Assembly (NCBI GenBank): GCA_003567685.1
Contig: PWYW01000037.1
Span: forward strand, 1-59,431
Reading direction: 5' to 3'
Length of the DNA: 59,431 nucleotides
DNA from: Gammaproteobacteria bacterium
GTDB taxonomy: Bacteria > Pseudomonadota > Gammaproteobacteria > Xanthomonadales > Wenzhouxiangellaceae
Position 1 is the first letter of the stretch. Each line of letters opens with the position of its first letter. The notes below the pieces were generated by a model. The model was not told the origin of the DNA. It did no database searches and saw only the letters and a program-made list of their open reading frames with translations. Positions 1 through 59,431 of the stretch are shown in pieces. Position numbers and translations under genes: made by a program.

Positions 1-1886
1 AGCGCGGCTTCCAGCGCCTGTTCGGCCTCCATCCACTCGCCCTCGAGTTGATCCTGCTTTGACGTCAGCGCCTGCTGGCGCTGGATCAGCCTGGCCAGAT
101 CGTCCTGCCGGTCACCTTCGTAAAGGGCCGGGTCGGCCAATTGCTGCTCGATATCGGCCAGCGCCTCGCCGGTTTCATCAATCTGGCGAGTCAGGCTTTC
201 CACGCGATTCTTCAACGGCTTGATCCGGGCCCGCTGGGCGGCCTGGTCACGGCGCTGCTCGCGACGCGCGCTGCGGCTGTTGGCCGGGGCCAGGCCGGGG
301 TCGGACTGGTTGGGTCCACCCTGGTCGGCCAGCCAGCGGCGGTAGTCGTCCAGGTCGCCGTCAAAGCGGGTAACGCCGCCGTGGGCGACAAGCCAGAAAA
401 CATCGACGGTGTTGTTGAGCAGGTGGCGATCGTGCGAAACCGTTACCACCGCGCCCTCGAAACCCTGGAGGGCCATGGTCAGGGCGTGGCGCATGTCCAG
501 GTCCAGGTGGTTGGTGGGTTCGTCGAGCAGCAGCAGGTTGGGCGCGCGCCAGACCAGCATGGCCAGCACCAGCCGGGCCTTTTCGCCGCCCGACATCGGG
601 CCGACCGGTGAGGTGGCCATGTCGCCACGGAAATCAAAGCCGCCGAGAAAATCGCGCAGCTTCTGCTCGCCCTGCTCGGGCGCCAGGCGTTGCAGGTGCA
701 GCAGTGGGCTGGCCTGCAAATCGAGCTGTTCGACCTGGTGCTGGGCGAAATAGCCGATGGTCAGACCACGGGCCAGCTCCAGCCGGCCGGCCAGCGGCGC
801 CAGATCACCGGCCAGGGCGCGCACCAGGGTCGACTTGCCGGCGCCGTTCAGGCCCAGCAGACCAATCCGGTCGCCGGGCGCCAGGCCCAGGTTCAGGTTG
901 CCCAGGATGCGTTTGTCGCCGTAACCCAGGTCAACCCGGTCCAGCGAGACCAGTGGATTGCTGGCCCGCGGCGGTTCGGGAAAGGCAAAGTCGAACGGCG
1001 AATCGGCGTGGGCCGGGGCAACCTTTTCCATCCGCTCCAGCGCCTTGATCCGGCTCTGCGCTGCCTTGGCCTTGGAGGCTTTGGCCCGGAAGCGGTCGAT
1101 GAACTTCTGCATATGGGCCACTTCACGCCGCTGGCGCTCGAAGCGGGCCTGCTGCTGGGCCAGCCGCTCGGCACGCTGGCGCTCGAAGTCGCTGTAGCCG
1201 CCGCTGTAGCTGGTCAACTGGCGGTGCTCGATGTGGATCACCGACTGGACCACGTTGTCGAGGAAATCGCGGTCGTGGGAAATCAGGATCAGCGTGCCGT
1301 CGAATCGTTTCAGCCAGTCTTCCAGCCAGATCACGGTTTCCATGTCCAGGTGGTTGGTCGGTTCGTCGAGCAGCAGCAAATCGGCCGGGCACATCAGCGC
1401 GCGCGCCAGGCTCAAACGAATGCGCCAGCCGCCGGAAAACGCGCCGACCGGGTTGGCGTGTTCCTGCGGCTTGAAACCCAGTCCATTGAGCAGCGCGCCG
1501 GCCCGCGCCCGGGCGGTGTAGCCGCCGGCATCGTCCAGCGCGGCGTGAGCGCGGGCAATCGCCTCGCCGTCGCCATCCTGCTCGGCCCGGGCCAGGCGGG
1601 CCTCGGCCGCGCGCAGCCGCTCATCGCCGTCAATCACGTAGTCCAGCGCCACCCGGTCTAGCTCGTGGATTTCCTGGGCCATCGCGGCAATCGTCCAGTC
1701 GGCCGGCAGGCTGCAATCCCCGGCATCCACCGACATCCGCCCCAGCAGCAGGCTGAACAGTGTGCTCTTGCCCGTGCCATTGGCGCCGATCAGCCCGACC
1801 TTGTGACCGGGAAAGACCGTGGCATTGGCCTCCTCAAGCAGCGGCTCGGGCCCGTGGCGCAGGGTCAGGTTGGAGATTTGCAGCAT
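1..1886 (-). CDS. ABC-F family ATP-binding protein (YheS-like), C-terminus cut by window edge
   Basis: About 628 codons read leftward from ATG at 1886 and run off the left edge. There are two ABC ATPase domains and no membrane segment. The first has Walker A GANGTGKS, signature SGGWR and Walker B LLLLDEPTNHLD. The second has GLNGAGKS, signature SGGEK and another LLLLDEPTNHLD. A charged linker between them holds the ABC-F interdomain region. The coiled, Gln/Arg-rich C-terminal part is entered but not finished. ABC-F proteins act on ribosomes rather than in transport. The visible length nearly equals the usual ~630-640 residues of YheS, so only the tip is missing. The exact subfamily (YheS versus Uup) is inferred. 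Confidence 0.93.
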   Translation of the reverse strand, partial: MLQISNLTLRHGPEPLLEEANATVFPGHKVGLIGANGTGKSTLFSLLLGRMSVDAGDCSLPADWTIAAMAQEIHELDRVALDYVIDGDERLRAAEARLARAEQDGDGEAIARAHAALDDAGGYTARARAGALLNGLGFKPQEHANPVGAFSGGWRIRLSLARALMCPADLLLLDEPTNHLDMETVIWLEDWLKRFDGTLILISHDRDFLDNVVQSVIHIEHRQLTSYSGGYSDFERQRAERLAQQQARFERQRREVAHMQKFIDRFRAKASKAKAAQSRIKALERMEKVAPAHADSPFDFAFPEPPRASNPLVSLDRVDLGYGDKRILGNLNLGLAPGDRIGLLGLNGAGKSTLVRALAGDLAPLAGRLELARGLTIGYFAQHQVEQLDLQASPLLHLQRLAPEQGEQKLRDFLGGFDFRGDMATSPVGPMSGGEKARLVLAMLVWRAPNLLLLDEPTNHLDLDMRHALTMALQGFEGAVVTVSHDRHLLNNTVDVFWLVAHGGVTRFDGDLDDYRRWLADQGGPNQSDPGLAPANSRSARREQRRDQAAQRARIKPLKNRVESLTRQIDETGEALADIEQQLADPALYEGDRQDDLARLIQRQQALTSKQDQLEGEWMEAEQALEAA

Positions 1887-2007
1887 GGAGATGGACTTCG
1901 CTTGGAGTTTTGGCGCGGGGTTTTGATTGCTTCGCGTAATGGTACGCGCCTGCGAGGGTCAGGCTGGGGTTTGGTTAAGCTACCATGACTGCTCCAAGTT
2001 CCCTTCT

Positions 2008-2037
2008 TTTCACCTTTCACCTTTTACCGTTTAACCG
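2008..2037 (+). repeat. CACCTTT heptamer tract before the YgjP-like gene
   Basis: About two imperfect units (TTTTCACCTTTCACCTTTTA) end just before the preferred start codon. The same low-complexity motif precedes the starts at 24131 and 24676. Confidence 0.6.
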
Positions 2038-2038
2038 C

Positions 2039-2761
2039 ATGTCTTACACCATCAAAACCCACCCCCGCGCCCGCCACGTGCGCCTGCGCGTTGATCCGGT
2101 AGAGGGTGTCGTGGTGACGGTGCCCAAGCGGTTTGATCAGCGACAGTTGCCGGCCCTGATGGCCGAGCGGCACGCATGGATCGAGGCGGTGCAGGCGCGG
2201 CATGCCAGCCTGCGGGCCGCGCGCAATGCCGACACCCTCGGGGTGCGGCCCGCGCGCATTGAACTGCCGGCCGTTGACGAGCAGTGGACGGTGGACTACC
2301 AGCACGAGCCACGCTCGCGGTTGGGCTTTGCGGTTGATGCTGACCGATCACAACTCTGCCTGCGTCTGCCCGAAGCGCCCGAGACCGAACTGGACGCGCG
2401 GATCGCCGAGCGCCTGCGCCGCTGGCTGCTGGACCATGCTCGCTTTTGCCTCGAACCTCGGTTGGAAGCGCTGGCCCGGGAGCATGGGCTTTGCTTTTCT
2501 CGCCTGAGCGTTCGTAACCAGCGCCGTCGCTGGGGCAGCTGCTCGGCCAGCGGTGCCATTTCTCTCAACGCACGGCTCCTGATGGCCTCGCCGGCGGCCT
2601 GCCGCTACGTCCTGATTCACGAGCTGGCCCATACGGTGCATCTCGATCACAGTCCGGCGTTCTGGAACCTGGTCGCGCGGCTGGACCCGGATCACCGCGC
2701 CCACGAGGCAGAGCTGAAGCAGCTGGGTCCGCAACTGCCCGATTGGCTGCAGGCTTGTTGA
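2039..2761 (+). CDS. YgjP-like zinc metallopeptidase (M48/SprT-related)
   Basis: 240 residues from ATG at 2039. The C-terminal half has the zincin motif HELAHTVHLDHS followed by FWNLV, typical of the YgjP/DUF45 family, and upstream the NQRRRWGSCS segment that is its other hallmark. It has no signal peptide, so it is probably cytosolic. Its substrate is unknown. An in-frame ATG at 1985 would add 18 residues, but that stretch is encoded by the low-complexity CACCTTT tract and looks non-coding, so I prefer 2039. Neither start has a convincing Shine-Dalgarno sequence. Confidence 0.82.
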   Translation: MSYTIKTHPRARHVRLRVDPVEGVVVTVPKRFDQRQLPALMAERHAWIEAVQARHASLRAARNADTLGVRPARIELPAVDEQWTVDYQHEPRSRLGFAVDADRSQLCLRLPEAPETELDARIAERLRRWLLDHARFCLEPRLEALAREHGLCFSRLSVRNQRRRWGSCSASGAISLNARLLMASPAACRYVLIHELAHTVHLDHSPAFWNLVARLDPDHRAHEAELKQLGPQLPDWLQAC

Positions 2762-2813
2762 TCCGGTAGCAGAACGGCTACCCTTGGGCGCTGCTGACTA
2801 CGGACTCGCCCCC

Positions 2814-3977
2814 ATGAACCTGATCGTCAAACTTATCGCCGGCATCGTGCTCGGCATCCTGGTGGGCCTGTTCGCGCCCGATCTGCTGATTCGCCTTTTG
2901 CTTACCTTCAAGGGGCTGTTTGGCCAACTGCTGTTTTTTACCATCCCCCTGCTGATCCTGTTCTTCATCACCAGCGGCATTGCCGGCTTGCCGCGCAATT
3001 CCGGACGCCTGCTGGGACGCACCCTGGGCACGGCCTATCTGTCGACCCTGCTGGCCGGCATCCTGGCCTTTCTGGTGGCCGCACTGGTGGTGCCGCTGCT
3101 GTCTGCTGATACCAGCGTGGTGCCGGCCGGCAACGGCGAGGCCCTCGAGCCGCTGGTTGAGCTGGTCATACCGCCGGTGATGGGCATCATGACGGCACTG
3201 ACGCTGGCCTTCATCTTTGGCTTAGGGATAGCCGCGGCCGGTGCGGATTCGCTCAAGACGGTCTTTGACCAAGGCCGCGACGTCATCGAGAAACTCCTAG
3301 TGGTGGTGATCATTCCGCTGCTGCCAATCTATATTGCCGGGGTGTTCGCCGAACTGGCCGCTGCCGGCACCGTGTTCGACACCCTGCGGACTTTCGGCGT
3401 GGTGCTGGCCCTGTCGATAGGCCTGCATTGGGTCTGGATTGTCACGCTGTTCGTGATTGCCGGTCTGAAAGCCGGCCGCTCGCCGTTCGAGTTGATTCGC
3501 AACGTGCTGCCGGCCTATTTCACCGCGCTGGGCACCATGTCGAGTGCGGCCACCATCCCCGTCACCCTGCAGTGCGCTCGCCGCAACAAGGTCTCCGATG
3601 ACATTGCCAGCTTTGCGGTACCGCTGTGCGCGACCACCCACCTGGCCGGTTCCACCATTACCATTGTTGCCTGCGCCGTGGCCGTGATGGTGCTGCATGA
3701 CAGCCTGGCCGTGCCGGGCCTGATGGCCATGCTGCCGTTCATCTTCATGCTTGGCATCGTGATGCTGGCGGCGCCCGGGGTGCCTGGTGGCGCGGTGATG
3801 TCGGCGGTGGCCCTGCTGGCCTCGATGCTGGGCTTCGGCGAATCGGCCATTGCCTTGATGATTGCCCTGTACATGGCCCAGGACAGCTTTGGCACGGCCT
3901 GCAACGTCACCGGCGACGGTGCCATTGCGGTAATGATCGATGAAGCTGGCAAGGCGGGCGCGCCTGACAGCGGCTGA
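2814..3977 (+). CDS. Dicarboxylate/amino acid:cation symporter (DAACS family)
   Basis: 387 residues, almost entirely hydrophobic, with the repeated re-entrant-loop architecture of the glutamate/C4-dicarboxylate symporters. The signature region reads SSAATIPVTLQ, followed by CATTHLAGSTITI (substrate- and cation-binding loops). It would import an amino acid or C4-dicarboxylate with Na+ or H+. The substrate cannot be read from sequence; the SSAA..P segment resembles SstT-like Ser/Thr carriers. I start at ATG 2814; an upstream TTG at 2784 is possible but would add an unusual charged leader. It lies directly before rpoN, where many proteobacteria carry lptAB instead. Confidence 0.85.
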   Translation: MNLIVKLIAGIVLGILVGLFAPDLLIRLLLTFKGLFGQLLFFTIPLLILFFITSGIAGLPRNSGRLLGRTLGTAYLSTLLAGILAFLVAALVVPLLSADTSVVPAGNGEALEPLVELVIPPVMGIMTALTLAFIFGLGIAAAGADSLKTVFDQGRDVIEKLLVVVIIPLLPIYIAGVFAELAAAGTVFDTLRTFGVVLALSIGLHWVWIVTLFVIAGLKAGRSPFELIRNVLPAYFTALGTMSSAATIPVTLQCARRNKVSDDIASFAVPLCATTHLAGSTITIVACAVAVMVLHDSLAVPGLMAMLPFIFMLGIVMLAAPGVPGGAVMSAVALLASMLGFGESAIALMIALYMAQDSFGTACNVTGDGAIAVMIDEAGKAGAPDSG

Positions 3978-4025
3978 TGCCGACCACCCGCCGGTCGCCA
4001 CTGGGCCGAGCGCGATTTCCGGTAG

Positions 4026-4031
4026 TACACT
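4026..4031 (+). promoter_or_regulatory. Predicted -10 (TACACT) of a leaderless rpoN transcript
   Basis: TACACT begins exactly 12 nt before the rpoN ATG at 4038, which would put the start site on or beside the A of ATG. No good -35 is visible. Five other genes in the window share this spacing. Confidence 0.5.
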
Positions 4032-4037
4032 GAGCGG

Positions 4038-5474
4038 ATGAAGACCGGCGCGCGATTGCAGCTAAAACTCGGCCAGAAACTCAAGCTGGCCCCGCAGTTG
4101 CGCCAGGCCATCAGCCTTTTGCAGCTCAATCGCGTGGAGTTGCGCCAGCACATTCGTGAAATGCTGGAGACCAACCCGCTGCTGGAGCGCAGCGACGAGG
4201 GCAGCGACGAGGGCAGCCTGGAGGGTGGCGACCCGTCGACGGACGATGGGCCGGGTGAAGAGCTCCGCGACGAGTTTGACGAGTCGTACGACGATTTCGG
4301 CATGGACGAGCTGCCCGATGGCTATTCGCTGGCCAGCGACGGGCCCAATTACGATGAATTCGTCAGCGACCGAGCCGAGGAATCCCTCCAGCAGCACCTG
4401 CTGTGGCAGGCCAATCTGTCGGGCTTCAGCGATACCGATGAAGCCATCGCAAGGGCCATCATCTACGCCCTGGACGAAGACGGTTTTCTCAAGGACGATC
4501 TGCAGGCCCTTCGCGCTTCGTTGGCACCCGAGTATCTGGTTTCGGTGGGCGAGGTGGAGGCCGTGCTGGAACGCATCCAGCATTTCGAGCCGGTTGGGGT
4601 GGCCTGTCGAGACCTCGGAGAGTGCCTGCGGGTTCAGCTCAAGGCCATGCCGGTCAGCACGCCCGGCCTTGGCCTGGCTGATTTCATTGTCCGCGATCAC
4701 CTGGAACTGCTCGGTCGCCAGGATTTGCCGATGCTGGCCCGGCGCATCGGGTTTCCCTTGGACGATGTCCAGACTGCGGTCGAACTGATTCGCCGCCTCA
4801 ACCCGCATCCCTGCAGCCGCTTCGGGCGCGATGATGACAACTACATCGTGCCCGACGTCTACGTGCATCCGCAGGGGGAGGCCTGGCGTGTCAGCCTTAA
4901 CCCCGAAGCCGACCCCGGCCTGAAACTCAACCAGATGTACCTGGACCTGGTTCGCAAGAGCCGTGGCAGCGACAAGGCGTACCTCAAGGACCGGCTTCAG
5001 GAAGCGCGTTGGCTGATCAGTGGTCTGGAAATGCGCAACCAGACCTTGCTGGCGGTATCCAATGCTATCGTCGAGCGCCAGGCCGGCTTCTTTACTCAGG
5101 GCGAAGCGGGCATGCGGCCCCTGCTCCAGCGCGAGGTGGCCGAAACGGTCGGGGTTCATGAGTCCACGGTCTCGCGGGCAACCACGCAGAAATACATGCA
5201 CACTCCGCGCGGCACCTTCGAGCTCAAGCATTTCTTTTCTGTGGGGCTTGCCGGGAGCGAGGGCGAACAGGTGGCAGCGACGGCCATCAAGGCGCGGCTG
5301 CGTCGGCTGATTGGTGAGGAGCCTGCCGGCAAACCCCTGTCTGACCAGGCGCTGGTCAGGGCGCTGGCCGAGGAGGGCGTGACGCTGGCCCGGCGAACGG
5401 TCGCGAAGTACCGTGAACAGCTTGGGATTCCGGGTTCGTCGGAGCGCCGACGAGGGCGTCAGGCCTGGACCTGA
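4038..5474 (+). CDS. rpoN: RNA polymerase sigma-54 factor
   Basis: 478 residues. Region I is the Gln/Leu-rich activator-interacting segment (residues ~8-50, with LGQKLKLAPQLRQAI). Region II is a strongly acidic Asp/Glu/Gly-rich stretch (~52-95). The core-binding region follows. The C-terminal DNA-binding part has an HTH (around REVAETVGVHESTVSR) and the RpoN box ARRTVAKYRE at residues 451-460, which contacts the -24 element. It directs transcription of nitrogen, motility and other alternative-sigma genes and needs AAA+ activators. It heads the hpf-ptsN-hprK-rapZ-PTS block, the classical PTS-Ntr arrangement. Confidence 0.97.
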   Translation: MKTGARLQLKLGQKLKLAPQLRQAISLLQLNRVELRQHIREMLETNPLLERSDEGSDEGSLEGGDPSTDDGPGEELRDEFDESYDDFGMDELPDGYSLASDGPNYDEFVSDRAEESLQQHLLWQANLSGFSDTDEAIARAIIYALDEDGFLKDDLQALRASLAPEYLVSVGEVEAVLERIQHFEPVGVACRDLGECLRVQLKAMPVSTPGLGLADFIVRDHLELLGRQDLPMLARRIGFPLDDVQTAVELIRRLNPHPCSRFGRDDDNYIVPDVYVHPQGEAWRVSLNPEADPGLKLNQMYLDLVRKSRGSDKAYLKDRLQEARWLISGLEMRNQTLLAVSNAIVERQAGFFTQGEAGMRPLLQREVAETVGVHESTVSRATTQKYMHTPRGTFELKHFFSVGLAGSEGEQVAATAIKARLRRLIGEEPAGKPLSDQALVRALAEEGVTLARRTVAKYREQLGIPGSSERRRGRQAWT

Positions 5475-5572
5475 ACCCCGGCCAGATAGCCCGCCTTGGG
5501 GTAACATTGACGAAACGATGAACCAACCCGGCATCCACCAGTCGGACAGAATTCAACCAAGGAGTGAACTGC

Positions 5573-5893
5573 ATGCAACTCGAAGTCACTGGTCAGAATG
5601 TTGATATCACCCAGGCGCTTCGCGCCTACATCAGCGAAAAATGCGAGCGCCTGACGCGTCACTTTGACAACATCATCTCGGCGCACTGGGTGCTGCATCT
5701 CGAAAAGCTTGAGCACAAGGCCGAAGCCACTGTCCACATCGGTGGCCGTACCAACCCGATTCACGCCGACGCGGTTGCCGATGACATGTACGCCGCCATC
5801 GATGCGTTGATCGACAAATTGGACCGCCAGGTTCGCCGCCACAAGGACAAGGTCACCGACCATCATCGTGGCACCGGCCCCGAAGTGGTCTGA
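5573..5893 (+). CDS. hpf: Ribosome hibernation promoting factor, short form
   Basis: 106 residues, matching the single-domain HPF/RaiA fold (starts MQLEVTGQNVDIT; later DNIISAHWVL and KLDRQVRRHKDK). It binds the 30S decoding region in stationary phase and promotes 100S dimers. ATG at 5573 is preferred because AAGGAG lies ~9 nt upstream; a GTG at 5564 sits on top of that site. The gap after rpoN is 98 nt and contains GGTAACATTG, a possible extra -10. The gene lacks the C-terminal extension of long HPF. Confidence 0.93.
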   Translation: MQLEVTGQNVDITQALRAYISEKCERLTRHFDNIISAHWVLHLEKLEHKAEATVHIGGRTNPIHADAVADDMYAAIDALIDKLDRQVRRHKDKVTDHHRGTGPEVV

Positions 5894-5943
5894 GACCGCG
5901 CCTGAGTGTTTCTCCAGGCGATCAAACCGCCAGGTGAGTATTG

Positions 5944-6411
5944 ATGCAATTAACTGATGTTCTCTCGGCCGACCGCATTGCGGTCGGCCTTTCCGTATCC
6001 AGCAAGAAGTCGCTGCTGGAAAAAGCCGCCGAGTTGCTGGCCAGCGCCAGTGACACGGCCGATGCCCGCGAGGTGTTCGAAAGCCTGTGCCAGCGCGAAC
6101 GGCTGGGCTCGACCGGACTGGGCCACGGCGTTGCGATCCCGCACGGTCGTGTGAGCAGCCAGGCAGGCGTCAGCGCGGCGATGATCCGGCTGTCCACGCC
6201 CATTGATTTCGATGCTCCGGACTCGGAGAAAGTCGACCTTTTTTTCGCCCTGTCAGTACCCGAGCAATGCTCGGACTTGTACCTGCGCCTGCTGGCGGAA
6301 ATGGCCGAGCGGCTGGGCAATGCCGACCATCGCGAGCGTCTGCGCTCGGCTGTCAGCGGCGAGGAAGTACTCAAGCTGCTGGCCATCGACCTGTCGGATT
6401 CGGCGGGCTGA
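5944..6411 (+). CDS. ptsN: PTS IIA-like nitrogen-regulatory protein (EIIA-Ntr)
   Basis: 155 residues, a single EIIA-Ntr/Fru domain. The phosphorylatable histidine is H67 in GVAIPHGR. It receives phosphate from HPr/NPr and regulates potassium transport, nitrogen metabolism and envelope functions; it is not a sugar carrier. TTG and ATG are adjacent at 5941/5944. Its TGA (6409-6411) abuts the hprK ATG directly, so the two are very likely co-translated. Confidence 0.95.
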   Translation: MQLTDVLSADRIAVGLSVSSKKSLLEKAAELLASASDTADAREVFESLCQRERLGSTGLGHGVAIPHGRVSSQAGVSAAMIRLSTPIDFDAPDSEKVDLFFALSVPEQCSDLYLRLLAEMAERLGNADHRERLRSAVSGEEVLKLLAIDLSDSAG

Positions 6412-7353
6412 ATGACCGAGGCGATCACCTCGCTGGAACTGTTCGAGCGCTACTCGGCGCCGCTTGGTCTGAGCTGGGTATGTGGCAAGAGGGCCGCCCA
6501 GCAACGCCGCATCGAGGCCACCAGCTTCCGCGTCAGACCGTCGTTGGTGGGTTTCATGAGCCTGATTCACCCCAACCGGGTGCAGGTGATCGGTGAAGAA
6601 GAAATGGCCTGGCTGGACGGGCTGGAAGCAAAACGCCGCTGGGAAACCGTGGCTCGCATCATGGATCTCCAGCCAGCGGTCTTGATTGTCGCCAACGACC
6701 TGACCGTCCCGGACGACCTCGAAGAATCTGCCCGTGAAAGCGGCACGCCCTTGATCAGGAGTAGTCACCCGGCGTGGGAATTGGTCAGCTTTCTGCAGTA
6801 TCGCGTGGCGCGGCGGCTGGCACGCCGGGTCACCCTGCACGGCGTATTCATGGAGATCTTCACCATTGGCGTGTTGATCACCGGCGAGGCCGGCACCGGT
6901 AAAAGCGAGCTGGCCCTGGAATTGCTTACCCGTGGCCATCGGCTGATCGCCGATGATGCGCCCGAGTTCACCCAGCTCACTCCGGACACCATCGAAGGCA
7001 CTTGCCCGCCGGTGCTGCGCGATTGCCTGGAAGTGCGCGGCCTGGGCATCCTCAACGTGCGCCGGATGTTTGGTGATTCAGCGGTTAAATCCAGCAAGTT
7101 CCTGCGCCTGGTTATTCACCTGCACCTGCCCGGGGATGAGCCCCCTGGTGGTGATCGACTGCGCGGCAACAACAGCAGCCGCAGCGTGCTGGAGATGGAC
7201 ATTCCTGAAATTCATTTGCCGGTCATGGCGGGTCGCAACCTGGCGGTGATGGCCGAGGCCGCGGTACGCGATTTCATGCTGCGCATGAAAGGCTTCGATG
7301 CCGCCGCCGAATTCGTCGAGCGACACAGCCGCCTGATGGGAGACGACACATGA
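6412..7353 (+). CDS. hprK: HPr kinase/phosphorylase
   Basis: 313 residues. The N-terminal domain (1-130) is followed by the kinase domain with HGVFMEIF and Walker A GEAGTGKS (K164). The family signature LEVRGLGILNVRRMFG lies at ~207-221. The enzyme phosphorylates and dephosphorylates a conserved serine of HPr. That serine is present in the HPr encoded downstream (S46 in NAQSIMG), so the substrate is in the same operon. It overlaps rapZ by 4 nt (ATGA). Confidence 0.96.
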   Translation: MTEAITSLELFERYSAPLGLSWVCGKRAAQQRRIEATSFRVRPSLVGFMSLIHPNRVQVIGEEEMAWLDGLEAKRRWETVARIMDLQPAVLIVANDLTVPDDLEESARESGTPLIRSSHPAWELVSFLQYRVARRLARRVTLHGVFMEIFTIGVLITGEAGTGKSELALELLTRGHRLIADDAPEFTQLTPDTIEGTCPPVLRDCLEVRGLGILNVRRMFGDSAVKSSKFLRLVIHLHLPGDEPPGGDRLRGNNSSRSVLEMDIPEIHLPVMAGRNLAVMAEAAVRDFMLRMKGFDAAAEFVERHSRLMGDDT

Positions 7354-8216
7354 ATCGCTTGTGCCCGATTGTGATCATTTCCGGCTTGTCGGGCAGCGGC
7401 AAGTCGGTGGCTTTGAACGCGCTGGAAGACAAGAACTATTACTGCGTCGACAATCTGCCCGGCGGTTTGTTGGCCGATTTGCTGGGCGAAATACGGCGCC
7501 AGCCCGAGCGTTATCCCCGGGTGGCCATCGGCATTGATGCCCGCACCGGGCCGGACGGCCTGGAGAAACTCCAGCGCCTGCTCGAGTCGCGCCAGGACGA
7601 TCCAGGCCTGAAACTGCTGTTTCTGACGGCCGACCGCCCGGTGCTGGTGCGTCGCTTCAGCGAAACCCGTCGCCGCCATCCGCTGGCTTCGGTCGGCGGC
7701 CTGGACGAGGCCATTCGTCAGGAAAAAGCCCTGATGGCCCCGATACGTGCCCTGGCCGACTGGGCCATCGACACCAGCGAGACCAATATTCACCAGCTGC
7801 GCCGTCAGACCTGGCGCCAGATCGGTGGTGCCAGTGAAGACAGCCCGGCGACGCTGGTGCTTGAGTCGTTCGCGTTCAAGAAGGGCGTGCCGCGTGATGC
7901 CGAGATGCTTTTTGACGCCCGCTGCCTGCCCAACCCCTACTGGGAGCCCGAACTGCGGCCGCGCACCGGCCTGGACCCCGAGGTTCAGGCCTACCTGGGC
8001 GGCAACCCGCGCGTGGAAGCGCTGTATGCCGATCTGCTTGCCATGATCCAGCGCTGGCAGCCCGCGCTGTTTGAAGACCAGCGCAGCCTGCTGACCGTGG
8101 CCATCGGCTGCACCGGCGGTCAGCACCGCTCGGTCTACCTGGTCAACCGTCTGGGGGAGGCGTTGCGCGACGCCGGCGTGGCCGTGGTGGTCAATCACCG
8201 TGAGCTGGGTCCATGA
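7350..8216 (+). CDS. rapZ: RNase adapter / nucleotide-binding protein RapZ
   Basis: 288 residues. Walker A GLSGSGKS at 12-19, then NYYCVDNLP. The C-terminal half has IGCTGGQHRSVY and ends with VNHREL, all hallmarks of RapZ/YvcJ. In enterobacteria RapZ senses glucosamine-6-phosphate and guides RNase E to GlmZ; here the RNA target is unknown. It starts inside the hprK stop and ends overlapping the EIIA-Man start at 8213 (ATGA). Confidence 0.96.
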   Translation: MNRLCPIVIISGLSGSGKSVALNALEDKNYYCVDNLPGGLLADLLGEIRRQPERYPRVAIGIDARTGPDGLEKLQRLLESRQDDPGLKLLFLTADRPVLVRRFSETRRRHPLASVGGLDEAIRQEKALMAPIRALADWAIDTSETNIHQLRRQTWRQIGGASEDSPATLVLESFAFKKGVPRDAEMLFDARCLPNPYWEPELRPRTGLDPEVQAYLGGNPRVEALYADLLAMIQRWQPALFEDQRSLLTVAIGCTGGQHRSVYLVNRLGEALRDAGVAVVVNHRELGP

Positions 8217-8590
8217 CCGGCGTGTTGCTGGTGACCCACGAGGGCGTGGCCGAGGCGCTGTGCCGGCAGGTCGAGATCATTCTCGACCAGTTGCCGCCGA
8301 TTACCACGGTCTCGATTTCTGCCGAGGCTGACATCGAGACAGCCCGGAACACCCTGCGCGAAGCCATGGCTGCGGCACGCGATGAACAGGGCCTGGTTGT
8401 CCTGACCGATTTGCCCGGCGCGACCCCACATAACCTGGCCGCGTGCGCCGCGGCCGAGGCCAACGACCGGCTGGTTTCCGGCCTCAGCCTGCCGATGCTG
8501 CTCAAGGTGCTCAGCCACCTCGACCAGCCGCCCGACCAACTGGCCCGGTTGGCCAGCGAAGGCGGTTATCAGGGGATCATCCAGGCATGA
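8213..8590 (+). CDS. PTS EIIA of the mannose family (regulatory)
   Basis: 125 residues. The EIIA-Man fold begins with GVLLVTHEG, where H9 is the phosphorylation site; VVLTDLPGATPHNLA is the second conserved loop. No EIIB, EIIC or EIID of this family is nearby, so it is unlikely to serve a local permease and probably acts as a regulator or a phosphate sink. Translationally coupled to rapZ by a 4-nt overlap. Confidence 0.92.
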   Translation: MTGVLLVTHEGVAEALCRQVEIILDQLPPITTVSISAEADIETARNTLREAMAAARDEQGLVVLTDLPGATPHNLAACAAAEANDRLVSGLSLPMLLKVLSHLDQPPDQLARLASEGGYQGIIQA

Positions 8591-8597
8591 CAGCGGC

Positions 8598-8867
8598 ATG
8601 ATTCAAAAAACCCTGACCCTGCGAAACCAGCGTGGCTTGCATGCGCGCGCAGCCAGCAAGCTGGTCCAGTGCGCCTCGGCCTTTCAGTCCCAGGTATGGC
8701 TTACCCGCCAGGGCCGCCGGGTCAACGCCCAGTCCATCATGGGGGTGCTGCTGCTGGCAGCGCCCAGTGGCAGTGAGTTGTTGATGGAAGTCGATGGGCC
8801 CGACGAAGAGCAGGCCATCGCCGCGCTGGTGGAACTGGTCGACAACCGTTTCGGGGAAGATCAGTGA
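8598..8867 (+). CDS. ptsH: HPr family phosphocarrier protein
   Basis: 89 residues, full HPr length. The catalytic histidine is H15 in RGLHARAA and the regulatory serine is S46 in NAQSIMGVL. Both sites are intact, so it can accept phosphate from Enzyme I (His) and from HprK (Ser). In PTS-Ntr nomenclature it could equally be called NPr/ptsO. Seven nt separate it from the EIIA-Man gene, and its stop overlaps the next gene. Confidence 0.95.
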   Translation: MIQKTLTLRNQRGLHARAASKLVQCASAFQSQVWLTRQGRRVNAQSIMGVLLLAAPSGSELLMEVDGPDEEQAIAALVELVDNRFGEDQ

Positions 8868-10597
8868 GCCTGGCCTTCAGCGGCATCGGTGTCAGCCGGG
8901 GAATTGCCGTGGGTCGTGTCCATCGCCTGACCGCCGGCCAGCCCAGCGTGGCGGAGTACCACCTTGAGCCGGGCGATATCGAGCAGGAGCTCGAGCGCCT
9001 CGACAGCGCGGTAGATCGCGGCGACCGATTCTTGACCGAGCTGATGGCACGCAGCGAAGGCGAGGGCGGCGATACGGCCCGCGAACTGCTGGAAGCCCAT
9101 CGCCTGATCCTGCGCGACCCGATGCTGTTGGACGGTGCGCGCGAGGCCGTCAGCGAGCAGCGCATCAACGCCGAATGGGCGCTGGCCCGCCAGCGTGAAC
9201 AGCTGATCGACGAATTTCGCAAGATCGACGATGAGTACATTGCCCTCCGTCAGGAGGATCTCGACCAGGTCGTCAAGCTGATCCTGCGCGAACTGGCCGA
9301 GCAGCCCGGCTCCCTGCTGACGGCCAAGACCCCGCATCGGCTCAATGAGGTGATCATCGTGGCCGGCGAGTTGGGGCCGGCGGAGATGGCCGTGCTGCAT
9401 CAACGTCGGGTCGGTGGCCTGGTCACCGAGCATGGCGGACCGATGTCCCACGCGGCGATCCTGGCCCGTAGCCTGGAAATTCCCATGGTGGTTGGCGTTC
9501 ATCGCGCGGTGTCGCTGCTGCGCGAGGACGAAACGTTGATTCTCGACGGCCACTACGGCAGCCTGATCTGCAGCCATAGCGAACCCCTGCAACGTCACTA
9601 CGAAGACAAGCGCGAGGTTATCCAGCGTCGCCGGGCTGACCTGGGCCGCTACATTTCGCGGCCTTCGCGCACTGCTGACGGCCAGGGGTTTCAGCTTTAC
9701 GGCAACGCCGAGTTGCCGCAAGAGTTCGAGCGTTGCCGAGAGGTGAGGGTGGCTGGCATTGGCCTGATGCGCACCGAATACCTGTTCCTCGACGGCACCA
9801 TTCCCGACGAGGAAACCCAGTTCCGTGCCTATCGCGCGGCGTTGAAGCAAATGGATGGCCGCCCGGTCACCGTGCGTACGCTGGACGCCGGTGGCGACAA
9901 GTTGCCACCGGCCATGGCGCTTAGCGAGGGTCCCAACCCGGCGCTGGGCCTGCGCGGCCTGCGTCTGTCGCTGGCCATGCCCGACAGCTTCCGCGACCAG
10001 ATCAATGCCATCCTGCGTGCCTCGGTCCAGGGGCCGATCGAGATTTTGTTGCCAATGATCACCAGCCTGAACGAGGTCCGTCAGGCCCGTGCCCTGATTG
10101 AAGACTGTCGCCTCACGCTGCGTCGGCAGGGCTTGGCGATTGATCCGGATATCCCCATCGGCGGCATGATCGAAACCCCGGCCGCCGCACTCAGCCTGGA
10201 TGCCTTGGCCGCCGAACTGGACTTCCTGTCCATTGGCACCAATGACCTCGTCCAGTACACCCTGGCCGTCGACCGCCAGGACGAACTGGTCAGCTACCTG
10301 CACGATCCGGCCCATCCGGCAGTGTTGCGCTTGCTGGCCGAAATCGTCGAGCAAGGCCAGCGCCACCAGCGGCCGGTGACTGTTTGCGGTGAGCTGGCCG
10401 GCGATGAGCGGGCCGCCCGCTTGCTGCTGGGCCTGGGTGTCAGACGCTTCAGCCTGCCGCCATCGGCATTGCCCGCGGTCAAGAAAAGCCTGATCGAAGC
10501 GGATAGTCGCCGCTGCCGCGAATTGGTCGAAACCTGGCGTAGCCAATCCAGTGACGCCGACAGCCAGCGATTGCTGGCCGACCTGATGCGCGACTGA
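8864..10597 (+). CDS. ptsI: PTS Enzyme I (PEP-protein phosphotransferase)
   Basis: 577 residues from GTG 8864, overlapping the HPr stop (GTGA). The active-site histidine is H196 in GGPMSHAAIL. The PEP-binding TIM-barrel domain shows GIGLMRTEYLFL, TLDAGGDK, the catalytic-cysteine motif VTVCGELAGD and SIGTNDLVQYTLAVDR. Length and absence of an N-terminal GAF domain make it PtsI-like rather than PtsP-like, although the neighbours are those of PTS-Ntr. It feeds HPr, then EIIA-Ntr and EIIA-Man. Confidence 0.96.
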   Translation: MSLAFSGIGVSRGIAVGRVHRLTAGQPSVAEYHLEPGDIEQELERLDSAVDRGDRFLTELMARSEGEGGDTARELLEAHRLILRDPMLLDGAREAVSEQRINAEWALARQREQLIDEFRKIDDEYIALRQEDLDQVVKLILRELAEQPGSLLTAKTPHRLNEVIIVAGELGPAEMAVLHQRRVGGLVTEHGGPMSHAAILARSLEIPMVVGVHRAVSLLREDETLILDGHYGSLICSHSEPLQRHYEDKREVIQRRRADLGRYISRPSRTADGQGFQLYGNAELPQEFERCREVRVAGIGLMRTEYLFLDGTIPDEETQFRAYRAALKQMDGRPVTVRTLDAGGDKLPPAMALSEGPNPALGLRGLRLSLAMPDSFRDQINAILRASVQGPIEILLPMITSLNEVRQARALIEDCRLTLRRQGLAIDPDIPIGGMIETPAAALSLDALAAELDFLSIGTNDLVQYTLAVDRQDELVSYLHDPAHPAVLRLLAEIVEQGQRHQRPVTVCGELAGDERAARLLLGLGVRRFSLPPSALPAVKKSLIEADSRRCRELVETWRSQSSDADSQRLLADLMRD

Positions 10598-10634
10598 GGA
10601 GTTTTTTCTTCCGTTTGCCGACGAGCCTGCCGAT

Positions 10635-11579
10635 ATGCTTCGTTCCCTCGCCAGCCTGCTGTTTTACGCCCGCTTTGTGAGCAGTTTCAGTGCGCTTGGC
10701 TATCGTCGCGCGGCGCGCAACTGGGACGACTTCAGGCCGGATTTCAGTGGCCAGACCTGGCTGATTACCGGTGCGACCGGCGGTATCGGCCGCGCCATTG
10801 CCCTGACGGCCAACCAGCATGGCGCCCGCGTGCTCGCCGTGGCCCGAAACGGTGACAAGCTGGCTGCCCTGAAAGCGGCGGCGGCGACGCCCAAGCGCCT
10901 GGTGCCGGTTTGTTGCGACCTGTCACTGATGGCCGCCATTCGCCGCTTGACCGAAAGCCCGGCGGTCAGCCGGCGGCCCATTGATGTCCTGGTCAACAAC
11001 GTCGGCGTGTTGCTCAACCGGCATCAATTGACCGATGAGGGGCTGGAAATGTCGTTCGCGACCAATCTGCTGGGTCATTTCGTGCTTACCGAAGGCCTGA
11101 AACAGATGGGGCAGTTGGCAACGGACGGCATCGTCATCAACGTCTCCTCTGGCGGCATGTACGGTATGCCACTCAAGCTTGAGCCGATGAATTGCCAGGC
11201 GGCGAAGGACTTCGACGGCATGGCGGCCTACGCCATGCACAAGCGCGCCATGGTCGAGCTCACGGCTTGGTGGAATCAGCAGTGGCAGGGGCAGCCAGGG
11301 GTTCAGGTCATGCACCCGGGCTGGGTCGATACCGAGGGCGTCAAGACCTCACTGCCGGGTTTCCGGCGCACCCTTAAGCGCGTGCTGAGGGACGCTGCCC
11401 AGGGCGCCGATACCGTGCTTTGGTTGGCGGATAAGCGCCCCGAGGCGTCTGAGAAAGGCGGCATCTGGCTGGATCGATCACTTCAGCCGGCGCACGAATT
11501 TTCTTTCACACGCCGCACGACCGCAACGGCCGACAGCCTGGCCGAGTACCTCGCTGACATCAATCAAGCACTGGGCTGA
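10635..11579 (+). CDS. SDR-family oxidoreductase (DHRS12-like)
   Basis: 314 residues. The Rossmann motif TGATGGIGRA is at ~51-60, followed by VLVNNVG, INVSSGG and the catalytic pair in YAMHK. A hydrophobic/aromatic N-terminus precedes the fold, as in retinol-dehydrogenase/DHRS12-like enzymes. It would be an NAD(P)-dependent alcohol/ketone oxidoreductase of unknown substrate. It follows ptsI by 37 nt with no terminator between, so it may be read from the same transcript. A strong bidirectional terminator follows. Confidence 0.85.
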   Translation: MLRSLASLLFYARFVSSFSALGYRRAARNWDDFRPDFSGQTWLITGATGGIGRAIALTANQHGARVLAVARNGDKLAALKAAAATPKRLVPVCCDLSLMAAIRRLTESPAVSRRPIDVLVNNVGVLLNRHQLTDEGLEMSFATNLLGHFVLTEGLKQMGQLATDGIVINVSSGGMYGMPLKLEPMNCQAAKDFDGMAAYAMHKRAMVELTAWWNQQWQGQPGVQVMHPGWVDTEGVKTSLPGFRRTLKRVLRDAAQGADTVLWLADKRPEASEKGGIWLDRSLQPAHEFSFTRRTTATADSLAEYLADINQALG

Positions 11580-11618
11580 TTGTTTGGCCGCAGGGCAGGC
11601 TTGCTGGATCACGCGTAA

Positions 11619-11643
11619 AAAACCCCCGCAGTGCGGGGGTTTT
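11619..11643. terminator. Bidirectional rho-independent terminator
   Basis: ACCCCCGC / GCGGGGGT stem with a 3-nt loop, flanked by A4-6 on the left and T4 on the right. It sits between two convergent genes (SDR and yqiK) and would stop both. Confidence 0.9.
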
Positions 11644-11655
11644 GGGTCATGCCTT

Positions 11656-13416
11656 TTACTCGTCGGAGGCCGCCGGCTTGGGCTTGGCTTCCTTGGCCTT
11701 CTTTTCCTTGGCGACTGGCGCGGTTTTGGTATCCGCGTCATCCGCCGTGTGCGACTCAGGCTTTGTCGAGTCGCTGGGGTTGGCCACCAGCCCCTGCAAG
11801 TCGGCCAGATCGTTGATGCCGATGCTGTTCATCAGGGAGTCCAGCAGCGGGGCCTGGGCGCGGTAGCGCAGCGCCTGGTCGACCACCGAGCGGGCCAGGT
11901 TGGTGTCGCCACCACTGCCATTGCCGCCTTCGTTGCCTGATCCGGAGCCCGAGCCCGAGCTGCCCTGGCCGGACAGGCCACGGACGTCGATGATCTTGAT
12001 GCCGTCGATCTGCTCCATCGGCTTGACCGACTGCTCGATGATGGCCGGCAGGTTCTCCAGCAGCTTCAGCTTGATTTCCAGGGCGACCTGCTCCGGGCTC
12101 AGGGCATTGCGAGCCTCGTTGATGGCCAACTGCCCTTCGGCGTCGACGCGGAAGCGTTCCTGGTCTGCCGAGGCACGAATCTTCACGGCGGCGGCATCAC
12201 CTTCAGCGGCCAGGCGGACGGCTTCGGCCCGATCGGTGGCGGCCTGCTTCTCGGCTTCGGCCGCGATCCGGATGCCAATGGCGTCCTGCTCGGCGTTTTC
12301 GCGCGCCTGAACCAGGCGAACTTCCTTGGCACGCTCGGCAGCGGCCGTTTCGCGCACCGTGATCACCTGCTCCTCTGCCTTCACGGCGTCGGCGCGAGCC
12401 TGGTCGGCGGCGGCACGAGCAGCCGACTCGTCACGCGACTTCTCGGCGACGGCGATTTGCTGTTCCTGCGTGGCGATCTCGATGGCCCGCTTGCGCTGAA
12501 TCTCGCGCTCTTCAAGCTGGCGACGCTTCTCGATCTCGGCATCCTCAATGGCGCGCTCGGATTCGATGCGTGCCTGCTCGGCTTCGCGGCGACGCTCGGC
12601 TTCTTCACGCGTGGCAATGGCCTCGGTCTCGGCCCGGCGAGTACGCACTTCCTGCTCCTGCGTCAGCTTCGCGTACTCGTTGTCTCGGCTGATCTGCAGC
12701 GACTGCTGCTGGGTTTCCAGGTCCTTGCGCTCGATCTCGATCTGGGTCGACCGCTCGATGTCGTTACGCTCGCGACGGCGCTGTTCGATCTGTTGGGTCA
12801 GACGGGTCAAACCCTGCGCATCGAAGGCGTTCTGCGGGTTGAAGAATTCCGACGGGGTCTGGTCAAGGCCGGTCAGCGAGACCGCCTCCAGCTCCAGGCC
12901 GTTCTTGTGCAGGTCTTCCGATACCGCGTTCTGCACCTTGGCGGCGAAGTCCATGCGGTTTTCGTGCAGCTGCTCCATGCTCATGCCGGCGGCCACGGCT
13001 CGAAGGGCATCGACGAACTTGCCTTCGACCAGCTCTTTGAGTAACTGCGGTTCCATGGTCCGGCGGCCCAGCGTCTGGGCGGCGGTGGAAATGGCTTCCA
13101 GATCCGGTTTTACGCGCACGTAGAATTCGGCCTGAACGTCCACCCGCATCCGGTCCTGGGTAATCAGGGCCTGCTCGCGCGATCGATTGACCTCGAGCTT
13201 GAGGGTGTTCATGTTGACCTGGATCATCTCGTGCAGCACGGGGAACACCAATGCCCCACCGTCGCGCACGACTTTCTCGCCACCCATGCCGGTTCTTACC
13301 AGCGCCACTTCCTTGCTGGCCCGTCGGTATAGCCGGGCGATGATCAGCCCGATGACCAGCAGGACGCCGAGCGCCACCACTGTGCCGACAATAATCAATG
13401 TTGCCTGGTCTTCCAT
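11656..13416 (-). CDS. yqiK: YqiK/flotillin-family SPFH membrane protein
   Basis: 586 residues. One N-terminal membrane segment (~7-28) is followed by the SPFH/PHB domain (about 30-200). A long Glu/Arg/Ala-rich coiled coil (200-430) comes next, then a globular flotillin C-terminus and a Gly/Ser-rich stretch (~495-515). The tail is Lys/Ala-rich. Such proteins oligomerise on the inner membrane and organise microdomains. It is the last gene of the leftward operon, 44 nt after yqiJ. The yqiJ-yqiK order matches E. coli, where both respond to envelope stress. Confidence 0.92.
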   Translation of the reverse strand: MEDQATLIIVGTVVALGVLLVIGLIIARLYRRASKEVALVRTGMGGEKVVRDGGALVFPVLHEMIQVNMNTLKLEVNRSREQALITQDRMRVDVQAEFYVRVKPDLEAISTAAQTLGRRTMEPQLLKELVEGKFVDALRAVAAGMSMEQLHENRMDFAAKVQNAVSEDLHKNGLELEAVSLTGLDQTPSEFFNPQNAFDAQGLTRLTQQIEQRRRERNDIERSTQIEIERKDLETQQQSLQISRDNEYAKLTQEQEVRTRRAETEAIATREEAERRREAEQARIESERAIEDAEIEKRRQLEEREIQRKRAIEIATQEQQIAVAEKSRDESAARAAADQARADAVKAEEQVITVRETAAAERAKEVRLVQARENAEQDAIGIRIAAEAEKQAATDRAEAVRLAAEGDAAAVKIRASADQERFRVDAEGQLAINEARNALSPEQVALEIKLKLLENLPAIIEQSVKPMEQIDGIKIIDVRGLSGQGSSGSGSGSGNEGGNGSGGDTNLARSVVDQALRYRAQAPLLDSLMNSIGINDLADLQGLVANPSDSTKPESHTADDADTKTAPVAKEKKAKEAKPKPAASDE

Positions 13417-13460
13417 TCTCTACTGCTCCCGTTTGTAGTTGTTGATAAATCGAAAGGCCA

Positions 13461-14177
13461 TCAATCCGGATCAAGCGGATTGAGTGCGGAATTGGGGTTG
13501 GCGATGGCCGCGAAACGGCCGTTGTCGAGCTTCCGGACGATCAGCACCAGTTCGCCCGGCTTGAGTTCTTCGCTATCCACGTCGGGCTGGACCATCAGAT
13601 AGTGCGTGGTGCCGTGACGGTCCCTCAACCGTGCCTGTGCCGCCATGCTGGCGGTGGCCGATGACCCGACGATGACGGCGGTTTTGCCAATGAAGGTTCC
13701 GGTGCTGACGGCATTGCTCTCATCGCGCGGCAAAATCCTCGCCAGCCCGGCGCAACTCCAGCGTACGCCCGGTAACACCGCAATAAATGCCGCCGGCATG
13801 GCCAGCAGACTGGGCAGCGGACTGCCGAACAAGGAGCCGGCCGTGCTTTGCAGTGCCAGGCCAGCCATCCCGAACAAGCCCAGAAAAACGACGAACACGA
13901 TCAGCACCGGCACGCGACCCACGTACAGCCAGGCCAGCAGTTTGCCGAGCAGGCTGCCGCCGTCCGGCGCCGAGGCGCCCTCCAATCCCTCGGTCAGGCT
14001 GGGCGTGCCGTCGGCGATGTCGGGCATATCAATGTTCGAGGTCACCAGGTTGTCGACCACCTCATTGACGCCCAGGCCGCTGAATAACGAGACCAGCTCG
14101 AAGATCAGCAGCGCGAACACCACCAGCAGCGCCACCGTGAACGGGGCGCTGCCGGGTGCGGTCAGCAGGTCAATCAC
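13461..14177 (-). CDS. yqiJ: YqiJ-family inner-membrane protein with OB-fold C-terminus
   Basis: 238 residues. There are three hydrophobic segments (about 13-33, 88-108 and 120-142, the second after the LYVGRVP motif typical of YqiJ). A soluble OB-fold/NfeD-like domain follows (~150-225, with GKTAVIVG and LKPGELVLIVRKLDNGRF). YqiJ and flotillin-type proteins work as a pair in the membrane. The start is GTG at 14177, overlapping the pspA stop by 4 nt (GTGA), so translation should be coupled. Confidence 0.88.
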   Translation of the reverse strand: MIDLLTAPGSAPFTVALLVVFALLIFELVSLFSGLGVNEVVDNLVTSNIDMPDIADGTPSLTEGLEGASAPDGGSLLGKLLAWLYVGRVPVLIVFVVFLGLFGMAGLALQSTAGSLFGSPLPSLLAMPAAFIAVLPGVRWSCAGLARILPRDESNAVSTGTFIGKTAVIVGSSATASMAAQARLRDRHGTTHYLMVQPDVDSEELKPGELVLIVRKLDNGRFAAIANPNSALNPLDPD

Positions 14178-14848
14178 GGCTTGTCGGCCTTGAGCTTGGC
14201 CAGCCGCTCGGCAATCCGGTTCTTGCGGCTGAGGTCTTCAAGTTCCGACAGGCGTGCATCGTCATCGCTGGTCGCGCCGCTGCCGCTCAAGCCGGTCTGG
14301 CGTTGAAAGACGCGGTCGAAGGCGCCAACGGCGCGGTCGGCCTTGTCCTGGGGCGAGTCGCCGTGGCTGGCGCTTGCGCCCGTCGAGCCGGCGCTGGCCT
14401 GCTGCTGGCGAGATTTGCGATAGTCTTCTATCGCTTCGCGCATCTCGCGCTTCTTGGCTTTCAGCGCGTTGATGTAACCCTCCAGTCGCTCTTTTTCATC
14501 GGAGAGGTCGGTCAGGCTGTGCTCCAGCACCGGGATTTGCGCTTCCAGGTCCAGCTGGCGGGACACTGCCGCCTCGGCCAGATCTTCGCGCCCTTCCTTC
14601 ATGGCGATCTGCGCCTGCTCGGCCAGCTCTTCATGCCGGCGTGAGTCATCGGCCAGGCGCTTCGAAGTCAGATGGCGATTGGCCTCGACCTGGCCCAGGC
14701 TCTTGCGGACGTCGGCAATGGCGCCGTCGATTTCGCGCACTGCTTGCTCCATCACCGCTTCCGGGGCCGAGCTTTCAATGGCGTCAAGCAAGGAATTGAA
14801 GCCACCCGCTACCAGGCGGCCAACGCGTTGTTTGAGGGATTCAGTCAT
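14174..14848 (-). CDS. pspA: PspA/IM30-family envelope-stress protein
   Basis: 224 residues. An amphipathic N-terminal helix (about 5-25, with RVGRLVAGGFNSLLDA) is followed by the long alpha-helical hairpin of PspA/Vipp1. The C-terminus carries Gly/Ser-rich and charged helices ending in LAKLKADKP. It is an ESCRT-III-like membrane-binding protein that seals or stabilises stressed membranes. No pspBC or pspF is nearby. It overlaps the upstream RHH-like gene by 8 nt and yqiJ by 4 nt. Confidence 0.93.
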   Translation of the reverse strand: MTESLKQRVGRLVAGGFNSLLDAIESSAPEAVMEQAVREIDGAIADVRKSLGQVEANRHLTSKRLADDSRRHEELAEQAQIAMKEGREDLAEAAVSRQLDLEAQIPVLEHSLTDLSDEKERLEGYINALKAKKREMREAIEDYRKSRQQQASAGSTGASASHGDSPQDKADRAVGAFDRVFQRQTGLSGSGATSDDDARLSELEDLSRKNRIAERLAKLKADKP

Positions 14849-15353
14849 GGTTGTTTCCTTCTGATTGATCGATGGTAGTGGGTGAATGGGTTGGATGGAC
14901 CAGGCTTTTCAGCGCAATAGGATCAATGCAGCCGGCAAAGCCTGCGTTCTGCAGTTCGGTGATGGCCGAGACCAGGCTCATCAGTCGTTGGGCCAGGCCC
15001 CGTTCAATCTCCGCCAGCCGTTGCTCGCACTCTGCCGATTCTTTCTTGTCAGGGCAAGCCGAAAGCGTGAAAGCGAGCAGCTCCGGCAGGGTCGACAAGG
15101 CGCGATGAATCAACTCCGATCGTTTGCCGGTGTGCATCTCGGCACTGGTGATGCGTCGGTCAACCGGGGCCAGCAGGTTGCGCGAGTAGTCATAGGCAGC
15201 ATCGTGCCGCTCCATGCCCTGGCGATAAATCCGGGCCTCGTCAATCAGCCCGCGAATCTTGTCGCTCAGCGTTCCCGAGCCTGACTGGTCAAGGCTGGCC
15301 AGAAAGCTCAGATCGTCTTGCTCGAGCCGGAGGCTCATCGTTTGCTTCGCCAT
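14841..15353 (-). CDS. Unknown protein with N-terminal ribbon-helix-helix-like segment; first gene of the pspA operon
   Basis: 170 residues. I do not recognise the family. The first ~45 residues have the ribbon-helix-helix pattern: short strand TMSLRL, then helices around DDLSFLASL and LSDKIRGLIDEAR. The remainder is mostly helical. It is the promoter-proximal gene, overlapping pspA by 8 nt. A perfect palindrome lies over its promoter. Inference: it is the autoregulator and stress sensor of the operon. A structural role for the helical region (contact with PspA) is equally open. Confidence 0.75.
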   Translation of the reverse strand: MAKQTMSLRLEQDDLSFLASLDQSGSGTLSDKIRGLIDEARIYRQGMERHDAAYDYSRNLLAPVDRRITSAEMHTGKRSELIHRALSTLPELLAFTLSACPDKKESAECEQRLAEIERGLAQRLMSLVSAITELQNAGFAGCIDPIALKSLVHPTHSPTTIDQSEGNNHD

Positions 15354-15376
15354 GGATTACCTCTGCAGTTTCGTCC

Positions 15377-15405
15377 AGAATACACCGGGTGTATTTCAAA
15401 TGCAA
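15377..15405 (-). promoter_or_regulatory. Sigma-70 promoter of the pspA-yqiJK operon
   Basis: Leftward -35 TTGCAT (15400-15405) and -10 TATTCT (15377-15382) are separated by exactly 17 bp. The -10 starts 29 nt before the ATG at 15353. Confidence 0.72.
15379..15395. promoter_or_regulatory. Palindromic operator AATACACCGGGTGTATT
   Basis: Perfect 8-bp inverted repeat with one central base, lying in the spacer and over the -10 of the operon promoter, as expected for repression. A second dyad GCAATAC-N4-GTGTTGC (15402-15419, 6 of 7 pairs) covers the -35, giving tandem sites as favoured by RHH dimers. Confidence 0.65.
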
Positions 15406-15419
15406 TACGTTTGTGTTGC

Positions 15420-15535
15420 GGTGCATTCAAGGTGGTTCCGGGGCGGTGACCTGGGGTGCTTCGAAAGAGGGATACGCTGACCTGATTACACAGATAACCC
15501 AGCCATTGCCTCGAGTTCGTTCGGGGTTTTGGGCA
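15420..15535. other. Spacer between the psp operator region and the repeat island
   Basis: I see no gene or signal here beyond a short A/T-rich stretch. Confidence 0.4.
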
Positions 15536-15744
15536 GGCGGCGAGAGGTGCCGGCTGCTGGCAAGCGCTGGCGCTATCGGCGGTGTCGATTCCGCGAATTC
15601 AAAGGAGCCTGAGTGCCAATGAATTCCATTACGGCTAGTAAGGTTCCGTGATTTCCGGCTGGGTCCCGGGTGCCTGAAACAGCTGAAACTAAGTGCCCGC
15701 CGCCGCGCGCCAGCGCTCGCCATCAGCCAACACCACTCCCCGTT
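15536..15744. repeat. Composite element copy A, part E1 (38-bp inverted repeat)
   Basis: Arms 15536-15573 and 15707-15744 pair at 30 of 38 positions. The left arm begins GGCGGCGAGAGGTGCCGG and the right arm ends CACCACTCCCCGTT. The same arms bound copies B (19183-19397) and C (31378-31454). No credible ORF lies inside. Confidence 0.8.
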
Positions 15745-15796
15745 GACGGTTAAGGGGAAAGGGCGGGCTTGGCTCCCTGCGATCTCTGAGCCTGCT

Positions 15797-16272
15797 GCAT
15801 CGGGGGGCTAGTGGGCCACACGGTGAATTCGATAACGCTCAGAGCCACTGTGCTGGTACGAATCAAGGCGCGTTCCGCAGGAAATGGCAAGCCCTTTCCA
15901 AGGAACGCAACGCCGAGTCGTGCCAGCACAGTGGCTCCCGGAGGGCCGCCGCACAAGCGCCGTGGGCGGCGTTCCGCTCGCTTGAATTGGCGACGGCCAG
16001 TCCTGCGCTCGCGCGCCTTGCCCACAACGCTTGTGCGACGGCTGAGTGTTATCGAATTCACCGTGTGGCCCACTGGGTGTTTCGGGCCGGCCGGGGCGCG
16101 GACGCTTTCAGGAAGCCCTCAGCTTCCATCCGCTGGATGAAAGCTCAATGAGGTCGCGAAACCGTCTGCTCTGAAGGTGTGATCTCGAGGTCACCCAAGC
16201 TCCCGTGAGCCTGCTCCTGGCAAGCCAGCCGAACGCCTCGGTCGGCCCGAAGCACCTGGCGCCACCGGATGC
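15797..16272. repeat. Composite element copy A, part E2, interrupted by the cloverleaf element
   Basis: The left arm begins TGCATCGGG (15797-15805) and resumes at ~16077 as GGGTGTTTCGGGCCGGCCGG then GGCGCGGACGC, matching E2 of copy B. The right arm (16239-16272) matches the copy B right arm at 26 of 34 positions. A smaller hairpin (GCTTTCA...TGAAAGC, with GGAAG/CTTCC inside) lies at ~16108-16143. Confidence 0.65.
15808..16076. repeat. 269-bp three-way-junction (cloverleaf) element E3
   Basis: Outer stem: 15810-15842 against 16042-16074, 32 of 33 pairs, extendable to 15808/16076. Stem 2: 15843-15861 against 15918-15936, 18 of 19 plus one G-U, with further nested pairs GCGTTCC/GGAACGC, GGAAA/TTTCC and GGC/GCC. 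Stem 3: 15946-15959 against 16028-16041, 13 of 14, with GTGGGC/GCCCAC inside. Stem 2 begins immediately after the outer arm. There is no transposase. It could be a MITE-like insertion or the template of a structured RNA. Confidence 0.8.
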
Positions 16273-16407
16273 TCGGAGTCCTCTACAGGCACCAAATTTC
16301 CGGACTGATTTCATCGGATACGTGGCCATCGCCATGGCTGAGTTTTCGGCTAAATCAGGTAAGCCGATAGGATCGGGTCGAGAGTAGGCGGGGTTTTCGG
16401 GCGCCGA
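16273..16407. other. Spacer downstream of suhB
   Basis: No gene or clear terminator seen. A weak hairpin (CTGAGTTTT...AATCAG) lies around 16337-16358. Confidence 0.3.
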
Positions 16408-17235
16408 TCAGCGCCCGTGGGTCAGACGCTCGCGCATGCCTTCGCTGACGTGGGGTTCGATGGCGTGGCGCAGCGGGGTGATCAGCTTGAACGGTGCGGC
16501 GACGATGTGACCGGTGTCCAGCCATTTTTCGCCGCCAATCACGTCCATCACCACGCCGCCGGCCTCCTGAACCATCAGCGCGCCAGCGGCGATGTCCCAG
16601 GGCTGAAGATTCAGCTCGAAGTAGGCATCCAGCCGGCCGCAGGCTACGTAGGCCAGGTCCAGCGAGGCGGTGCCGGCGCGGCGAATGTCCTCGACCTTGT
16701 CAAATACCGACTCGAACATTGCCTGGTAGGCCGGCATCAGGCGGCGGCTGCGGAAGGGGAAGGCGGTGGCGACCAGCGCGCCCGACAAATCCTTGCGCCC
16801 GGTTACGCGCACGCGCTGGTTGTTGAGGAAAGCGCCCATGCCGCGGCTGGCCCAGAACAGCTCTTCCCGAAGCGGGTCGTAAATCACGCCGTGCTCGATG
16901 CGGCCGTTGATGGCCAGGGCAATCGAGACCGAGAAGTGCGGGAAGCCGTGCAGGTAATTGCTGGTGCCGTCCAGCGGGTCAATGATCCACTGGTATTCGC
17001 TCTCGCCAATCAGCCCGCCTTCTTCGCCGAGGATGGCATGGCCGCGATGGTGCCTGAGAATGTGCTCGCGAATGGCCTGCTCGCAGGCCCGGTCGACGTC
17101 GGTTACGTAGTCGTGGCGGGCCTTGCGCTCAACCGGAATGCCTTCCAGTCGATGGCGGAATTTCAGCATCAGGTCGCCGGCCTTGCGGGCGGCCTCGGAG
17201 GCAATATTGATGTACGGATTGGTCACGGGCAACAC
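16408..17235 (-). CDS. suhB: Inositol monophosphatase family protein
   Basis: 275 residues. The IMPase metal-binding motifs are present in order: GEEGG (~72), WIIDPLDGTSNYLHG (~85-99) and WDIAAGALMVQEAGG (~210-224). SuhB hydrolyses inositol phosphates and, in E. coli, also joins the rRNA antitermination complex. The start is uncertain: GTG at 17235 is followed by TTG, and a TATCCT -10-like hexamer lies ~28 nt upstream on this strand. It is divergent from trmJ, an adjacency shared with E. coli. Confidence 0.94.
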   Translation of the reverse strand: MLPVTNPYINIASEAARKAGDLMLKFRHRLEGIPVERKARHDYVTDVDRACEQAIREHILRHHRGHAILGEEGGLIGESEYQWIIDPLDGTSNYLHGFPHFSVSIALAINGRIEHGVIYDPLREELFWASRGMGAFLNNQRVRVTGRKDLSGALVATAFPFRSRRLMPAYQAMFESVFDKVEDIRRAGTASLDLAYVACGRLDAYFELNLQPWDIAAGALMVQEAGGVVMDVIGGEKWLDTGHIVAAPFKLITPLRHAIEPHVSEGMRERLTHGR

Positions 17236-17294
17236 AGCAAAAGAAGCAACATCGCCTAGGATAAAGGATTTCCTTGGCGCGAATCGCTTGCGGA

Positions 17295-17300
17295 TAAAAT
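17295..17300 (+). promoter_or_regulatory. Predicted -10 (TAAAAT) of a leaderless trmJ transcript
   Basis: TAAAAT begins exactly 12 nt before the trmJ ATG at 17307. A possible -35 TTGGCG (17274-17279) has a short 15-bp spacer. Confidence 0.55.
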
Positions 17301-17306
17301 GCAGGC

Positions 17307-18059
17307 ATGAACAATCCTCTCGATTACATCCGCATCGTGCTGGTCGGCACCAGTCATCCCGGCAATATCGGCTCCACCGCCCGGGCCATGAAAGTGATGG
17401 GCCTGAGCAAGCTGGTGCTGGTCGCCCCCGAAGCCCAGTTCCCCAGTTCGCGGGCCACCGCCCTGGCCACCAGCGCCGATGACCTGCTGCAGTCGGCCGT
17501 GGTGGTCGACCATCTGATCGAAGCCATCAACGGCTGCGGCCTGGTGCTGGGAACGACGGCGCGCCCGCGTTCGCTGCCGTTGCCGGTACTCGACCCGCGC
17601 ACTGCCGGCCTGCGTACCCTGACCGAGGCCAGCCAGCACGAGGTGGCCGTGGTGTTCGGGCGGGAAAGCTCCGGTCTCACCAACGAAGAGACACGGCTCT
17701 GCCACCACATCATCAATATTCCGACCAGCCAGGAGTACCACTCGCTGAACCTGGCCCAGGCCGTTCAGGTGGTGTGCTACGAGTTGCACATGGCTGCCCT
17801 TGGCGAGATGCCCGGCGAAGTGGCCCCGCCGGACTGGCAGCCGGAACCGCCCGAGCGCGTCGAGTTCTACTACCAGCGCCTGGAACACGTGCTGAAAACC
17901 ATCGGCTTTTTGAACCCCGACCAGCCCAAGCGGCTGATGCAGCGACTGCGCCGGCTCTATCAGCGCGCGCGGCCGGACGAGAACGAGCTGAACATTCTCA
18001 ATGGCATCCTGTCGGCGACGCTGGAGGCAGCCCGTGAGCGACCCGACAAAGACCAGTGA
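17307..18059 (+). CDS. trmJ: tRNA (cytidine/uridine-2'-O-)-methyltransferase TrmJ
   Basis: 250 residues. SPOUT-fold motifs: IRIVLVGTSHPGNIGSTARA (motif 1), VAVVFGRESSGLTNEE (motif 2) and EYHSLNLAQAVQVVCYEL (motif 3, in the knot). The C-terminal ~80 residues form the extension typical of TrmJ. It methylates the 2'-O of residue 32 in several tRNAs using SAM. The end overlaps the next gene by 26 nt. Confidence 0.95.
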   Translation: MNNPLDYIRIVLVGTSHPGNIGSTARAMKVMGLSKLVLVAPEAQFPSSRATALATSADDLLQSAVVVDHLIEAINGCGLVLGTTARPRSLPLPVLDPRTAGLRTLTEASQHEVAVVFGRESSGLTNEETRLCHHIINIPTSQEYHSLNLAQAVQVVCYELHMAALGEMPGEVAPPDWQPEPPERVEFYYQRLEHVLKTIGFLNPDQPKRLMQRLRRLYQRARPDENELNILNGILSATLEAARERPDKDQ

Positions 18060-18402
18060 GCCGGGGCCGGACGAGCGTTTCCAGCGCGTCTGGGACGTGG
18101 TCGAAGGCATTCCGCCTGGCTGCGTGCTGAATTACGGCGAAGTGGCCCGACTGGCCGGTTATCCGGGCCGGGCACGCATGGTGGGCAGGGCCCTGGGCCG
18201 CGCCCCGAAAAGCCGCCCCTTGCCCTGGCACCGGGTGGTCAATGCCCAGGGCCAGATCAGCTTCCCGCCCGACAGCCGCCGCCATCAGCGCCAGCGCGAA
18301 CTGCTGGAAGCCGAAGGCGTGGAGTTCGTCAATGACACGATCGATCTAGAGCAGCACAGTCCCGAACAGGCAGTCGATCGCCTGCTCTGGGGGCCAGAGT
18401 GA
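18034..18402 (+). CDS. Alkyltransferase-like protein (Atl), MGMT family
   Basis: 122 residues from GTG 18034. It matches the C-terminal domain of O6-alkylguanine-DNA alkyltransferase: GCVLNYGEVARLAG (HTH) and the active-site region PWHRVV. The acceptor cysteine of the PCHRV motif is tryptophan here, which defines Atl proteins. They bind alkylated bases and hand them to nucleotide excision repair instead of removing the alkyl group. The start lies inside trmJ, suggesting co-translation. Confidence 0.88.
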   Translation: MSDPTKTSEPGPDERFQRVWDVVEGIPPGCVLNYGEVARLAGYPGRARMVGRALGRAPKSRPLPWHRVVNAQGQISFPPDSRRHQRQRELLEAEGVEFVNDTIDLEQHSPEQAVDRLLWGPE

Positions 18403-18418
18403 CTGGCCTGGATAATTC

Positions 18419-19156
18419 ATGAAAGGCCTGTTCGGCAAGCGCCGCGCCACCGTGGACATCGCCCCAAACGTCCTCCAGCGCGTGCTTGATCGCTTCCCGG
18501 CACTGGCCGCGGAATCGTCATCGGCACTGGCCGAAACGGCGTCGGAACTGCTGGCCAGCAAGACCTTCCTGAGTGCCGATGGTTTCGAACCCGATCTGGA
18601 CGATTGCCTGGCCGTGGCGCTGCTGGCGGCGCAACCCATTGTGCAGCTGGGCACCCATTGGTACCGCGGCTTCCAGACCTTCATCCTCTACCCGGGCGAG
18701 TTTGTGGCCGACTTGCAGGAGATGGACGAATTCGGCCTGGTCCACGAAGGCGAAGAAGTGCGCGCCGGCGAAGCCTGGGCCCATGGCCCGGTGGTGCTGG
18801 CCATGGACGAGGTCTGGGCCTCCGGCCAGGGCGAAGGCTACAACGTGGTGGCCCACGAGCTGGCTCATCAGATTGATCAGGCCAATGGCGACATGGACGG
18901 TTTTCCGCCGCTGCATCGCGACATGGACCGAGCCCGCTGGACCGACGTCTTCAGCCAGGCCTGGCAGCGTCTCAACGCGCAGCTTGATCAGGGCCTGGAA
19001 CCCGACCTGGACCCTTACGCCGCGGAATCACCGGCCGAATTTTTCGCCGTTGTCACCGAACTGTACTTCGACGTGCCCGACTGGATGGCCGAGGTCCATC
19101 CGGCCCTGCACCAGCAACTGCAGCGTTTCTACCGGCCGGATATCAGCCCCCTCTGA
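18419..19156 (+). CDS. M90-family zinc peptidase (MtfA-like)
   Basis: 245 residues. The zinc motif is HELAHQIDQANGDMDG, matching the HExxH and downstream Asp/Gly pattern of MtfA. LFGKRR near the start and AESPAEFFAVVTELYF near the end are also typical. In E. coli MtfA binds the glucose repressor Mlc and so affects PTS expression; whether that holds here is unknown. No signal peptide. It follows atl by 16 nt. It is also the last gene before repeat island B. Confidence 0.9.
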   Translation: MKGLFGKRRATVDIAPNVLQRVLDRFPALAAESSSALAETASELLASKTFLSADGFEPDLDDCLAVALLAAQPIVQLGTHWYRGFQTFILYPGEFVADLQEMDEFGLVHEGEEVRAGEAWAHGPVVLAMDEVWASGQGEGYNVVAHELAHQIDQANGDMDGFPPLHRDMDRARWTDVFSQAWQRLNAQLDQGLEPDLDPYAAESPAEFFAVVTELYFDVPDWMAEVHPALHQQLQRFYRPDISPL

Positions 19157-19182
19157 GTGCTCGGTGGCGGGGTTTGGTGCAA

Positions 19183-19397
19183 GGCGGCGAGTGGTGTCGC
19201 CTCCTGGTGACGCCAGCGTCAGATCGGCCTGGTCGATGGCCGCGGGTTTCCGGGAGCTTCGCGGGCGGTTGAGTTTGCACGGGCATGGGCGGCCCTTTTG
19301 CCAGTGCGTCTGCTCGGCGCCTGTCTGATGGTCGCTGCGGGTTTGCGGGCTGCCGCCGCGACGCTGGCGTCACCAGCAGGCAACACGACTCCCCGCT
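19183..19397. repeat. Composite element copy B, part E1
   Basis: Arms 19183-19220 and 19360-19397 pair at 33 of 38 positions; the inner ends GACGCCAGCGTC / GACGCTGGCGTC are near-perfect. Same arm sequences as copies A and C. Confidence 0.82.
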
Positions 19398-19447
19398 GAG
19401 TGCTCGGTGGTGGCCGAAGGTCTTTTTTCAGGAACCCTCAATTTACT

Positions 19448-19770
19448 TGCATCGGGTGCTGTTGGGTGGGGCGAGCTGGCCGGGGCGCGGACGCTGCAGC
19501 AATGTCAGCAGCCGCTCTCGACTGCCATGGGCCCATGCGGACAACGCGATTGCCAGCGAGTCCTGGATGATTAGTCTTGCGACACTCGGCGCCACCAAAC
19601 TTGCAGACTCTCCGAAGTCGATCGCCCCGGCCAGCCCGAACCACCCGGCAGCACCCGGTGCACGATGCTGGCCGAGCAGCAACGAACGATCGGCTGACTC
19701 CAACGACTCTCCAGCATCGCTCAAACCGATCGCCCCGGCCAGCTCGAACCACCCGGCAGTGCCCGATGCA
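19448..19770. repeat. Composite element copy B, part E2 with a duplicated right arm
   Basis: The left arm 19448-19487 pairs with 19623-19662 (34 of 40) and equally with a second copy at 19731-19770 (34 of 40). The two right arms are direct repeats 108 bp apart. The element ends 70 nt before dapE. Confidence 0.78.
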
Positions 19771-19827
19771 CGATGTCAGCTAGAAGCACTCGCGCCCGCA
19801 ATCGCAACACCACCCGCGCGAACCCGT

Positions 19828-19833
19828 TAATCT
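19828..19833 (+). promoter_or_regulatory. Predicted -10 (TAATCT) of a leaderless dapE transcript
   Basis: Begins exactly 12 nt before the ATG at 19840. It lies just downstream of the E2 right arm, as the equivalent hexamer does at 31815. Confidence 0.5.
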
Positions 19834-19839
19834 ATCGCC

Positions 19840-21000
19840 ATGGCGACAACAACCCATTCCAAGGTGCGCGACCTCGCGCAAACCCTGATTGCCCGGCGCT
19901 CCGTCACCCCGGAAGACGCCGGCTGCCTCGAGCTCATCGGCGAACGACTGCGCCAGGCCGGCATGAGCCTGCAGCGCATCGACCGCGGTGGCGTCAGCAA
20001 CCTGTTTGCCCATCATGGCCGGGGCGCGCCGCACCTGCTGCTGCTCGGGCATACCGACGTCGTTCCGCCAGGGCCGGAAAGCGCCTGGCAAACACCCCCC
20101 TTCGAACCCACGGAGGTTGGCGGCGAATTGATCGGACGCGGCGCGGCCGACATGAAATCCTCAGTGGCGGCCTTCGTGGTGGCCCTGGAGCAATACCTGG
20201 CCGACCATCCCGACCACCCCGGCACCGTCTCGCTGCTGCTCACTTCCGATGAAGAAGGCCCGGCCGACCATGGGGTGCGCATTGTTGTGCCGGAGCTGCA
20301 GCAGCAAGGCCTGTTGCCGGATGCCTGCCTGGTCGGCGAGCCGTCCAGCCTGAAAAGTCTGGGTGACAACCTGCGCATTGGTCGACGCGGCAGCATCCAG
20401 GCCCGCCTGAGTATTCGTGGCCGCCAGGGCCATACGGCCTATGCCGACCCGGCCGACAACCCGGTTCACCGCGCTGGCGCGCTGCTGGCGGCCCTCGGTC
20501 AGCTGGATTTCGACGACGGCGACGACTATTTTCCGCCCACCCGATTGCAGATTTCCAACGTCCAGGCCGGCACCGGTGCCGAAAACGTCACTCCCGGCGA
20601 GCTGGTGGTGCTGTTCAATCTGCGCAACAACCCCAACAGCACCGCTGATGTGCTTGAGGCCCGCTTGCGAGAACTGATTGACCAGCACCAGCCCGGTGAC
20701 TGGACGCTGGACTGGCGCGTGTCGGGCGAGCCTTTCGGGCCGGCGACGGGCGCGCTGCCCGCCATCGCAGCGGAAGTCTGTCGTCAGCAATTGGGCGTGA
20801 GCGCGCGCCTGGATACCGGCGGCGGCACCTCGGACGGGCGATTTTTTGGTCCCCTGGGTATTCCGGTGGTTGAACTGGGCCCGGTCAATGCCACTATCCA
20901 TCAGGTGGATGAGCGTATCAACCTGAACGACCTGGACGCCTTGCCCGGTCTCTATCAGGCCATCATCGAAGCCTTTCTGGCCCAATCGGAGCCCGGCTGA
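19840..21000 (+). CDS. dapE: Succinyl-diaminopimelate desuccinylase
   Basis: 386 residues, M20 metallopeptidase family. Metal and catalytic residues: H71 and D73 in GHTDVVPPG, D104 in GRGAADMK, E138/E139 in TSDEEGPADHG, and TGGGTSDGRFFG near the C-terminus. A dimerisation (lid) domain lies at ~185-295. It makes LL-diaminopimelate for lysine and peptidoglycan. M20 enzymes of other specificity are similar, but the match to DapE motifs is close. It is followed by ftsB after 4 nt. Confidence 0.93.
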   Translation: MATTTHSKVRDLAQTLIARRSVTPEDAGCLELIGERLRQAGMSLQRIDRGGVSNLFAHHGRGAPHLLLLGHTDVVPPGPESAWQTPPFEPTEVGGELIGRGAADMKSSVAAFVVALEQYLADHPDHPGTVSLLLTSDEEGPADHGVRIVVPELQQQGLLPDACLVGEPSSLKSLGDNLRIGRRGSIQARLSIRGRQGHTAYADPADNPVHRAGALLAALGQLDFDDGDDYFPPTRLQISNVQAGTGAENVTPGELVVLFNLRNNPNSTADVLEARLRELIDQHQPGDWTLDWRVSGEPFGPATGALPAIAAEVCRQQLGVSARLDTGGGTSDGRFFGPLGIPVVELGPVNATIHQVDERINLNDLDALPGLYQAIIEAFLAQSEPG

Positions 21001-21004
21001 GGCC

Positions 21005-21280
21005 ATGCGTATCATCCTGGCCATCCTGGTGGTGCTGTTGCTGCTGGCTCAGTGGCGGCTGTGGCAGGACGTACGCGAGGTGGGCAATCTGCGCGAGCTG
21101 GTCAGCCAGCAGCAGGAAGACAATCGCCAGCTGATGCAGCGCAACGACGACCTGGCCGCCGAAGTCGAGGATTTGCGCGCCGGCCTGGCGGCCATCGAAG
21201 AACGGGCGCGGGCCGAGCTTGGCCTGATCGGTGAAGACGAAGAGTTTTTCCTGATCGTCGATCCGGAATACATCGACTGA
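21005..21280 (+). CDS. ftsB: Cell division protein FtsB
   Basis: 91 residues. A single membrane segment (3-20) is followed by a periplasmic coiled coil (~25-65) and the conserved RARAELGLI segment. It forms the FtsQLB complex that licenses septal peptidoglycan synthesis. ftsB usually sits upstream of ispD; here it is coupled to dapE, another peptidoglycan-linked gene, and no ispD follows. Confidence 0.9.
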   Translation: MRIILAILVVLLLLAQWRLWQDVREVGNLRELVSQQQEDNRQLMQRNDDLAAEVEDLRAGLAAIEERARAELGLIGEDEEFFLIVDPEYID

Positions 21281-21590
21281 TCCTCGATGACTGAAGGCGC
21301 TATTAACCCAGCAACGAAATACCGACGGCATTCGTTGCGCGGCATTTGCGGCACATGTCCGTGCAGGCCTTCGCTCAAAGGTTCCGGCCGTTCCGGCCGG
21401 GCATTCACGCAGCAATCCATTTGATTGCCGCGTTGATAACACGCTGTATCAGAAAGGATATGGGGTCTTTACAAGTTCTTTCAGAAAACTTTCAGGGCTT
21501 TTCCATGGTGGTTGTCTGCCAGTTGCGAGACAGTAAGGTTGCGGCCGAAGTTCTCGGCTACCACCAGAGTCAATCGCGAAGGAGATCGCC
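21281..21590. other. Intergenic region before the secreted protein
   Basis: Contains CCGGCCGTTCCGGCCGG (21388-21404), a short palindrome that could act as a terminator stem without a T-tract. The SD GAAGGAGA for the next gene is at its right end. No ORF supported. The promoter is not obvious. Confidence 0.4.
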
Positions 21591-22046
21591 ATGTTGAATG
21601 TCAAGAAAACACGCTTATCGCTGCGCCATCTGGCAGCCTGCCTGATGGTTCTTGGGTTGTTGGCCGCTGCCAGCAATGTCCAGGGGCAGCGTTTGCCCAC
21701 CACTTCACCGGGGCCGGATGCCGCCGTTATCGTCGGAACGCCCGGCAAGACCACCCAGGACCTGTTCAGCGTTCGCTTTGTCGGCATTGATGGTCGCAAT
21801 ATTCAGGCGCGTGAAATCATGTGGCTGGAGCCCGGCCGCTACGAGTTGCGCGTGCTGGTCAACGCCAACTTCAGCCGCATGGGGCCGCAGCGACGCCCGT
21901 CGCGCGAAGCCCGTCAGGCCGAACGGACCATCGAAGTCGAAATCGAGGCTGGAAAGCGATATCACATCCGTGCTCGCTACAATCGCGAAGAGCGCGGTTC
22001 GGATGACCCGTACAACATCATCGTCTGGAAAGTCGAAGAGGTATGA
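21591..22046 (+). CDS. Small secreted protein of unknown function
   Basis: 151 residues. The signal peptide covers about 1-33, with a hydrophobic core CLMVLGLLAA and likely cleavage after VQG. The mature part is beta-rich, with LEPGRYELRVLV and EIEAGKRYHIRARYN, a pattern seen in small periplasmic beta-sandwich proteins. I do not recognise a named family. It has a strong SD (AAGGAG). Its stop overlaps the ATG of the next gene (ATGA), pairing it with a membrane-bound regulator. Confidence 0.78.
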   Translation: MLNVKKTRLSLRHLAACLMVLGLLAAASNVQGQRLPTTSPGPDAAVIVGTPGKTTQDLFSVRFVGIDGRNIQAREIMWLEPGRYELRVLVNANFSRMGPQRRPSREARQAERTIEVEIEAGKRYHIRARYNREERGSDDPYNIIVWKVEEV

Positions 22047-23047
22047 GCCTGTATTTCGCCCACTGCCGGTTCAACCCGGCAGATGGCCAACTGGTCGCTG
22101 AGGACGGCAGTGGGCGAGTCGAGAAATTGCGACCGCAGGCCGCGCGCCTGCTTGAGTTCCTGATCGATAATGCCGATGAAGTGCTTGATCGGGAACGCCT
22201 GGCCGATGCCGTTTGGGCCGAAGGCCGGGTGGTCGATTTCGAGGCCGGCTTGGCGGCTTTGGTGCGCGAGTTGCGTCAGGCCTTCATTGCGGTCGGCGGC
22301 CAGGCCGAATGGATTGAAACCATCCCGAGGCGCGGCTACCGACTGAACCTGCCGCCCGAGCGCGACAGCAGCCATGCCGTGCCGCCGCCACCTTCCGACG
22401 AGCCCACCTTCAAGTTAGCCCAGAAAGCCCCACCGACCGAGGACAAGGCGCCGGCCAGTTCGCGTCCCGGCAAGCTACGCCGAAGCCAGCGCCAGCGCCT
22501 GGTGCTGGTGTTGAGCCTGGGCCTGCTGGCGGCCATCGTGCTGGGTTCGCTGCTGGCCCCGCAGCCGGCGGAATTGCCCACGGGCGAGCAAGCATCGCCC
22601 ACGCCGGCGCTCGCCATTCTGCCCTTCGATGTGCTGGCTGATCTGTCGGATCAGGCGATGGACGATGAGCGATTGCAGCTGGTGGTGGCCGATCGTCTGC
22701 TGGCTGCGCTTTGGCGCGAGTCGCCCGACGAGCTGACATTGATCGGCCGCGCCGCCCTTGGTCCCTATCGCGGGCGCGACGACGTCGCCCAGGCTGTGGC
22801 CGCTGACCTGGCTGTCGACCTGCTCATCGAAGGCGTAGTGCTGGCGGCTGGCAACAACGGGCTGAATGTCGAGGCCCGACTGCTCCACATGCCCCAAGGC
22901 AAGTTGCTTTGGTCCTCCCAAGTCCCGCTCGAAGCCGTCAGCGGCGATCATATTGAGCAGGCTGCTACTGACTTGGCCCGGGCCTTTGCCATGCAGTGGC
23001 CCCAACTGCGTTCAGGTCTTGTCGACGGCAACGACAGCGACAGCTGA
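22043..23047 (+). CDS. CadC/ToxR-like membrane winged-helix regulator
   Basis: 334 residues. The N-terminal OmpR/PhoB-type winged helix (1-~105) has LRPQAARLLEFLI, DRERLADAVW and the wing ETIPRRGYRL. A Pro/Lys-rich linker leads to one membrane segment (~153-173). The periplasmic domain (~185-330) contains LAILPFDVLAD and a duplicated helix-strand pattern like the TolB N-terminal-type domains often fused to such regulators. It is a one-component system that binds DNA while sensing the periplasm. The secreted partner upstream may be its target or ligand. Confidence 0.85.
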   Translation: MSLYFAHCRFNPADGQLVAEDGSGRVEKLRPQAARLLEFLIDNADEVLDRERLADAVWAEGRVVDFEAGLAALVRELRQAFIAVGGQAEWIETIPRRGYRLNLPPERDSSHAVPPPPSDEPTFKLAQKAPPTEDKAPASSRPGKLRRSQRQRLVLVLSLGLLAAIVLGSLLAPQPAELPTGEQASPTPALAILPFDVLADLSDQAMDDERLQLVVADRLLAALWRESPDELTLIGRAALGPYRGRDDVAQAVAADLAVDLLIEGVVLAAGNNGLNVEARLLHMPQGKLLWSSQVPLEAVSGDHIEQAATDLARAFAMQWPQLRSGLVDGNDSDS

Positions 23048-23052
23048 TCTGC

Positions 23053-23058
23053 GACAAT
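23053..23058 (+). promoter_or_regulatory. Predicted -10 (GACAAT) of a leaderless truD transcript
   Basis: Begins exactly 12 nt before the ATG at 23065. No convincing -35. Confidence 0.42.
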
Positions 23059-23064
23059 AGCAGC

Positions 23065-24084
23065 ATGACAGCCCATGCCCACGGCGGCCCGCCGGTAACA
23101 GGCCGGATTCGAACCCGGCCCGACGATTTCATCGTGATCGAAAACCTTGGCCATCAGCCCGATGGCGAAGGCGAGCACCTGTGGTTCGATATTGAAAAGC
23201 GCGAGCAGAACACTGTGTTCGTCGCCACCGAACTGGCCCGTGCCGCCGGTCGTCACCCACGCGATGTCAGCTTCGCGGGCCTCAAGGACCGCAACGCCGT
23301 CACCCGCCAGCTGTTTTCCCTGCACCTGGCCGGCGAGACCGACCCTGACTGGGCCAGTTGGAATATCGAGGGCGTTCGCATCCTGTCGGCCACCCGCTCG
23401 CGTCGCAAGATCCAGCGCGGTCGCTTGACCGGCAATCGCTTCGAGCTGGTGGTGCGAGAGCTCGACGGCGATCTCGACGTGCTTGAGCAGCGCCTGCAGG
23501 CGGTCAGGCTTCAGGGCGTGCCCAATGGCTTTGGTGAGCAACGCTTTGGCGGCAACAACCTGGCCCGCGCCCGCGCGCTGTTTGCCGGCGAGTTGCGCAA
23601 GAGCCCCTCCAAGAACAAGCGCGGCTTTTACCTGTCAGCCGCGCGCAGCCTGATCTTCAATCAGGTGCTGGCCGAACGCATCGAACGCGGCGATTGGAAC
23701 TGCCTGATCGACGGCGAACTGGCAGTGCTTGATGGCAGCCACTCCTTTTTCGAAGCCGATGCCAGCGACGCTGAACAAATCGACCGCTGCAAGCGGATGG
23801 ACATCCACCCCAGCGGCCCACTGGTCGGCGAGGGCGAACTGCCCATCTCGGGCCAAGCCGCCGCGCTGGAACAACGCTTCATCGACGCCGAGCCCGAACT
23901 GGTGACCGGTCTCAAGCGCTTCAAGCTGAAAAGCCAGCGCCGCGCCCTGCGCATGGCCGTCCAGAACCTTGAATGGCACTTCCCCGACCCCCAGACAATG
24001 AACATCGGATTTTCCCTGGGCCAGGGCAGCTACGCCACCTCGGTCTTAAGAGAACTAATCGATTACCAAACCGGCCCGAAGTAA
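23065..24084 (+). CDS. truD: tRNA pseudouridine(13) synthase TruD
   Basis: 339 residues. Catalytic aspartate D75 in FAGLKDRNAVTRQ. VPNGFGEQRFGG and KNKRGFYLSAARSLIFN are further TruD signatures, and SYATSVLREL is near the end. It makes pseudouridine 13 in tRNA-Glu. An in-frame upstream start (22996) would overlap the regulator gene and add low-complexity residues, so ATG 23065 is chosen. Usually truD neighbours ispF/surE; not here. Confidence 0.95.
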   Translation: MTAHAHGGPPVTGRIRTRPDDFIVIENLGHQPDGEGEHLWFDIEKREQNTVFVATELARAAGRHPRDVSFAGLKDRNAVTRQLFSLHLAGETDPDWASWNIEGVRILSATRSRRKIQRGRLTGNRFELVVRELDGDLDVLEQRLQAVRLQGVPNGFGEQRFGGNNLARARALFAGELRKSPSKNKRGFYLSAARSLIFNQVLAERIERGDWNCLIDGELAVLDGSHSFFEADASDAEQIDRCKRMDIHPSGPLVGEGELPISGQAAALEQRFIDAEPELVTGLKRFKLKSQRRALRMAVQNLEWHFPDPQTMNIGFSLGQGSYATSVLRELIDYQTGPK

Positions 24085-24087
24085 CCT

Positions 24088-24122
24088 CTCACCTTTCACC
24101 TTTCACCTTTCACCTTTCACCG
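24088..24122 (+). repeat. (CACCTTT)n heptamer tract before the FHA gene
   Basis: Four CACCTTT units plus a partial one end 9 nt before the FHA gene ATG. The last segment, CACCGCCTT, is shared exactly with the tract before 24676. Confidence 0.8.
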
Positions 24123-24130
24123 CCTTTAAC

Positions 24131-24538
24131 ATGACCTTTCGCCTTAAAGCCGCCTCCGGCCCCAACACCGGCCAGACCTTCAACCTGGCCGACCAGGACA
24201 CCGACATCGGCAGCGTCGACAGCGCCGATATCCAGCTCGAGGGCATCGAGTCCAGCCACGCGCGCATTCGCTTCGACGGCGAAACGCTGATGCTGGAAGC
24301 CGACTACGAGGCCTTCGTCAACGGCCAGCCGGTGGCCCGCCAGCCGCTCAAGTCCGGCGACGAAATCCGCCTGGGTGCCCACCGTTTCGTGCTCCAGGCC
24401 CCGGGCCTGCGCCCGCCCAGCGTGCTCCAGCAGACCGAACAGCGCCAGCCAATCAGCCCCTGGACCTGGGTTGCCATCGTCGGCACCGGCATCGCCGGCT
24501 TTGCCGCCATCGCCAGCCTGGTATTGACCAGGTTGTAA
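24131..24538 (+). CDS. Small FHA-domain protein with C-terminal membrane anchor
   Basis: 135 residues. FHA-like beta-sandwich (~1-92): TFNLADQDTDIGS..., SSHARIRFDG (the S-x-x-H phosphothreonine-binding motif) and AFVNGQPV. The leading glycine-arginine of canonical FHA is degenerate here (IGSVDSAD). A C-terminal hydrophobic segment (~112-132) makes it tail-anchored. No kinase or secretion partner is nearby. No SD is visible: the CACCTTT tract occupies that place. Confidence 0.8.
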   Translation: MTFRLKAASGPNTGQTFNLADQDTDIGSVDSADIQLEGIESSHARIRFDGETLMLEADYEAFVNGQPVARQPLKSGDEIRLGAHRFVLQAPGLRPPSVLQQTEQRQPISPWTWVAIVGTGIAGFAAIASLVLTRL

Positions 24539-24540
24539 TT

Positions 24541-24675
24541 GGAGGTAAAAGGTAAGAGGTAAAAGGGTTCACCCGGCGACCAGACATAAGCGGGTGGCCT
24601 GCTATGCTCCTGCCCTGTACCTTTGACCCAAAATCCTTCACCTTTCACCTTTCACCTTTCACCGCCTTCATAACC
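24541..24675 (+). repeat. Inverse and direct heptamer tracts before the Cys/Met enzyme gene
   Basis: GGTAAAAGGTAAGAGGTAAAAG (24543-24564, the reverse-complement type) is followed by TTCACCTTTCACC... (24637-24663), leading into CACCGCCTTCATAACCATG. A TATGCT hexamer at 24603-24608 could be a -10. Confidence 0.7.
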
Positions 24676-25827
24676 ATGCCCCATAAACTTTCAACCCGCG
24701 TTATCCATGCCGGCCAGCAGCCGGATCCGTCGACCGGCGCCATCATGACGCCGATCTACACCACTTCGACCTATGTCCAGCGCAGCCCCGGCGACCACCA
24801 GGGTTACGAGTATTCGCGTTCGCACAACCCCACCCGCAAGGCCTGGGAAGCATGCATTGCCGATCTAGAAGGCGGCCGCCATGGTTTTGCCTACGGCTCC
24901 GGCATGGCCGCCATCGACTGCCTGTTGCACCTGCTCGAGCCCGGTGACCACGTGCTGGCCATGGACGATCTCTATGGCGGCACCTACCGCCTGTTCGAGA
25001 ACGTCCGCAAGCGCGCCTCCGGCCTGAGCTTCAGCTTCGAGAACCTGGCCGACCTGGACGCCGCGCGCGCCGCCATCACCGACAAGACGCGCATGATCTG
25101 GGTCGAAACGCCCACCAACCCCATGCTGCAGCTGGTCGACATCGCCGCCGTGGCCGAACTGGCCCGCGAAGCCGGCGCCTTGCTGGTGGTCGACAACACC
25201 TTCGCCACGCCCATGCTCCAGCAGCCCATCGCGCTGGGCGCCGACGTGGTGGTGCATTCGGTCACCAAGTACCTGAACGGCCACTCCGACATGGTCGGCG
25301 GCGCGCTGGTGGTCAAGGACGACGAACTGGGCGAAAAGATCGGCTACCTGCAGAACGCCTCGGGCGGCGTACAGGGCCCGTTCGATGCCTTCCTGGTGAT
25401 GCGCGGGGTCAAGACCCTGGCCCTTCGCATGAAAGCCCACTGCGAAAACGCCGGCAAGATCGCCGAATGGCTGACCACCCAGTCCAAGATCGAAAAAGTC
25501 ATTTATCCCGGCCTGGACAGCCACCCGCAAAAAGCCCTGGCCGAGAAACAAATGGCCGGCTTCGGCGGCATGGTCAGCTTCGACATCGGCGGCGACCTGG
25601 CCCGCGCCCGGCGCTTCCTGGAAAACACCCACCTGTTCGCCCTGGCTGAGTCACTGGGCGGCGTCGAATCCCTGGTCAACCACCCTGCCATCATGACCCA
25701 CGGCTCCGTCCCCAAACACCGCCGCGACGTTCTCGGTATCAGCGACAGCCTGATCCGCCTGTCGGTCGGCATCGAAGACGTCGACGACCTCATCGGCGAC
25801 CTGGAAACCGCTTTGAAAGCGGTGTGA
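24676..25827 (+). CDS. metB: Cystathionine gamma-synthase/lyase family PLP enzyme
   Basis: 383 residues, Cys/Met-metabolism fold. PLP lysine K198 in SVTKYLNGHSD; also YSRSHNPTR, YGSGMAAID, VETPTNPM and VVDNTFATP. The C-terminal GGVESLVNHPAIMTH is typical. It either condenses O-succinylhomoserine with cysteine or cleaves cystathionine; sequence alone does not separate gamma-synthase from gamma-lyase. Start ATG 24676 follows the repeat tract; the in-frame ATG at 24604 would translate the tract and is rejected. Confidence 0.88.
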   Translation: MPHKLSTRVIHAGQQPDPSTGAIMTPIYTTSTYVQRSPGDHQGYEYSRSHNPTRKAWEACIADLEGGRHGFAYGSGMAAIDCLLHLLEPGDHVLAMDDLYGGTYRLFENVRKRASGLSFSFENLADLDAARAAITDKTRMIWVETPTNPMLQLVDIAAVAELAREAGALLVVDNTFATPMLQQPIALGADVVVHSVTKYLNGHSDMVGGALVVKDDELGEKIGYLQNASGGVQGPFDAFLVMRGVKTLALRMKAHCENAGKIAEWLTTQSKIEKVIYPGLDSHPQKALAEKQMAGFGGMVSFDIGGDLARARRFLENTHLFALAESLGGVESLVNHPAIMTHGSVPKHRRDVLGISDSLIRLSVGIEDVDDLIGDLETALKAV

Positions 25828-25871
25828 TCTAAAGGCGGGGAGAGGGAAGGCGGGAGACGGGAGTCGGAGCT

Positions 25872-25937
25872 GTCGTCCCGGCCCGCCATCCTGTCGTCGA
25901 AGAACCGCGCAGCGGTATCCGGGATCTCAGACCCGCG
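25872..25937. repeat. GTCATCCCGG-type dispersed palindrome
   Basis: GTCGTCCCGG ... TATCCGGGATCTCAGAC: a degraded member of the family best seen at 49269-49505, between two genes. Confidence 0.6.
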
Positions 25938-25950
25938 GAATCACCAAGCC

Positions 25951-27267
25951 ATGCCAGCAGCCACCCAACCAAACTCGCCCCCAAGCGCGACCCCCACCCT
26001 CGACCAGGCCCTCCGGGTCTGGTGGCAGGTGGCTTTCCTGAGCTTTGGCGGCCCCGCGGCGCAAATTGCGGTCATGCAGCGGCTCATCGTCGATGAAAAG
26101 GGCTGGCTGGACCAGGCGCGCTTCAACCACGCGCTGAATTTCTGCATGCTATTGCCCGGGCCCGAAGCCCAGCAGCTGGCCACCTACATCGGCTGGTTGC
26201 TGCACGGCGTCCGAGGCGGGCTGCTGGCCGGAATCATCTTCGTGCTGCCGGGCGCGGTGCTGATGCTGGGCTTGAGCCTGGCCTACGTCACTGTCGGCCA
26301 GGTCGGGCTGGTCGAAGGCTTGCTGTTCGGCCTGAAATGTGCGGTGCTGGCCATTGTTGCCCAGGCGCTTTGGCGCATGGCCGGCAAGATCGTCCACGGC
26401 CGCGCGGCCATCGTGATCGCTATCGCCGCCTTCATCGCCATGTTCGTGTTCAACCTGGCCTTCCCGCTGGTGGTGCTGGGTGCCGGCCTGGCTGGCCTGT
26501 TGCTGTACGGCCGGGAACCGGCGGCTGCCGGTGATGCGGTCGAGCCGCGCCCGATGCAATGGCGCGCCTCGCTGCTTTGCCTGTTTGCCTGGTTGTTACC
26601 GCTGGTCGCCTTGCTGGCGTGGCTGGGGCGCGAATCGGTCTGGACTGAAATCGCCGGCTTCTTCAGCCTGATTGCCGTGGCCGGCTTTGGTGGAGCTTAT
26701 GCCGTGCTGGCCTGGGTAGCCCAGTTCGCCGCCGAAAGTCGTGACTGGGTAACAGCGGCTGAAATGCTCGACGGCCTGGGCCTGGCCGAAACCACGCCGG
26801 GCCCGCTGATCCTGGTCACCCAGTTTGTCGGCTTCCTGGCCGCCTGGCGTCACGATGCCGTACTGCACCCGCTGCTGGCCGGCAGCCTGGGTGGCATGCT
26901 CACCACCTGGGTAATGTTCGCCCCGTCATTCCTCTGGGTATTCCTGTTCGCCCCGCGCATCGAACAACTGCGCAACAGCCCGCGTATCGCCGGCGCCCTG
27001 CGTGGCATCACCGCCGCCGTGGTCGGCGTCATCGCCAACCTGGCCGTCTGGTTCGGCCTGCGCCTGCTGTTCGCCGACCAGCAAACCCTCGCTGCACCCG
27101 GTATTGAACTCGACTTGCCGGTTCTCGCCACCGTCGACCTCCTGGCCCTTGGCCTGACCGCGGTCGCCGCCGCGCTGCTGTTCCGACTGAAGTGGGGCCT
27201 ATACCCCCTGATCGGCACCATGGCCGGCCTTGGCGTCATCGCCGGCCTGATCGGCGTAATCCCCTGA
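25951..27267 (+). CDS. chrA: Chromate efflux transporter ChrA (CHR family, two-domain)
   Basis: 438 residues. Two homologous CHR domains (about 12-190 and 210-430). The first carries FLSFGGPAAQIAVMQ and LLPGPEAQQLATYIGW. The second carries FGGAYAVLAWVAQ and GLGLAETTPGPLILVTQFVGF. It exports chromate by using the proton gradient. It is followed by another GTCATCCCGG palindrome, not by chrB/chrF, so induction by chromate is unlikely to be local. Confidence 0.93.
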   Translation: MPAATQPNSPPSATPTLDQALRVWWQVAFLSFGGPAAQIAVMQRLIVDEKGWLDQARFNHALNFCMLLPGPEAQQLATYIGWLLHGVRGGLLAGIIFVLPGAVLMLGLSLAYVTVGQVGLVEGLLFGLKCAVLAIVAQALWRMAGKIVHGRAAIVIAIAAFIAMFVFNLAFPLVVLGAGLAGLLLYGREPAAAGDAVEPRPMQWRASLLCLFAWLLPLVALLAWLGRESVWTEIAGFFSLIAVAGFGGAYAVLAWVAQFAAESRDWVTAAEMLDGLGLAETTPGPLILVTQFVGFLAAWRHDAVLHPLLAGSLGGMLTTWVMFAPSFLWVFLFAPRIEQLRNSPRIAGALRGITAAVVGVIANLAVWFGLRLLFADQQTLAAPGIELDLPVLATVDLLALGLTAVAAALLFRLKWGLYPLIGTMAGLGVIAGLIGVIP

Positions 27268-27269
27268 AT

Positions 27270-27411
27270 GTCATCCCGGGATCGCGAAGCGATACTCGGG
27301 ACCCCAGACCGGCGGTTTTATTGGGGTTGATCGAAGGCTGGGTGCCTGAGATCCCGGCTCAAGGCCGGGATGACACGAAGCGTCTGCTCCCTTCTCCCTT
27401 CTCCCTTCTCC
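27270..27411. repeat. GTCATCCCGG palindrome plus a (CCCTTCT)n tract
   Basis: GTCATCCCGGGATCGCGAAG ... GGCTCAAGGCCGGGATGAC (to 27374), then CCCTTCTCCCTTCTCCCTTC (27389-27411). Both lie between the convergent chrA and GntP-type genes. Confidence 0.7.
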
Positions 27412-27417
27412 CCAAGA

Positions 27418-28731
27418 TCAAAGCCCGATCCAGAAAAGTCCCAAACACAACACCAAGCCCGCCAACGGCACCAGCACGGTCAAGGCTCCCATCGGGGCGT
27501 AGGCGGCGGCGTGGGTTTCCTTGCAAATGGCGCGGATGGTGGTGACGACGTAGCCGTTGTGCGGCAGAGAGTCGAGCGCGCCGGAGGAAATGGCGACGAC
27601 TCTGTGAAGCTGATCGGGGTCCACGCCCTGGTCCATGTAATGCGGGCCGAGAATGGGCAGGGCGATGGCCTGGCCGCCGGAGGCCGAGCCGGTCATGGCA
27701 GCAATGGCCGATACCGCCACGGCTGCCGAGAGCAGGCCCGAGCCGGGCAGGGCAGTCACCCACACCACCGCCGCATCGAAGGCCGGTGACACGCGCGCAA
27801 CGGTGCCAAAGCCCACGACCGCCGCGGTGTTACCAATGGCAATCAATGCACCGGTGCCGCCTTCGGTGAGGGCCTCGCCGGGCTTGTGCAGGTGACGCAG
27901 GTTGATCGCCGCCGCACCCAGGGTGCCGGCCAGCAGTGCGACGATCAGCGCCGAGGTGCCGAGCGCATCGTGGGTGGTGAAGGAAATTCCCAGCACCAGC
28001 AGAAGAGGAATCATGGCCAGTGCCGGGTGCGGCAGTTGGTCGCGTTCATCGTTCGGGTCATCGGCGCGCTCTTCAAAAAATTCGCCGCGCGCCACCGCCC
28101 GCCGCAGCATCCAGCGCAACCAGAGGTAGCCTGTCGTTGCCATGAAAATGGCCACCACCAGGCTGGCCTCCCAGGCTGCCAGCGGGCTGGTGCCCAGGTG
28201 CTCTACCGGAATCCAGTTCTGGATTTCCGGCGACCCGGCCGAGGTCATGGTGAAGGTCACCGAACCGAATGCCAGCGTCGCCGGAATGAAACGGCGCGGC
28301 AAGTTGGCGCCGCGGAACAAGGCCAGGGCCATCGGATAGACGGAGAAGGCCACCACGAACAGGCTTACCCCGCCATAGGTGAGCACCGCACAGGCGAGAA
28401 CAACGGCCAGGGCAGCGCGATCGGTGCCCAGCCGGGTGATGATCCAGCGCGATACGCTGTCGGCCCCGCCGGACGATTCCATCATCTTGCCGAACAGCGA
28501 GCCCAGCAGAAACACGAAAAACCACGAGGCGATAAAGCCGGTAAAGCCGTTCATGTACTGGGTGACCAGGTCCACGCCGCCTTCGGGCGCCATTGGTGGC
28601 AGCAGCGCCACGCCCGAGGTCAGGGCGACGATCAGCGCGCACAGCGGCGTGGCCACGAACAGGCTCATGCCGCGCATGGTCAGGACAATCAGCAGGGCCA
28701 GGCCGCCCAGCAAACCAATCAGGCTCAGCAT
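27418..28731 (-). CDS. GntP-family permease
   Basis: 437 residues, 12 or so hydrophobic segments. Matches gluconate/hydroxy-acid permeases: PLCALIVAL near the start, YGGVSLFVVAFSVYP, FTMTSAGSPEIQN, the later LPILGPHYMDQGV and the C-terminal LPHNGYVVTTI. It would take up a sugar acid or hydroxy acid with protons. ATG 28731 is preferred (GAGCGAG upstream); a TTG at 28746 is the alternative. Divergent from a TonB-dependent receptor with a palindrome between them, suggesting joint uptake of a substrate. Confidence 0.85.
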   Translation of the reverse strand: MLSLIGLLGGLALLIVLTMRGMSLFVATPLCALIVALTSGVALLPPMAPEGGVDLVTQYMNGFTGFIASWFFVFLLGSLFGKMMESSGGADSVSRWIITRLGTDRAALAVVLACAVLTYGGVSLFVVAFSVYPMALALFRGANLPRRFIPATLAFGSVTFTMTSAGSPEIQNWIPVEHLGTSPLAAWEASLVVAIFMATTGYLWLRWMLRRAVARGEFFEERADDPNDERDQLPHPALAMIPLLLVLGISFTTHDALGTSALIVALLAGTLGAAAINLRHLHKPGEALTEGGTGALIAIGNTAAVVGFGTVARVSPAFDAAVVWVTALPGSGLLSAAVAVSAIAAMTGSASGGQAIALPILGPHYMDQGVDPDQLHRVVAISSGALDSLPHNGYVVTTIRAICKETHAAAYAPMGALTVLVPLAGLVLCLGLFWIGL

Positions 28732-28795
28732 GCCGTTCTCGCTCAAAGGTGATGAAACAGGCGTCCATGTTCACCTCGGCCGGCGGCGGCGAGAA

Positions 28796-28820
28796 ACTGT
28801 ACCAAGGTACAAGTTACAGT
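28796..28820. promoter_or_regulatory. Operator-like palindromes between GntP permease and TonB receptor
   Basis: TGTACCAAGGTACA (28798-28811) is a perfect dyad. ACTGTA (28796-28801) and TACAGT (28815-28820) form a second dyad around it. Located in the only intergenic space between the two divergent genes. Confidence 0.5.
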
Positions 28821-28896
28821 CGCACCGGCCTGGCGCAAGCTGACCATCGAGAGGGATGCCCCTGCCGAAACAACCAACAAGAATCACGGAGCGCAC

Positions 28897-31272
28897 ATGA
28901 AAACTGCACGTCTTTCCGCACTCAGCCTGGCCATTGGCCTGGCCCTGTCCAGTGGCCTGGCCGCACAAACGGATCCAAATGACGACGAGCGCGCCGAGCG
29001 CGATCTTGCCGACACGCCCATTGACACGATTCAGGTGACAGCGCGCCGGCGCGAGGAATCGGCACTGGATGTTCCGATTTCACTGACGACCTTGTCGGGT
29101 CAGGAGCTTGACGAGGTGGGTGCCCAGGACATCACCTACCTGAAGCAGGTCGTGCCCAACACCACCCTGGAAGTGTCGCGCGGCACCAGCAACACGCTCA
29201 CCGCCTTTATCCGTGGCGTTGGCCAGCAGGATCCGGTCGCCGGCTTCGAGGCTGGCGTAGGGATCTACATTGATGATGTCTATCTGAACCGCCCACAGGG
29301 CGCGGTGCTGGATATCTACGATGTCGAGCGCATTGAAGTGCTGCGCGGCCCGCAGGGCACGCTGTATGGACGCAACACGATCGGCGGGGCCGTCAAATAC
29401 GTCACCCGCCGCCTGGGCAACGAGCCGGCCATGCGCATTCGCGGCAGCCTTGGCAGTTATTCGCAGCGCGACCTGATGGTCTCTGGTGAAACTCCGCTAT
29501 CCGACAGTGTCGCTATCGGCGGCGCCGTTGCGACGCTGAACCGCGATGGCTTTGGCACCAACCTGACCACCGGCGCCGACAATTACAACAAGGATGTCGT
29601 CGCCGCTCGCGCCAGCATCGAGTGGACACCCGGAGACGCCTGGTTTGTTCGCCTGGCGGGCGATTACTACGAGGACACCTCCAATCCGGTGGGTGGACAC
29701 CGCCTGATTCCGGGCCTGTTCTCGGGTGCGCCGGTGCTGGATAACGTGTTCGATTCGCGCGGCGGCCTGACCGGCGAAAACTTCACCGAGGCCTGGGGCC
29801 TGAGCCTGCTGGCCGAGTACGACATCAACAGCAACTGGCAATTCAAGAGCATCACCGCCTACCGCAATAACGAAAACACCCAGCAGATCGACTTCGACGC
29901 GCTGCCCGGCGTGGATGTCGACGTGGCTACCATCTACGACAGCGACCAGTTCAGCCAGGAATTCCAGCTCAACTACACGGCTGACCGGGTCAACGGTGTC
30001 ATGGGCTTTTACTATCTGGATGCCAACGCCTTCGGACCCTTTGATGTTCGTCTTTTCGAAACCGGTGAATTGATTGGCGCGCCGGGCCTGAACGCCTTCA
30101 CCAAGGGCGATGTGGATACCAGCAGCTGGTCGCTGTTCGCTGACTTCAGCTTTGACCTCGGTGCGTGGTTCGACATGGACACTGACCTGGAACTGTCGGT
30201 TGGTGGTCGCTACACCAGCGACAAGCGCTCGTCACGTGTACTGCGCCAGAACCTGCTGGGTCCTTCCGAGTTTTTTGGCGGCGACCCGATTGTCCTCGCT
30301 ACCACTTCCGATTTCGACGGCTCGGACACCTTCACCGAGTTCACTCCGCGCGTCAGCCTGGCCTGGAAACCGAACCCGGATCAGAATCTTTACGTGTCCT
30401 GGTCGCAGGGCTTCAAGGGTGGCGGTTTTGATCCCCGTGGCCTGACTACCCTGGCGCCAGGTACCGACGGCAACCCGCCCACCGACGATGAAATCTTCGA
30501 GTTCATGCGCTTCGCGCCGGAATTCGTCGACACCTATGAAATCGGCCTGAAATCGCGCTGGCTGGATGGCCGCGTCAACACCAGCCTGGCCTTCTTCTAC
30601 TCTGACTACACCGACATTCAAGTGCCGGGTTCAATTGGTGCCGACACGACCGGTGATGGCATTGCCGATACTTTCGCGGGTGTCACCACCAACGCTGGCT
30701 CGGCCACCATCAAGGGCTTCGAGTTCGAATCCACCGCGGTGCTTGGTCAGGACGTGTTTGCCGGCGGCGATGCCGTCAGCCTGGCGACCGCCGTGGGTTA
30801 CGTCGACGCGGGCTACGATGAGTTCATCACCGCCGTTACCAACCCGGCCACTGGTGAATCGGCACTGGAAGACGTGGCCGACCAGCGCGTTATCCAGAAC
30901 ACGCCCAAGTGGACTGCCCACGCTCGTCTGCGTTACGACATGCCGGTCGAGTGGTTTGGCACCGATGGTGACTTCTCCATCATCGGCGCCTGGTCCTACC
31001 GCTCCAAGACCAACCAGTTCGAGATTCCCTCGGATTTCCTCGATCAGCCGTCTTACTCGCTGTATGACCTGAGCTTCGTCTGGCGTCGCGCCGACAACCG
31101 CTACGAGATTGGCCTGCACGGCCGCAACTTGAGCGACCGTGAATACAAGGTCTCGGGCTATGCCTTCGCCACGCCAGACGGTACGGCTTCCACCCTGGGT
31201 CTGGAAGGCATCATGAACGCTTTCTACGGCCCGCCGCGCACCGTCACCCTGACCGGCCAGGTCAACTTCTGA
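28897..31272 (+). CDS. TonB-dependent outer-membrane receptor
   Basis: 791 residues. Signal peptide 1-24 (ALSLAIGLALSSGLAA). TonB box region DTIQVTARRREES at ~43-55. Plug domain with ISLTTLSGQELDEVGAQDI, RGVGQQDP and VLRGPQGTLYGRNTIGGAV. A 22-strand beta-barrel follows, ending in the C-terminal aromatic signature (VTLTGQVNF). It imports a scarce ligand across the outer membrane; the type resembles the large Xanthomonad/Sphingomonad receptor class. SD GGAG precedes the ATG. Confidence 0.95.
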   Translation: MKTARLSALSLAIGLALSSGLAAQTDPNDDERAERDLADTPIDTIQVTARRREESALDVPISLTTLSGQELDEVGAQDITYLKQVVPNTTLEVSRGTSNTLTAFIRGVGQQDPVAGFEAGVGIYIDDVYLNRPQGAVLDIYDVERIEVLRGPQGTLYGRNTIGGAVKYVTRRLGNEPAMRIRGSLGSYSQRDLMVSGETPLSDSVAIGGAVATLNRDGFGTNLTTGADNYNKDVVAARASIEWTPGDAWFVRLAGDYYEDTSNPVGGHRLIPGLFSGAPVLDNVFDSRGGLTGENFTEAWGLSLLAEYDINSNWQFKSITAYRNNENTQQIDFDALPGVDVDVATIYDSDQFSQEFQLNYTADRVNGVMGFYYLDANAFGPFDVRLFETGELIGAPGLNAFTKGDVDTSSWSLFADFSFDLGAWFDMDTDLELSVGGRYTSDKRSSRVLRQNLLGPSEFFGGDPIVLATTSDFDGSDTFTEFTPRVSLAWKPNPDQNLYVSWSQGFKGGGFDPRGLTTLAPGTDGNPPTDDEIFEFMRFAPEFVDTYEIGLKSRWLDGRVNTSLAFFYSDYTDIQVPGSIGADTTGDGIADTFAGVTTNAGSATIKGFEFESTAVLGQDVFAGGDAVSLATAVGYVDAGYDEFITAVTNPATGESALEDVADQRVIQNTPKWTAHARLRYDMPVEWFGTDGDFSIIGAWSYRSKTNQFEIPSDFLDQPSYSLYDLSFVWRRADNRYEIGLHGRNLSDREYKVSGYAFATPDGTASTLGLEGIMNAFYGPPRTVTLTGQVNF

Positions 31273-31297
31273 TCGAATCGGTCAACTACCGGACTCT

Positions 31298-31356
31298 CCC
31301 CGGTACCGGGGTGGTTGCAAAACACCGCAGCCACCCCGGACTTTTTGGTTCCGGGG
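31298..31356 (+). terminator. Structured 3' region after the TonB receptor, possible terminator
   Basis: CCCCGGTACCGGGG (31298-31311) is a perfect palindrome. CCCCGGA ... TCCGGGG (31334-31340 / 31350-31356) follows, with TTTTT in its loop. A pairing GGGGTGG/CCACCCC is an alternative fold. Confidence 0.4.
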
Positions 31357-31377
31357 ATTCTGGTGGTTGTGGTGGTT

Positions 31378-31454
31378 GGCGGCGAGAGGCGCCGGATGCA
31401 TTGGAGAGGCTGCCGCGCCCCAGTGCTCGACATCATCCAGCACGACTCCCCGCT
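31378..31454. repeat. Composite element copy C, part E1 (short form)
   Basis: Begins GGCGGCGAGAGGCGCCGG and ends GCACGACTCCCCGCT, the same termini as copies A and B, but only 77 bp long: the interior is deleted. Confidence 0.7.
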
Positions 31455-31583
31455 GAAGGTTGGGAGTTTTTGATCGAGATGCGGAAGGTCGTGGTGGTTT
31501 CAGTGCGCGCCAGCAGATTCCTCGGACGCGGCGGAAAACCCGCGCACGTTCGGCACCCCCCCTCCAAAAACCCTCAGCCTGTC

Positions 31584-31794
31584 GCATCGGGTGGTGTTGG
31601 CTGTGGCGGCGCGGAAGGGGCGCGGACGCAAACTCGAAAAAAGCAGCCCCCTGGCCTGGCAGGAACGCCAACAGAAGCAAGCCACCCTACAAACCCGGAA
31701 CCCACGCTGAAAAGCACCCCCATCCCCAGCGCCAGCAATCATTGTCCAAGCCGATCGCCCCGAACGCTCCGCCACAGCCGGCACCACCCGATGC
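31584..31794. repeat. Composite element copy C, part E2
   Basis: Arms 31584-31622 and 31756-31794 pair at 33 of 39 positions (GCATCGGGTGGTGTTGG against CCACCCGATGC and so on). The right arm ends 32 nt before the next gene. Confidence 0.8.
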
Positions 31795-31814
31795 CCGAAC
31801 CCTTCTACAACCCG

Positions 31815-31820
31815 TAAACT
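31815..31820 (+). promoter_or_regulatory. Predicted -10 (TAAACT) of a leaderless kinase transcript
   Basis: Begins exactly 12 nt before the GTG start at 31827 and just after E2 of copy C. Confidence 0.45.
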
Positions 31821-31826
31821 AGCGAG

Positions 31827-34800
31827 GTGCTGAGTTTGTCCACCGCCACCATTCTTCTGGCTAGCCTGGCCTGGCTGGGCCTGCTGTTTGCCGTGGCGGT
31901 GTACGGCGAACGCGGCCAGGCGCTTACCCGGCGCTGGTGGCCGCTGGTCTACTCGCTATCGCTGGCCGTTTATTGCACCGCCTGGACTTTCTACGGCACC
32001 ACCACCCAGGCCGCCCGCTCAGGATGGCTGATACCGCCAACTTTTGTTGGCACGATTTTTCTTTTCGCGCTCTGCTTCCCGTTCCTGGCTCGCCTGGTTC
32101 GCTTGAGCAAGGCCGAGAACTCCCCCTCCATCGCCGACTTCATTGCCAGCCGCTTCGGCAAATCGTCCGTGCTGGCCGCCTCGGTGACGGCCGTTGCCAT
32201 GCTTGGCATGGTTCCCTACATTGCCCTGCAGTTGAAAGCCGTGGCGATGAGCTTCGGCGCGCTCACCTTCGGCCGAGTGGCTGAAACCGAAGTGGCCGCC
32301 TGGCAGGATCTGGCGTTTTATATCGCCGTTTTCATGGCTATCTTCGCCATGCTGTTCGGCACCCGGCGCGCCTCGGCCACCGAGCATAATCGCGGCCTGG
32401 TGCTGGCCATGGGTTTCGAATCGCTGTTCAAACTCACCGCGATGCTGGCCCTGGGCGCCTTCGTGCTGTTCGGGCTGTTCAGCGGCCCTGGCGATATGAT
32501 GGCCTCGGTCTCGCCGCCAGCGTTTACCGACCTCGACAGCTTCATCACCTTAGGCCTGCTCGGCGCGCTGGCCATGTTCACCCTGCCGCACCAATTCCAT
32601 ATTGGCGTCGTGGAGTGTCGTGATCAGTCCCACCTGCGCGCTGCGCGCTGGCTGTTTCCGCTGTTTCTGATTCTGATTGCGCTGCCGATCCTGCCGCTGG
32701 CCTGGGCCGGCAATGCCTTGCTGGCCGGGCAGGGCGTGCCGCCGGATCTGTACGTGCTGATGCTGCCGCTGGCCGATGACCGTGGAGGGCTTGCGCTGTT
32801 TGCCTTTCTGGGTGGCCTGAGCGCAGCGACCGGCATGGTTATCCTGGCCAGCCTGACCCTGTCGATCATGATCGGCAATCACTGGCTCACGCCGGCACTA
32901 CTGAATCGGAATTGGGGGCCGGTGAGCGAGCTGGTCGTTCCGGTTCGCCAGCAACGCCGCTTTGGCATCGCCCTGGTGCTGGTGCTGGCCTATGTCTATG
33001 GGCGGGCGGTCGATACCACCGAAGCCCTAGCCGATATCGGCGCGCTCAGTTTTTCCGGCCTCGCCCAGTTGGCTCCGGCGGTGATGCTTGCGGTGTACCG
33101 GCCCGGATTGCCGGCACGGGCCATTCTGGCCGGCTTGGTCAGTGGCATGCTGGTCTGGGCCTACGTGTTGTTCCTGCCGCTGGCGTTCAGCGTGGACGGC
33201 AGCGGTCCGGCCTGGGTAGGGCAGGGACCCTTGGGCTTAAGTCTGCTCTCGCCCGAGCAGTTACTGGGCCTGGGCAACCTGGATGCGCTCAGTCGGGCGG
33301 TTTCGAGCTCCCTGTTGGTCAACGGCCTGGTCATCTGGCTGGTGGCGCGCTTTTGGCCGGGGCCAGAGCGTGATCCGGTCCAGGGCGGTCGGCTGGAGCG
33401 GCGAGTGCTGATCGACCTGGCCGAGCGCTTCCTGCCCGAGGCCCGGGTCGAGCGGCTGTTCAGCGGCCGCGATGCTGCCGCCCTGGAAGCCGGACAGTTG
33501 GAATCGGCGCTGGAACACGAACTGTCAGCCGTGGTGGGTTCGGCGTCATCAAGGCTGCTGCTGGAAGCCGCGCGCCGTCGCACGCCTGCGCCGCTCGATA
33601 CCGTGGCCGACCTGGTTGGACAGGCCGCCGCCCAGGCGCGCTTTTCACAAGAAGTTCTTTCAGGCGCGCTGGAAAACATGAGCCAGGGTGTCTGCGTGGT
33701 TGACCAGGACATGCGACTGGTTGCCTGGAACTCGGCTTATCTTGCGCTGTTCGACTACCCGCCGGAACTGATTTGCGTCGGCCGCCCGGTGGTCGAACTG
33801 CTGCGCTACAACGCCCGACAGGGACTGATGGACGGCAACCCGGCTGACCCGAGGGACATTGAAGCGCGCATTGAACGTCGACTGGCCTTCAAGCGGGCCG
33901 GCTCACGCCACCTGATCGAGCGGCCCTGGCCGGATGGGCGCATCATCGAAATTCGCGGCAACCCCATGCCGGGCGGTGGCTTCGTGGCCACCTTTACCGA
34001 CGTCACCGCCTCGCGCAAGACCGCCGCCGAACTTCAGCAAATCAACGAAACGCTGGAGCAGCGCGTCGCGGCCCGAACCGCCGAGCTGGAACAGGCCAAG
34101 CTGCACGCCGAGCGCGCCTCCGAGGCCAAGACCCGCTTCCTGGCCGCGGTCAGCCACGACCTGGTCCAGCCGCTCAATGCTGCGCAGTTGCTCACCCACT
34201 CGCTGTCGGGCCGGCTCAGCCAGCCGGCCGAGATCGAACCGCTCAAGCAAATCTCCGGCGCGCTGTCGGCCACGGAAAACCTGCTCGAAGGGCTTCTGGA
34301 TATTTCCCGTCTGGACGCCGGCGGGCTGGAGCCGAGAATCAGCCGCTTTCCGCTGGGCGAGTTGTTTGGCCAGCTGAGCGGAGAGTTTCGACTCATGGCA
34401 CGTGAGCGTGGCCTGACGCTCAGCGGGATGCAAACAGGTGTATGGGTAGAGTCGGACCCGCAGCTGCTTCGTCGCATCCTGCAGAATTTTCTCTCCAATG
34501 CGGTCCGCTACACCGACCAGGGCCGCATCGTGATTGGCTGCCGCCGCCAAGGCAATCGCGTGCTGGCCGGCGTCTGGGATACCGGGCCGGGCATTCCGCT
34601 GGCCGAGCAGGCCTTGATCTTCGAAGAGTTCCGGCGGCTTGACAAGGATCGCCATGCACCCGGTCTTGGGCTTGGGCTTGCGATAGCCGAACGCATGGCC
34701 CGCCTGCTGGACCACCCGCTAAGCCTTTCCAGTGCGCCGGGTAAGGGCACCTTTTTCGGCGTCAGCGTGCCGCGTGTCTCGGCAGAAATCCCGGAGCCAG

Positions 34801-35192
34801 TCAGTCAGGGTGACCGCCGGCCGCTGGACGCCGGCGGTCGCATCCTGGTGGTCGATAACGATCCCTCCATGCGCGTCTCGCTGGAGGGCCTGCTGACCGG
34901 CTGGGGATTCGACGTTCAAGCCGTCGGCGCCGATGACGAAGCCCTTGACGCCTGGGCTACCCGCCGTCCCGACCTGCTCGTCCTGGACTACCACCTCGAC
35001 AACGGCCTGACCGGCCTCGAGCTGCTCTGCCGCCTGCAACCCGCGGGCTTGAACTGCCCGACCGTGCTCATTAGCGCCGACCACGCCGCTGAAGTTCGCC
35101 AGGCCGCCAAAGCCGCCGGCTGCGAATTCCTTCACAAGCCGATCCGCCCCCTGGCATTGAGATCCCTGCTCAACCGCCTGATCCGAACCTGA
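31827..35192 (+). CDS. Hybrid sensor histidine kinase with N-terminal SSSF transporter-like domain
   Basis: 1121 residues from GTG 31827. About 12-13 membrane segments (1-~510) match the sodium:solute symporter fold (as in CbrA/PutP: VYCTAWTFYGTTTQAA, ENSPSIADFIASRFGK). A PAS domain (~615-730) is followed by a coiled coil. HisKA has H777 in AAVSHDLVQPLNAA. The HATPase_c part has FLSNAVRYT, WDTGPGI and GLGLAIAERMA. A C-terminal receiver has D1054 in LLVLDYHLD. It probably couples sensing or transport of a nutrient to phosphotransfer. No response-regulator gene is adjacent. Confidence 0.93.
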   Translation: MLSLSTATILLASLAWLGLLFAVAVYGERGQALTRRWWPLVYSLSLAVYCTAWTFYGTTTQAARSGWLIPPTFVGTIFLFALCFPFLARLVRLSKAENSPSIADFIASRFGKSSVLAASVTAVAMLGMVPYIALQLKAVAMSFGALTFGRVAETEVAAWQDLAFYIAVFMAIFAMLFGTRRASATEHNRGLVLAMGFESLFKLTAMLALGAFVLFGLFSGPGDMMASVSPPAFTDLDSFITLGLLGALAMFTLPHQFHIGVVECRDQSHLRAARWLFPLFLILIALPILPLAWAGNALLAGQGVPPDLYVLMLPLADDRGGLALFAFLGGLSAATGMVILASLTLSIMIGNHWLTPALLNRNWGPVSELVVPVRQQRRFGIALVLVLAYVYGRAVDTTEALADIGALSFSGLAQLAPAVMLAVYRPGLPARAILAGLVSGMLVWAYVLFLPLAFSVDGSGPAWVGQGPLGLSLLSPEQLLGLGNLDALSRAVSSSLLVNGLVIWLVARFWPGPERDPVQGGRLERRVLIDLAERFLPEARVERLFSGRDAAALEAGQLESALEHELSAVVGSASSRLLLEAARRRTPAPLDTVADLVGQAAAQARFSQEVLSGALENMSQGVCVVDQDMRLVAWNSAYLALFDYPPELICVGRPVVELLRYNARQGLMDGNPADPRDIEARIERRLAFKRAGSRHLIERPWPDGRIIEIRGNPMPGGGFVATFTDVTASRKTAAELQQINETLEQRVAARTAELEQAKLHAERASEAKTRFLAAVSHDLVQPLNAAQLLTHSLSGRLSQPAEIEPLKQISGALSATENLLEGLLDISRLDAGGLEPRISRFPLGELFGQLSGEFRLMARERGLTLSGMQTGVWVESDPQLLRRILQNFLSNAVRYTDQGRIVIGCRRQGNRVLAGVWDTGPGIPLAEQALIFEEFRRLDKDRHAPGLGLGLAIAERMARLLDHPLSLSSAPGKGTFFGVSVPRVSAEIPEPVSQGDRRPLDAGGRILVVDNDPSMRVSLEGLLTGWGFDVQAVGADDEALDAWATRRPDLLVLDYHLDNGLTGLELLCRLQPAGLNCPTVLISADHAAEVRQAAKAAGCEFLHKPIRPLALRSLLNRLIRT

Positions 35193-35266
35193 GATGCCGT
35201 TCCGGCCGGGACGACAAGGACGTCCTCGGGGTGTCGCCAAAACTCCCCGACCCCAGCGCCTCTCCC

Positions 35267-36577
35267 TTACTTCCAATCGACTTTCGGTGCCCGGGCAAGC
35301 ACCTCGGAATATCGCTGGTGCACCTGGCCCATCCGTACCCGGCTGAGAAATCCTGAATAGGCCAGGTAACTGACCAGAAAGCGGCGATCGGAAGCCCAGG
35401 CGGGCAGAAATCTCGGTGGTTTCAGCAGACCCAGTTCGGCCAGTTCGCAGAGTGCCGGGATGTCTTCCAGATCCAGCTTGCCGCAGAACAGCAGCATGAG
35501 TACATCGGCGCGGCCAGCGGCGACTACCGATCGCAGGAAGTCGTGCACGCGAAGCAGGCCGTCCAGGTAAACCACATCCTTGGTAAAGGGTGCGCCTCCG
35601 CCGAGCGGGCCCCCGCGGAATACCCGCCGGGCCTGTTCGAAGGCCAGTTTGCGTATGGCTAATTCGCTGGCATCACACAACATCGATTCCTGGCTTCGCG
35701 ACAAAAAGTAGCGATGCACCTCGAGAAAGTCGGCTCCGTCCACGGCCATCTGAATGCCCAGTACCCGGTCGGCCAAACGACCCAGACGGTCGAGGTCCAT
35801 GCAGCCGGTAATGAACTCGGAAAACACTGCCAGGCCTTCCTGTGTACGCGTGGTGCCGGGGTGACTGGCGGCCAGAATCGGCAAGGCGCTTTGGTGGCGA
35901 CCGTTCAGTGCAGTGGTCACATGGATGCCGGCTTCATGATGGACCAGTTGCTCCACGTCGCGGTCGGTAAACCGGGCCGTCGAGCGAATGCGGATGCGAT
36001 CAGCGCCGGCGGTGGCATTCGCCGACAGGTTGTCAACGATTTCGATGGTCGGCGCCTCGTCGCCAAAAAAGCGTTCCACCGCGATTTGCATGCGGTGGGC
36101 GACGTCCTCGGCGCTTGCGCTGGCGTCGGCCGGAGCGCCCAGTTCGATATGGCTGAGCCCGTCGATGATGCGCCTGAGGCGCTTGGCCAGGTCAAGCGGG
36201 CTTTGCCCGGCGTCGGCCAGTGTCAAGGAGGGCGCGCCGTACAGTTCGGTAGAGGCATCGAAGAAGGCGGGTTGTCCCAGGTGATTGATCATCCGCGCGG
36301 CGGTAGCGATGCGGCTGACAATGCGGTCCAGCCAGTCGCGCGCCGGACCGGTTCGCTCGATAAGCGGTCGTGCGACGGCCAGTGCATCGTCCACGCTGCG
36401 AGTATCAGCCCGCGGATATTCCACCACCGGCATTTCGCGGTCGTTATCGGCGAGAAATTGTTGCCGCACCGACAGCGGCCAAGCCAGCAGGCCGAGGATT
36501 CTCAGCGGTTGTTCGGCTTGGCGGAGCGCTTGTGCGGCAGCGGTGATGCGGTGCTCGAGGGACGGCTTGGTCGACAT
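35267..36577 (-). CDS. QEGLA-motif zincin (DUF1704, flavohemoglobin expression-modulating type)
   Basis: 436 residues from ATG 36577. The name-giving QEGLAVFSEF is present and the preceding HHEAGIHV is the metal-binding H-E-x-x-x-H motif. The family is related to tubulin-type tyrosine carboxypeptidases (MATCAP); bacterial substrates are unknown. The open frame continues upstream to 37765 through the reverse of oleA, which is not credible as coding. It is divergent from oleA with a shared 78-bp promoter region. Confidence 0.85.
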   Translation of the reverse strand: MSTKPSLEHRITAAAQALRQAEQPLRILGLLAWPLSVRQQFLADNDREMPVVEYPRADTRSVDDALAVARPLIERTGPARDWLDRIVSRIATAARMINHLGQPAFFDASTELYGAPSLTLADAGQSPLDLAKRLRRIIDGLSHIELGAPADASASAEDVAHRMQIAVERFFGDEAPTIEIVDNLSANATAGADRIRIRSTARFTDRDVEQLVHHEAGIHVTTALNGRHQSALPILAASHPGTTRTQEGLAVFSEFITGCMDLDRLGRLADRVLGIQMAVDGADFLEVHRYFLSRSQESMLCDASELAIRKLAFEQARRVFRGGPLGGGAPFTKDVVYLDGLLRVHDFLRSVVAAGRADVLMLLFCGKLDLEDIPALCELAELGLLKPPRFLPAWASDRRFLVSYLAYSGFLSRVRMGQVHQRYSEVLARAPKVDWK

Positions 36578-36603
36578 GAAAGTGCACGTCTGGAAACTGG
36601 GAC

Positions 36604-36609
36604 TATAAT
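36604..36609 (+). promoter_or_regulatory. Consensus -10 TATAAT for oleA
   Basis: TATAAT lies 52 nt before the oleA ATG. On the other strand the overlapping TATAGT (36602-36607) could serve the divergent QEGLA gene. No good -35 is visible for either. Confidence 0.5.
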
Positions 36610-36655
36610 AGCGTGTTGATTTTCTGCAACGCCCTGATCGGGCCGGGACCGTTTC

Positions 36656-37672
36656 ATGCTGTTTGATAATGTCGTCATCAAGTCTGTTGCTCACATCGAG
36701 CCCCCGCATCGCGTCACCAGCGAAGAGGTGGCCGAGCGGCTGGCGCCCACCTTCAAGAAGCTGCGAGTGCCCGGTAACCCGCTTATCGACTTGGCCGGCA
36801 TCATGGAGCGTCGGTTCTGGGATGCAGGCATGATGCCCTCTGACGGTGCGACCCTGGCCGCGAGAAAGGCCCTGGCCGACGCCGATGTCGACCCGAAGCA
36901 GGTGGGCATCCTGATCAATACCTCGGTGTCCCGCGATTTTCTGGAACCGTCGACCGCCTGCATGGTGCATGGCAATCTGAAGTTGGCGAACACCTGCGAA
37001 AGCTTTGACGTCGGCAATGCCTGTCTGGCCTTTGTCAATGGCATGAACATCGCTGCCCACATGCTGCAGCGCGGCGACATCGACTACGCCCTGATCGTCA
37101 ACGGCGAGAACAGCCGCGATATCAACGAAACCACCATTGAACGCCTGCTTCAGCCCAAGGTCACCCGGTCGCAGTTCAAGAGCGAATTTGCCACGCTGAC
37201 CCTGGGTTCCGGCTCGGCGGCCATGGTGATGTCGCGCGGCGATCTTGAGCCGGATGGCCACCAGTACCGCGGCGGTGTGGCGCGTGCGGCAACCCAGTTC
37301 AATAATTTGTGCCGTGGCTGGAACCACCAGATGTGGACCGACACCAAGAGCCTGCTTATCGAAGGAATGAAGCTGGCCGGCCTGACTTTTGCCGCTGCTC
37401 GTCAAGTAATGGGCTGGGTGGTGCAAGAATTGGATCACGTGGTCATCCATCAGGTCTCCAAGGCTCACACCGAGAATTTCATTCGTGCCTTCGGCGCCGA
37501 TCCCAGCAAGGTCTACCGAATTTTTCCCTTCCTGGGCAATATCGGCCCGGCGTCGATTCCGACCGTGATGTCTCGGATGATCCAGGAAGACCGCGTCAAG
37601 CGGGGCGATCGCATGGCCCTGATGGGTATTGGGTCCGGCCTGAACTGCGCCATGGCCGAAGTGGTTTGGTAG
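36656..37672 (+). CDS. oleA: OleA: thiolase-fold acyl-CoA head-to-head condensing enzyme
   Basis: 338 residues, the length of characterised OleA. Active-site cysteine C123 in DVGNACLAFVNG, VIHQVSKAHTENF with the catalytic His, and FLGNIGPAS with the Asn. It joins two fatty acyl-CoAs to a 2-alkyl-3-ketoacid, the first step to long-chain olefins. The family is close to FabH; the MERRFWDAGMMPS segment and the following oleB and oleC decide for OleA. Confidence 0.93.
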   Translation: MLFDNVVIKSVAHIEPPHRVTSEEVAERLAPTFKKLRVPGNPLIDLAGIMERRFWDAGMMPSDGATLAARKALADADVDPKQVGILINTSVSRDFLEPSTACMVHGNLKLANTCESFDVGNACLAFVNGMNIAAHMLQRGDIDYALIVNGENSRDINETTIERLLQPKVTRSQFKSEFATLTLGSGSAAMVMSRGDLEPDGHQYRGGVARAATQFNNLCRGWNHQMWTDTKSLLIEGMKLAGLTFAAARQVMGWVVQELDHVVIHQVSKAHTENFIRAFGADPSKVYRIFPFLGNIGPASIPTVMSRMIQEDRVKRGDRMALMGIGSGLNCAMAEVVW

Positions 37673-37676
37673 GAGC

Positions 37677-37752
37677 AGTAAAAGGTAAGAGGTGAGAGGG
37701 AAAAATGACGGGCGAAGCTCGTCATCCCGGACTCGCAGAGTGAGATTTGGAA
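37677..37752. repeat. Heptamer-like purine tract and GTCATCCCGG half-palindrome in the oleA-oleB gap
   Basis: AAAGGTAAGAGGTGAGAGGG, the complement of the CACCTTT type, is followed by GTCATCCCGGACTCGCAGAG. The gap between oleA and oleB is 161 nt, unusually long for this operon. Confidence 0.6.
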
Positions 37753-37833
37753 CCCAAAAAACCAACCATCTCTAACCAAATCGAAGCACCAACAACCACC
37801 ACCCTTTCCCATTAACCAACTACGCTCTCGCTG

Positions 37834-38721
37834 ATGCCGAACTTCTCATCCCCGCTCTACCCTTTCGAGAGCAACTACCACACGACGGCCTCCGGCCACC
37901 GCCTCCACTTCATCGACGAAGGCGAGGTTGACAACCAGCCGGTGGTGATGGTGCATGGCAACCCCACCTGGTCGTTCTACTACCGTTCGCTGGTCAAGGC
38001 GCTGTCGCCGGATTTCCGCTGCCTGGTGCCCGACCACATTGGCATGGGTCTGTCGGATCGGCCCGGTGACGAAACCTATCGCTACACCCTGCAAAGCCGG
38101 GTAGACGACTTCGGCCACTGGCTCGATGAAGTCGAGCCCGAACGCGAAGTCGACCTGATCGTTCACGACTGGGGCGGGGCGATTGGCTTGTCCTGGGCGG
38201 TGCGCAATCCGGAGCGGGTTCGCCGCATCATCATCCTGAATACCTGGGCCTTCAATATCCCGCCCGATGAAAGCCTGCCTGGCTCGCTTCAGTTCGCCCG
38301 CACTCGCTTCGGTGCTTTCCTGATCAATCGTTTCAACGCCTTTTCCGGCCTTGCCACGAGCATGGCCACGGCCAAGAAGCTGGACCCGGATGTCGCCCGC
38401 GGCCTGACTGCGCCTTATCGCGGCAAGCCGGCGGACCGCCTGGCCACGCTGCGCTTCGTTCAGGACATCCCCTTGAGCGAAACCGATGAAGCCTGGGCCG
38501 TGCTGGACAAGACCGAGCAGGGTCTGGACAAACTGAAAGACAAGCCGGTTATTTTTGCCTGGGGCGCCAAGGACTTTGTTTTCAACGACAAGGTGTTGGC
38601 GATGTGGAAGCAATTCCTGCCCGCCGCGCCGGTGCACTACTTCGAAGACGCTGGTCATTACGTGCTGGAAGACGCTGCTGACCGTATCGTGCCATTGGCC
38701 CGGGAGTGGTTAACGGGTTGA
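37834..38721 (+). CDS. oleB: OleB: alpha/beta-hydrolase, beta-lactone decarboxylase
   Basis: 295 residues. Haloalkane-dehalogenase-like fold: oxyanion region MVHGNPTWSFYYR, nucleophile D112 in HDWGGAIGLSW, and catalytic histidine in FEDAGHYVLED. OleB opens and decarboxylates the cis-beta-lactone made by OleC, giving the olefin. A TACGCT hexamer (37821-37826) lies 13 nt before the ATG, so it may have its own start site. It is fused to oleC in some bacteria; here they are separate. Confidence 0.92.
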   Translation: MPNFSSPLYPFESNYHTTASGHRLHFIDEGEVDNQPVVMVHGNPTWSFYYRSLVKALSPDFRCLVPDHIGMGLSDRPGDETYRYTLQSRVDDFGHWLDEVEPEREVDLIVHDWGGAIGLSWAVRNPERVRRIIILNTWAFNIPPDESLPGSLQFARTRFGAFLINRFNAFSGLATSMATAKKLDPDVARGLTAPYRGKPADRLATLRFVQDIPLSETDEAWAVLDKTEQGLDKLKDKPVIFAWGAKDFVFNDKVLAMWKQFLPAAPVHYFEDAGHYVLEDAADRIVPLAREWLTG

Positions 38722-38737
38722 CGACGGGGTATACCGA

Positions 38738-40366
38738 ATGAATATCGCCCACGCCCTCAGCCAGCAGGCACTGGCCCAACCGCATGCGACGGCGCTGATC
38801 ATACCGCGCAAGCGTACTGCCGACGGTTGGCAAGACCAGCGTTACAGTTACCAGCAACTCAATGACCTGACGGACCGCCTGGCCGCTGGTCTGGCTGCCG
38901 AAGGCATCCAGCCCGGCACCCGGGTAGCCTTCATGGTGCCGCCGTCGCTGGAGTTTTTCGCCCTGTTTTTCGCCTTGTTCAAGGTCGGCGCGGTGCCGGT
39001 GCTGGTCGATCCCGGCATTGGTCTCAAACCCCTCAAGGCCTGCCTGGGCGAAGCTCGACCCGAGGTGTTCATCGGCATCACTCGCGCGCAGATTGCCCGT
39101 TTGTTGCTGGGTTGGGCGCGCGGCAACATCCAGAAAGTCATCACCGTCGGCCCGCGACTGGGATGGGGCGGGGTGTCGTATAAAAGCCTGCTGAAATCCG
39201 GCGCCGATGGCCAGCCGGTAACTAAAAAAATCGGCGATGCCGTGCAGGTCCAGCCCGACGATCCGGCGGCCATTCTTTTCACCTCCGGCTCCACCGGCAT
39301 TCCCAAGGGCGTGGTCTATCGGCACCGCCACTTCGCCGCTCAGGTCGACCTGGTACGCGACAGCTACCAGATGGCGCCTGGCGAAGTTGATTTGCCTACC
39401 TTCCCGCCGTTTGCCCTGTTCGACCCGGCGCTGGGCATGACCACCGTGATTCCGCCGATGGATTTCACCCGTCCAGCTCGTGTCGACCCCGACATGCTGG
39501 TCAGCCTGATCAACAGTTATCAGGTGACCAACCTGTTTGGCTCGCCGGCCCTGATGAACACGCTTACCCGCCACCTGCAGGCGCGCAACATCGAGTTGCC
39601 GGGTTTGAAGCGCGTACTCTCGGCCGGCGCCCCCGTGCACCCCAAGGTCATTGAGCGCATGCACGCCGCACTCAGCACCCGGGCGGATATCCATACCCCC
39701 TATGGCGCCACCGAATGCCTGCCCGTGGCGACTATCAGCGGCCGCGAACTGGCCGGCGGTTTGTCCGAGGGGAACATGACCGGGCGCGGTATTTGCGTGG
39801 GTCGGCCGCTGTCGGCCAACCGGGTACGAGTGATCCAGATCAGTGACGAGGCCATCGGCCTGGCCGAGCATGCCAGCGATGTGGAGCCCGGCACCATTGG
39901 CGAAATTTGTGTTTATGGTCCCACCGTTACGGATACCTATTGGGAACGCGAAACCCAGACTCGGCAGGCCAAGATGACCGATTCTGACGGGCGCATCTGG
40001 CATCGCATGGGCGACCTGGGTTGGCAAGACCAGGACGGCCGCCTGTGGTTCTGTGGCCGCAAATCCGAACGCGTTCGCACAGCCCACGGCGAGCTTTACA
40101 CCGAATGTCTGGAAGGGCCGATCAATGCCATTGATGGCGTTTACCGTTCGGCCCTGGTCGGCATTGGCAAGCCGGGCGAGCAACAGCCGGCCATTGCCAT
40201 CGAACTCGACCCTGGTGGTAGGGCTTCTGATGTGTTGGCCAAGGTCCGTCAGCATTTGCAAGGGAAAGGTATCGAGCGCGTTGAAGTCCTGAAAGCCTTT
40301 CCCGTCGATATTCGCCACAATGCCAAGATTCGTCGCCAGGACATCGCTCGCCAATTGGCCGGTTAG
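38738..40366 (+). CDS. oleC: OleC: beta-lactone synthetase (acyl-AMP ligase superfamily)
   Basis: 542 residues. ANL-superfamily motifs: ILFTSGSTGIPKGVVYRH (A3, ~179-196), TPYGATECLP (A5) and GRICVGRPLSANR. It activates the 2-alkyl-3-hydroxyacid with ATP and closes the beta-lactone ring. It starts 16 nt after oleB. The fourth enzyme of the pathway, the OleD reductase that makes the hydroxyacid, is not encoded next to it. Confidence 0.93.
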   Translation: MNIAHALSQQALAQPHATALIIPRKRTADGWQDQRYSYQQLNDLTDRLAAGLAAEGIQPGTRVAFMVPPSLEFFALFFALFKVGAVPVLVDPGIGLKPLKACLGEARPEVFIGITRAQIARLLLGWARGNIQKVITVGPRLGWGGVSYKSLLKSGADGQPVTKKIGDAVQVQPDDPAAILFTSGSTGIPKGVVYRHRHFAAQVDLVRDSYQMAPGEVDLPTFPPFALFDPALGMTTVIPPMDFTRPARVDPDMLVSLINSYQVTNLFGSPALMNTLTRHLQARNIELPGLKRVLSAGAPVHPKVIERMHAALSTRADIHTPYGATECLPVATISGRELAGGLSEGNMTGRGICVGRPLSANRVRVIQISDEAIGLAEHASDVEPGTIGEICVYGPTVTDTYWERETQTRQAKMTDSDGRIWHRMGDLGWQDQDGRLWFCGRKSERVRTAHGELYTECLEGPINAIDGVYRSALVGIGKPGEQQPAIAIELDPGGRASDVLAKVRQHLQGKGIERVEVLKAFPVDIRHNAKIRRQDIARQLAG

Positions 40367-40558
40367 CCAGTGGTGCCCGGGGGTTACTTTCCCCGGTAAT
40401 GGCCGGCCGATAGCCAATCGACGCACACGACGTTTCGCTCGATTTCATCCAGAGTATCCGATGGCCATGGCCCGGTGATTTTTGGGGTACGCTCACGCCT
40501 TGGGGTTACCTTCTTCGCTTTCAGCGATTACGGTTATCTTGTTTGGCAGTAACGCGGC
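40367..40558. other. Gap between oleC and the aminotransferase gene
   Basis: Contains a 6-bp hairpin CCGGGG/CCCCGG (40377-40396) without a T-tract, a possible weak oleC terminator. Nothing else is supported. Confidence 0.35.
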
Positions 40559-41704
40559 ATGTCTGAAACGCATACCCAACCCTTGATTGATTCCATCCGT
40601 GACTGGTTGGGGTCAGGTCCTTTGCCGCTTCATCGTTCGACGTTCTCTGTCGTCGAGCGCGAAGCGGTTATCGCTTGCCTTGAATCCGGCATCGTGTCCT
40701 CGGTCGGGCCGGATGTCGAGGCTTTCGAGGTTGCGGTTGCGGACTTTGCCAAGGCCAGGTTCGGGGTGGCCACGGTCAATGGCACTCATGCACTGCAACT
40801 GGCCCTGAGGGTGGTCGGGGTGGAGGCGAGCTGCGAGGTCTTGACGCAGGCCCTCACGTTTGTCGCGACAGCCAATGCGATTGCCTACCTGGGCGCCCAA
40901 CCGGTCTTCATCGACGTGGAAAGACCGACCATGGGGCTTTGTCCGGACGCTCTGCAGGCCTTCCTCTATCGCCACGGTGACTTGCGCGATGATGGCTGTT
41001 ACAACCGCTTGACCGGGGCCCGCATTGCCGCTTGCGTACCCATGCATACCCTCGGGCATCCCTGCCGAATCGCCGACCTCAGCGATATCTGCCGCCGCTG
41101 GCGAATCCCTCTGGTGGAAGATGCGGCAGAGGGATTGGGCTCCTGGCGTGGCGACCGTCACGTTGGCACTTTTGGCCAGGTCGGCGTGCTCAGCTTTAAT
41201 GGCAACAAGATCATCACGACCGGGGGTGGTGGCCTGTTGATCTCTGATGATCCGGTACTTGCCAGTCGAGCCCGGCACCTGTCAACCACGGCAAAGAAGC
41301 CCGGCTCGCCAGACTACTTTCACGATGAGTTGGGCTACAACTTCCGGATGCCGAATCTCAACGCGTCACTGGGTCGCGCCCAGATGGACCGAATCGAGCC
41401 GATGCTTCGATCAAGGCGTGAGCTTGCCAGGCGCTACCGGGATCGCTGCAGAGATCTTGGCCTGGCTTTTATTGATGAGCCAGAGGGTGCATATTCGAAT
41501 TTCTGGCTGAACGGTATCGTGCTGGAAACACGTGCAGAGCGCGAAGCGTTCGTGGAATCCAGCAACAAGCAGGGTGTAATGACTCGTCCAATCTGGCGGT
41601 TGATGGTCGACTTGCCGATGTACGCCGATTGCTGGAACGACGGCTTGACGGTGTCACGATGGCTGGAGGCTCGTGTGGCCACTCTTCCCTCCTGGCTGCC
41701 TTGA
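40559..41704 (+). CDS. DegT/DnrJ/EryC1-family aminotransferase (LegC/PseC-like)
   Basis: 381 residues. PLP lysine K217 in SFNGNKIITTGGGG, D188 in LVEDAAEGLG, and VNGTHALQLALR near 74-85. Enzymes of this class aminate 4-keto-6-deoxy nucleotide sugars for surface glycans such as legionaminic acid or bacillosamine-type sugars. There is no other sugar gene nearby, so it stands alone between oleC and rarA. Its codon use looks a little less GC-rich than its neighbours, hinting at a separate origin. Confidence 0.85.
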   Translation: MSETHTQPLIDSIRDWLGSGPLPLHRSTFSVVEREAVIACLESGIVSSVGPDVEAFEVAVADFAKARFGVATVNGTHALQLALRVVGVEASCEVLTQALTFVATANAIAYLGAQPVFIDVERPTMGLCPDALQAFLYRHGDLRDDGCYNRLTGARIAACVPMHTLGHPCRIADLSDICRRWRIPLVEDAAEGLGSWRGDRHVGTFGQVGVLSFNGNKIITTGGGGLLISDDPVLASRARHLSTTAKKPGSPDYFHDELGYNFRMPNLNASLGRAQMDRIEPMLRSRRELARRYRDRCRDLGLAFIDEPEGAYSNFWLNGIVLETRAEREAFVESSNKQGVMTRPIWRLMVDLPMYADCWNDGLTVSRWLEARVATLPSWLP

Positions 41705-41750
41705 GTCTCTACCGCGGTCGATTCGGAGGGTGCGGCGTTTCGAGATCGAC

Positions 41751-41756
41751 TAAGCT
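41751..41756 (+). promoter_or_regulatory. Predicted -10 (TAAGCT) of a leaderless rarA transcript
   Basis: Begins exactly 12 nt before the ATG at 41763. Confidence 0.45.
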
Positions 41757-41762
41757 TTTGCC

Positions 41763-43067
41763 ATGAGCGATTTATTTTCGAAAGAGCAGCCTGGCCAGCC
41801 GCCAGCCGGCCCCCTTGCCGACTTGCTGCGCCCGACATCGTTTGACCATGTGGTTGGGCAGGACCACCTTATGGGCGAGGGTCCGCTGGGTAGGATGCTG
41901 GCGTCTGGCAACGTCCGTTCGACGGTGTTCTGGGGGCCGCCCGGGACCGGCAAGACGACGTTGGCTCGCCTGTTGGCCGATGTCGGTGACCTGGCCTTCG
42001 TCCAGATGTCAGCAATTCTCTCCGGCGTGGGCGATTTACGGAAAACGTTCGAGGCGGCTCGGGCAAGACGAGCGAATGGTCAGAAAACGCTTTTGTTTGT
42101 TGATGAAATTCATCGCTTCAACCGTTCGCAGCAGGATAGTTTCCTGCCGTTTGTCGAAGATGGAACGATCATCCTGGTCGGCGCAACCACCGAGAACCCA
42201 TCGTTCGAGTTGAACGATGCCTTGTTGTCGCGAATGCAGGTGCTGGTCTTGAAGCGTCTTGATGAATCGGCATTGTCCCGACTCGTTGGGAGAGCAGAGG
42301 CGTATCTCGGCATCCGTTTGCCGTTGGAGGATGAAGCGCGAGAACTGCTGTTGACCTTGGCTGATGGCGATGGCCGCTATCTGCTCAACATGGTTGAAGC
42401 CCTGGTGGATTTTTCCAGTGAGGACGACGCCCGGCTTGTATCAGCCTCAGCGCTGGGGTCTCTGGTGCAGCGCAAGGCAGCCGCTTACGACAAGGATCGG
42501 GAAGCCCATTACAACCTGATCTCGGTCCTTCACAAGGCACTGCGGGGGTCGGATGCAGATGCTGCCTTGTACTGGTTGGCGCGCATGCTGGTTGGGGGTG
42601 AAGATCCCTTGTATGTTGCCCGAAGGCTTATTCGTTTTGCTTCCGAGGATATAGGCCTGGCGGATCCTCAGGCCCTGCCTCAGGCGCTGGCTGCGCGTCA
42701 GGCGTATGAATTGCTGGGCTCGCCGGAGGGCGAGTTGGCCATCGTGCAGGCGGTCTTGTACCTGGCAACGGCACCCAAATCGAATGCGGCTTATCGCGCT
42801 GGCAAGCTGGCCTGGAGGGCAGCAGAACAGTCCGGTTCGCTGATGCCGCCTGCCCATGGGTTGAATGCGCCAACGCGCCTGATGAAAGAAATGGGTTACG
42901 GGGCAGATTACGCCTACGACCATGACCGGCCGGACGCGTTTTCAGGCCAGGACTTTTTCCCCGACTCGCTCCCGAGGCAAACCTTTTATCGGCCGCCTGA
43001 GCGAGGTTTTGAGCGTGTAATCAATAAACGCCTGGCCTATTGGGCGGCGCGAAGAGCGAAAAGCTGA
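41763..43067 (+). CDS. rarA: Replication-associated recombination protein A (AAA+ ATPase)
   Basis: 434 residues. RFC/RuvB-like AAA+ domain: Walker A GPPGTGKT (~59-66), FVDEIHRFN (Walker B and sensor), and VGATTENPSFELN. The C-terminal RarA/Mgs1 part includes GGEDPLYVARRLIRFASEDIG and the terminal KRLAYWAARR. It acts at stalled replication forks. It follows the aminotransferase gene by 58 nt; rarA usually sits near lolA/serS, so the neighbourhood is rearranged. Confidence 0.96.
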   Translation: MSDLFSKEQPGQPPAGPLADLLRPTSFDHVVGQDHLMGEGPLGRMLASGNVRSTVFWGPPGTGKTTLARLLADVGDLAFVQMSAILSGVGDLRKTFEAARARRANGQKTLLFVDEIHRFNRSQQDSFLPFVEDGTIILVGATTENPSFELNDALLSRMQVLVLKRLDESALSRLVGRAEAYLGIRLPLEDEARELLLTLADGDGRYLLNMVEALVDFSSEDDARLVSASALGSLVQRKAAAYDKDREAHYNLISVLHKALRGSDADAALYWLARMLVGGEDPLYVARRLIRFASEDIGLADPQALPQALAARQAYELLGSPEGELAIVQAVLYLATAPKSNAAYRAGKLAWRAAEQSGSLMPPAHGLNAPTRLMKEMGYGADYAYDHDRPDAFSGQDFFPDSLPRQTFYRPPERGFERVINKRLAYWAARRAKS

Positions 43068-43116
43068 CTGCCTTGGCACGTCCGGGGCAGGGCAGGGACC
43101 CTGCCCGGGAGCGCTC

Positions 43117-45324
43117 CTAGTCGCAGCTTCGGAGAACGACTCGTCGCATTTCCTCGCTGAAGGGTTCAAACGGTTCGAGGGTCGACTGGAAATCGACATT
43201 GACCCGGTTGCAGTCGATCGGATCAATGACGATGGTTCCAAAGTCGGTCCGCTCGACATCATTGGGGTCGAAGTCGAAGCCCCACTCGCCACCGCTGGTG
43301 CTGATCACGTTGTCGAAGACGATTTGTCCGCTGCTGTTTTCACGACCGTCGCCGGAGAACCAGACCTGTTGGCCGTCGAGGTAGCTGTACCAGGTGATAA
43401 ACCAGGCATCGATGGCGTCTAGTGCGGCAAGTTGGATGCCTTCGCCATTGCGGGCGAAATAGCTGCCATTGAGGCCTCGGTCGGGCTGTTGGCTGGCCGT
43501 TCTATTGCAGTCGGTCGGAACCAGCTTGCGGACCCGCGTTGAAAACGGCGCAAGGCCCTGGGTCTCATCAGGACTGAATTCAATCCGGCCGCTGTTGCAG
43601 TCTCTCAGCGTGAGAGTCACGGTTCCCCAGGCTTCGCGGATGACATCGTCGGGGTCGAAGTTGGCACCGTAGTCTGCGCCACTGGTGACCGTAATGTCGT
43701 TGAACACGAAGCGCTCGCCGTTGAACTCTCCCGGGCCAATCAGCCAGAACTGGCGCCCGTCACGGTACAGATAGCAAGACATCTGAGGAATCTGTTCGCC
43801 GAGTTCGGTCACAAGAACACAGCCTTCACCGCTGCGGTCCGGGTTGAACCAGGCACCGGTGTACTGGCTGAGTTTGCCCATGGCGTCGGGCCAGCCCAGG
43901 TCGTAAAAGAAGTCCGGGACAAAATCCACATCGCCGCCATAGGCCACGTTGCTGATGCTGGGGTTCATGACCGAAGGCGGCACCATTCGATTACTGAAGT
44001 GCGAGACGCTGCTGCCTTCGTTGTCGGCGTCTGAATACAGGTTGACGAGGCCGTCTCGGGTTCCACGGGGTGGCTGGTTGGCATAGCCAAGGGTGTAAAT
44101 GCGTCCGCCGCCCAGGCCACCGCGCAACAGCGTGCCGGTGTTGCGCGGCACGATATACACCGGGATGGCCGGCGGTTCGCTGAACGCAATGCTGCGGTCG
44201 CGTGAGACACTGCCCTCGGATCCGGCTGACAGGTTGTCGACGATGATGATGCCGACGCCGCCAGCCTGGACAACATTCCGGATTTTCTCGGAGAAGGTGC
44301 ACTCACCCCGATACACCAGCGCGATGTTGCCTTCGATGAACTGGGCGTTTTCCAGGGGAGTGCACGCCAGATTTCGGTCCCAGGTGCTGACCGGTGCTCC
44401 TGGATTGGGGCTCTCCGGCAGACGCAGCGGTGCGCTCAAGCCTTCCAGTGGCAGGAACGGTGGAAAGCCCTGGATGAAGGCGTCGAATTGGCGCAGGTTG
44501 GCGACCGGTTCGGAAACCCGAATCTGTGCCGGCGGCAGCAAGCGCTCGGCAGCCCGAACATTGGTTTGATCGCCCTTGAAGGTCAGGTTGCTGCCCGAGA
44601 GTGCACTGGTTCGACGTTGTGCAGCCGTCAGCTGGTCCCAGGTCTCGCCGCGTTGGATGTCGAAGATCAGCGTACTCATGATGTCAGGCCGGCGTTCACC
44701 GCCCAGCTCGATGAACTCGCGTTCGCTGTTGGTCAGGTTCAGGAAGCCGAGGCCGTGGCCGATCTCGTGAAGGGCTAGCTCCAGGAATGAAACCTGGCCG
44801 GCAGGCGGCAGTTCCACGGGGTCCAATCCGTACCAGAAGCTATCCACGCTTTCGGCACAGTCGCCATCGTCGATGCGGATGTTGTAGGTGTTGTTGATGT
44901 CGGCAGAAACGCCGTCGAAGCGTTCGCCGGTCAATGCTGCCACCATGCTGCCCGGATAGGCTGTGCCGGATTTTGGCAGGCCGCCTTCACGGCTAAGCCA
45001 GGTAGTGCCACCGGTGCCCAACGTGGTGCGCTCGCCGCAGCCCAGGTCATCAAAGACGGCATTGATCCGGATGGTGATTTGGGAATCGAGACGCGAGGCC
45101 CAGATGCTCAGTGCGTCTTCCAGTACGGCACGCCGCTGGGCGCCCAGCGTCGTGGCCGGATTGCCTGATACCGGCGAGACAGATTGGTTGTCGTTGAAGC
45201 CGACGCCCGCGTCGTCGTTATAGATCACTTCGAACATCTGGGCCTGAACGGGGGCCGCGCCCATGCCAACGGCCAGCAACAGGCCAGCAGCCAAAAGTTT
45301 CAGGTCAGGAGCTACACGGTTCAT
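43117..45324 (-). CDS. Secreted zinc metalloprotease with PA domain and two C-terminal repeats
   Basis: 735 residues. Signal peptide 1-28 (ending VQAQ). Catalytic motif HEIGHGLGFLN at 186-196: H186, E187 and H190 are intact, but the third metzincin ligand position is Asn196. A protease-associated domain (~320-420, with IALVYRGECTFSEKIRN) is inserted in the catalytic part. Two ~100-residue C-terminal repeats follow (first with WFNPDRSGEG, second with YFARNGEGIQ), each ending in a DCN motif. It shares an ATGA overlap with the small secreted gene upstream. Confidence 0.85.
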   Translation of the reverse strand: MNRVAPDLKLLAAGLLLAVGMGAAPVQAQMFEVIYNDDAGVGFNDNQSVSPVSGNPATTLGAQRRAVLEDALSIWASRLDSQITIRINAVFDDLGCGERTTLGTGGTTWLSREGGLPKSGTAYPGSMVAALTGERFDGVSADINNTYNIRIDDGDCAESVDSFWYGLDPVELPPAGQVSFLELALHEIGHGLGFLNLTNSEREFIELGGERRPDIMSTLIFDIQRGETWDQLTAAQRRTSALSGSNLTFKGDQTNVRAAERLLPPAQIRVSEPVANLRQFDAFIQGFPPFLPLEGLSAPLRLPESPNPGAPVSTWDRNLACTPLENAQFIEGNIALVYRGECTFSEKIRNVVQAGGVGIIIVDNLSAGSEGSVSRDRSIAFSEPPAIPVYIVPRNTGTLLRGGLGGGRIYTLGYANQPPRGTRDGLVNLYSDADNEGSSVSHFSNRMVPPSVMNPSISNVAYGGDVDFVPDFFYDLGWPDAMGKLSQYTGAWFNPDRSGEGCVLVTELGEQIPQMSCYLYRDGRQFWLIGPGEFNGERFVFNDITVTSGADYGANFDPDDVIREAWGTVTLTLRDCNSGRIEFSPDETQGLAPFSTRVRKLVPTDCNRTASQQPDRGLNGSYFARNGEGIQLAALDAIDAWFITWYSYLDGQQVWFSGDGRENSSGQIVFDNVISTSGGEWGFDFDPNDVERTDFGTIVIDPIDCNRVNVDFQSTLEPFEPFSEEMRRVVLRSCD

Positions 45325-45755
45325 CGAACCACCTCCCCCGGGCGGTTGCCCTGGCGAAAATCAGGCGGTTGGTGGCCAAGCATTTCGCTGGCCGATACGC
45401 ACTCGGCAAGCAAACGGCCGTCGGGTCCGACCGAAACTCGGGTGGCCCTGGCTGTCTGCCAGAAGTGACTCTGGGCCACCCCGCCACTGGCCAGTCTGGT
45501 TGATTCCGTCGACTCCTGCATGGCGGCGGCAAGCCGCTGCTGACGGGCAATCACGTAGGCTTCCTCAGGCGAACGCGGTTCACGCAATGCGCGCGCGGTG
45601 CCGGGCTCCAGCAGCTCGTGGGTGCGATCTTCGACGGCGCGCAGCTTGTCTCGATCCAGGCTCTCGAACGTGGCTCGATCAAAGCCCGAGGCCCAACCGG
45701 CACTGGCCAACATCAGCCCGGCGAAAACGGTGGTCATCAATCGTGGTTTGTTCAT
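45321..45755 (-). CDS. Small secreted protein of unknown function, partner of the metalloprotease
   Basis: 144 residues. Signal peptide about 1-23 (FAGLMLASAGWA). The mature part is mostly helical and charged. I do not recognise a family. Its stop overlaps the metalloprotease ATG by 4 nt, so the two are co-translated; an inhibitor, chaperone or propeptide role is possible but unsupported. GATACT starts 8 nt before the ATG. Confidence 0.75.
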   Translation of the reverse strand: MNKPRLMTTVFAGLMLASAGWASGFDRATFESLDRDKLRAVEDRTHELLEPGTARALREPRSPEEAYVIARQQRLAAAMQESTESTRLASGGVAQSHFWQTARATRVSVGPDGRLLAECVSASEMLGHQPPDFRQGNRPGEVVR

Positions 45756-45880
45756 GAAGTATCTGCCAAATATGCAATTGATTCTCTATCTTATCGCATG
45801 CGTTCGTCACGGTAACGACATCAACTTCGCTGGCTGTGCCGTGTCAGTGAATTGCTCATCGAATGCCTCTGGCTGGCCGG

Positions 45881-45886
45881 TATACT
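45881..45886 (+). promoter_or_regulatory. -10-like TATACT before the SNF2 gene
   Basis: TATACT lies 36 nt before the ATG at 45917; no good -35 was found. No SD is obvious for the gene. Confidence 0.4.
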
Positions 45887-45916
45887 GGAACGCTTTGCCC
45901 AGGTTTGGACGGCTAG

Positions 45917-48900
45917 ATGAATGCCCGACTTCAACCGAAAAAGCTCACCGAAACGCTAAGCCACGGCTGTCTCAAGCGTGGTCGCGAGCTTTGGGCCGCC
46001 TCGGCCGTCCGGTTTCGCCGTGCCGGTGAACTGGACGGTGCGGAGGTGGTGACAGCCGAGGTCGAAGATGCCGAGCAGGAATGCACCGCCCGGGTTTACG
46101 CGTGGCTGGCTGGCGATACCTGGCAGGTCGACTGCTCCTGCCAGCGTGGCGAAAGTTGCGAGCATATCGCTGCCCTGGTTTTCGCGCTGACCATCGGTGA
46201 CAATCGCAACAGTCCGGAGCGCGGGAGCGATAGCGAGCAATCGGCGTCTCGCAGCGCCCAATCCGGATCGACCGAGCGCAAGGCTCGACAACGCATGATT
46301 TACCTGTTGCGCCTGTCAGAGGACGGCAGCGAGTTGGACGTTTGCCCATCGCGTGTCGTGCAGGCGGTGGCCGGCAATGAGCCGCTGGCCACGCCGTATT
46401 CCCTCGACCGCCTCTCCGATAGCCGCCAGCCTGATTACGTGGGTGATGACGATCTGGCCATACTGCACCACCTGGCAGACCGCATGGTCGCCACGCGCGG
46501 CCTGGTCTGGTATCCCCTTGGGCCGTCCAGCCACGAGTTGCTGACCGATTTGCTGGCCACTGGCCGCTGTTATTGGCAACGTATCGACGGCCAGCGCCTA
46601 TCCCTGGGCAGCCCGCTGGTGGCGTCGGTGGAATGGCAATTGCTCGATAGCGGCAGTCAGCGTCTGATATTGCGCGCCGACGAGGCCGACCAGGCCAACC
46701 TCGATGACAGTGTCCAGTTGCCGTTGAATCCGCCCTGGCGGCTGAATCCGATCAGCGGACGCTGCCGTCGGCTGCTGCCCGCCCATTCGCCGGAGCTGGT
46801 GGCCGATTTGCTGGATGCCGGGCCAATTGCCCCGGTCGATCTGGACGACTGGATCGGCCGCCTGGCAAAGGCCGACCCGGACCTGCCGTTGCCGCGCCGG
46901 CTGGAACGCCTGAACGGTGGCAAGGGTCCCGGCGTCCCTCGATTGTTGCTGCGCAACGCAGAGGTCGGACGCAGCCGCCGCTTTGAAACGGTCCCCGCCG
47001 CTGAATTGTCGTTTGCCTACGAACGAATCCGACTGGACTGGAACGATGAGGCGTCCTCCCGGCTGGTGGATAGCCACACGGTGGTCGAGGTAGAGCGTGA
47101 CCGGGATTTTGAAGAAGCCTGCGTCACCCATCTTGAAGACGCCGGCCTGGTACCCCTTCACGCCGTCCAGGGCCGCGACTACCGCCCCGGTGAAGGTGGC
47201 TTGTGGGTGGCCCGCCGGGCCGATCGCAGCGAGCACGTCTGGCTCAAGCTGCAGCAGCAATTGTCCGTCTGGGCAGAGGAAGGCTGGCAGATCAAGCTGA
47301 GCACCGATTTCAAGCTGGAGCTGCTTCAGCCCGATGACTGGTACGGCGACCTGTTCGCCAGCCAGGCGGCCGGCGACAGCTTCGAGCTGGACCTCGGCGT
47401 GGTGGTGGCGGGCGAAAAGCTCAGCCTGCTGCCAGCCCTGCTGGACTGGCTGGAGCGCACGCCCGAATCTGTACTGAAGCTGCTTCTGGCCGGCCAAACG
47501 CCGAATGGCCAGGTCACCCTGGCCGTCGACGAGCGTCGCGTCGTGCTGGTGACGATGGAGCGCCTGGCCGACACCCTGCGTGGTCTGGCTGATTTTTTCG
47601 ACCAGGCCCCAACCCTGAAGGACGGTCGCCTGCGCCTGCCGCGCGCCCGGCTGGCCGAATTGTCGGCGGCCGGGCGCCACTGGGTCTTCGGTGGTGATGA
47701 AGCGCTGGCCGAACTCAGCCGCAGGCTGGCTGACTTCGAACGCATCGACCCGTTATCAGCGCCTGTCGGGCTGGATGCCCAGCTGCGGCCCTACCAACAG
47801 TTTGGCCTGGGCTGGTTGCAGTTCCTGCGCGAGTTTGGCTTCGGTGGCATTCTCGCCGACGATATGGGCCTGGGGAAAACCATCCAGACGCTGGCCCACA
47901 TTCAGGTCGAGAAGGTCGCCGGTCGGCTCGATAAGCCCTGCCTGGTGGTGGCTCCCACCAGCCTGATGTTCAACTGGCGCGCCGAGGCCCGCCGCTTCGC
48001 GCCGGATTTAAGGGTGTTGATGCTGCACGGGCCGGAGCGCCGTGGCCAGTTCCAGTGGGTGAATGACTCCGACCTGGTGCTGACCACGTACCCCTTGCTG
48101 TCGCGCGACCGTGACTGGCTCCAGCAGCATGACTGGCACCTTCTGATTCTGGACGAGGCCCAGGCCATCAAGAACCCGCGCACGACCGCCAGTCGTTGCG
48201 TGCGCGAACTGAACGCGCGTCATCGCCTGTGCCTGACCGGCACGCCGCTGGAAAACAACCTCGGCGAATTGTGGAGCTTGTTTGACTTCCTGATGCCCGG
48301 CCTGCTGGGCTCGCAGACCCGCTTCCGCCGGCTGTTCCAGTTGCCGATCGAGCGCCACGGCGATGAAGAACGGCGCGAGCTGCTGGCCCGGCGCATCCGG
48401 CCGTTTTTCCTGCGTCGCAAGAAAGCCGACGTGGCGCCCGAGCTGCCGCCCAAGACCGAAATGTCGCGGGTAACGGAACTGAGTACCGGCCAGCAGCGCT
48501 TGTATGAACGCCTGCGCGTGTCACTGCATGACAAGGTGCGCCGGGCGGTGGCCGACCAGGGCGTCGAGCGCTCGCGCCTGGTGGTGCTGGACGCGCTGCT
48601 GCGGCTCCGACAAGTGTGCTGCGACCCGCGGCTGATTCCCGACATCGACGGCGCTGATCGCATCCCCTCGGCCAAGCTGGAGTTGCTGATGGACCTGCTG
48701 CCCGACATGCTGGCCGAAGGCCGCCGGGTGCTGCTGTTCTCGCAGTTTGTCAGCATGCTGGAGCTGATCGAGGTCGAGCTGAAACGCGCCGGTATTGATT
48801 ACGTCAAGCTGACCGGCCAGACCCGCAACCGCGAAGAGGTTGTCAACCGCTTCCAGGAAGGCAAGACCAGCCTGTTCCTGATCAGCCTGAAAGCCGGTGG

Positions 48901-49174
48901 GGTAGGGCTGAATTTGACCGCGGCGGATACCGTGATCCACTACGACCCCTGGTGGAACCCGGCGGTCGAAGACCAGGCCACCGACCGCGCCCACCGCATC
49001 GGCCAGACCCGCAAGGTCTTCGTCTACCGCTTGCTCACCGAACACACCATCGAAGAGAAAGTTCACCAACTCCAGCAAAGCAAACGCGGCCTGGTCGAAA
49101 GCCTCTTCGCCGGCGGCGGCGCCAGCACCCTGAACGCCGCCGACCTCGACGCCCTGTTCGAACCGCTGGGGTGA
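45917..49174 (+). CDS. SWIM zinc-finger SNF2-family helicase
   Basis: 1085 residues. SWIM finger at 73-83 (C73, C75, C81, H83 in VDCSCQRGESCEH). A long middle region precedes the SNF2 ATPase: ADDMGLGKTIQT (K654), VVAPTSLMFNW, ILDEAQAIKN (DEAQ), LTGTPLENNLGELWSL, and the helicase-C part with LFSQFVSMLELIE, LISLKAGGVGLNLTAAD and TDRAHRIGQTRKV. Such proteins remodel DNA-protein complexes; they are widespread and their bacterial role is not settled. No methyltransferase or nuclease partner is nearby, so a defence role is not suggested. Confidence 0.93.
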   Translation: MNARLQPKKLTETLSHGCLKRGRELWAASAVRFRRAGELDGAEVVTAEVEDAEQECTARVYAWLAGDTWQVDCSCQRGESCEHIAALVFALTIGDNRNSPERGSDSEQSASRSAQSGSTERKARQRMIYLLRLSEDGSELDVCPSRVVQAVAGNEPLATPYSLDRLSDSRQPDYVGDDDLAILHHLADRMVATRGLVWYPLGPSSHELLTDLLATGRCYWQRIDGQRLSLGSPLVASVEWQLLDSGSQRLILRADEADQANLDDSVQLPLNPPWRLNPISGRCRRLLPAHSPELVADLLDAGPIAPVDLDDWIGRLAKADPDLPLPRRLERLNGGKGPGVPRLLLRNAEVGRSRRFETVPAAELSFAYERIRLDWNDEASSRLVDSHTVVEVERDRDFEEACVTHLEDAGLVPLHAVQGRDYRPGEGGLWVARRADRSEHVWLKLQQQLSVWAEEGWQIKLSTDFKLELLQPDDWYGDLFASQAAGDSFELDLGVVVAGEKLSLLPALLDWLERTPESVLKLLLAGQTPNGQVTLAVDERRVVLVTMERLADTLRGLADFFDQAPTLKDGRLRLPRARLAELSAAGRHWVFGGDEALAELSRRLADFERIDPLSAPVGLDAQLRPYQQFGLGWLQFLREFGFGGILADDMGLGKTIQTLAHIQVEKVAGRLDKPCLVVAPTSLMFNWRAEARRFAPDLRVLMLHGPERRGQFQWVNDSDLVLTTYPLLSRDRDWLQQHDWHLLILDEAQAIKNPRTTASRCVRELNARHRLCLTGTPLENNLGELWSLFDFLMPGLLGSQTRFRRLFQLPIERHGDEERRELLARRIRPFFLRRKKADVAPELPPKTEMSRVTELSTGQQRLYERLRVSLHDKVRRAVADQGVERSRLVVLDALLRLRQVCCDPRLIPDIDGADRIPSAKLELLMDLLPDMLAEGRRVLLFSQFVSMLELIEVELKRAGIDYVKLTGQTRNREEVVNRFQEGKTSLFLISLKAGGVGLNLTAADTVIHYDPWWNPAVEDQATDRAHRIGQTRKVFVYRLLTEHTIEEKVHQLQQSKRGLVESLFAGGGASTLNAADLDALFEPLG

Positions 49175-49268
49175 TCGAAGGCGTCATCCCCTCCGGCCGC
49201 CCTGTCATCCCGGCCGCAGCGCGCCCTCCATCCCGCCCCGTGCCTTCCGTCATCCCCCGTGCCCTTCT

Positions 49269-49505
49269 GTCATCCCGGCCGCAGCGAAGCGAAGCGCCGG
49301 GATCTCAGACCGCTATCCCCGGGCTCCCCTGTCATCCCGGCCGCAGCGAAGCGAAGAGCCGGGACCTCAGACCGCTATCCCCCGGGCTGCCCTGTCATCC
49401 CGGCCGCAGCGAAGCGAAGCGCCGGGATCTCAGACCGCTATCCCCGAACTCCCCTGTCATCCCGGCCGCAGCGAAGCGGAGAGCCGGGATCTCAGAAAGC
49501 CCGCA
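49269..49505. repeat. Tandem array of four 62-bp GTCATCCCGG units
   Basis: Units begin at 49269, 49331, 49394 and 49456 (spacing 62, 63, 62). Each reads GTCATCCCGGCCGCAGCGAA... then a CCGGGATCTCAGACCGCTAT segment, i.e. an inverted repeat (CCCGG / CCGGG) with conserved flanks. Degraded copies occupy 49187-49268. The units abut without unique spacers, so this is not a CRISPR. Confidence 0.85.
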
Positions 49506-49536
49506 ATCGATGAGCTTGCCAATGGCGGGCCTGAGG

Positions 49537-49665
49537 TCCCGGATATCGCCTTACGGCGATTCCGGGACGACATTCGAGATTCCGGATAGCGGATGGGGAT
49601 CCCGGATATGCCCTTCGGCCATTCCGGGACGACCCTTCGGGTCGCTTCCGGGATGACAAGCTTGT
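49537..49665. repeat. REP-like hairpins downstream of the tandem array
   Basis: TCCCGGATATCGCC / GGCGATTCCGGGA (49537-49567) and a second hairpin around 49599-49630 of the same sequence type, then TTCCGGGATGAC. Confidence 0.65.
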
Positions 49666-49685
49666 ATCTGTAAAATGGATCCACC

Positions 49686-50849
49686 ATGAACGACTCCCAA
49701 CTCCATTCAATCCTTGAAGACCTGCTCGCCCGCGAGCAGGCGTTGCGGCCGTTGTCGCTATTGAAGGCGGTGCATCGTCTGGATGCCGAGGACGAGCGGC
49801 GTTTCCTGGCTGGCGATATTCCGTTGCTGGAGAGCCGGCTCTACGGTTCAGCCGACCGCATGACCGCCCTGCTGGAGCGGGCCAGAAACTGGGCGCGCCA
49901 GCGTGGTCTGGAGTCTCAAGCCGATGGCCATGCCCGTGCCGGTCGGGTATTTCGCAAAGGGCCGGCCGAGCAGTTGGCGCGCACCACCTGGCAGCGCGCG
50001 CCGCGGCCGCAGGGGGATCTGTTCCTGGATAACGGGGCGGCCCAGGCCCGCGCCGGGCTGGTCAGGAGTTTGCTGGCGGCTGATCGCGATGCGGCGGAAC
50101 GTTGCCTGGCCGAGCTGGCTCGGGCCGAGCCGGGCCATCCGGACCAGGGCGATGCCGAGCACCTGGTGGGCGCGCTGGACTGGCTGGGTTCTCCGCCTGC
50201 GGGCCTGGCCGAGCACCTGAACACCGAGTTGCTGCCGCGCGCCGAGCGGTTGCTGGGCCGGGCCCAGGCCGATGACTTTGCCCGTGCCTTCCGCCAGGCG
50301 CTGGCCCGGCAGCCGGCCGCGCAGAACTTCGACCCGGAACACCCCGATCGCCACCGCAGCGCCTGGCTGTTCGAGCTGGAAGACTGGAACGCGTCAGTTC
50401 AGGCCTGCCAGCAAGCGCTGGATGAGGAGCCGTCCAACCTGCAAAGCCCCGAGCTGCTGGCCCGCCTGGCCACCGCCGGCCTGAACGCCGGCCAGCGCGA
50501 GACCGCCCTGCTGGCCGTTTGCCAATTGTGCTGGCGTCATCCGCAAGCCGCCGAGCGCTGGCTGGAAGCCACCGACGATGTCGAAATCGCCCGGCGCATC
50601 GCCCGCTTCTGGGACCTGGACCCGCTGCTGCCTACCGAGCTGTTCCCGGCCTGGCTGGCACTGGGAGGCCATGCCCCGGCCCCGCCGCCGGCCGAGCAAC
50701 AACCCGCCACCCCGGCAGCCACGGCCTTGCTTCACGTGCGCGCCCTGCGTCATGATCCTGAAAGCCTGGCCGAGCGAGAATGGCTGCAAGCCGAGCAGCC
50801 GGCGCTGTTCCAGCTTTGGCTGGCTGACTACCGAAAGCTCAAGGGCTGA
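49686..50849 (+). CDS. Uncharacterised helical-repeat protein
   Basis: 387 residues, no signal peptide or membrane segment. It is rich in Ala, Leu, Arg and Glu; the centre and C-terminus show TPR-like helical pairs (for example AWLFELEDWNASVQACQQALDEEP and LARLATAGLNAGQRETALLAV). I do not recognise the family. TAAAAT (49671-49676) 15 nt upstream could be a -10. It is followed by a secreted phosphoesterase after 32 nt. Confidence 0.7.
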   Translation: MNDSQLHSILEDLLAREQALRPLSLLKAVHRLDAEDERRFLAGDIPLLESRLYGSADRMTALLERARNWARQRGLESQADGHARAGRVFRKGPAEQLARTTWQRAPRPQGDLFLDNGAAQARAGLVRSLLAADRDAAERCLAELARAEPGHPDQGDAEHLVGALDWLGSPPAGLAEHLNTELLPRAERLLGRAQADDFARAFRQALARQPAAQNFDPEHPDRHRSAWLFELEDWNASVQACQQALDEEPSNLQSPELLARLATAGLNAGQRETALLAVCQLCWRHPQAAERWLEATDDVEIARRIARFWDLDPLLPTELFPAWLALGGHAPAPPPAEQQPATPAATALLHVRALRHDPESLAEREWLQAEQPALFQLWLADYRKLKG

Positions 50850-50881
50850 CGCCTTAAACTCCATGCACTGAGGGCACCGCC

Positions 50882-52765
50882 ATGCGCACCCTGTTCCTGA
50901 CCGCCGTTTTCTGCCTGCTGATAACACCCCTGTCGGCCGCTGAAATCACCGGCCGCGTGTTCCTGGCTGTTCACGAGGACGGCCAGCCGCCAGAAGACCA
51001 ACCGGGCGTGGCCGAGGTGCTGGTCAGCAATGGCCGCGAGGTTGTTCGCACCGATGCCGAGGGTCGCTACCGCTTGCCGGTGAATGACGACATGGACGTA
51101 TTTGTCATTCAGCCGGCCGGCTATCGTCTGCTGATGGACGAGCGTGGGCTTCCCCGGATGCATGTCAGCTACAAGCGCGAGGGCTCGCCTTCGCTTCGCT
51201 TTGGCGGCCTGCCGCCCGGCGAATTGCCCGAGTCGCTGGATTTCGCGCTGCGCCGGGTGGATGGGGATGACGGTGAGACAAGCTGCGCCGTGGTCGGCGA
51301 TCCGCAGACCTACTCCAACCAGGAGTTGAGCTGGTTTCGTGACAGTGCCGTTCGCACCCTGATCAACGCCGGACTGGGGCCCGACGACTGTGTGATCTAC
51401 CTCGGTGACGTGGTCGGCGACGATCTCGACCTGCTTGACCGCTTGTTCCGGCTGGGCGCCCAGGCCGGTGCGCCGCAGTGGCCGGTAATTGGCAATCACG
51501 ATCTGGATTTCGATGCCACCCGGCCCGAGGATTCGGCCGACAGCTGGCGGGCGCGCGCCTTGCCGGCCTACTATGCTTTCGAGCTGGGCGGGGCGATGTT
51601 CGTTGCGCTGAACAACGTGGTTTACCCCTGCGGCGAGGAGGATACGGTCCGGCCCGGACGCGAGTTCTGCGCCGGGGAGTCGCCGGCCTACAACGGCCGG
51701 GTGCCGCAGCAGCAGGTCGATTGGCTGGCGGCGCTGCTGGATGAATTGCCGGCCGCGCAACGGGTCATCCTGCTGCACCACGTGCCGCTGGTGTCCTTCA
51801 GCGACGCCGATCGCCCCCAGCACCTCACCGACAATGCCGCCGACATTCATGCCTTGCTGGAAGGGCGTCCGGCGCTGTCGCTGTCGGGCCACACCCACAC
51901 GCTGGAGAACCACGATCCTGGCCAGTGGTTCGATGGCTGGGAAAGCCACGTCGGCGTCGGCCCGCTGCCGTTTCGCCACATCGTGGTCGGCGCGGCCTCG
52001 GGTGGCTGGTGGCTGGGGGACCTGGATCTCGACGGCATCCCCATGGCGCTGCAGCGCATGGGGGCGCCGAAAGGCGTGCTGATGCTGGATCTGGCCGACG
52101 GCGAGTACCGCGAGCGTTACCTGGCCACCGACGACACGGGCGAGCGCCAGCAGTGGGTGTCGTTCAATACGCCGGATTTTCGCCGCTGGTATCAGGCCCT
52201 GGATGAATGGATGGCGCAAGCGGTTGATGAGCGCGACCCGGTGCCGCCGGTCTCCCAGCATGATCTCGACGACAAGCAGATGGTGACCCCGGTCGATCTG
52301 GCTGACGGGGTGTATCTGAGCGTGAACGTCTGGCTGGGTTCTGCCTCGACCCGGGTGCGGGCACAGGTCAACGGCGGCAACTGGCAGACGCTTGAGCGAA
52401 CCCAGGCCGGCCAGGGCGAAGCGTCTCATCGCGGCGCCATGTTCGTCGACCCCAAGGCCGTCGCCCGCAAGGCCACCAGTGCCCGACGCGCGGTGGTCAG
52501 CCGCTCGGGTAATGAAAGAGCCCAGGGCTTTGAGGCCTTTCGCGGCCGGCGCTACCAGGGTGTCCCCGGCCCGCAGGACCGACGCATGCCGGACCGCAAT
52601 GTCCACCTTTGGCAATGGCGCTTGCCGCCGGACCTGGGGGAGGGGATTCACCGCATCGACGTTGAAACCACGGACCGCCACGGCGAGGTCATCACCGAAA
52701 CCGTGCTGCTGGAAGTTGTCGAAGCCCGTCCCCCGCGCTTCTGGCGCCACGAGATGTGGGAGTGA
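50882..52765 (+). CDS. Exported calcineurin-like metallophosphoesterase
   Basis: 627 residues. Signal peptide about 1-20 (TAVFCLLITPLSA). An N-terminal Ig-like domain (~22-115) precedes the phosphoesterase core with VVGDPQTYSNQE, YLGDVVGDDLD, VIGNHDLDF and the terminal SGHTHTLEN; these supply the two-metal site. A C-terminal beta-sandwich domain (~415-620) completes the known three-domain architecture. It probably hydrolyses an exported phosphoester; substrate unknown. SD upstream is weak (GGGCAC). Confidence 0.88.
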   Translation: MRTLFLTAVFCLLITPLSAAEITGRVFLAVHEDGQPPEDQPGVAEVLVSNGREVVRTDAEGRYRLPVNDDMDVFVIQPAGYRLLMDERGLPRMHVSYKREGSPSLRFGGLPPGELPESLDFALRRVDGDDGETSCAVVGDPQTYSNQELSWFRDSAVRTLINAGLGPDDCVIYLGDVVGDDLDLLDRLFRLGAQAGAPQWPVIGNHDLDFDATRPEDSADSWRARALPAYYAFELGGAMFVALNNVVYPCGEEDTVRPGREFCAGESPAYNGRVPQQQVDWLAALLDELPAAQRVILLHHVPLVSFSDADRPQHLTDNAADIHALLEGRPALSLSGHTHTLENHDPGQWFDGWESHVGVGPLPFRHIVVGAASGGWWLGDLDLDGIPMALQRMGAPKGVLMLDLADGEYRERYLATDDTGERQQWVSFNTPDFRRWYQALDEWMAQAVDERDPVPPVSQHDLDDKQMVTPVDLADGVYLSVNVWLGSASTRVRAQVNGGNWQTLERTQAGQGEASHRGAMFVDPKAVARKATSARRAVVSRSGNERAQGFEAFRGRRYQGVPGPQDRRMPDRNVHLWQWRLPPDLGEGIHRIDVETTDRHGEVITETVLLEVVEARPPRFWRHEMWE

Positions 52766-52778
52766 TGTTCAAGGTGTC

Positions 52779-52990
52779 ATCCCGAAAGGCTCACCACCCT
52801 GTCATCTCGAAAGGCTCGCTACTCTGTCATCCCGGAAGGCCCAACGGGCCTATCCGGGATCTCAGGCCTGCCGTTGGCACGCTGCTTGATGTTTGCACTT
52901 CTGAGGTCCCGGCTCTCCACTTCGCTCCGGCCGGGATGACAGGGGGCTCTGGGGCCGGCTCTCCGCTTCGCTCCGGCCGGGATGACAGGG
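52779..52990. repeat. GTCATCCCGG palindrome cluster
   Basis: Several GTCATC/GATGAC half-sites (52786, 52801, 52827, 52935 and 52981 regions) bound CCGG hairpins between the phosphoesterase and UGPase genes, which converge here. Confidence 0.7.
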
Positions 52991-52993
52991 GTG

Positions 52994-54409
52994 CTACACC
53001 CTTTCGTCAATATCCTCCAGCACGCTGCCGGCTTCAATCACTCTGGCGGTTTCGCTATCGTTTTGCAGGTGGACTTCGCCGCGCACGGTGACGTTGGCTT
53101 CGAAGCGGATGTCGCCGTGCAGGCTCAGGGAGGTGGCGTTGAGCAGGGAGGGGGCGCCTTCGGGGAAGCGGGTTCGGAACGTGTCAATGCTGGCGTAGTA
53201 ACGGGGGTCCAGGTTCAGGGCCAGGGTTTGGTCGGTCTGGGGTTCGACCCAGCCGGCCTCGGTGACGCGATAGCGGTCGGACCACAGTACCAGCAGGTCG
53301 GCGGTGGTCTTGACCGGGGCGAAGCGTTGGCGCGGGACGGCAATGGCTTCGGCATTGTCGAAGCATTCAATGGCCGCGCCCATGGCGGTTTCCAGCTGAT
53401 AGACGGCCGGGGTTGCGGGGTCGTCGGGTATGACGTGTTTGCGGTTGCGGATCAGCGGCAGGTCGAGCAGGCCGTGGTTGTCATCCAGCCGGGCTTTGAG
53501 CTGTTCCAGGTTCAGCCACAGGTTGTTGGTGTTGAAGAATCGGTGGCGCTGGATGTCCTGGAAGGCGGTTTGATCCTCGGGCGGGCACTGGGCGGATTCG
53601 CGCAGCAGCAGCCGGCCGTTCAGGTCGCGGGCCAGGTGGCCGCCCTTGCGATCGGCCAGGGTGCGGTCGGTGACTTCCATCAGGAAGGCCGGCTGTTCGC
53701 GATGCATCAGGGTCAGGATGCGCGGGTCGAGGCGGGCGCCCAGGTTGTCGGCGTTGGAGACAAAGGCATAGCGAAGGCCTCGGTCGAGCAGTTCGTCCAG
53801 CAGGCCGGTGGTAACCAGGGCGGTGTACAGGTCGCCATGGCCGGGCGGGCACCATTCGCGTGATCGGTCCTGCGGCCAGGCAACCGGGGCCAGGGTGTCG
53901 ACGGCCAGCCGCGGCACCTTGTGCTGCCGAAAGGACAGCGGAATGCCGTTTTGTCCGGCGGCCAGCTCAGGGTAGGCGGCCAGCCTCGCCAGGCTGTCCT
54001 GCTCGGTACTGAAGCTGTTCATCAATACCAGCGGCAGGGCCACCTGGTGCTGCTGGCGGGCGTGCAGCACTTGCTGGGCAATCAGGTCCAGGAAGGTCTG
54101 GTCAGCGCGCGCCGGCAGCAGGGATTTGGCCTGGTTCAGGCCCATGCTGGTGCCCAGGCCACCGTTGAGCTTGATCAGCACGCATTGGCTCATCGCCAGG
54201 GCACTGCTGTCGGGCGCTTCGGGCAGGGCTTCCAGGCGCTTAAGCTCGGAAAGCGGTTGCAGCTGGTGGTCGCCAATCAGCCCGGTCTGGCCGCGTGCCA
54301 GCTCGCGCACCTGGCGCTCGAAGGCGGCAATTGCCAGGGCAGGCAGTTGTTCCTGGCGCATCTTTTCGCGGATGGCGGTCAGTAGGGGTTCGATGTCGTG
54401 CTGGTTCAC
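52994..54409 (-). CDS. UTP-glucose-1-phosphate uridylyltransferase (UDPGP type)
   Basis: 471 residues. The eukaryote-like UDPGP family signature is LIKLNGGLGTSMGLNQAKSLL at ~77-97; FVSNADNLGARLD carries the nucleotide-binding region, and the C-terminal beta-helix part begins after ~350. It makes UDP-glucose (or UDP-GlcNAc in some relatives) for glycan synthesis. GTG 54409 start has GGGAG eight nt upstream. The bacterial GalU family is unrelated. Divergent from the unknown exported protein next to it. Confidence 0.9.
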   Translation of the reverse strand: MNQHDIEPLLTAIREKMRQEQLPALAIAAFERQVRELARGQTGLIGDHQLQPLSELKRLEALPEAPDSSALAMSQCVLIKLNGGLGTSMGLNQAKSLLPARADQTFLDLIAQQVLHARQQHQVALPLVLMNSFSTEQDSLARLAAYPELAAGQNGIPLSFRQHKVPRLAVDTLAPVAWPQDRSREWCPPGHGDLYTALVTTGLLDELLDRGLRYAFVSNADNLGARLDPRILTLMHREQPAFLMEVTDRTLADRKGGHLARDLNGRLLLRESAQCPPEDQTAFQDIQRHRFFNTNNLWLNLEQLKARLDDNHGLLDLPLIRNRKHVIPDDPATPAVYQLETAMGAAIECFDNAEAIAVPRQRFAPVKTTADLLVLWSDRYRVTEAGWVEPQTDQTLALNLDPRYYASIDTFRTRFPEGAPSLLNATSLSLHGDIRFEANVTVRGEVHLQNDSETARVIEAGSVLEDIDERV

Positions 54410-54514
54410 TGGCGGCTCCCGTTCCGTTTCTCTGCCGCACGGTCGGCGGCGGCTGGTTCATTATCTCTGCAAAGCCGTGCTGCGGGGGCAGGGGATCAAT
54501 GGCAGAATCAGCCA

Positions 54515-55945
54515 ATGAGGCAGTATTTGCGCAATCCTGGGTGGATCTGGCCGGGCGGCTGGTTTGCTCTGTGGGCCTTGCTGCTGCATGGCAGTTTTTC
54601 CGGGGCCGTGCAGGCCGCGAATGAGTTGACCGTTGGGTGGGTGGATCTGGGCAACAAGCCGGCCGAATCGCGTCAGCGCGGTGCCAGTCGCAACGTCTGG
54701 GATCTGCAAGCCTTCGAGGGCCGCGTGTATCTCGGCATGGGCGATACCACGCGTGATACCGGCCCGATTCCGGTCTGGGCCTGGGACCACCACGCCCAGG
54801 CCTGGATTGACGAGCCGGAAACCATCGTCGAGCAAGAGGCCATTGAACTGTTTCGGGTGTTTGATGGCGTGCTCTATATCCCGTCGTCCGACCCCACCAG
54901 CGGCACGACCGATGCCAGCAAATTCTACCGCCGCCGTGCCGATGGCGGCTGGGTACACGTCAAGAGCAGCCGGCAATTCATGACCGCCCATATCCGTGAC
55001 CTAGCGGTGTTTGACGACGTGCTGGTGGGCGTGGGCAACAGCCGTCGACCGCACGATTTGCTGCGCGCGCGTACCGGCGCGGTAGCCATGCCGGCCAGTG
55101 CGCTGGCCGCGCTGGATACGGTGGACTCGGACGAGATCGAGCTGCCCTTGTTCCGCTCGCCGATCAGCCTGTTGCCGCCGGGCGAGGGTGGAAGTGTGGT
55201 CGACCCGGACACCTCCCAGCGCAACCGCATCGCCAACTGGTTCTTTGCCGTTTTCGAGTTGCACGATGGCTGGTATGCCAGTACTCGCTGGTTGGGCTGG
55301 GCCGCTGATATGCCCGAGCCGGTCGGGGCCCACGCCCCCTGGGCCGGGCGCCCGCCGCAGGTGCCGCCTTTCCCGGCGGTGGTCCGCTGGGACGCGACCT
55401 CGGGTGAGTGGCGGGCGCCGCCGCCGGAGGATATCCATCGGCTGGTGCCGCACGACCCGGATCGTGACCCCAATCTGACCCTGCGGCCGTTCAAACCGGT
55501 GCTGTTTGGCGAGTTGTGGTTCGCGCCGATGCGGCGCTACAGCCTGTTCCGCCCCCATTACATTACCGAGTACAACCAGAGCGGCGATTTCGTCGTCAAG
55601 CCCGCCGATGGTCCAGGCCGCCGGGTGGTGCTGCCGGCGGCCGGGGCGCAGGGCGAAGCGGTACTGGTTCACGAGGGCAGGCTGTACGTGCTGGCCAACG
55701 AGAAGACCGGGGACGGCGACTATCGGGTTCGGGTGTACTCGCTGGCCGAAGACCAGGCTCGGGCCAGCGGGCTGGACGAACGGCATGGGCTCGAGCCTGA
55801 GCGCTGGCAGCTGGAGTTCAGTTTTCGCCATCCGAACCTGGCCCGCAGTTTCGCCCGGATTGAGCGCAGCTGGTACTTCGGCCTCGGCTTTGGCCACGGC
55901 GAACCGGTTGGCGAGGCCGGCAGTCTGCTGCGGCTGGACCGCTAA
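54515..55945 (+). CDS. Exported protein of unknown function
   Basis: 476 residues from ATG 54515. A signal peptide (~12-36, WFALWALLLHGSFSGAVQAA) is preceded by a short basic stretch. The mature protein is rich in Trp, Tyr and Asp and shows repeated strand patterns such as WDLQAFEGRVYLGMGDTT and DGVLYIPSSDPT, consistent with a beta-propeller. I do not recognise a family. A CAGAAT hexamer starts 12 nt upstream. An in-frame upstream start (54398) lacks a signal peptide at its N-terminus and overlaps UGPase. Confidence 0.72.
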   Translation: MRQYLRNPGWIWPGGWFALWALLLHGSFSGAVQAANELTVGWVDLGNKPAESRQRGASRNVWDLQAFEGRVYLGMGDTTRDTGPIPVWAWDHHAQAWIDEPETIVEQEAIELFRVFDGVLYIPSSDPTSGTTDASKFYRRRADGGWVHVKSSRQFMTAHIRDLAVFDDVLVGVGNSRRPHDLLRARTGAVAMPASALAALDTVDSDEIELPLFRSPISLLPPGEGGSVVDPDTSQRNRIANWFFAVFELHDGWYASTRWLGWAADMPEPVGAHAPWAGRPPQVPPFPAVVRWDATSGEWRAPPPEDIHRLVPHDPDRDPNLTLRPFKPVLFGELWFAPMRRYSLFRPHYITEYNQSGDFVVKPADGPGRRVVLPAAGAQGEAVLVHEGRLYVLANEKTGDGDYRVRVYSLAEDQARASGLDERHGLEPERWQLEFSFRHPNLARSFARIERSWYFGLGFGHGEPVGEAGSLLRLDR

Positions 55946-56023
55946 TGTGCGTTAACGAACATAAGGCGCCGCACCCGTTGTGCGAGACTGGTCGATGGGG
56001 ATCGGACTCTGGAGGGTCAACGG

Positions 56024-56740
56024 ATGAAGACTGGAATGGAACGTAACGAACTGCTGGCGTTATTGCCGCAGGAGACGAAAGACAACATGTTCCCGCAGCT
56101 GCGGGAAGTCCACCTGACGCTGGGCGAGGAAGTCTATGCCGCCGGCCAGGAAGTCAAGTACGTGTATTTTCCGGCCGACAGTATTGTTTCACTGCTGTAC
56201 GTGATGCTGGATGGCCACTCGGCCGAGATTTCGGTGGTCGGCCGGGAGGGGATTGTTGGTATCGCGGTGTTCATGGGCGGCGAAAGCACGCCCAGCCGGG
56301 CGGTAGTCCAGAGCGAGGGCACGGCCTATCGCCTGCCGGCGGCCGAACTGAAGCGCCAGTTCAATTCGGACGTGAACTTTCGCGTGCTGATGCTGCGCTA
56401 TACCCAGGCCCTGATTACCCAGATGGCCCAGACCGCAGTGTGCAATCGCCATCACACGATTGACCAGCAGTTGTGTCGCTGGCTGTTACTGTCCCTGGAT
56501 CGCTTGCCGTCCAATCAGCTGACCATGACCCAGGAGCTGATTGCCAACATGCTTGGCGTGCGCCGCGAGGGTGTCACCGAGGCGGCCGGCAAATTGCAGA
56601 AGCTTGGGGTGATTCGTTACCAGCGCGGTCGCATCACGGTTCTTGATCGACCTGCCGTCGAGCAACTCAGCTGCGAATGTTACGAGGTGGTCAAGCGTGA
56701 AACCGACCGGCTGGCGGCCTACGCGAAGAAAATTCCCTGA
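56024..56740 (+). CDS. Crp/Fnr-family transcriptional regulator
   Basis: 238 residues. Cyclic-nucleotide-binding-like jelly roll (~15-140) with LTLGEEVYAAGQEVKYVYFPADS and VGREGIVGIA. A winged HTH at ~165-225 includes LTMTQELIANMLGVRREGVTEAAGKLQK. The Fe-S cysteines of FNR are not present. This sub-type often has neither cAMP nor Fe-S ligand. SD GGAGGG lies 8-13 nt before ATG 56024. A hairpin terminator follows. Confidence 0.9.
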   Translation: MKTGMERNELLALLPQETKDNMFPQLREVHLTLGEEVYAAGQEVKYVYFPADSIVSLLYVMLDGHSAEISVVGREGIVGIAVFMGGESTPSRAVVQSEGTAYRLPAAELKRQFNSDVNFRVLMLRYTQALITQMAQTAVCNRHHTIDQQLCRWLLLSLDRLPSNQLTMTQELIANMLGVRREGVTEAAGKLQKLGVIRYQRGRITVLDRPAVEQLSCECYEVVKRETDRLAAYAKKIP

Positions 56741-56751
56741 AAGCCCTGATG

Positions 56752-56788
56752 ATCCGGCAACGAAGGCCTGAGCCTTGCGTTGCCGGGT
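56752..56788 (+). terminator. Hairpin terminator after the Crp/Fnr gene
   Basis: CCGGCAACGAAGGC / GCCTTGCGTTGCCGG with one bulged base and a 4-nt loop (CTGA), then a T-rich stretch (GTTGGAGTTTT). Confidence 0.65.
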
Positions 56789-56814
56789 CGTTGGAGTTTT
56801 GCCTCGACCGAGGC

Positions 56815-56964
56815 TCAAACAGCGCGTCGTCCATTGAACAACTGGATCACGACCATGACCAGAGCGATGAGCAACAGTAGATGAACGAAGCCGCCCATCG
56901 TGGTTCCGGAAATGAAGCCGAACAGCCAGAGAACGGCGAGAATGGCAGCGATGGTAAACAGCAT
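56815..56964 (-). CDS. Small Lmo0937-family membrane protein
   Basis: 49 residues from ATG 56964, with AAGGA eight nt upstream. Two hydrophobic stretches around TMGGFVHLLL, the pattern of the Lmo0937/DUF5670 family of tiny membrane proteins. Their function is unknown but they are often stress-induced. The in-frame ATG at 56985 is less likely since the SD lies between the two. Confidence 0.8.
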   Translation of the reverse strand: MLFTIAAILAVLWLFGFISGTTMGGFVHLLLLIALVMVVIQLFNGRRAV

Positions 56965-57074
56965 GATGATTGTCCTTCGGCTCATTGACCGAGCCAGGGG
57001 TGAATGGTCAGCATGCCACCGCCGGGGGCGGCTATCTGTGCGCTTGCACACGCAGCTGTCGGTCGGCCCGGCAT

Positions 57075-57101
57075 AAAAAAGCCCCTGCGTTGGCAGGGGC
57101 T
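57075..57101 (-). terminator. Terminator of the small hydrophilic-protein gene
   Basis: AGCCCCTGC / GCAGGGGCT stem (57080-57101) with a 4-nt loop and a T6 tract on the leftward transcript. Confidence 0.88.
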
Positions 57102-57136
57102 CCAGGCGCTATTTCAAATGCCGGTGATGGACGGGA

Positions 57137-57358
57137 TCAGGCGTGCTTGGAGTCGGGTTTTCCCGTGCCAGGAGGGCTGGTCGTGATCTTGCCAGTGCCT
57201 TCCTTTTCGTCGCGCTTCTGATCGCCCTTCGAGCCGTGCTCGTTGGCCTGCTTGCCCTGCTGATGTTGTTCGCCGGGCTTGCCGGAGTTGCCGGCCTGGG
57301 CTTGCTGCTTGTTTTGTCCAGGCTGGCTGTTCGGGTTGGTGGTTTTTTCGTTAGTCAT
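57137..57358 (-). CDS. Small hydrophilic, Gly/Gln/Lys-rich protein
   Basis: 73 residues, low complexity, no hydrophobic segment and almost no aromatic residues (N-terminus MTNEKTTNPNSQPGQNKQ). Such disordered proteins are found among desiccation and general-stress proteins, but I cannot assign a family. AGGAAA is placed correctly before the ATG and a strong terminator follows, so the gene is real despite its size. Confidence 0.65.
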   Translation of the reverse strand: MTNEKTTNPNSQPGQNKQQAQAGNSGKPGEQHQQGKQANEHGSKGDQKRDEKEGTGKITTSPPGTGKPDSKHA

Positions 57359-57560
57359 GAGATTTCCTCAGATGCGGGTGAGTTGGAGAGTCGGCTCGGC
57401 GGGCGGTTGATGAAGCCCCTGGAACCGAGTCACCACACTATCCCCTGGCCGGGTGGGCTTCTGTGCGCTGCCCCACACTGCATCGCCTTCTTGCCGGGTG
57501 CCAATCCCTGTGGTCGAGGCAGCCACGAAAAGGCGATCGGATTGGCGTCAGTCGAGGATT
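57359..57560. other. Gap between the small gene and the diguanylate cyclase gene
   Basis: No gene or clear signal seen. Confidence 0.3.
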
Positions 57561-59003
57561 TCAGGGTTGGGTGGTTTCGGGGTGGAAAAAGGCGTGGCCG
57601 CCCTTGCTGGACAGCTTGGCCTGGTACATCGCCCGATCAGCCCGTTCCATCAGCGTGGCCATGTCGTCCCCATCGTCCGGGTACAAACTGATGCCGGTGG
57701 TGAAGGTGAGCGAGATCGAATGGCCGTGGACGTTGGCAAAGCGGGTTGCTGCGGCCTGCATCTTCTCGACCACGCGATAGGCATCCTCCGGCTTGTCCAG
57801 GGTGCTGAGCAGGACAACAAACTCATCGCCCCCGTGGCGGCTGACCATGTCAGTGCTTCGCACGCAACCGGCCAGCAGCCCGGCCAGCTGGGCCAGCAGC
57901 TGATCGCCAACCTCATGGCCCAGGCTGTCGTTGATGCGCTTGAAGTTATCCAGGTCAATGAACAGCAGCCCCACGCGATGTTGGTGACGGCGGGCCATGC
58001 CGATGGCCTGGCTGAAATGCTCGGCGAAGGCCAGCCGGTTGGGCAGGCCAGTGAGCACATCGTGGCGGGCCATGTGGGCCATGCGCTCGGTGGTTTCGCG
58101 CGACATTTTCCGGTCACGGAAAACGACAACGGCACCGACCATCTGTTCGTCAACGTCGAGAATCGGCGCGGCGGAGTCCTCGATGGCCAGTTCGCTGCCG
58201 TCCCGCCGGCGAAGCAGGCAGTTTGGCGCCATCTGGATGATCTTGCCGCGTTCCATGGTGTGCACGGCCGGGTTCCTGGCGGTTTCGCCGGATTCGGAAT
58301 CGGCAATGCTGAACACCTCGCCGAACGCCCTACCGCGCGCGGCATCACGGGTCCAGCCGGTCAGCTCTTCGGCAACCGCATTCATGTAGCTGACCCGTCC
58401 GTCGGAGTCGGTGCTGATGACCCCGTCGCCAATGCTTTCCAGGGTAACGCGGGCGCGTTCCCGTTCAGCCGACAGGGCCTGGCTGGACGAGGCCGTGGCC
58501 TGCCGGGAGGCCTTCAGTTCGGTGATGTCTTCAATCGTATGGATATGGCGATGGCTGCCATTGGCCGATCCCAGCGACGCGATGCCATAGCGCGCCCACA
58601 GCAGCTTTCCCGACGCGCTGAGCAGGCGGGTCTCGAAAGCGACCGGCTGGCCCTGGTCGGCGGCCTCCATGGGTTGCTGTCGGTCAACCGGCACGTCGGC
58701 CGGGTTGAGATAGTGATGCCAGGGCTGGCCCAGCAGGTCTGCCGCCGAAGCGCCATACAGGTCATGGCAGGCCGGATTGCTGTCGCGGATCGTGCCGTTG
58801 CGATCGGTGATCAGAATCGCCACCGGCAGGGCCTGCAGCAGCCCGGCGTGTGCTGATGACGCGTCGGGATCCGTTGCCTGAGGCGATGTCGCGGGTGAGC
58901 GTTGCGAGGGCAGGCCGCCCCCTTCGTTTTCCCACTGGCCCAGGCTGGCGGTGCGCGGGGTAGTCGGCGTTTGCCGGCCCTGGAAGTGATCGTGGTCTGA
59001 CAT
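57561..59003 (-). CDS. PAS-PAS-GGDEF diguanylate cyclase
   Basis: 480 residues from ATG 59003 (AGGAG upstream). Two PAS domains (~50-175 and ~185-305) precede the GGDEF domain (~315-470) with VLTGLPNRLAFAEHF, RHGGDEFVVLLS (intact active site) and GISLYPDDGDDM. No transmembrane segment and no EAL domain. It should make c-di-GMP in response to a cytosolic signal. An inhibitory-site RxxD is not evident. Confidence 0.92.
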   Translation of the reverse strand: MSDHDHFQGRQTPTTPRTASLGQWENEGGGLPSQRSPATSPQATDPDASSAHAGLLQALPVAILITDRNGTIRDSNPACHDLYGASAADLLGQPWHHYLNPADVPVDRQQPMEAADQGQPVAFETRLLSASGKLLWARYGIASLGSANGSHRHIHTIEDITELKASRQATASSSQALSAERERARVTLESIGDGVISTDSDGRVSYMNAVAEELTGWTRDAARGRAFGEVFSIADSESGETARNPAVHTMERGKIIQMAPNCLLRRRDGSELAIEDSAAPILDVDEQMVGAVVVFRDRKMSRETTERMAHMARHDVLTGLPNRLAFAEHFSQAIGMARRHQHRVGLLFIDLDNFKRINDSLGHEVGDQLLAQLAGLLAGCVRSTDMVSRHGGDEFVVLLSTLDKPEDAYRVVEKMQAAATRFANVHGHSISLTFTTGISLYPDDGDDMATLMERADRAMYQAKLSSKGGHAFFHPETTQP

Positions 59004-59297
59004 GCAAGCTCTCCTGTTGTGCCCGTGCCGCCTGATCGGCCTGGACCGCAGCAGCACTCGTCGGCAGCCTATCCGACCACGGCGGTACGCCCGCGTCTGT
59101 TCGTCAGCGCACGGACGCGAGGGAGCCTGTTCCGGGCTACTGGCGGGTCTACTGGGTTTGTTCGACCTCGAAGGCTTCGAGGCGAACGTCAAAATCCATG
59201 TTCAGCTGCGCATCCGAGCCGGTCGGAAGTTGGCAGGCAGGGGAGGGGGCATTGGCGGCGAGACGCGCGCGGGGAGGGCAGAGTGTGTCGCCCATAT
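59004..59297. other. Region upstream of the diguanylate cyclase gene
   Basis: No supported ORF. The cyclase promoter must lie here but no clear -35/-10 pair was found. Confidence 0.3.
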
Positions 59298-59322
59298 AAA
59301 AAGCCGGCGCAAGGCCGGCTTT
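59298..59322 (-). terminator. Terminator of tRNA-Pro
   Basis: AAAGCCGGC / GCCGGCTTT, nine-bp stem with a 5-nt loop, T-tract on the leftward transcript. Confidence 0.85.
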
Positions 59323-59334
59323 CTGGGATCGTCG

Positions 59335-59411
59335 TGGTCGGGGTGAGAGGATTCGAACCTCCGGCCCCTGCCTCCCGAAGACAGTGCTCTACCAGGCTGA
59401 GCTACACCCCG
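59335..59411 (-). tRNA. proK: tRNA-Pro(CGG), with encoded CCA
   Basis: 77 nt read leftward from 59411. Acceptor stem CGGGGTG/CACCCCG, D-arm GCTC-AGCCTGGTA-GAGC, anticodon loop TTCGGGA (anticodon CGG, decoding CCG), T-arm GGAGG-TTCGAAT-CCTCT. Discriminator A at 59338 and CCA at 59335-59337 are encoded. The first base pair C1-G72 is the proline identity feature. Confidence 0.96.
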
Positions 59412-59423
59412 ACGAAGCCCGGC

Positions 59424-59429
59424 ATTGTA
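59424..59429 (-). promoter_or_regulatory. -10 of the tRNA-Pro promoter
   Basis: TACAAT on the leftward strand, then a GC-rich discriminator (GCCGGGC), typical of stringently controlled stable-RNA promoters. The -35 is outside the window. Confidence 0.6.
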
Positions 59430-59431
59430 AT

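Follow-up and report, generated by a model that had tools for sequence, protein, structure and literature searches.

At three sites of the window (the whole stretch of DNA analyzed, 59,431 nucleotides, which is contig C60 of a 2.74 Mb genome assembled in 107 contigs) we find a divergent pair of structured hairpins which, judged by its pattern of sequence change, is very probably under selection. The pair consists of two modules, E1 and E2, and is present at all three sites (A, B and C), the copies forming one family. Copy A is surrounded by a mobile element, almost certainly of the IS1595 type. An earlier note on this DNA had reported E1 followed by E2 at each site, and this order, the arms it described and its E1–E2 gaps of ~53, 51 and ~130 bp were all recovered. 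By speaking of two modules repeated on one strand it understated their relation: E1 and E2 turned out to be a single type of module in opposite orientations. The features are listed below, where R1 stands for a covariance model of E2 and TIR for terminal inverted repeat.

15481–16359, plus strand: copy A, a non-autonomous transposon, almost certainly IS1595-type, with E1, E2 and a nested insert N; its terminal repeats differ from the 22 fixed pattern bases at 2 and 3 positions
15481–15506, plus strand: left terminal inverted repeat of copy A, by TIR pattern match
16334–16359, minus strand: right terminal inverted repeat of copy A, by TIR pattern match
15534–15746, read on minus: E1 hairpin module of copy A (arms; the E2-trained R1 gives 57 bits on minus; z −5.8)
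15791–16282, plus strand: E2 hairpin module of copy A, left arm split by N (arm profiles 15791–15808, 16074–16106 and 16224–16282; R1 178 bits at 16052–16282, plus)
15810–16074, plus strand: nested palindromic insert N in copy A, 265 bp, with 33-bp outer arms (97%)
15842–15937 and 15945–16042: two hairpins inside N, enclosed by its outer arms
19174–19402, read on minus: E1 hairpin module of copy B, B-type (arms; fold; R1 52 bits on minus)
19445–19669, plus strand: E2 hairpin module of copy B (arms; fold; R1 135 bits)
19722–19777, plus strand: duplicated E2 right arm of copy B, 108 bp downstream of the first right arm
31373–31461, minus strand: shortened E1 hairpin of copy C (arm profiles: left arm 31373–31399, 16 bits; right arm 31412–31461, 41 bits)
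31578–31804, plus strand: E2 hairpin module of copy C (arms; fold; R1 148 bits)

The splitting of the E2 of copy A by N, the doubled E2 arm of copy B, the transposon ends of copy A at 15481 and 16359 and the identity of E1 as an inverted E2 are absent from the earlier note. Each module has a stem of ~39 bp, a loop of ~120 nt and C-rich flanks, full modules measuring about 205–235 nt. A seed search placed the E1 arms at 15538–15573/15707–15742 in copy A (83% of 36 paired) and 19184–19220/19360–19396 in copy B (89% of 37), and the E2 arms at 19448–19487/19623–19662 in copy B (85% of 40) and 31584–31622/31756–31794 in copy C (85% of 39); it also located the doubled right arm of B, at 19623–19662 and 19731–19770. 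RNA folding on the called strand was better than all 200 dinucleotide shuffles for four modules, namely E1 of A (z −5.8), E1 of B (−6.2), E2 of B (−7.3) and E2 of C (−5.6). The claim of an E1 in all three copies stands for A and B by their arms; in C, E1 is a shortened form that was missed by the seed search and by R1, was found by arm profiles only, and folds unremarkably relative to shuffles (z −1.8; 13/200 shuffles as good). The DNA fold of the N region (15780–16100) reached z −12, with 0/100 shuffles as good. No match to N, copy B or copy C70 was found in the plasmid collection, and none to copy C70 in the phage collection.

The E2 profile detected 27 of 30 E1 modules at ≥10 bits in inverted orientation, compared with 0/30 in the other orientation and 0/150 shuffles. 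Reciprocally, the E1 profile detected 14/36 E2 modules inverted, 0/36 in the other orientation and 0/180 shuffles, and in A, B and many other copies the R1 match to E1 is on the opposite strand. E1 is an inverted homologue of E2, and the unit is therefore two related hairpins reading outward from a shared centre. This layout prevails in other species, where 27 neighbouring module pairs comprise 23 divergent, 3 tandem and 1 convergent pair (the last 2.2 kb apart), and the divergent gaps measure 34–62 bp in 14/23, with a maximum of 310 bp. Of 121 R1 matches, 79 were retained, and the 74 longest of these, from other species, underlie the per-module counts. The 42 rows set aside repeat a module on its opposite strand with a lower score or, in a few cases, are partial or weak; they include L228 1009–1087, L333 1680–1830 and 1880–2034, and L337 1–132, and those of L333 would add tandem neighbours. 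The loose loop motif GGYACC..A..CC occurs in 39/74 of these modules, never on the other strand and in at most 6 in shuffles. Strand calls agree with the loop-motif search in 120/123 modules, with 2 ties and 1 against.

BLAST with the B, C and C70 copies as queries was used to collect the copies of the own genome, and the set comprises 29 places (three in the window) plus C25 and C26, i.e., 31. By reading, 29 of the 31 contain parts of both E1 and E2, E1 first; C38c and C26 contain E1 only. An extra arm fragment is present at three places (C30, C57 and C67), and at two further places, C14 and C43 (L183, L184), arm fragments lie next to a single terminal repeat. To follow the family across the order, R1 was run on 250 genomes with strict filters and at most nine candidates scored per genome, so that some positives were probably missed, within the genus too. 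Matches were obtained in 16 genomes, the own genome included, all of the (inferred) genus Wenzhouxiangella: 16/30 genomes of the genus versus 0/220 others in the order. A 27-base match (E 6e-5) lies in G038, a genome of another family. A search of all genome contigs for an exact 19-base pattern from E1 hit eight stretches; four belong to sister genomes (two of them Wenzhouxiangella MAGs, the third a Gammaproteobacteria MAG), and the other four, single and in unrelated bacteria, look like chance. A search of open-licence papers, a collection without most of the subscription journals, found no report of such repeats in Wenzhouxiangella.

Stem pairing was assessed in an alignment of 36 E2 sequences (5/41 E2 pairs with an interrupted or truncated left arm were left out) and one of 30 E1 sequences (from 34 pairs, less three that are short and the second of the left arms in L225). 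In E2, 93.5% of cells pair and 20/39 pairs show two-sided changes; in E1, the values are 85.5% and 16/37, with the caveat that related sequences can give such changes without structure. For both modules, 0/500 shuffles reach any pairing measure and slid stems score far lower. We consider site Y the stronger test, its sequences being absent from both alignments. In G009, G021 and G044 this site is flanked by one and the same convergent gene pair, whose proteins are 84–96% identical. Here 4 E1 and 7 E2 pairs have two-sided changes in two or more species without loss of pairing, except that 1 of these 11 is broken in the third. Counting against this, 9/45 and 8/39 columns in the stretch compared are unpaired in at least one of the three species. 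Changes on both sides of a stem at one orthologous position point to use in place.

The earlier note had named the lack of further genomic copies, the lack of compensatory substitutions and a match to an already named family as outcomes that would count against its element. Copies occur at about 30 places in the genome, and 36/76 stem pairs show two-sided changes. No Rfam family reaches the gathering score at the repeats; the single match in the whole window is a tRNA (59338–59411), away from them, and copy C70 at a lax threshold produced only four sub-threshold matches, all to microRNA precursor models.

The stem mismatches differ by strand. On the top strand, E2 stems contain 108 G-T and 13 A-C mismatches, E1 stems 13 and 98; without two fixed wobble pairs the ratios are 52:13 and 13:43, and other mismatch kinds number 78 (E2) and 63 (E1). 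At the two fixed positions G-T is found in 32/36 and 24/36 E2 modules and, on the other strand, in 28/30 and 27/30 E1 modules. Because wobble-type mismatches fall on the outward strand (top for E2, bottom for E1), each module appears fitted to outward-strand folding, a polarity that a mere DNA palindrome would not predict. The bias is weaker in other species (187 G-T versus 123 A-C; 42 modules for, 22 against, 10 ties), and whole-module folding energy is slightly contrary to it, the called strand being more stable in 40/98 modules (other species 23/74) and less stable in 58/98. On balance, selection probably acts at the level of a single strand, either RNA or ssDNA, and we infer that the selected molecule is RNA.

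The genomic position of the copies was analyzed with genes predicted by a home-made codon score, taking as background the distinct other neighbour pairs at the same 76 loci. A predicted gene is present on both sides of 63 of 84 copies or clusters; these genes are convergent in 24 cases, unidirectional in 34 and divergent in 5. Convergent pairs are enriched (24/63 versus 22/188 in the background, Fisher p 2e-5), and the difference for divergent pairs is not significant (5/63 versus 33/188, p 0.07); these p values are rough, since copies that share descent are not independent. By eye, solo modules had no clear orientation relative to neighbouring genes. An ordinary intrinsic terminator was rejected as a candidate, as T-runs of at least four are nearly absent after the stems (2/74 other-species modules on the called strand, 3/74 on the other). 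The outward-strand flanks of the same modules are C-rich (C>G in 61/74 and 59/74), and TCAG is enriched on the 5′ side (28/74; shuffles at most 13). These flanks, the TCAG enrichment and the scarcity of T-runs would be in keeping with Rho-type termination in which the hairpins protect the 3′ ends.

Our best guess, which we hold to have an even chance, is that E is a REP/CIR-like RNA hairpin pair acting at transcript ends, a function proposed from these features. The more specific proposition of a transcript-end function falls slightly short of an even chance. In this scenario, the pair would act in both directions: a transcript reading through from either side would first run into the centre, at its C-rich part, and next into the outward hairpin, by which its 3′ end would be marked or protected, through Rho-type termination plus trimming or through RNase processing.

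An unlikely alternative is that E is a REPIN-like non-autonomous ssDNA mobile element, moved by a strand-specific transposase, with its structure kept for mobility and gene ends being tolerated insertion sites. It would account for copies in 15 other species and for the arm arrays present in G005, and strand-specific wobble fits ssDNA as well as RNA. Copy C also points toward mobility. It fills the junction of a TonB-receptor gene and a histidine kinase gene, where the gap measures 554 bp in the own genome and, in 15 listed relatives, 89–176 bp (13 relatives) or 265 and 307 bp (two); both genes are in view in 19 relatives, the remaining four having gaps of about 155 to 500 bp, and R1 detected no module at the kinase site in 27 relatives' loci. 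Only C gave a clean empty site, since the gene order at A and B differs from that of relatives. However, by eye no insertion footprint was recognised at copy C, and the two-sided changes at site Y suggest use in place. A RAYT/Y1 transposase as the mover was rejected: PF01797 has 0 matches in the own genome, and its occurrence in 9/30 genus genomes, some of them incomplete, does not track that of E (5/16 E-bearing versus 4/14 other genomes).

Several copies occupy shared positions. At site X, both flanking genes are common to the own copy C27a and to G008, G019 and G021; the same holds at other sites for the own copy C39 and G042, and for G001 and G015. Neither C27a nor C39 has transposon ends. 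C27a is an own-type sequence at a site with far-diverged orthologues, as could arise by gene conversion or by a second insertion.

That the centre might be a bidirectional promoter for two outward small RNAs, each with one E hairpin, seems improbable to us. The divergent layout with its mostly short centre would suit such a promoter, as would the wobble tolerance on the outward strands and the conservation at site Y, where the centre is 83–90% identical, stems 67–95% and loops 52–76%. Site X argues against it, the centre there (G021 versus G008) being 82% identical with 14 gap columns and the loops 77–84%, so that the centre is no better kept; moreover, the centre can be up to 310 bp long and, by eye, the aligned centres have no common promoter-like box.

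Templated repair of quasi-palindromes, which would keep the palindromes tidy and so create false compensatory changes, is more doubtful still. Template switching does occur in DNA palindromes. It should restore Watson-Crick arms, yet the fixed G-T pairs persist in most copies and the wobble polarity flips with module orientation.

Flank alignment revealed common ends outside E1–E2, 26 bp long, inverted, and following the pattern CCTGATTACG-n3-AT-n-ACTCAGCCAT at both ends. At ≤3 mismatches the TIR pattern has 21 matches in the own genome and 0 for a backward control, and both ends reach this level in 7/29 own copies. Their flanking 8-mers are identical at 8/8 positions in C72, C106b, C55 and C97, at 7/8 in C70, at 6/8 in copy A (TACGCTGA / TAAGCCGA) and at 4/8 in C106a; an 8-bp target duplication is thus found for the family and is decayed in A. 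At least one end with ≤8/22 mismatches is present in 21/29 own copies, for which the chance level, from random stretches of the window, is about 3%. Copies B and C have no TIRs, their best windows (11–12/22 mismatches on each side) being at chance level. Many own copies, A among them, are bounded by IS1595-type ends, the best-kept ones with 8-bp target duplications.

In the sister genome G019, these ends delimit an element of 1,029 bp that has an 8/8 target duplication (TAGGTGTT) and encodes an IS1595-family transposase (PF12762 9e-32; NF033547 6.5e-59). Another 1,029-bp element with these ends occurs in G018, its protein 82% identical to that of G019 and its flanking 8-mers matching at 6/8. 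No match to the G019-type transposase was found in the own assembly, and no viral contig has the exact TIR pattern. PMC12561309 reports 8-bp repeats for an IS1595 relative, and PMC3852290 lists an ISHwa6-related MITE of H. walsbyi (165 bp, IR 25, DR 8); repeats of eight bases and a short non-autonomous relative are both on record for the IS1595 family. The non-autonomous IS1595-type element spread in the own genome with 8-bp target duplications, and its transposase would have to come from elsewhere. Of the two explanations raised in the earlier note, each holds in part: selected secondary structure is backed by the two-sided changes, and a palindromic mobile unit is right in that A sits in a mobile unit, but this unit is the larger IS1595-type element and not the E1–E2 island. 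That the island is merely the inside of a decaying IS1595-type MITE is very improbable, for although copy A and 20/28 other own copies keep a recognisable end, B and C have none, stems evolve by two-sided changes, and copies without TIRs in other species already contradict the idea, E1–E2 occurring without the transposon in sister species (200 bp on each side of 53 copies or clusters: 0 ends at ≤6 mismatches, 3 at 7–8).

The hairpin pair and its carrier can be combined into one account, which we offer tentatively: a genus-specific bidirectional regulatory element, made of two homologous long RNA hairpins under base-pair selection at convergent gene ends, was taken over and multiplied by a non-autonomous transposon in one species. 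If true, a structured element maintained by the host would here be spread by a transposon unrelated to it. For REP, ERIC and CIR, it has long been asked whether such palindromes between genes are selfish DNA or RNA parts used by the host. Here, the question becomes testable within one genus, which offers orthologous two-sided changes in three species, a strand told by wobble pairs, and recently moved transposon-borne copies.

Among known systems, copy A resembles IS1595-family MITEs such as the ISHwa6-related one of H. walsbyi, which share TIRs with an IS1595 element and have 8-bp direct repeats (PMC3852290); it differs in carrying an E1–E2 pair found independently in other species, and the nested N. 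Correia/NEMIS, ERIC and YPAL are likewise palindromic repeats that lie between genes and form stable stem-loops when transcribed; PMC2229807 describes them as small (~100–200 bp) single stem-loops, and E is a divergent pair. REPIN/BIME/REP sequences, as described in PMC3116915 and PMC3733652, share with E the units in opposite orientation, the single-strand hairpin, compensatory changes, G-T pairs in stems and a location between unidirectional and convergent genes; in the latter source, the REP authors read gene-end preference and G-T pairing as support for transcription. E agrees with REP in lying at gene ends and seldom between divergent genes (24 convergent, 34 unidirectional, 5 divergent). 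In contrast, the E module has ~205–235 nt and a 39-bp stem, not the 20–50 nt of REP palindromic units, and REP tags in the 74 other-species modules did not exceed shuffle maxima (5′ GTAG 1, CGTC 8; 3′ CTAC 20, for which shuffles give a mean of 13 and a maximum of 23, and GACG 3). Finally, the CerM-associated intergenic repeats (CIR) of Caulobacter and Brucella are intergenic and consist of two long inverted-repeat arms and a linker (PMC2229807), and E pairs likewise have two hairpin arms joined by a linker. The methylation site GANTC, exposed in a loop of CIR, is not clearly enriched in E loops (35/74 versus a shuffled mean of 23.6 and maximum of 37). The homology and inversion of its modules may set E apart from CIR, as does its gammaproteobacterial host.

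Element N, the insert that splits the left arm of hairpin module E2 in copy A, is a palindrome with a predicted fold of a three-way junction, and its own genome carries five near-complete copies and one partial copy.

15810-16074: element N, 265-bp palindrome; also in stretches L100, L104, L114, L118 and L119.

Four copies occupy an identical insertion spot within the E2 left arm, one of which, at the E1-E2 place C39, is inverted relative to the others. No target duplication was recognised at the element N copies.

The E2 right arm of copy B is repeated in tandem, which is a separate mode of growth; the spacing of the repeated arms is 108 bp in the window and ~85 bp in genome G005.

19623-19662 and 19731-19770: E2 right arm, tandem repeat in copy B; also in L212 and L214.

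In G013 (L079), short GGGTTCCGGGTTACGGG-type repeats adjoin an E2 copy (~1-175 and 470-500). Upstream of copy C, a terminator-like hairpin followed by T's, 3' of the TonB receptor gene, is still present (31306-31339).

The genes of an M90 and an M20 peptidase (16408-21000) adjoin copies A and B and differ in position from those of relatives; these repeats may have mediated a rearrangement. Elsewhere in the window lies a putative member of the MATCAP tyrosine carboxypeptidase family, as judged from its sequence.

35267-37765, minus strand: 832-aa bacterial protein, PF08014 match (2.5e-112).

Elements of 278-304 bp in G019, G012 and G013 (L169, L170, L174, L179) gave 0 BLAST matches to the E modules. 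Target duplications of 7/8 or 8/8 accompany them, and their ends are of the same type as the 26-bp terminal repeats bounding copy A and the 1,029-bp IS1595 element of G019.
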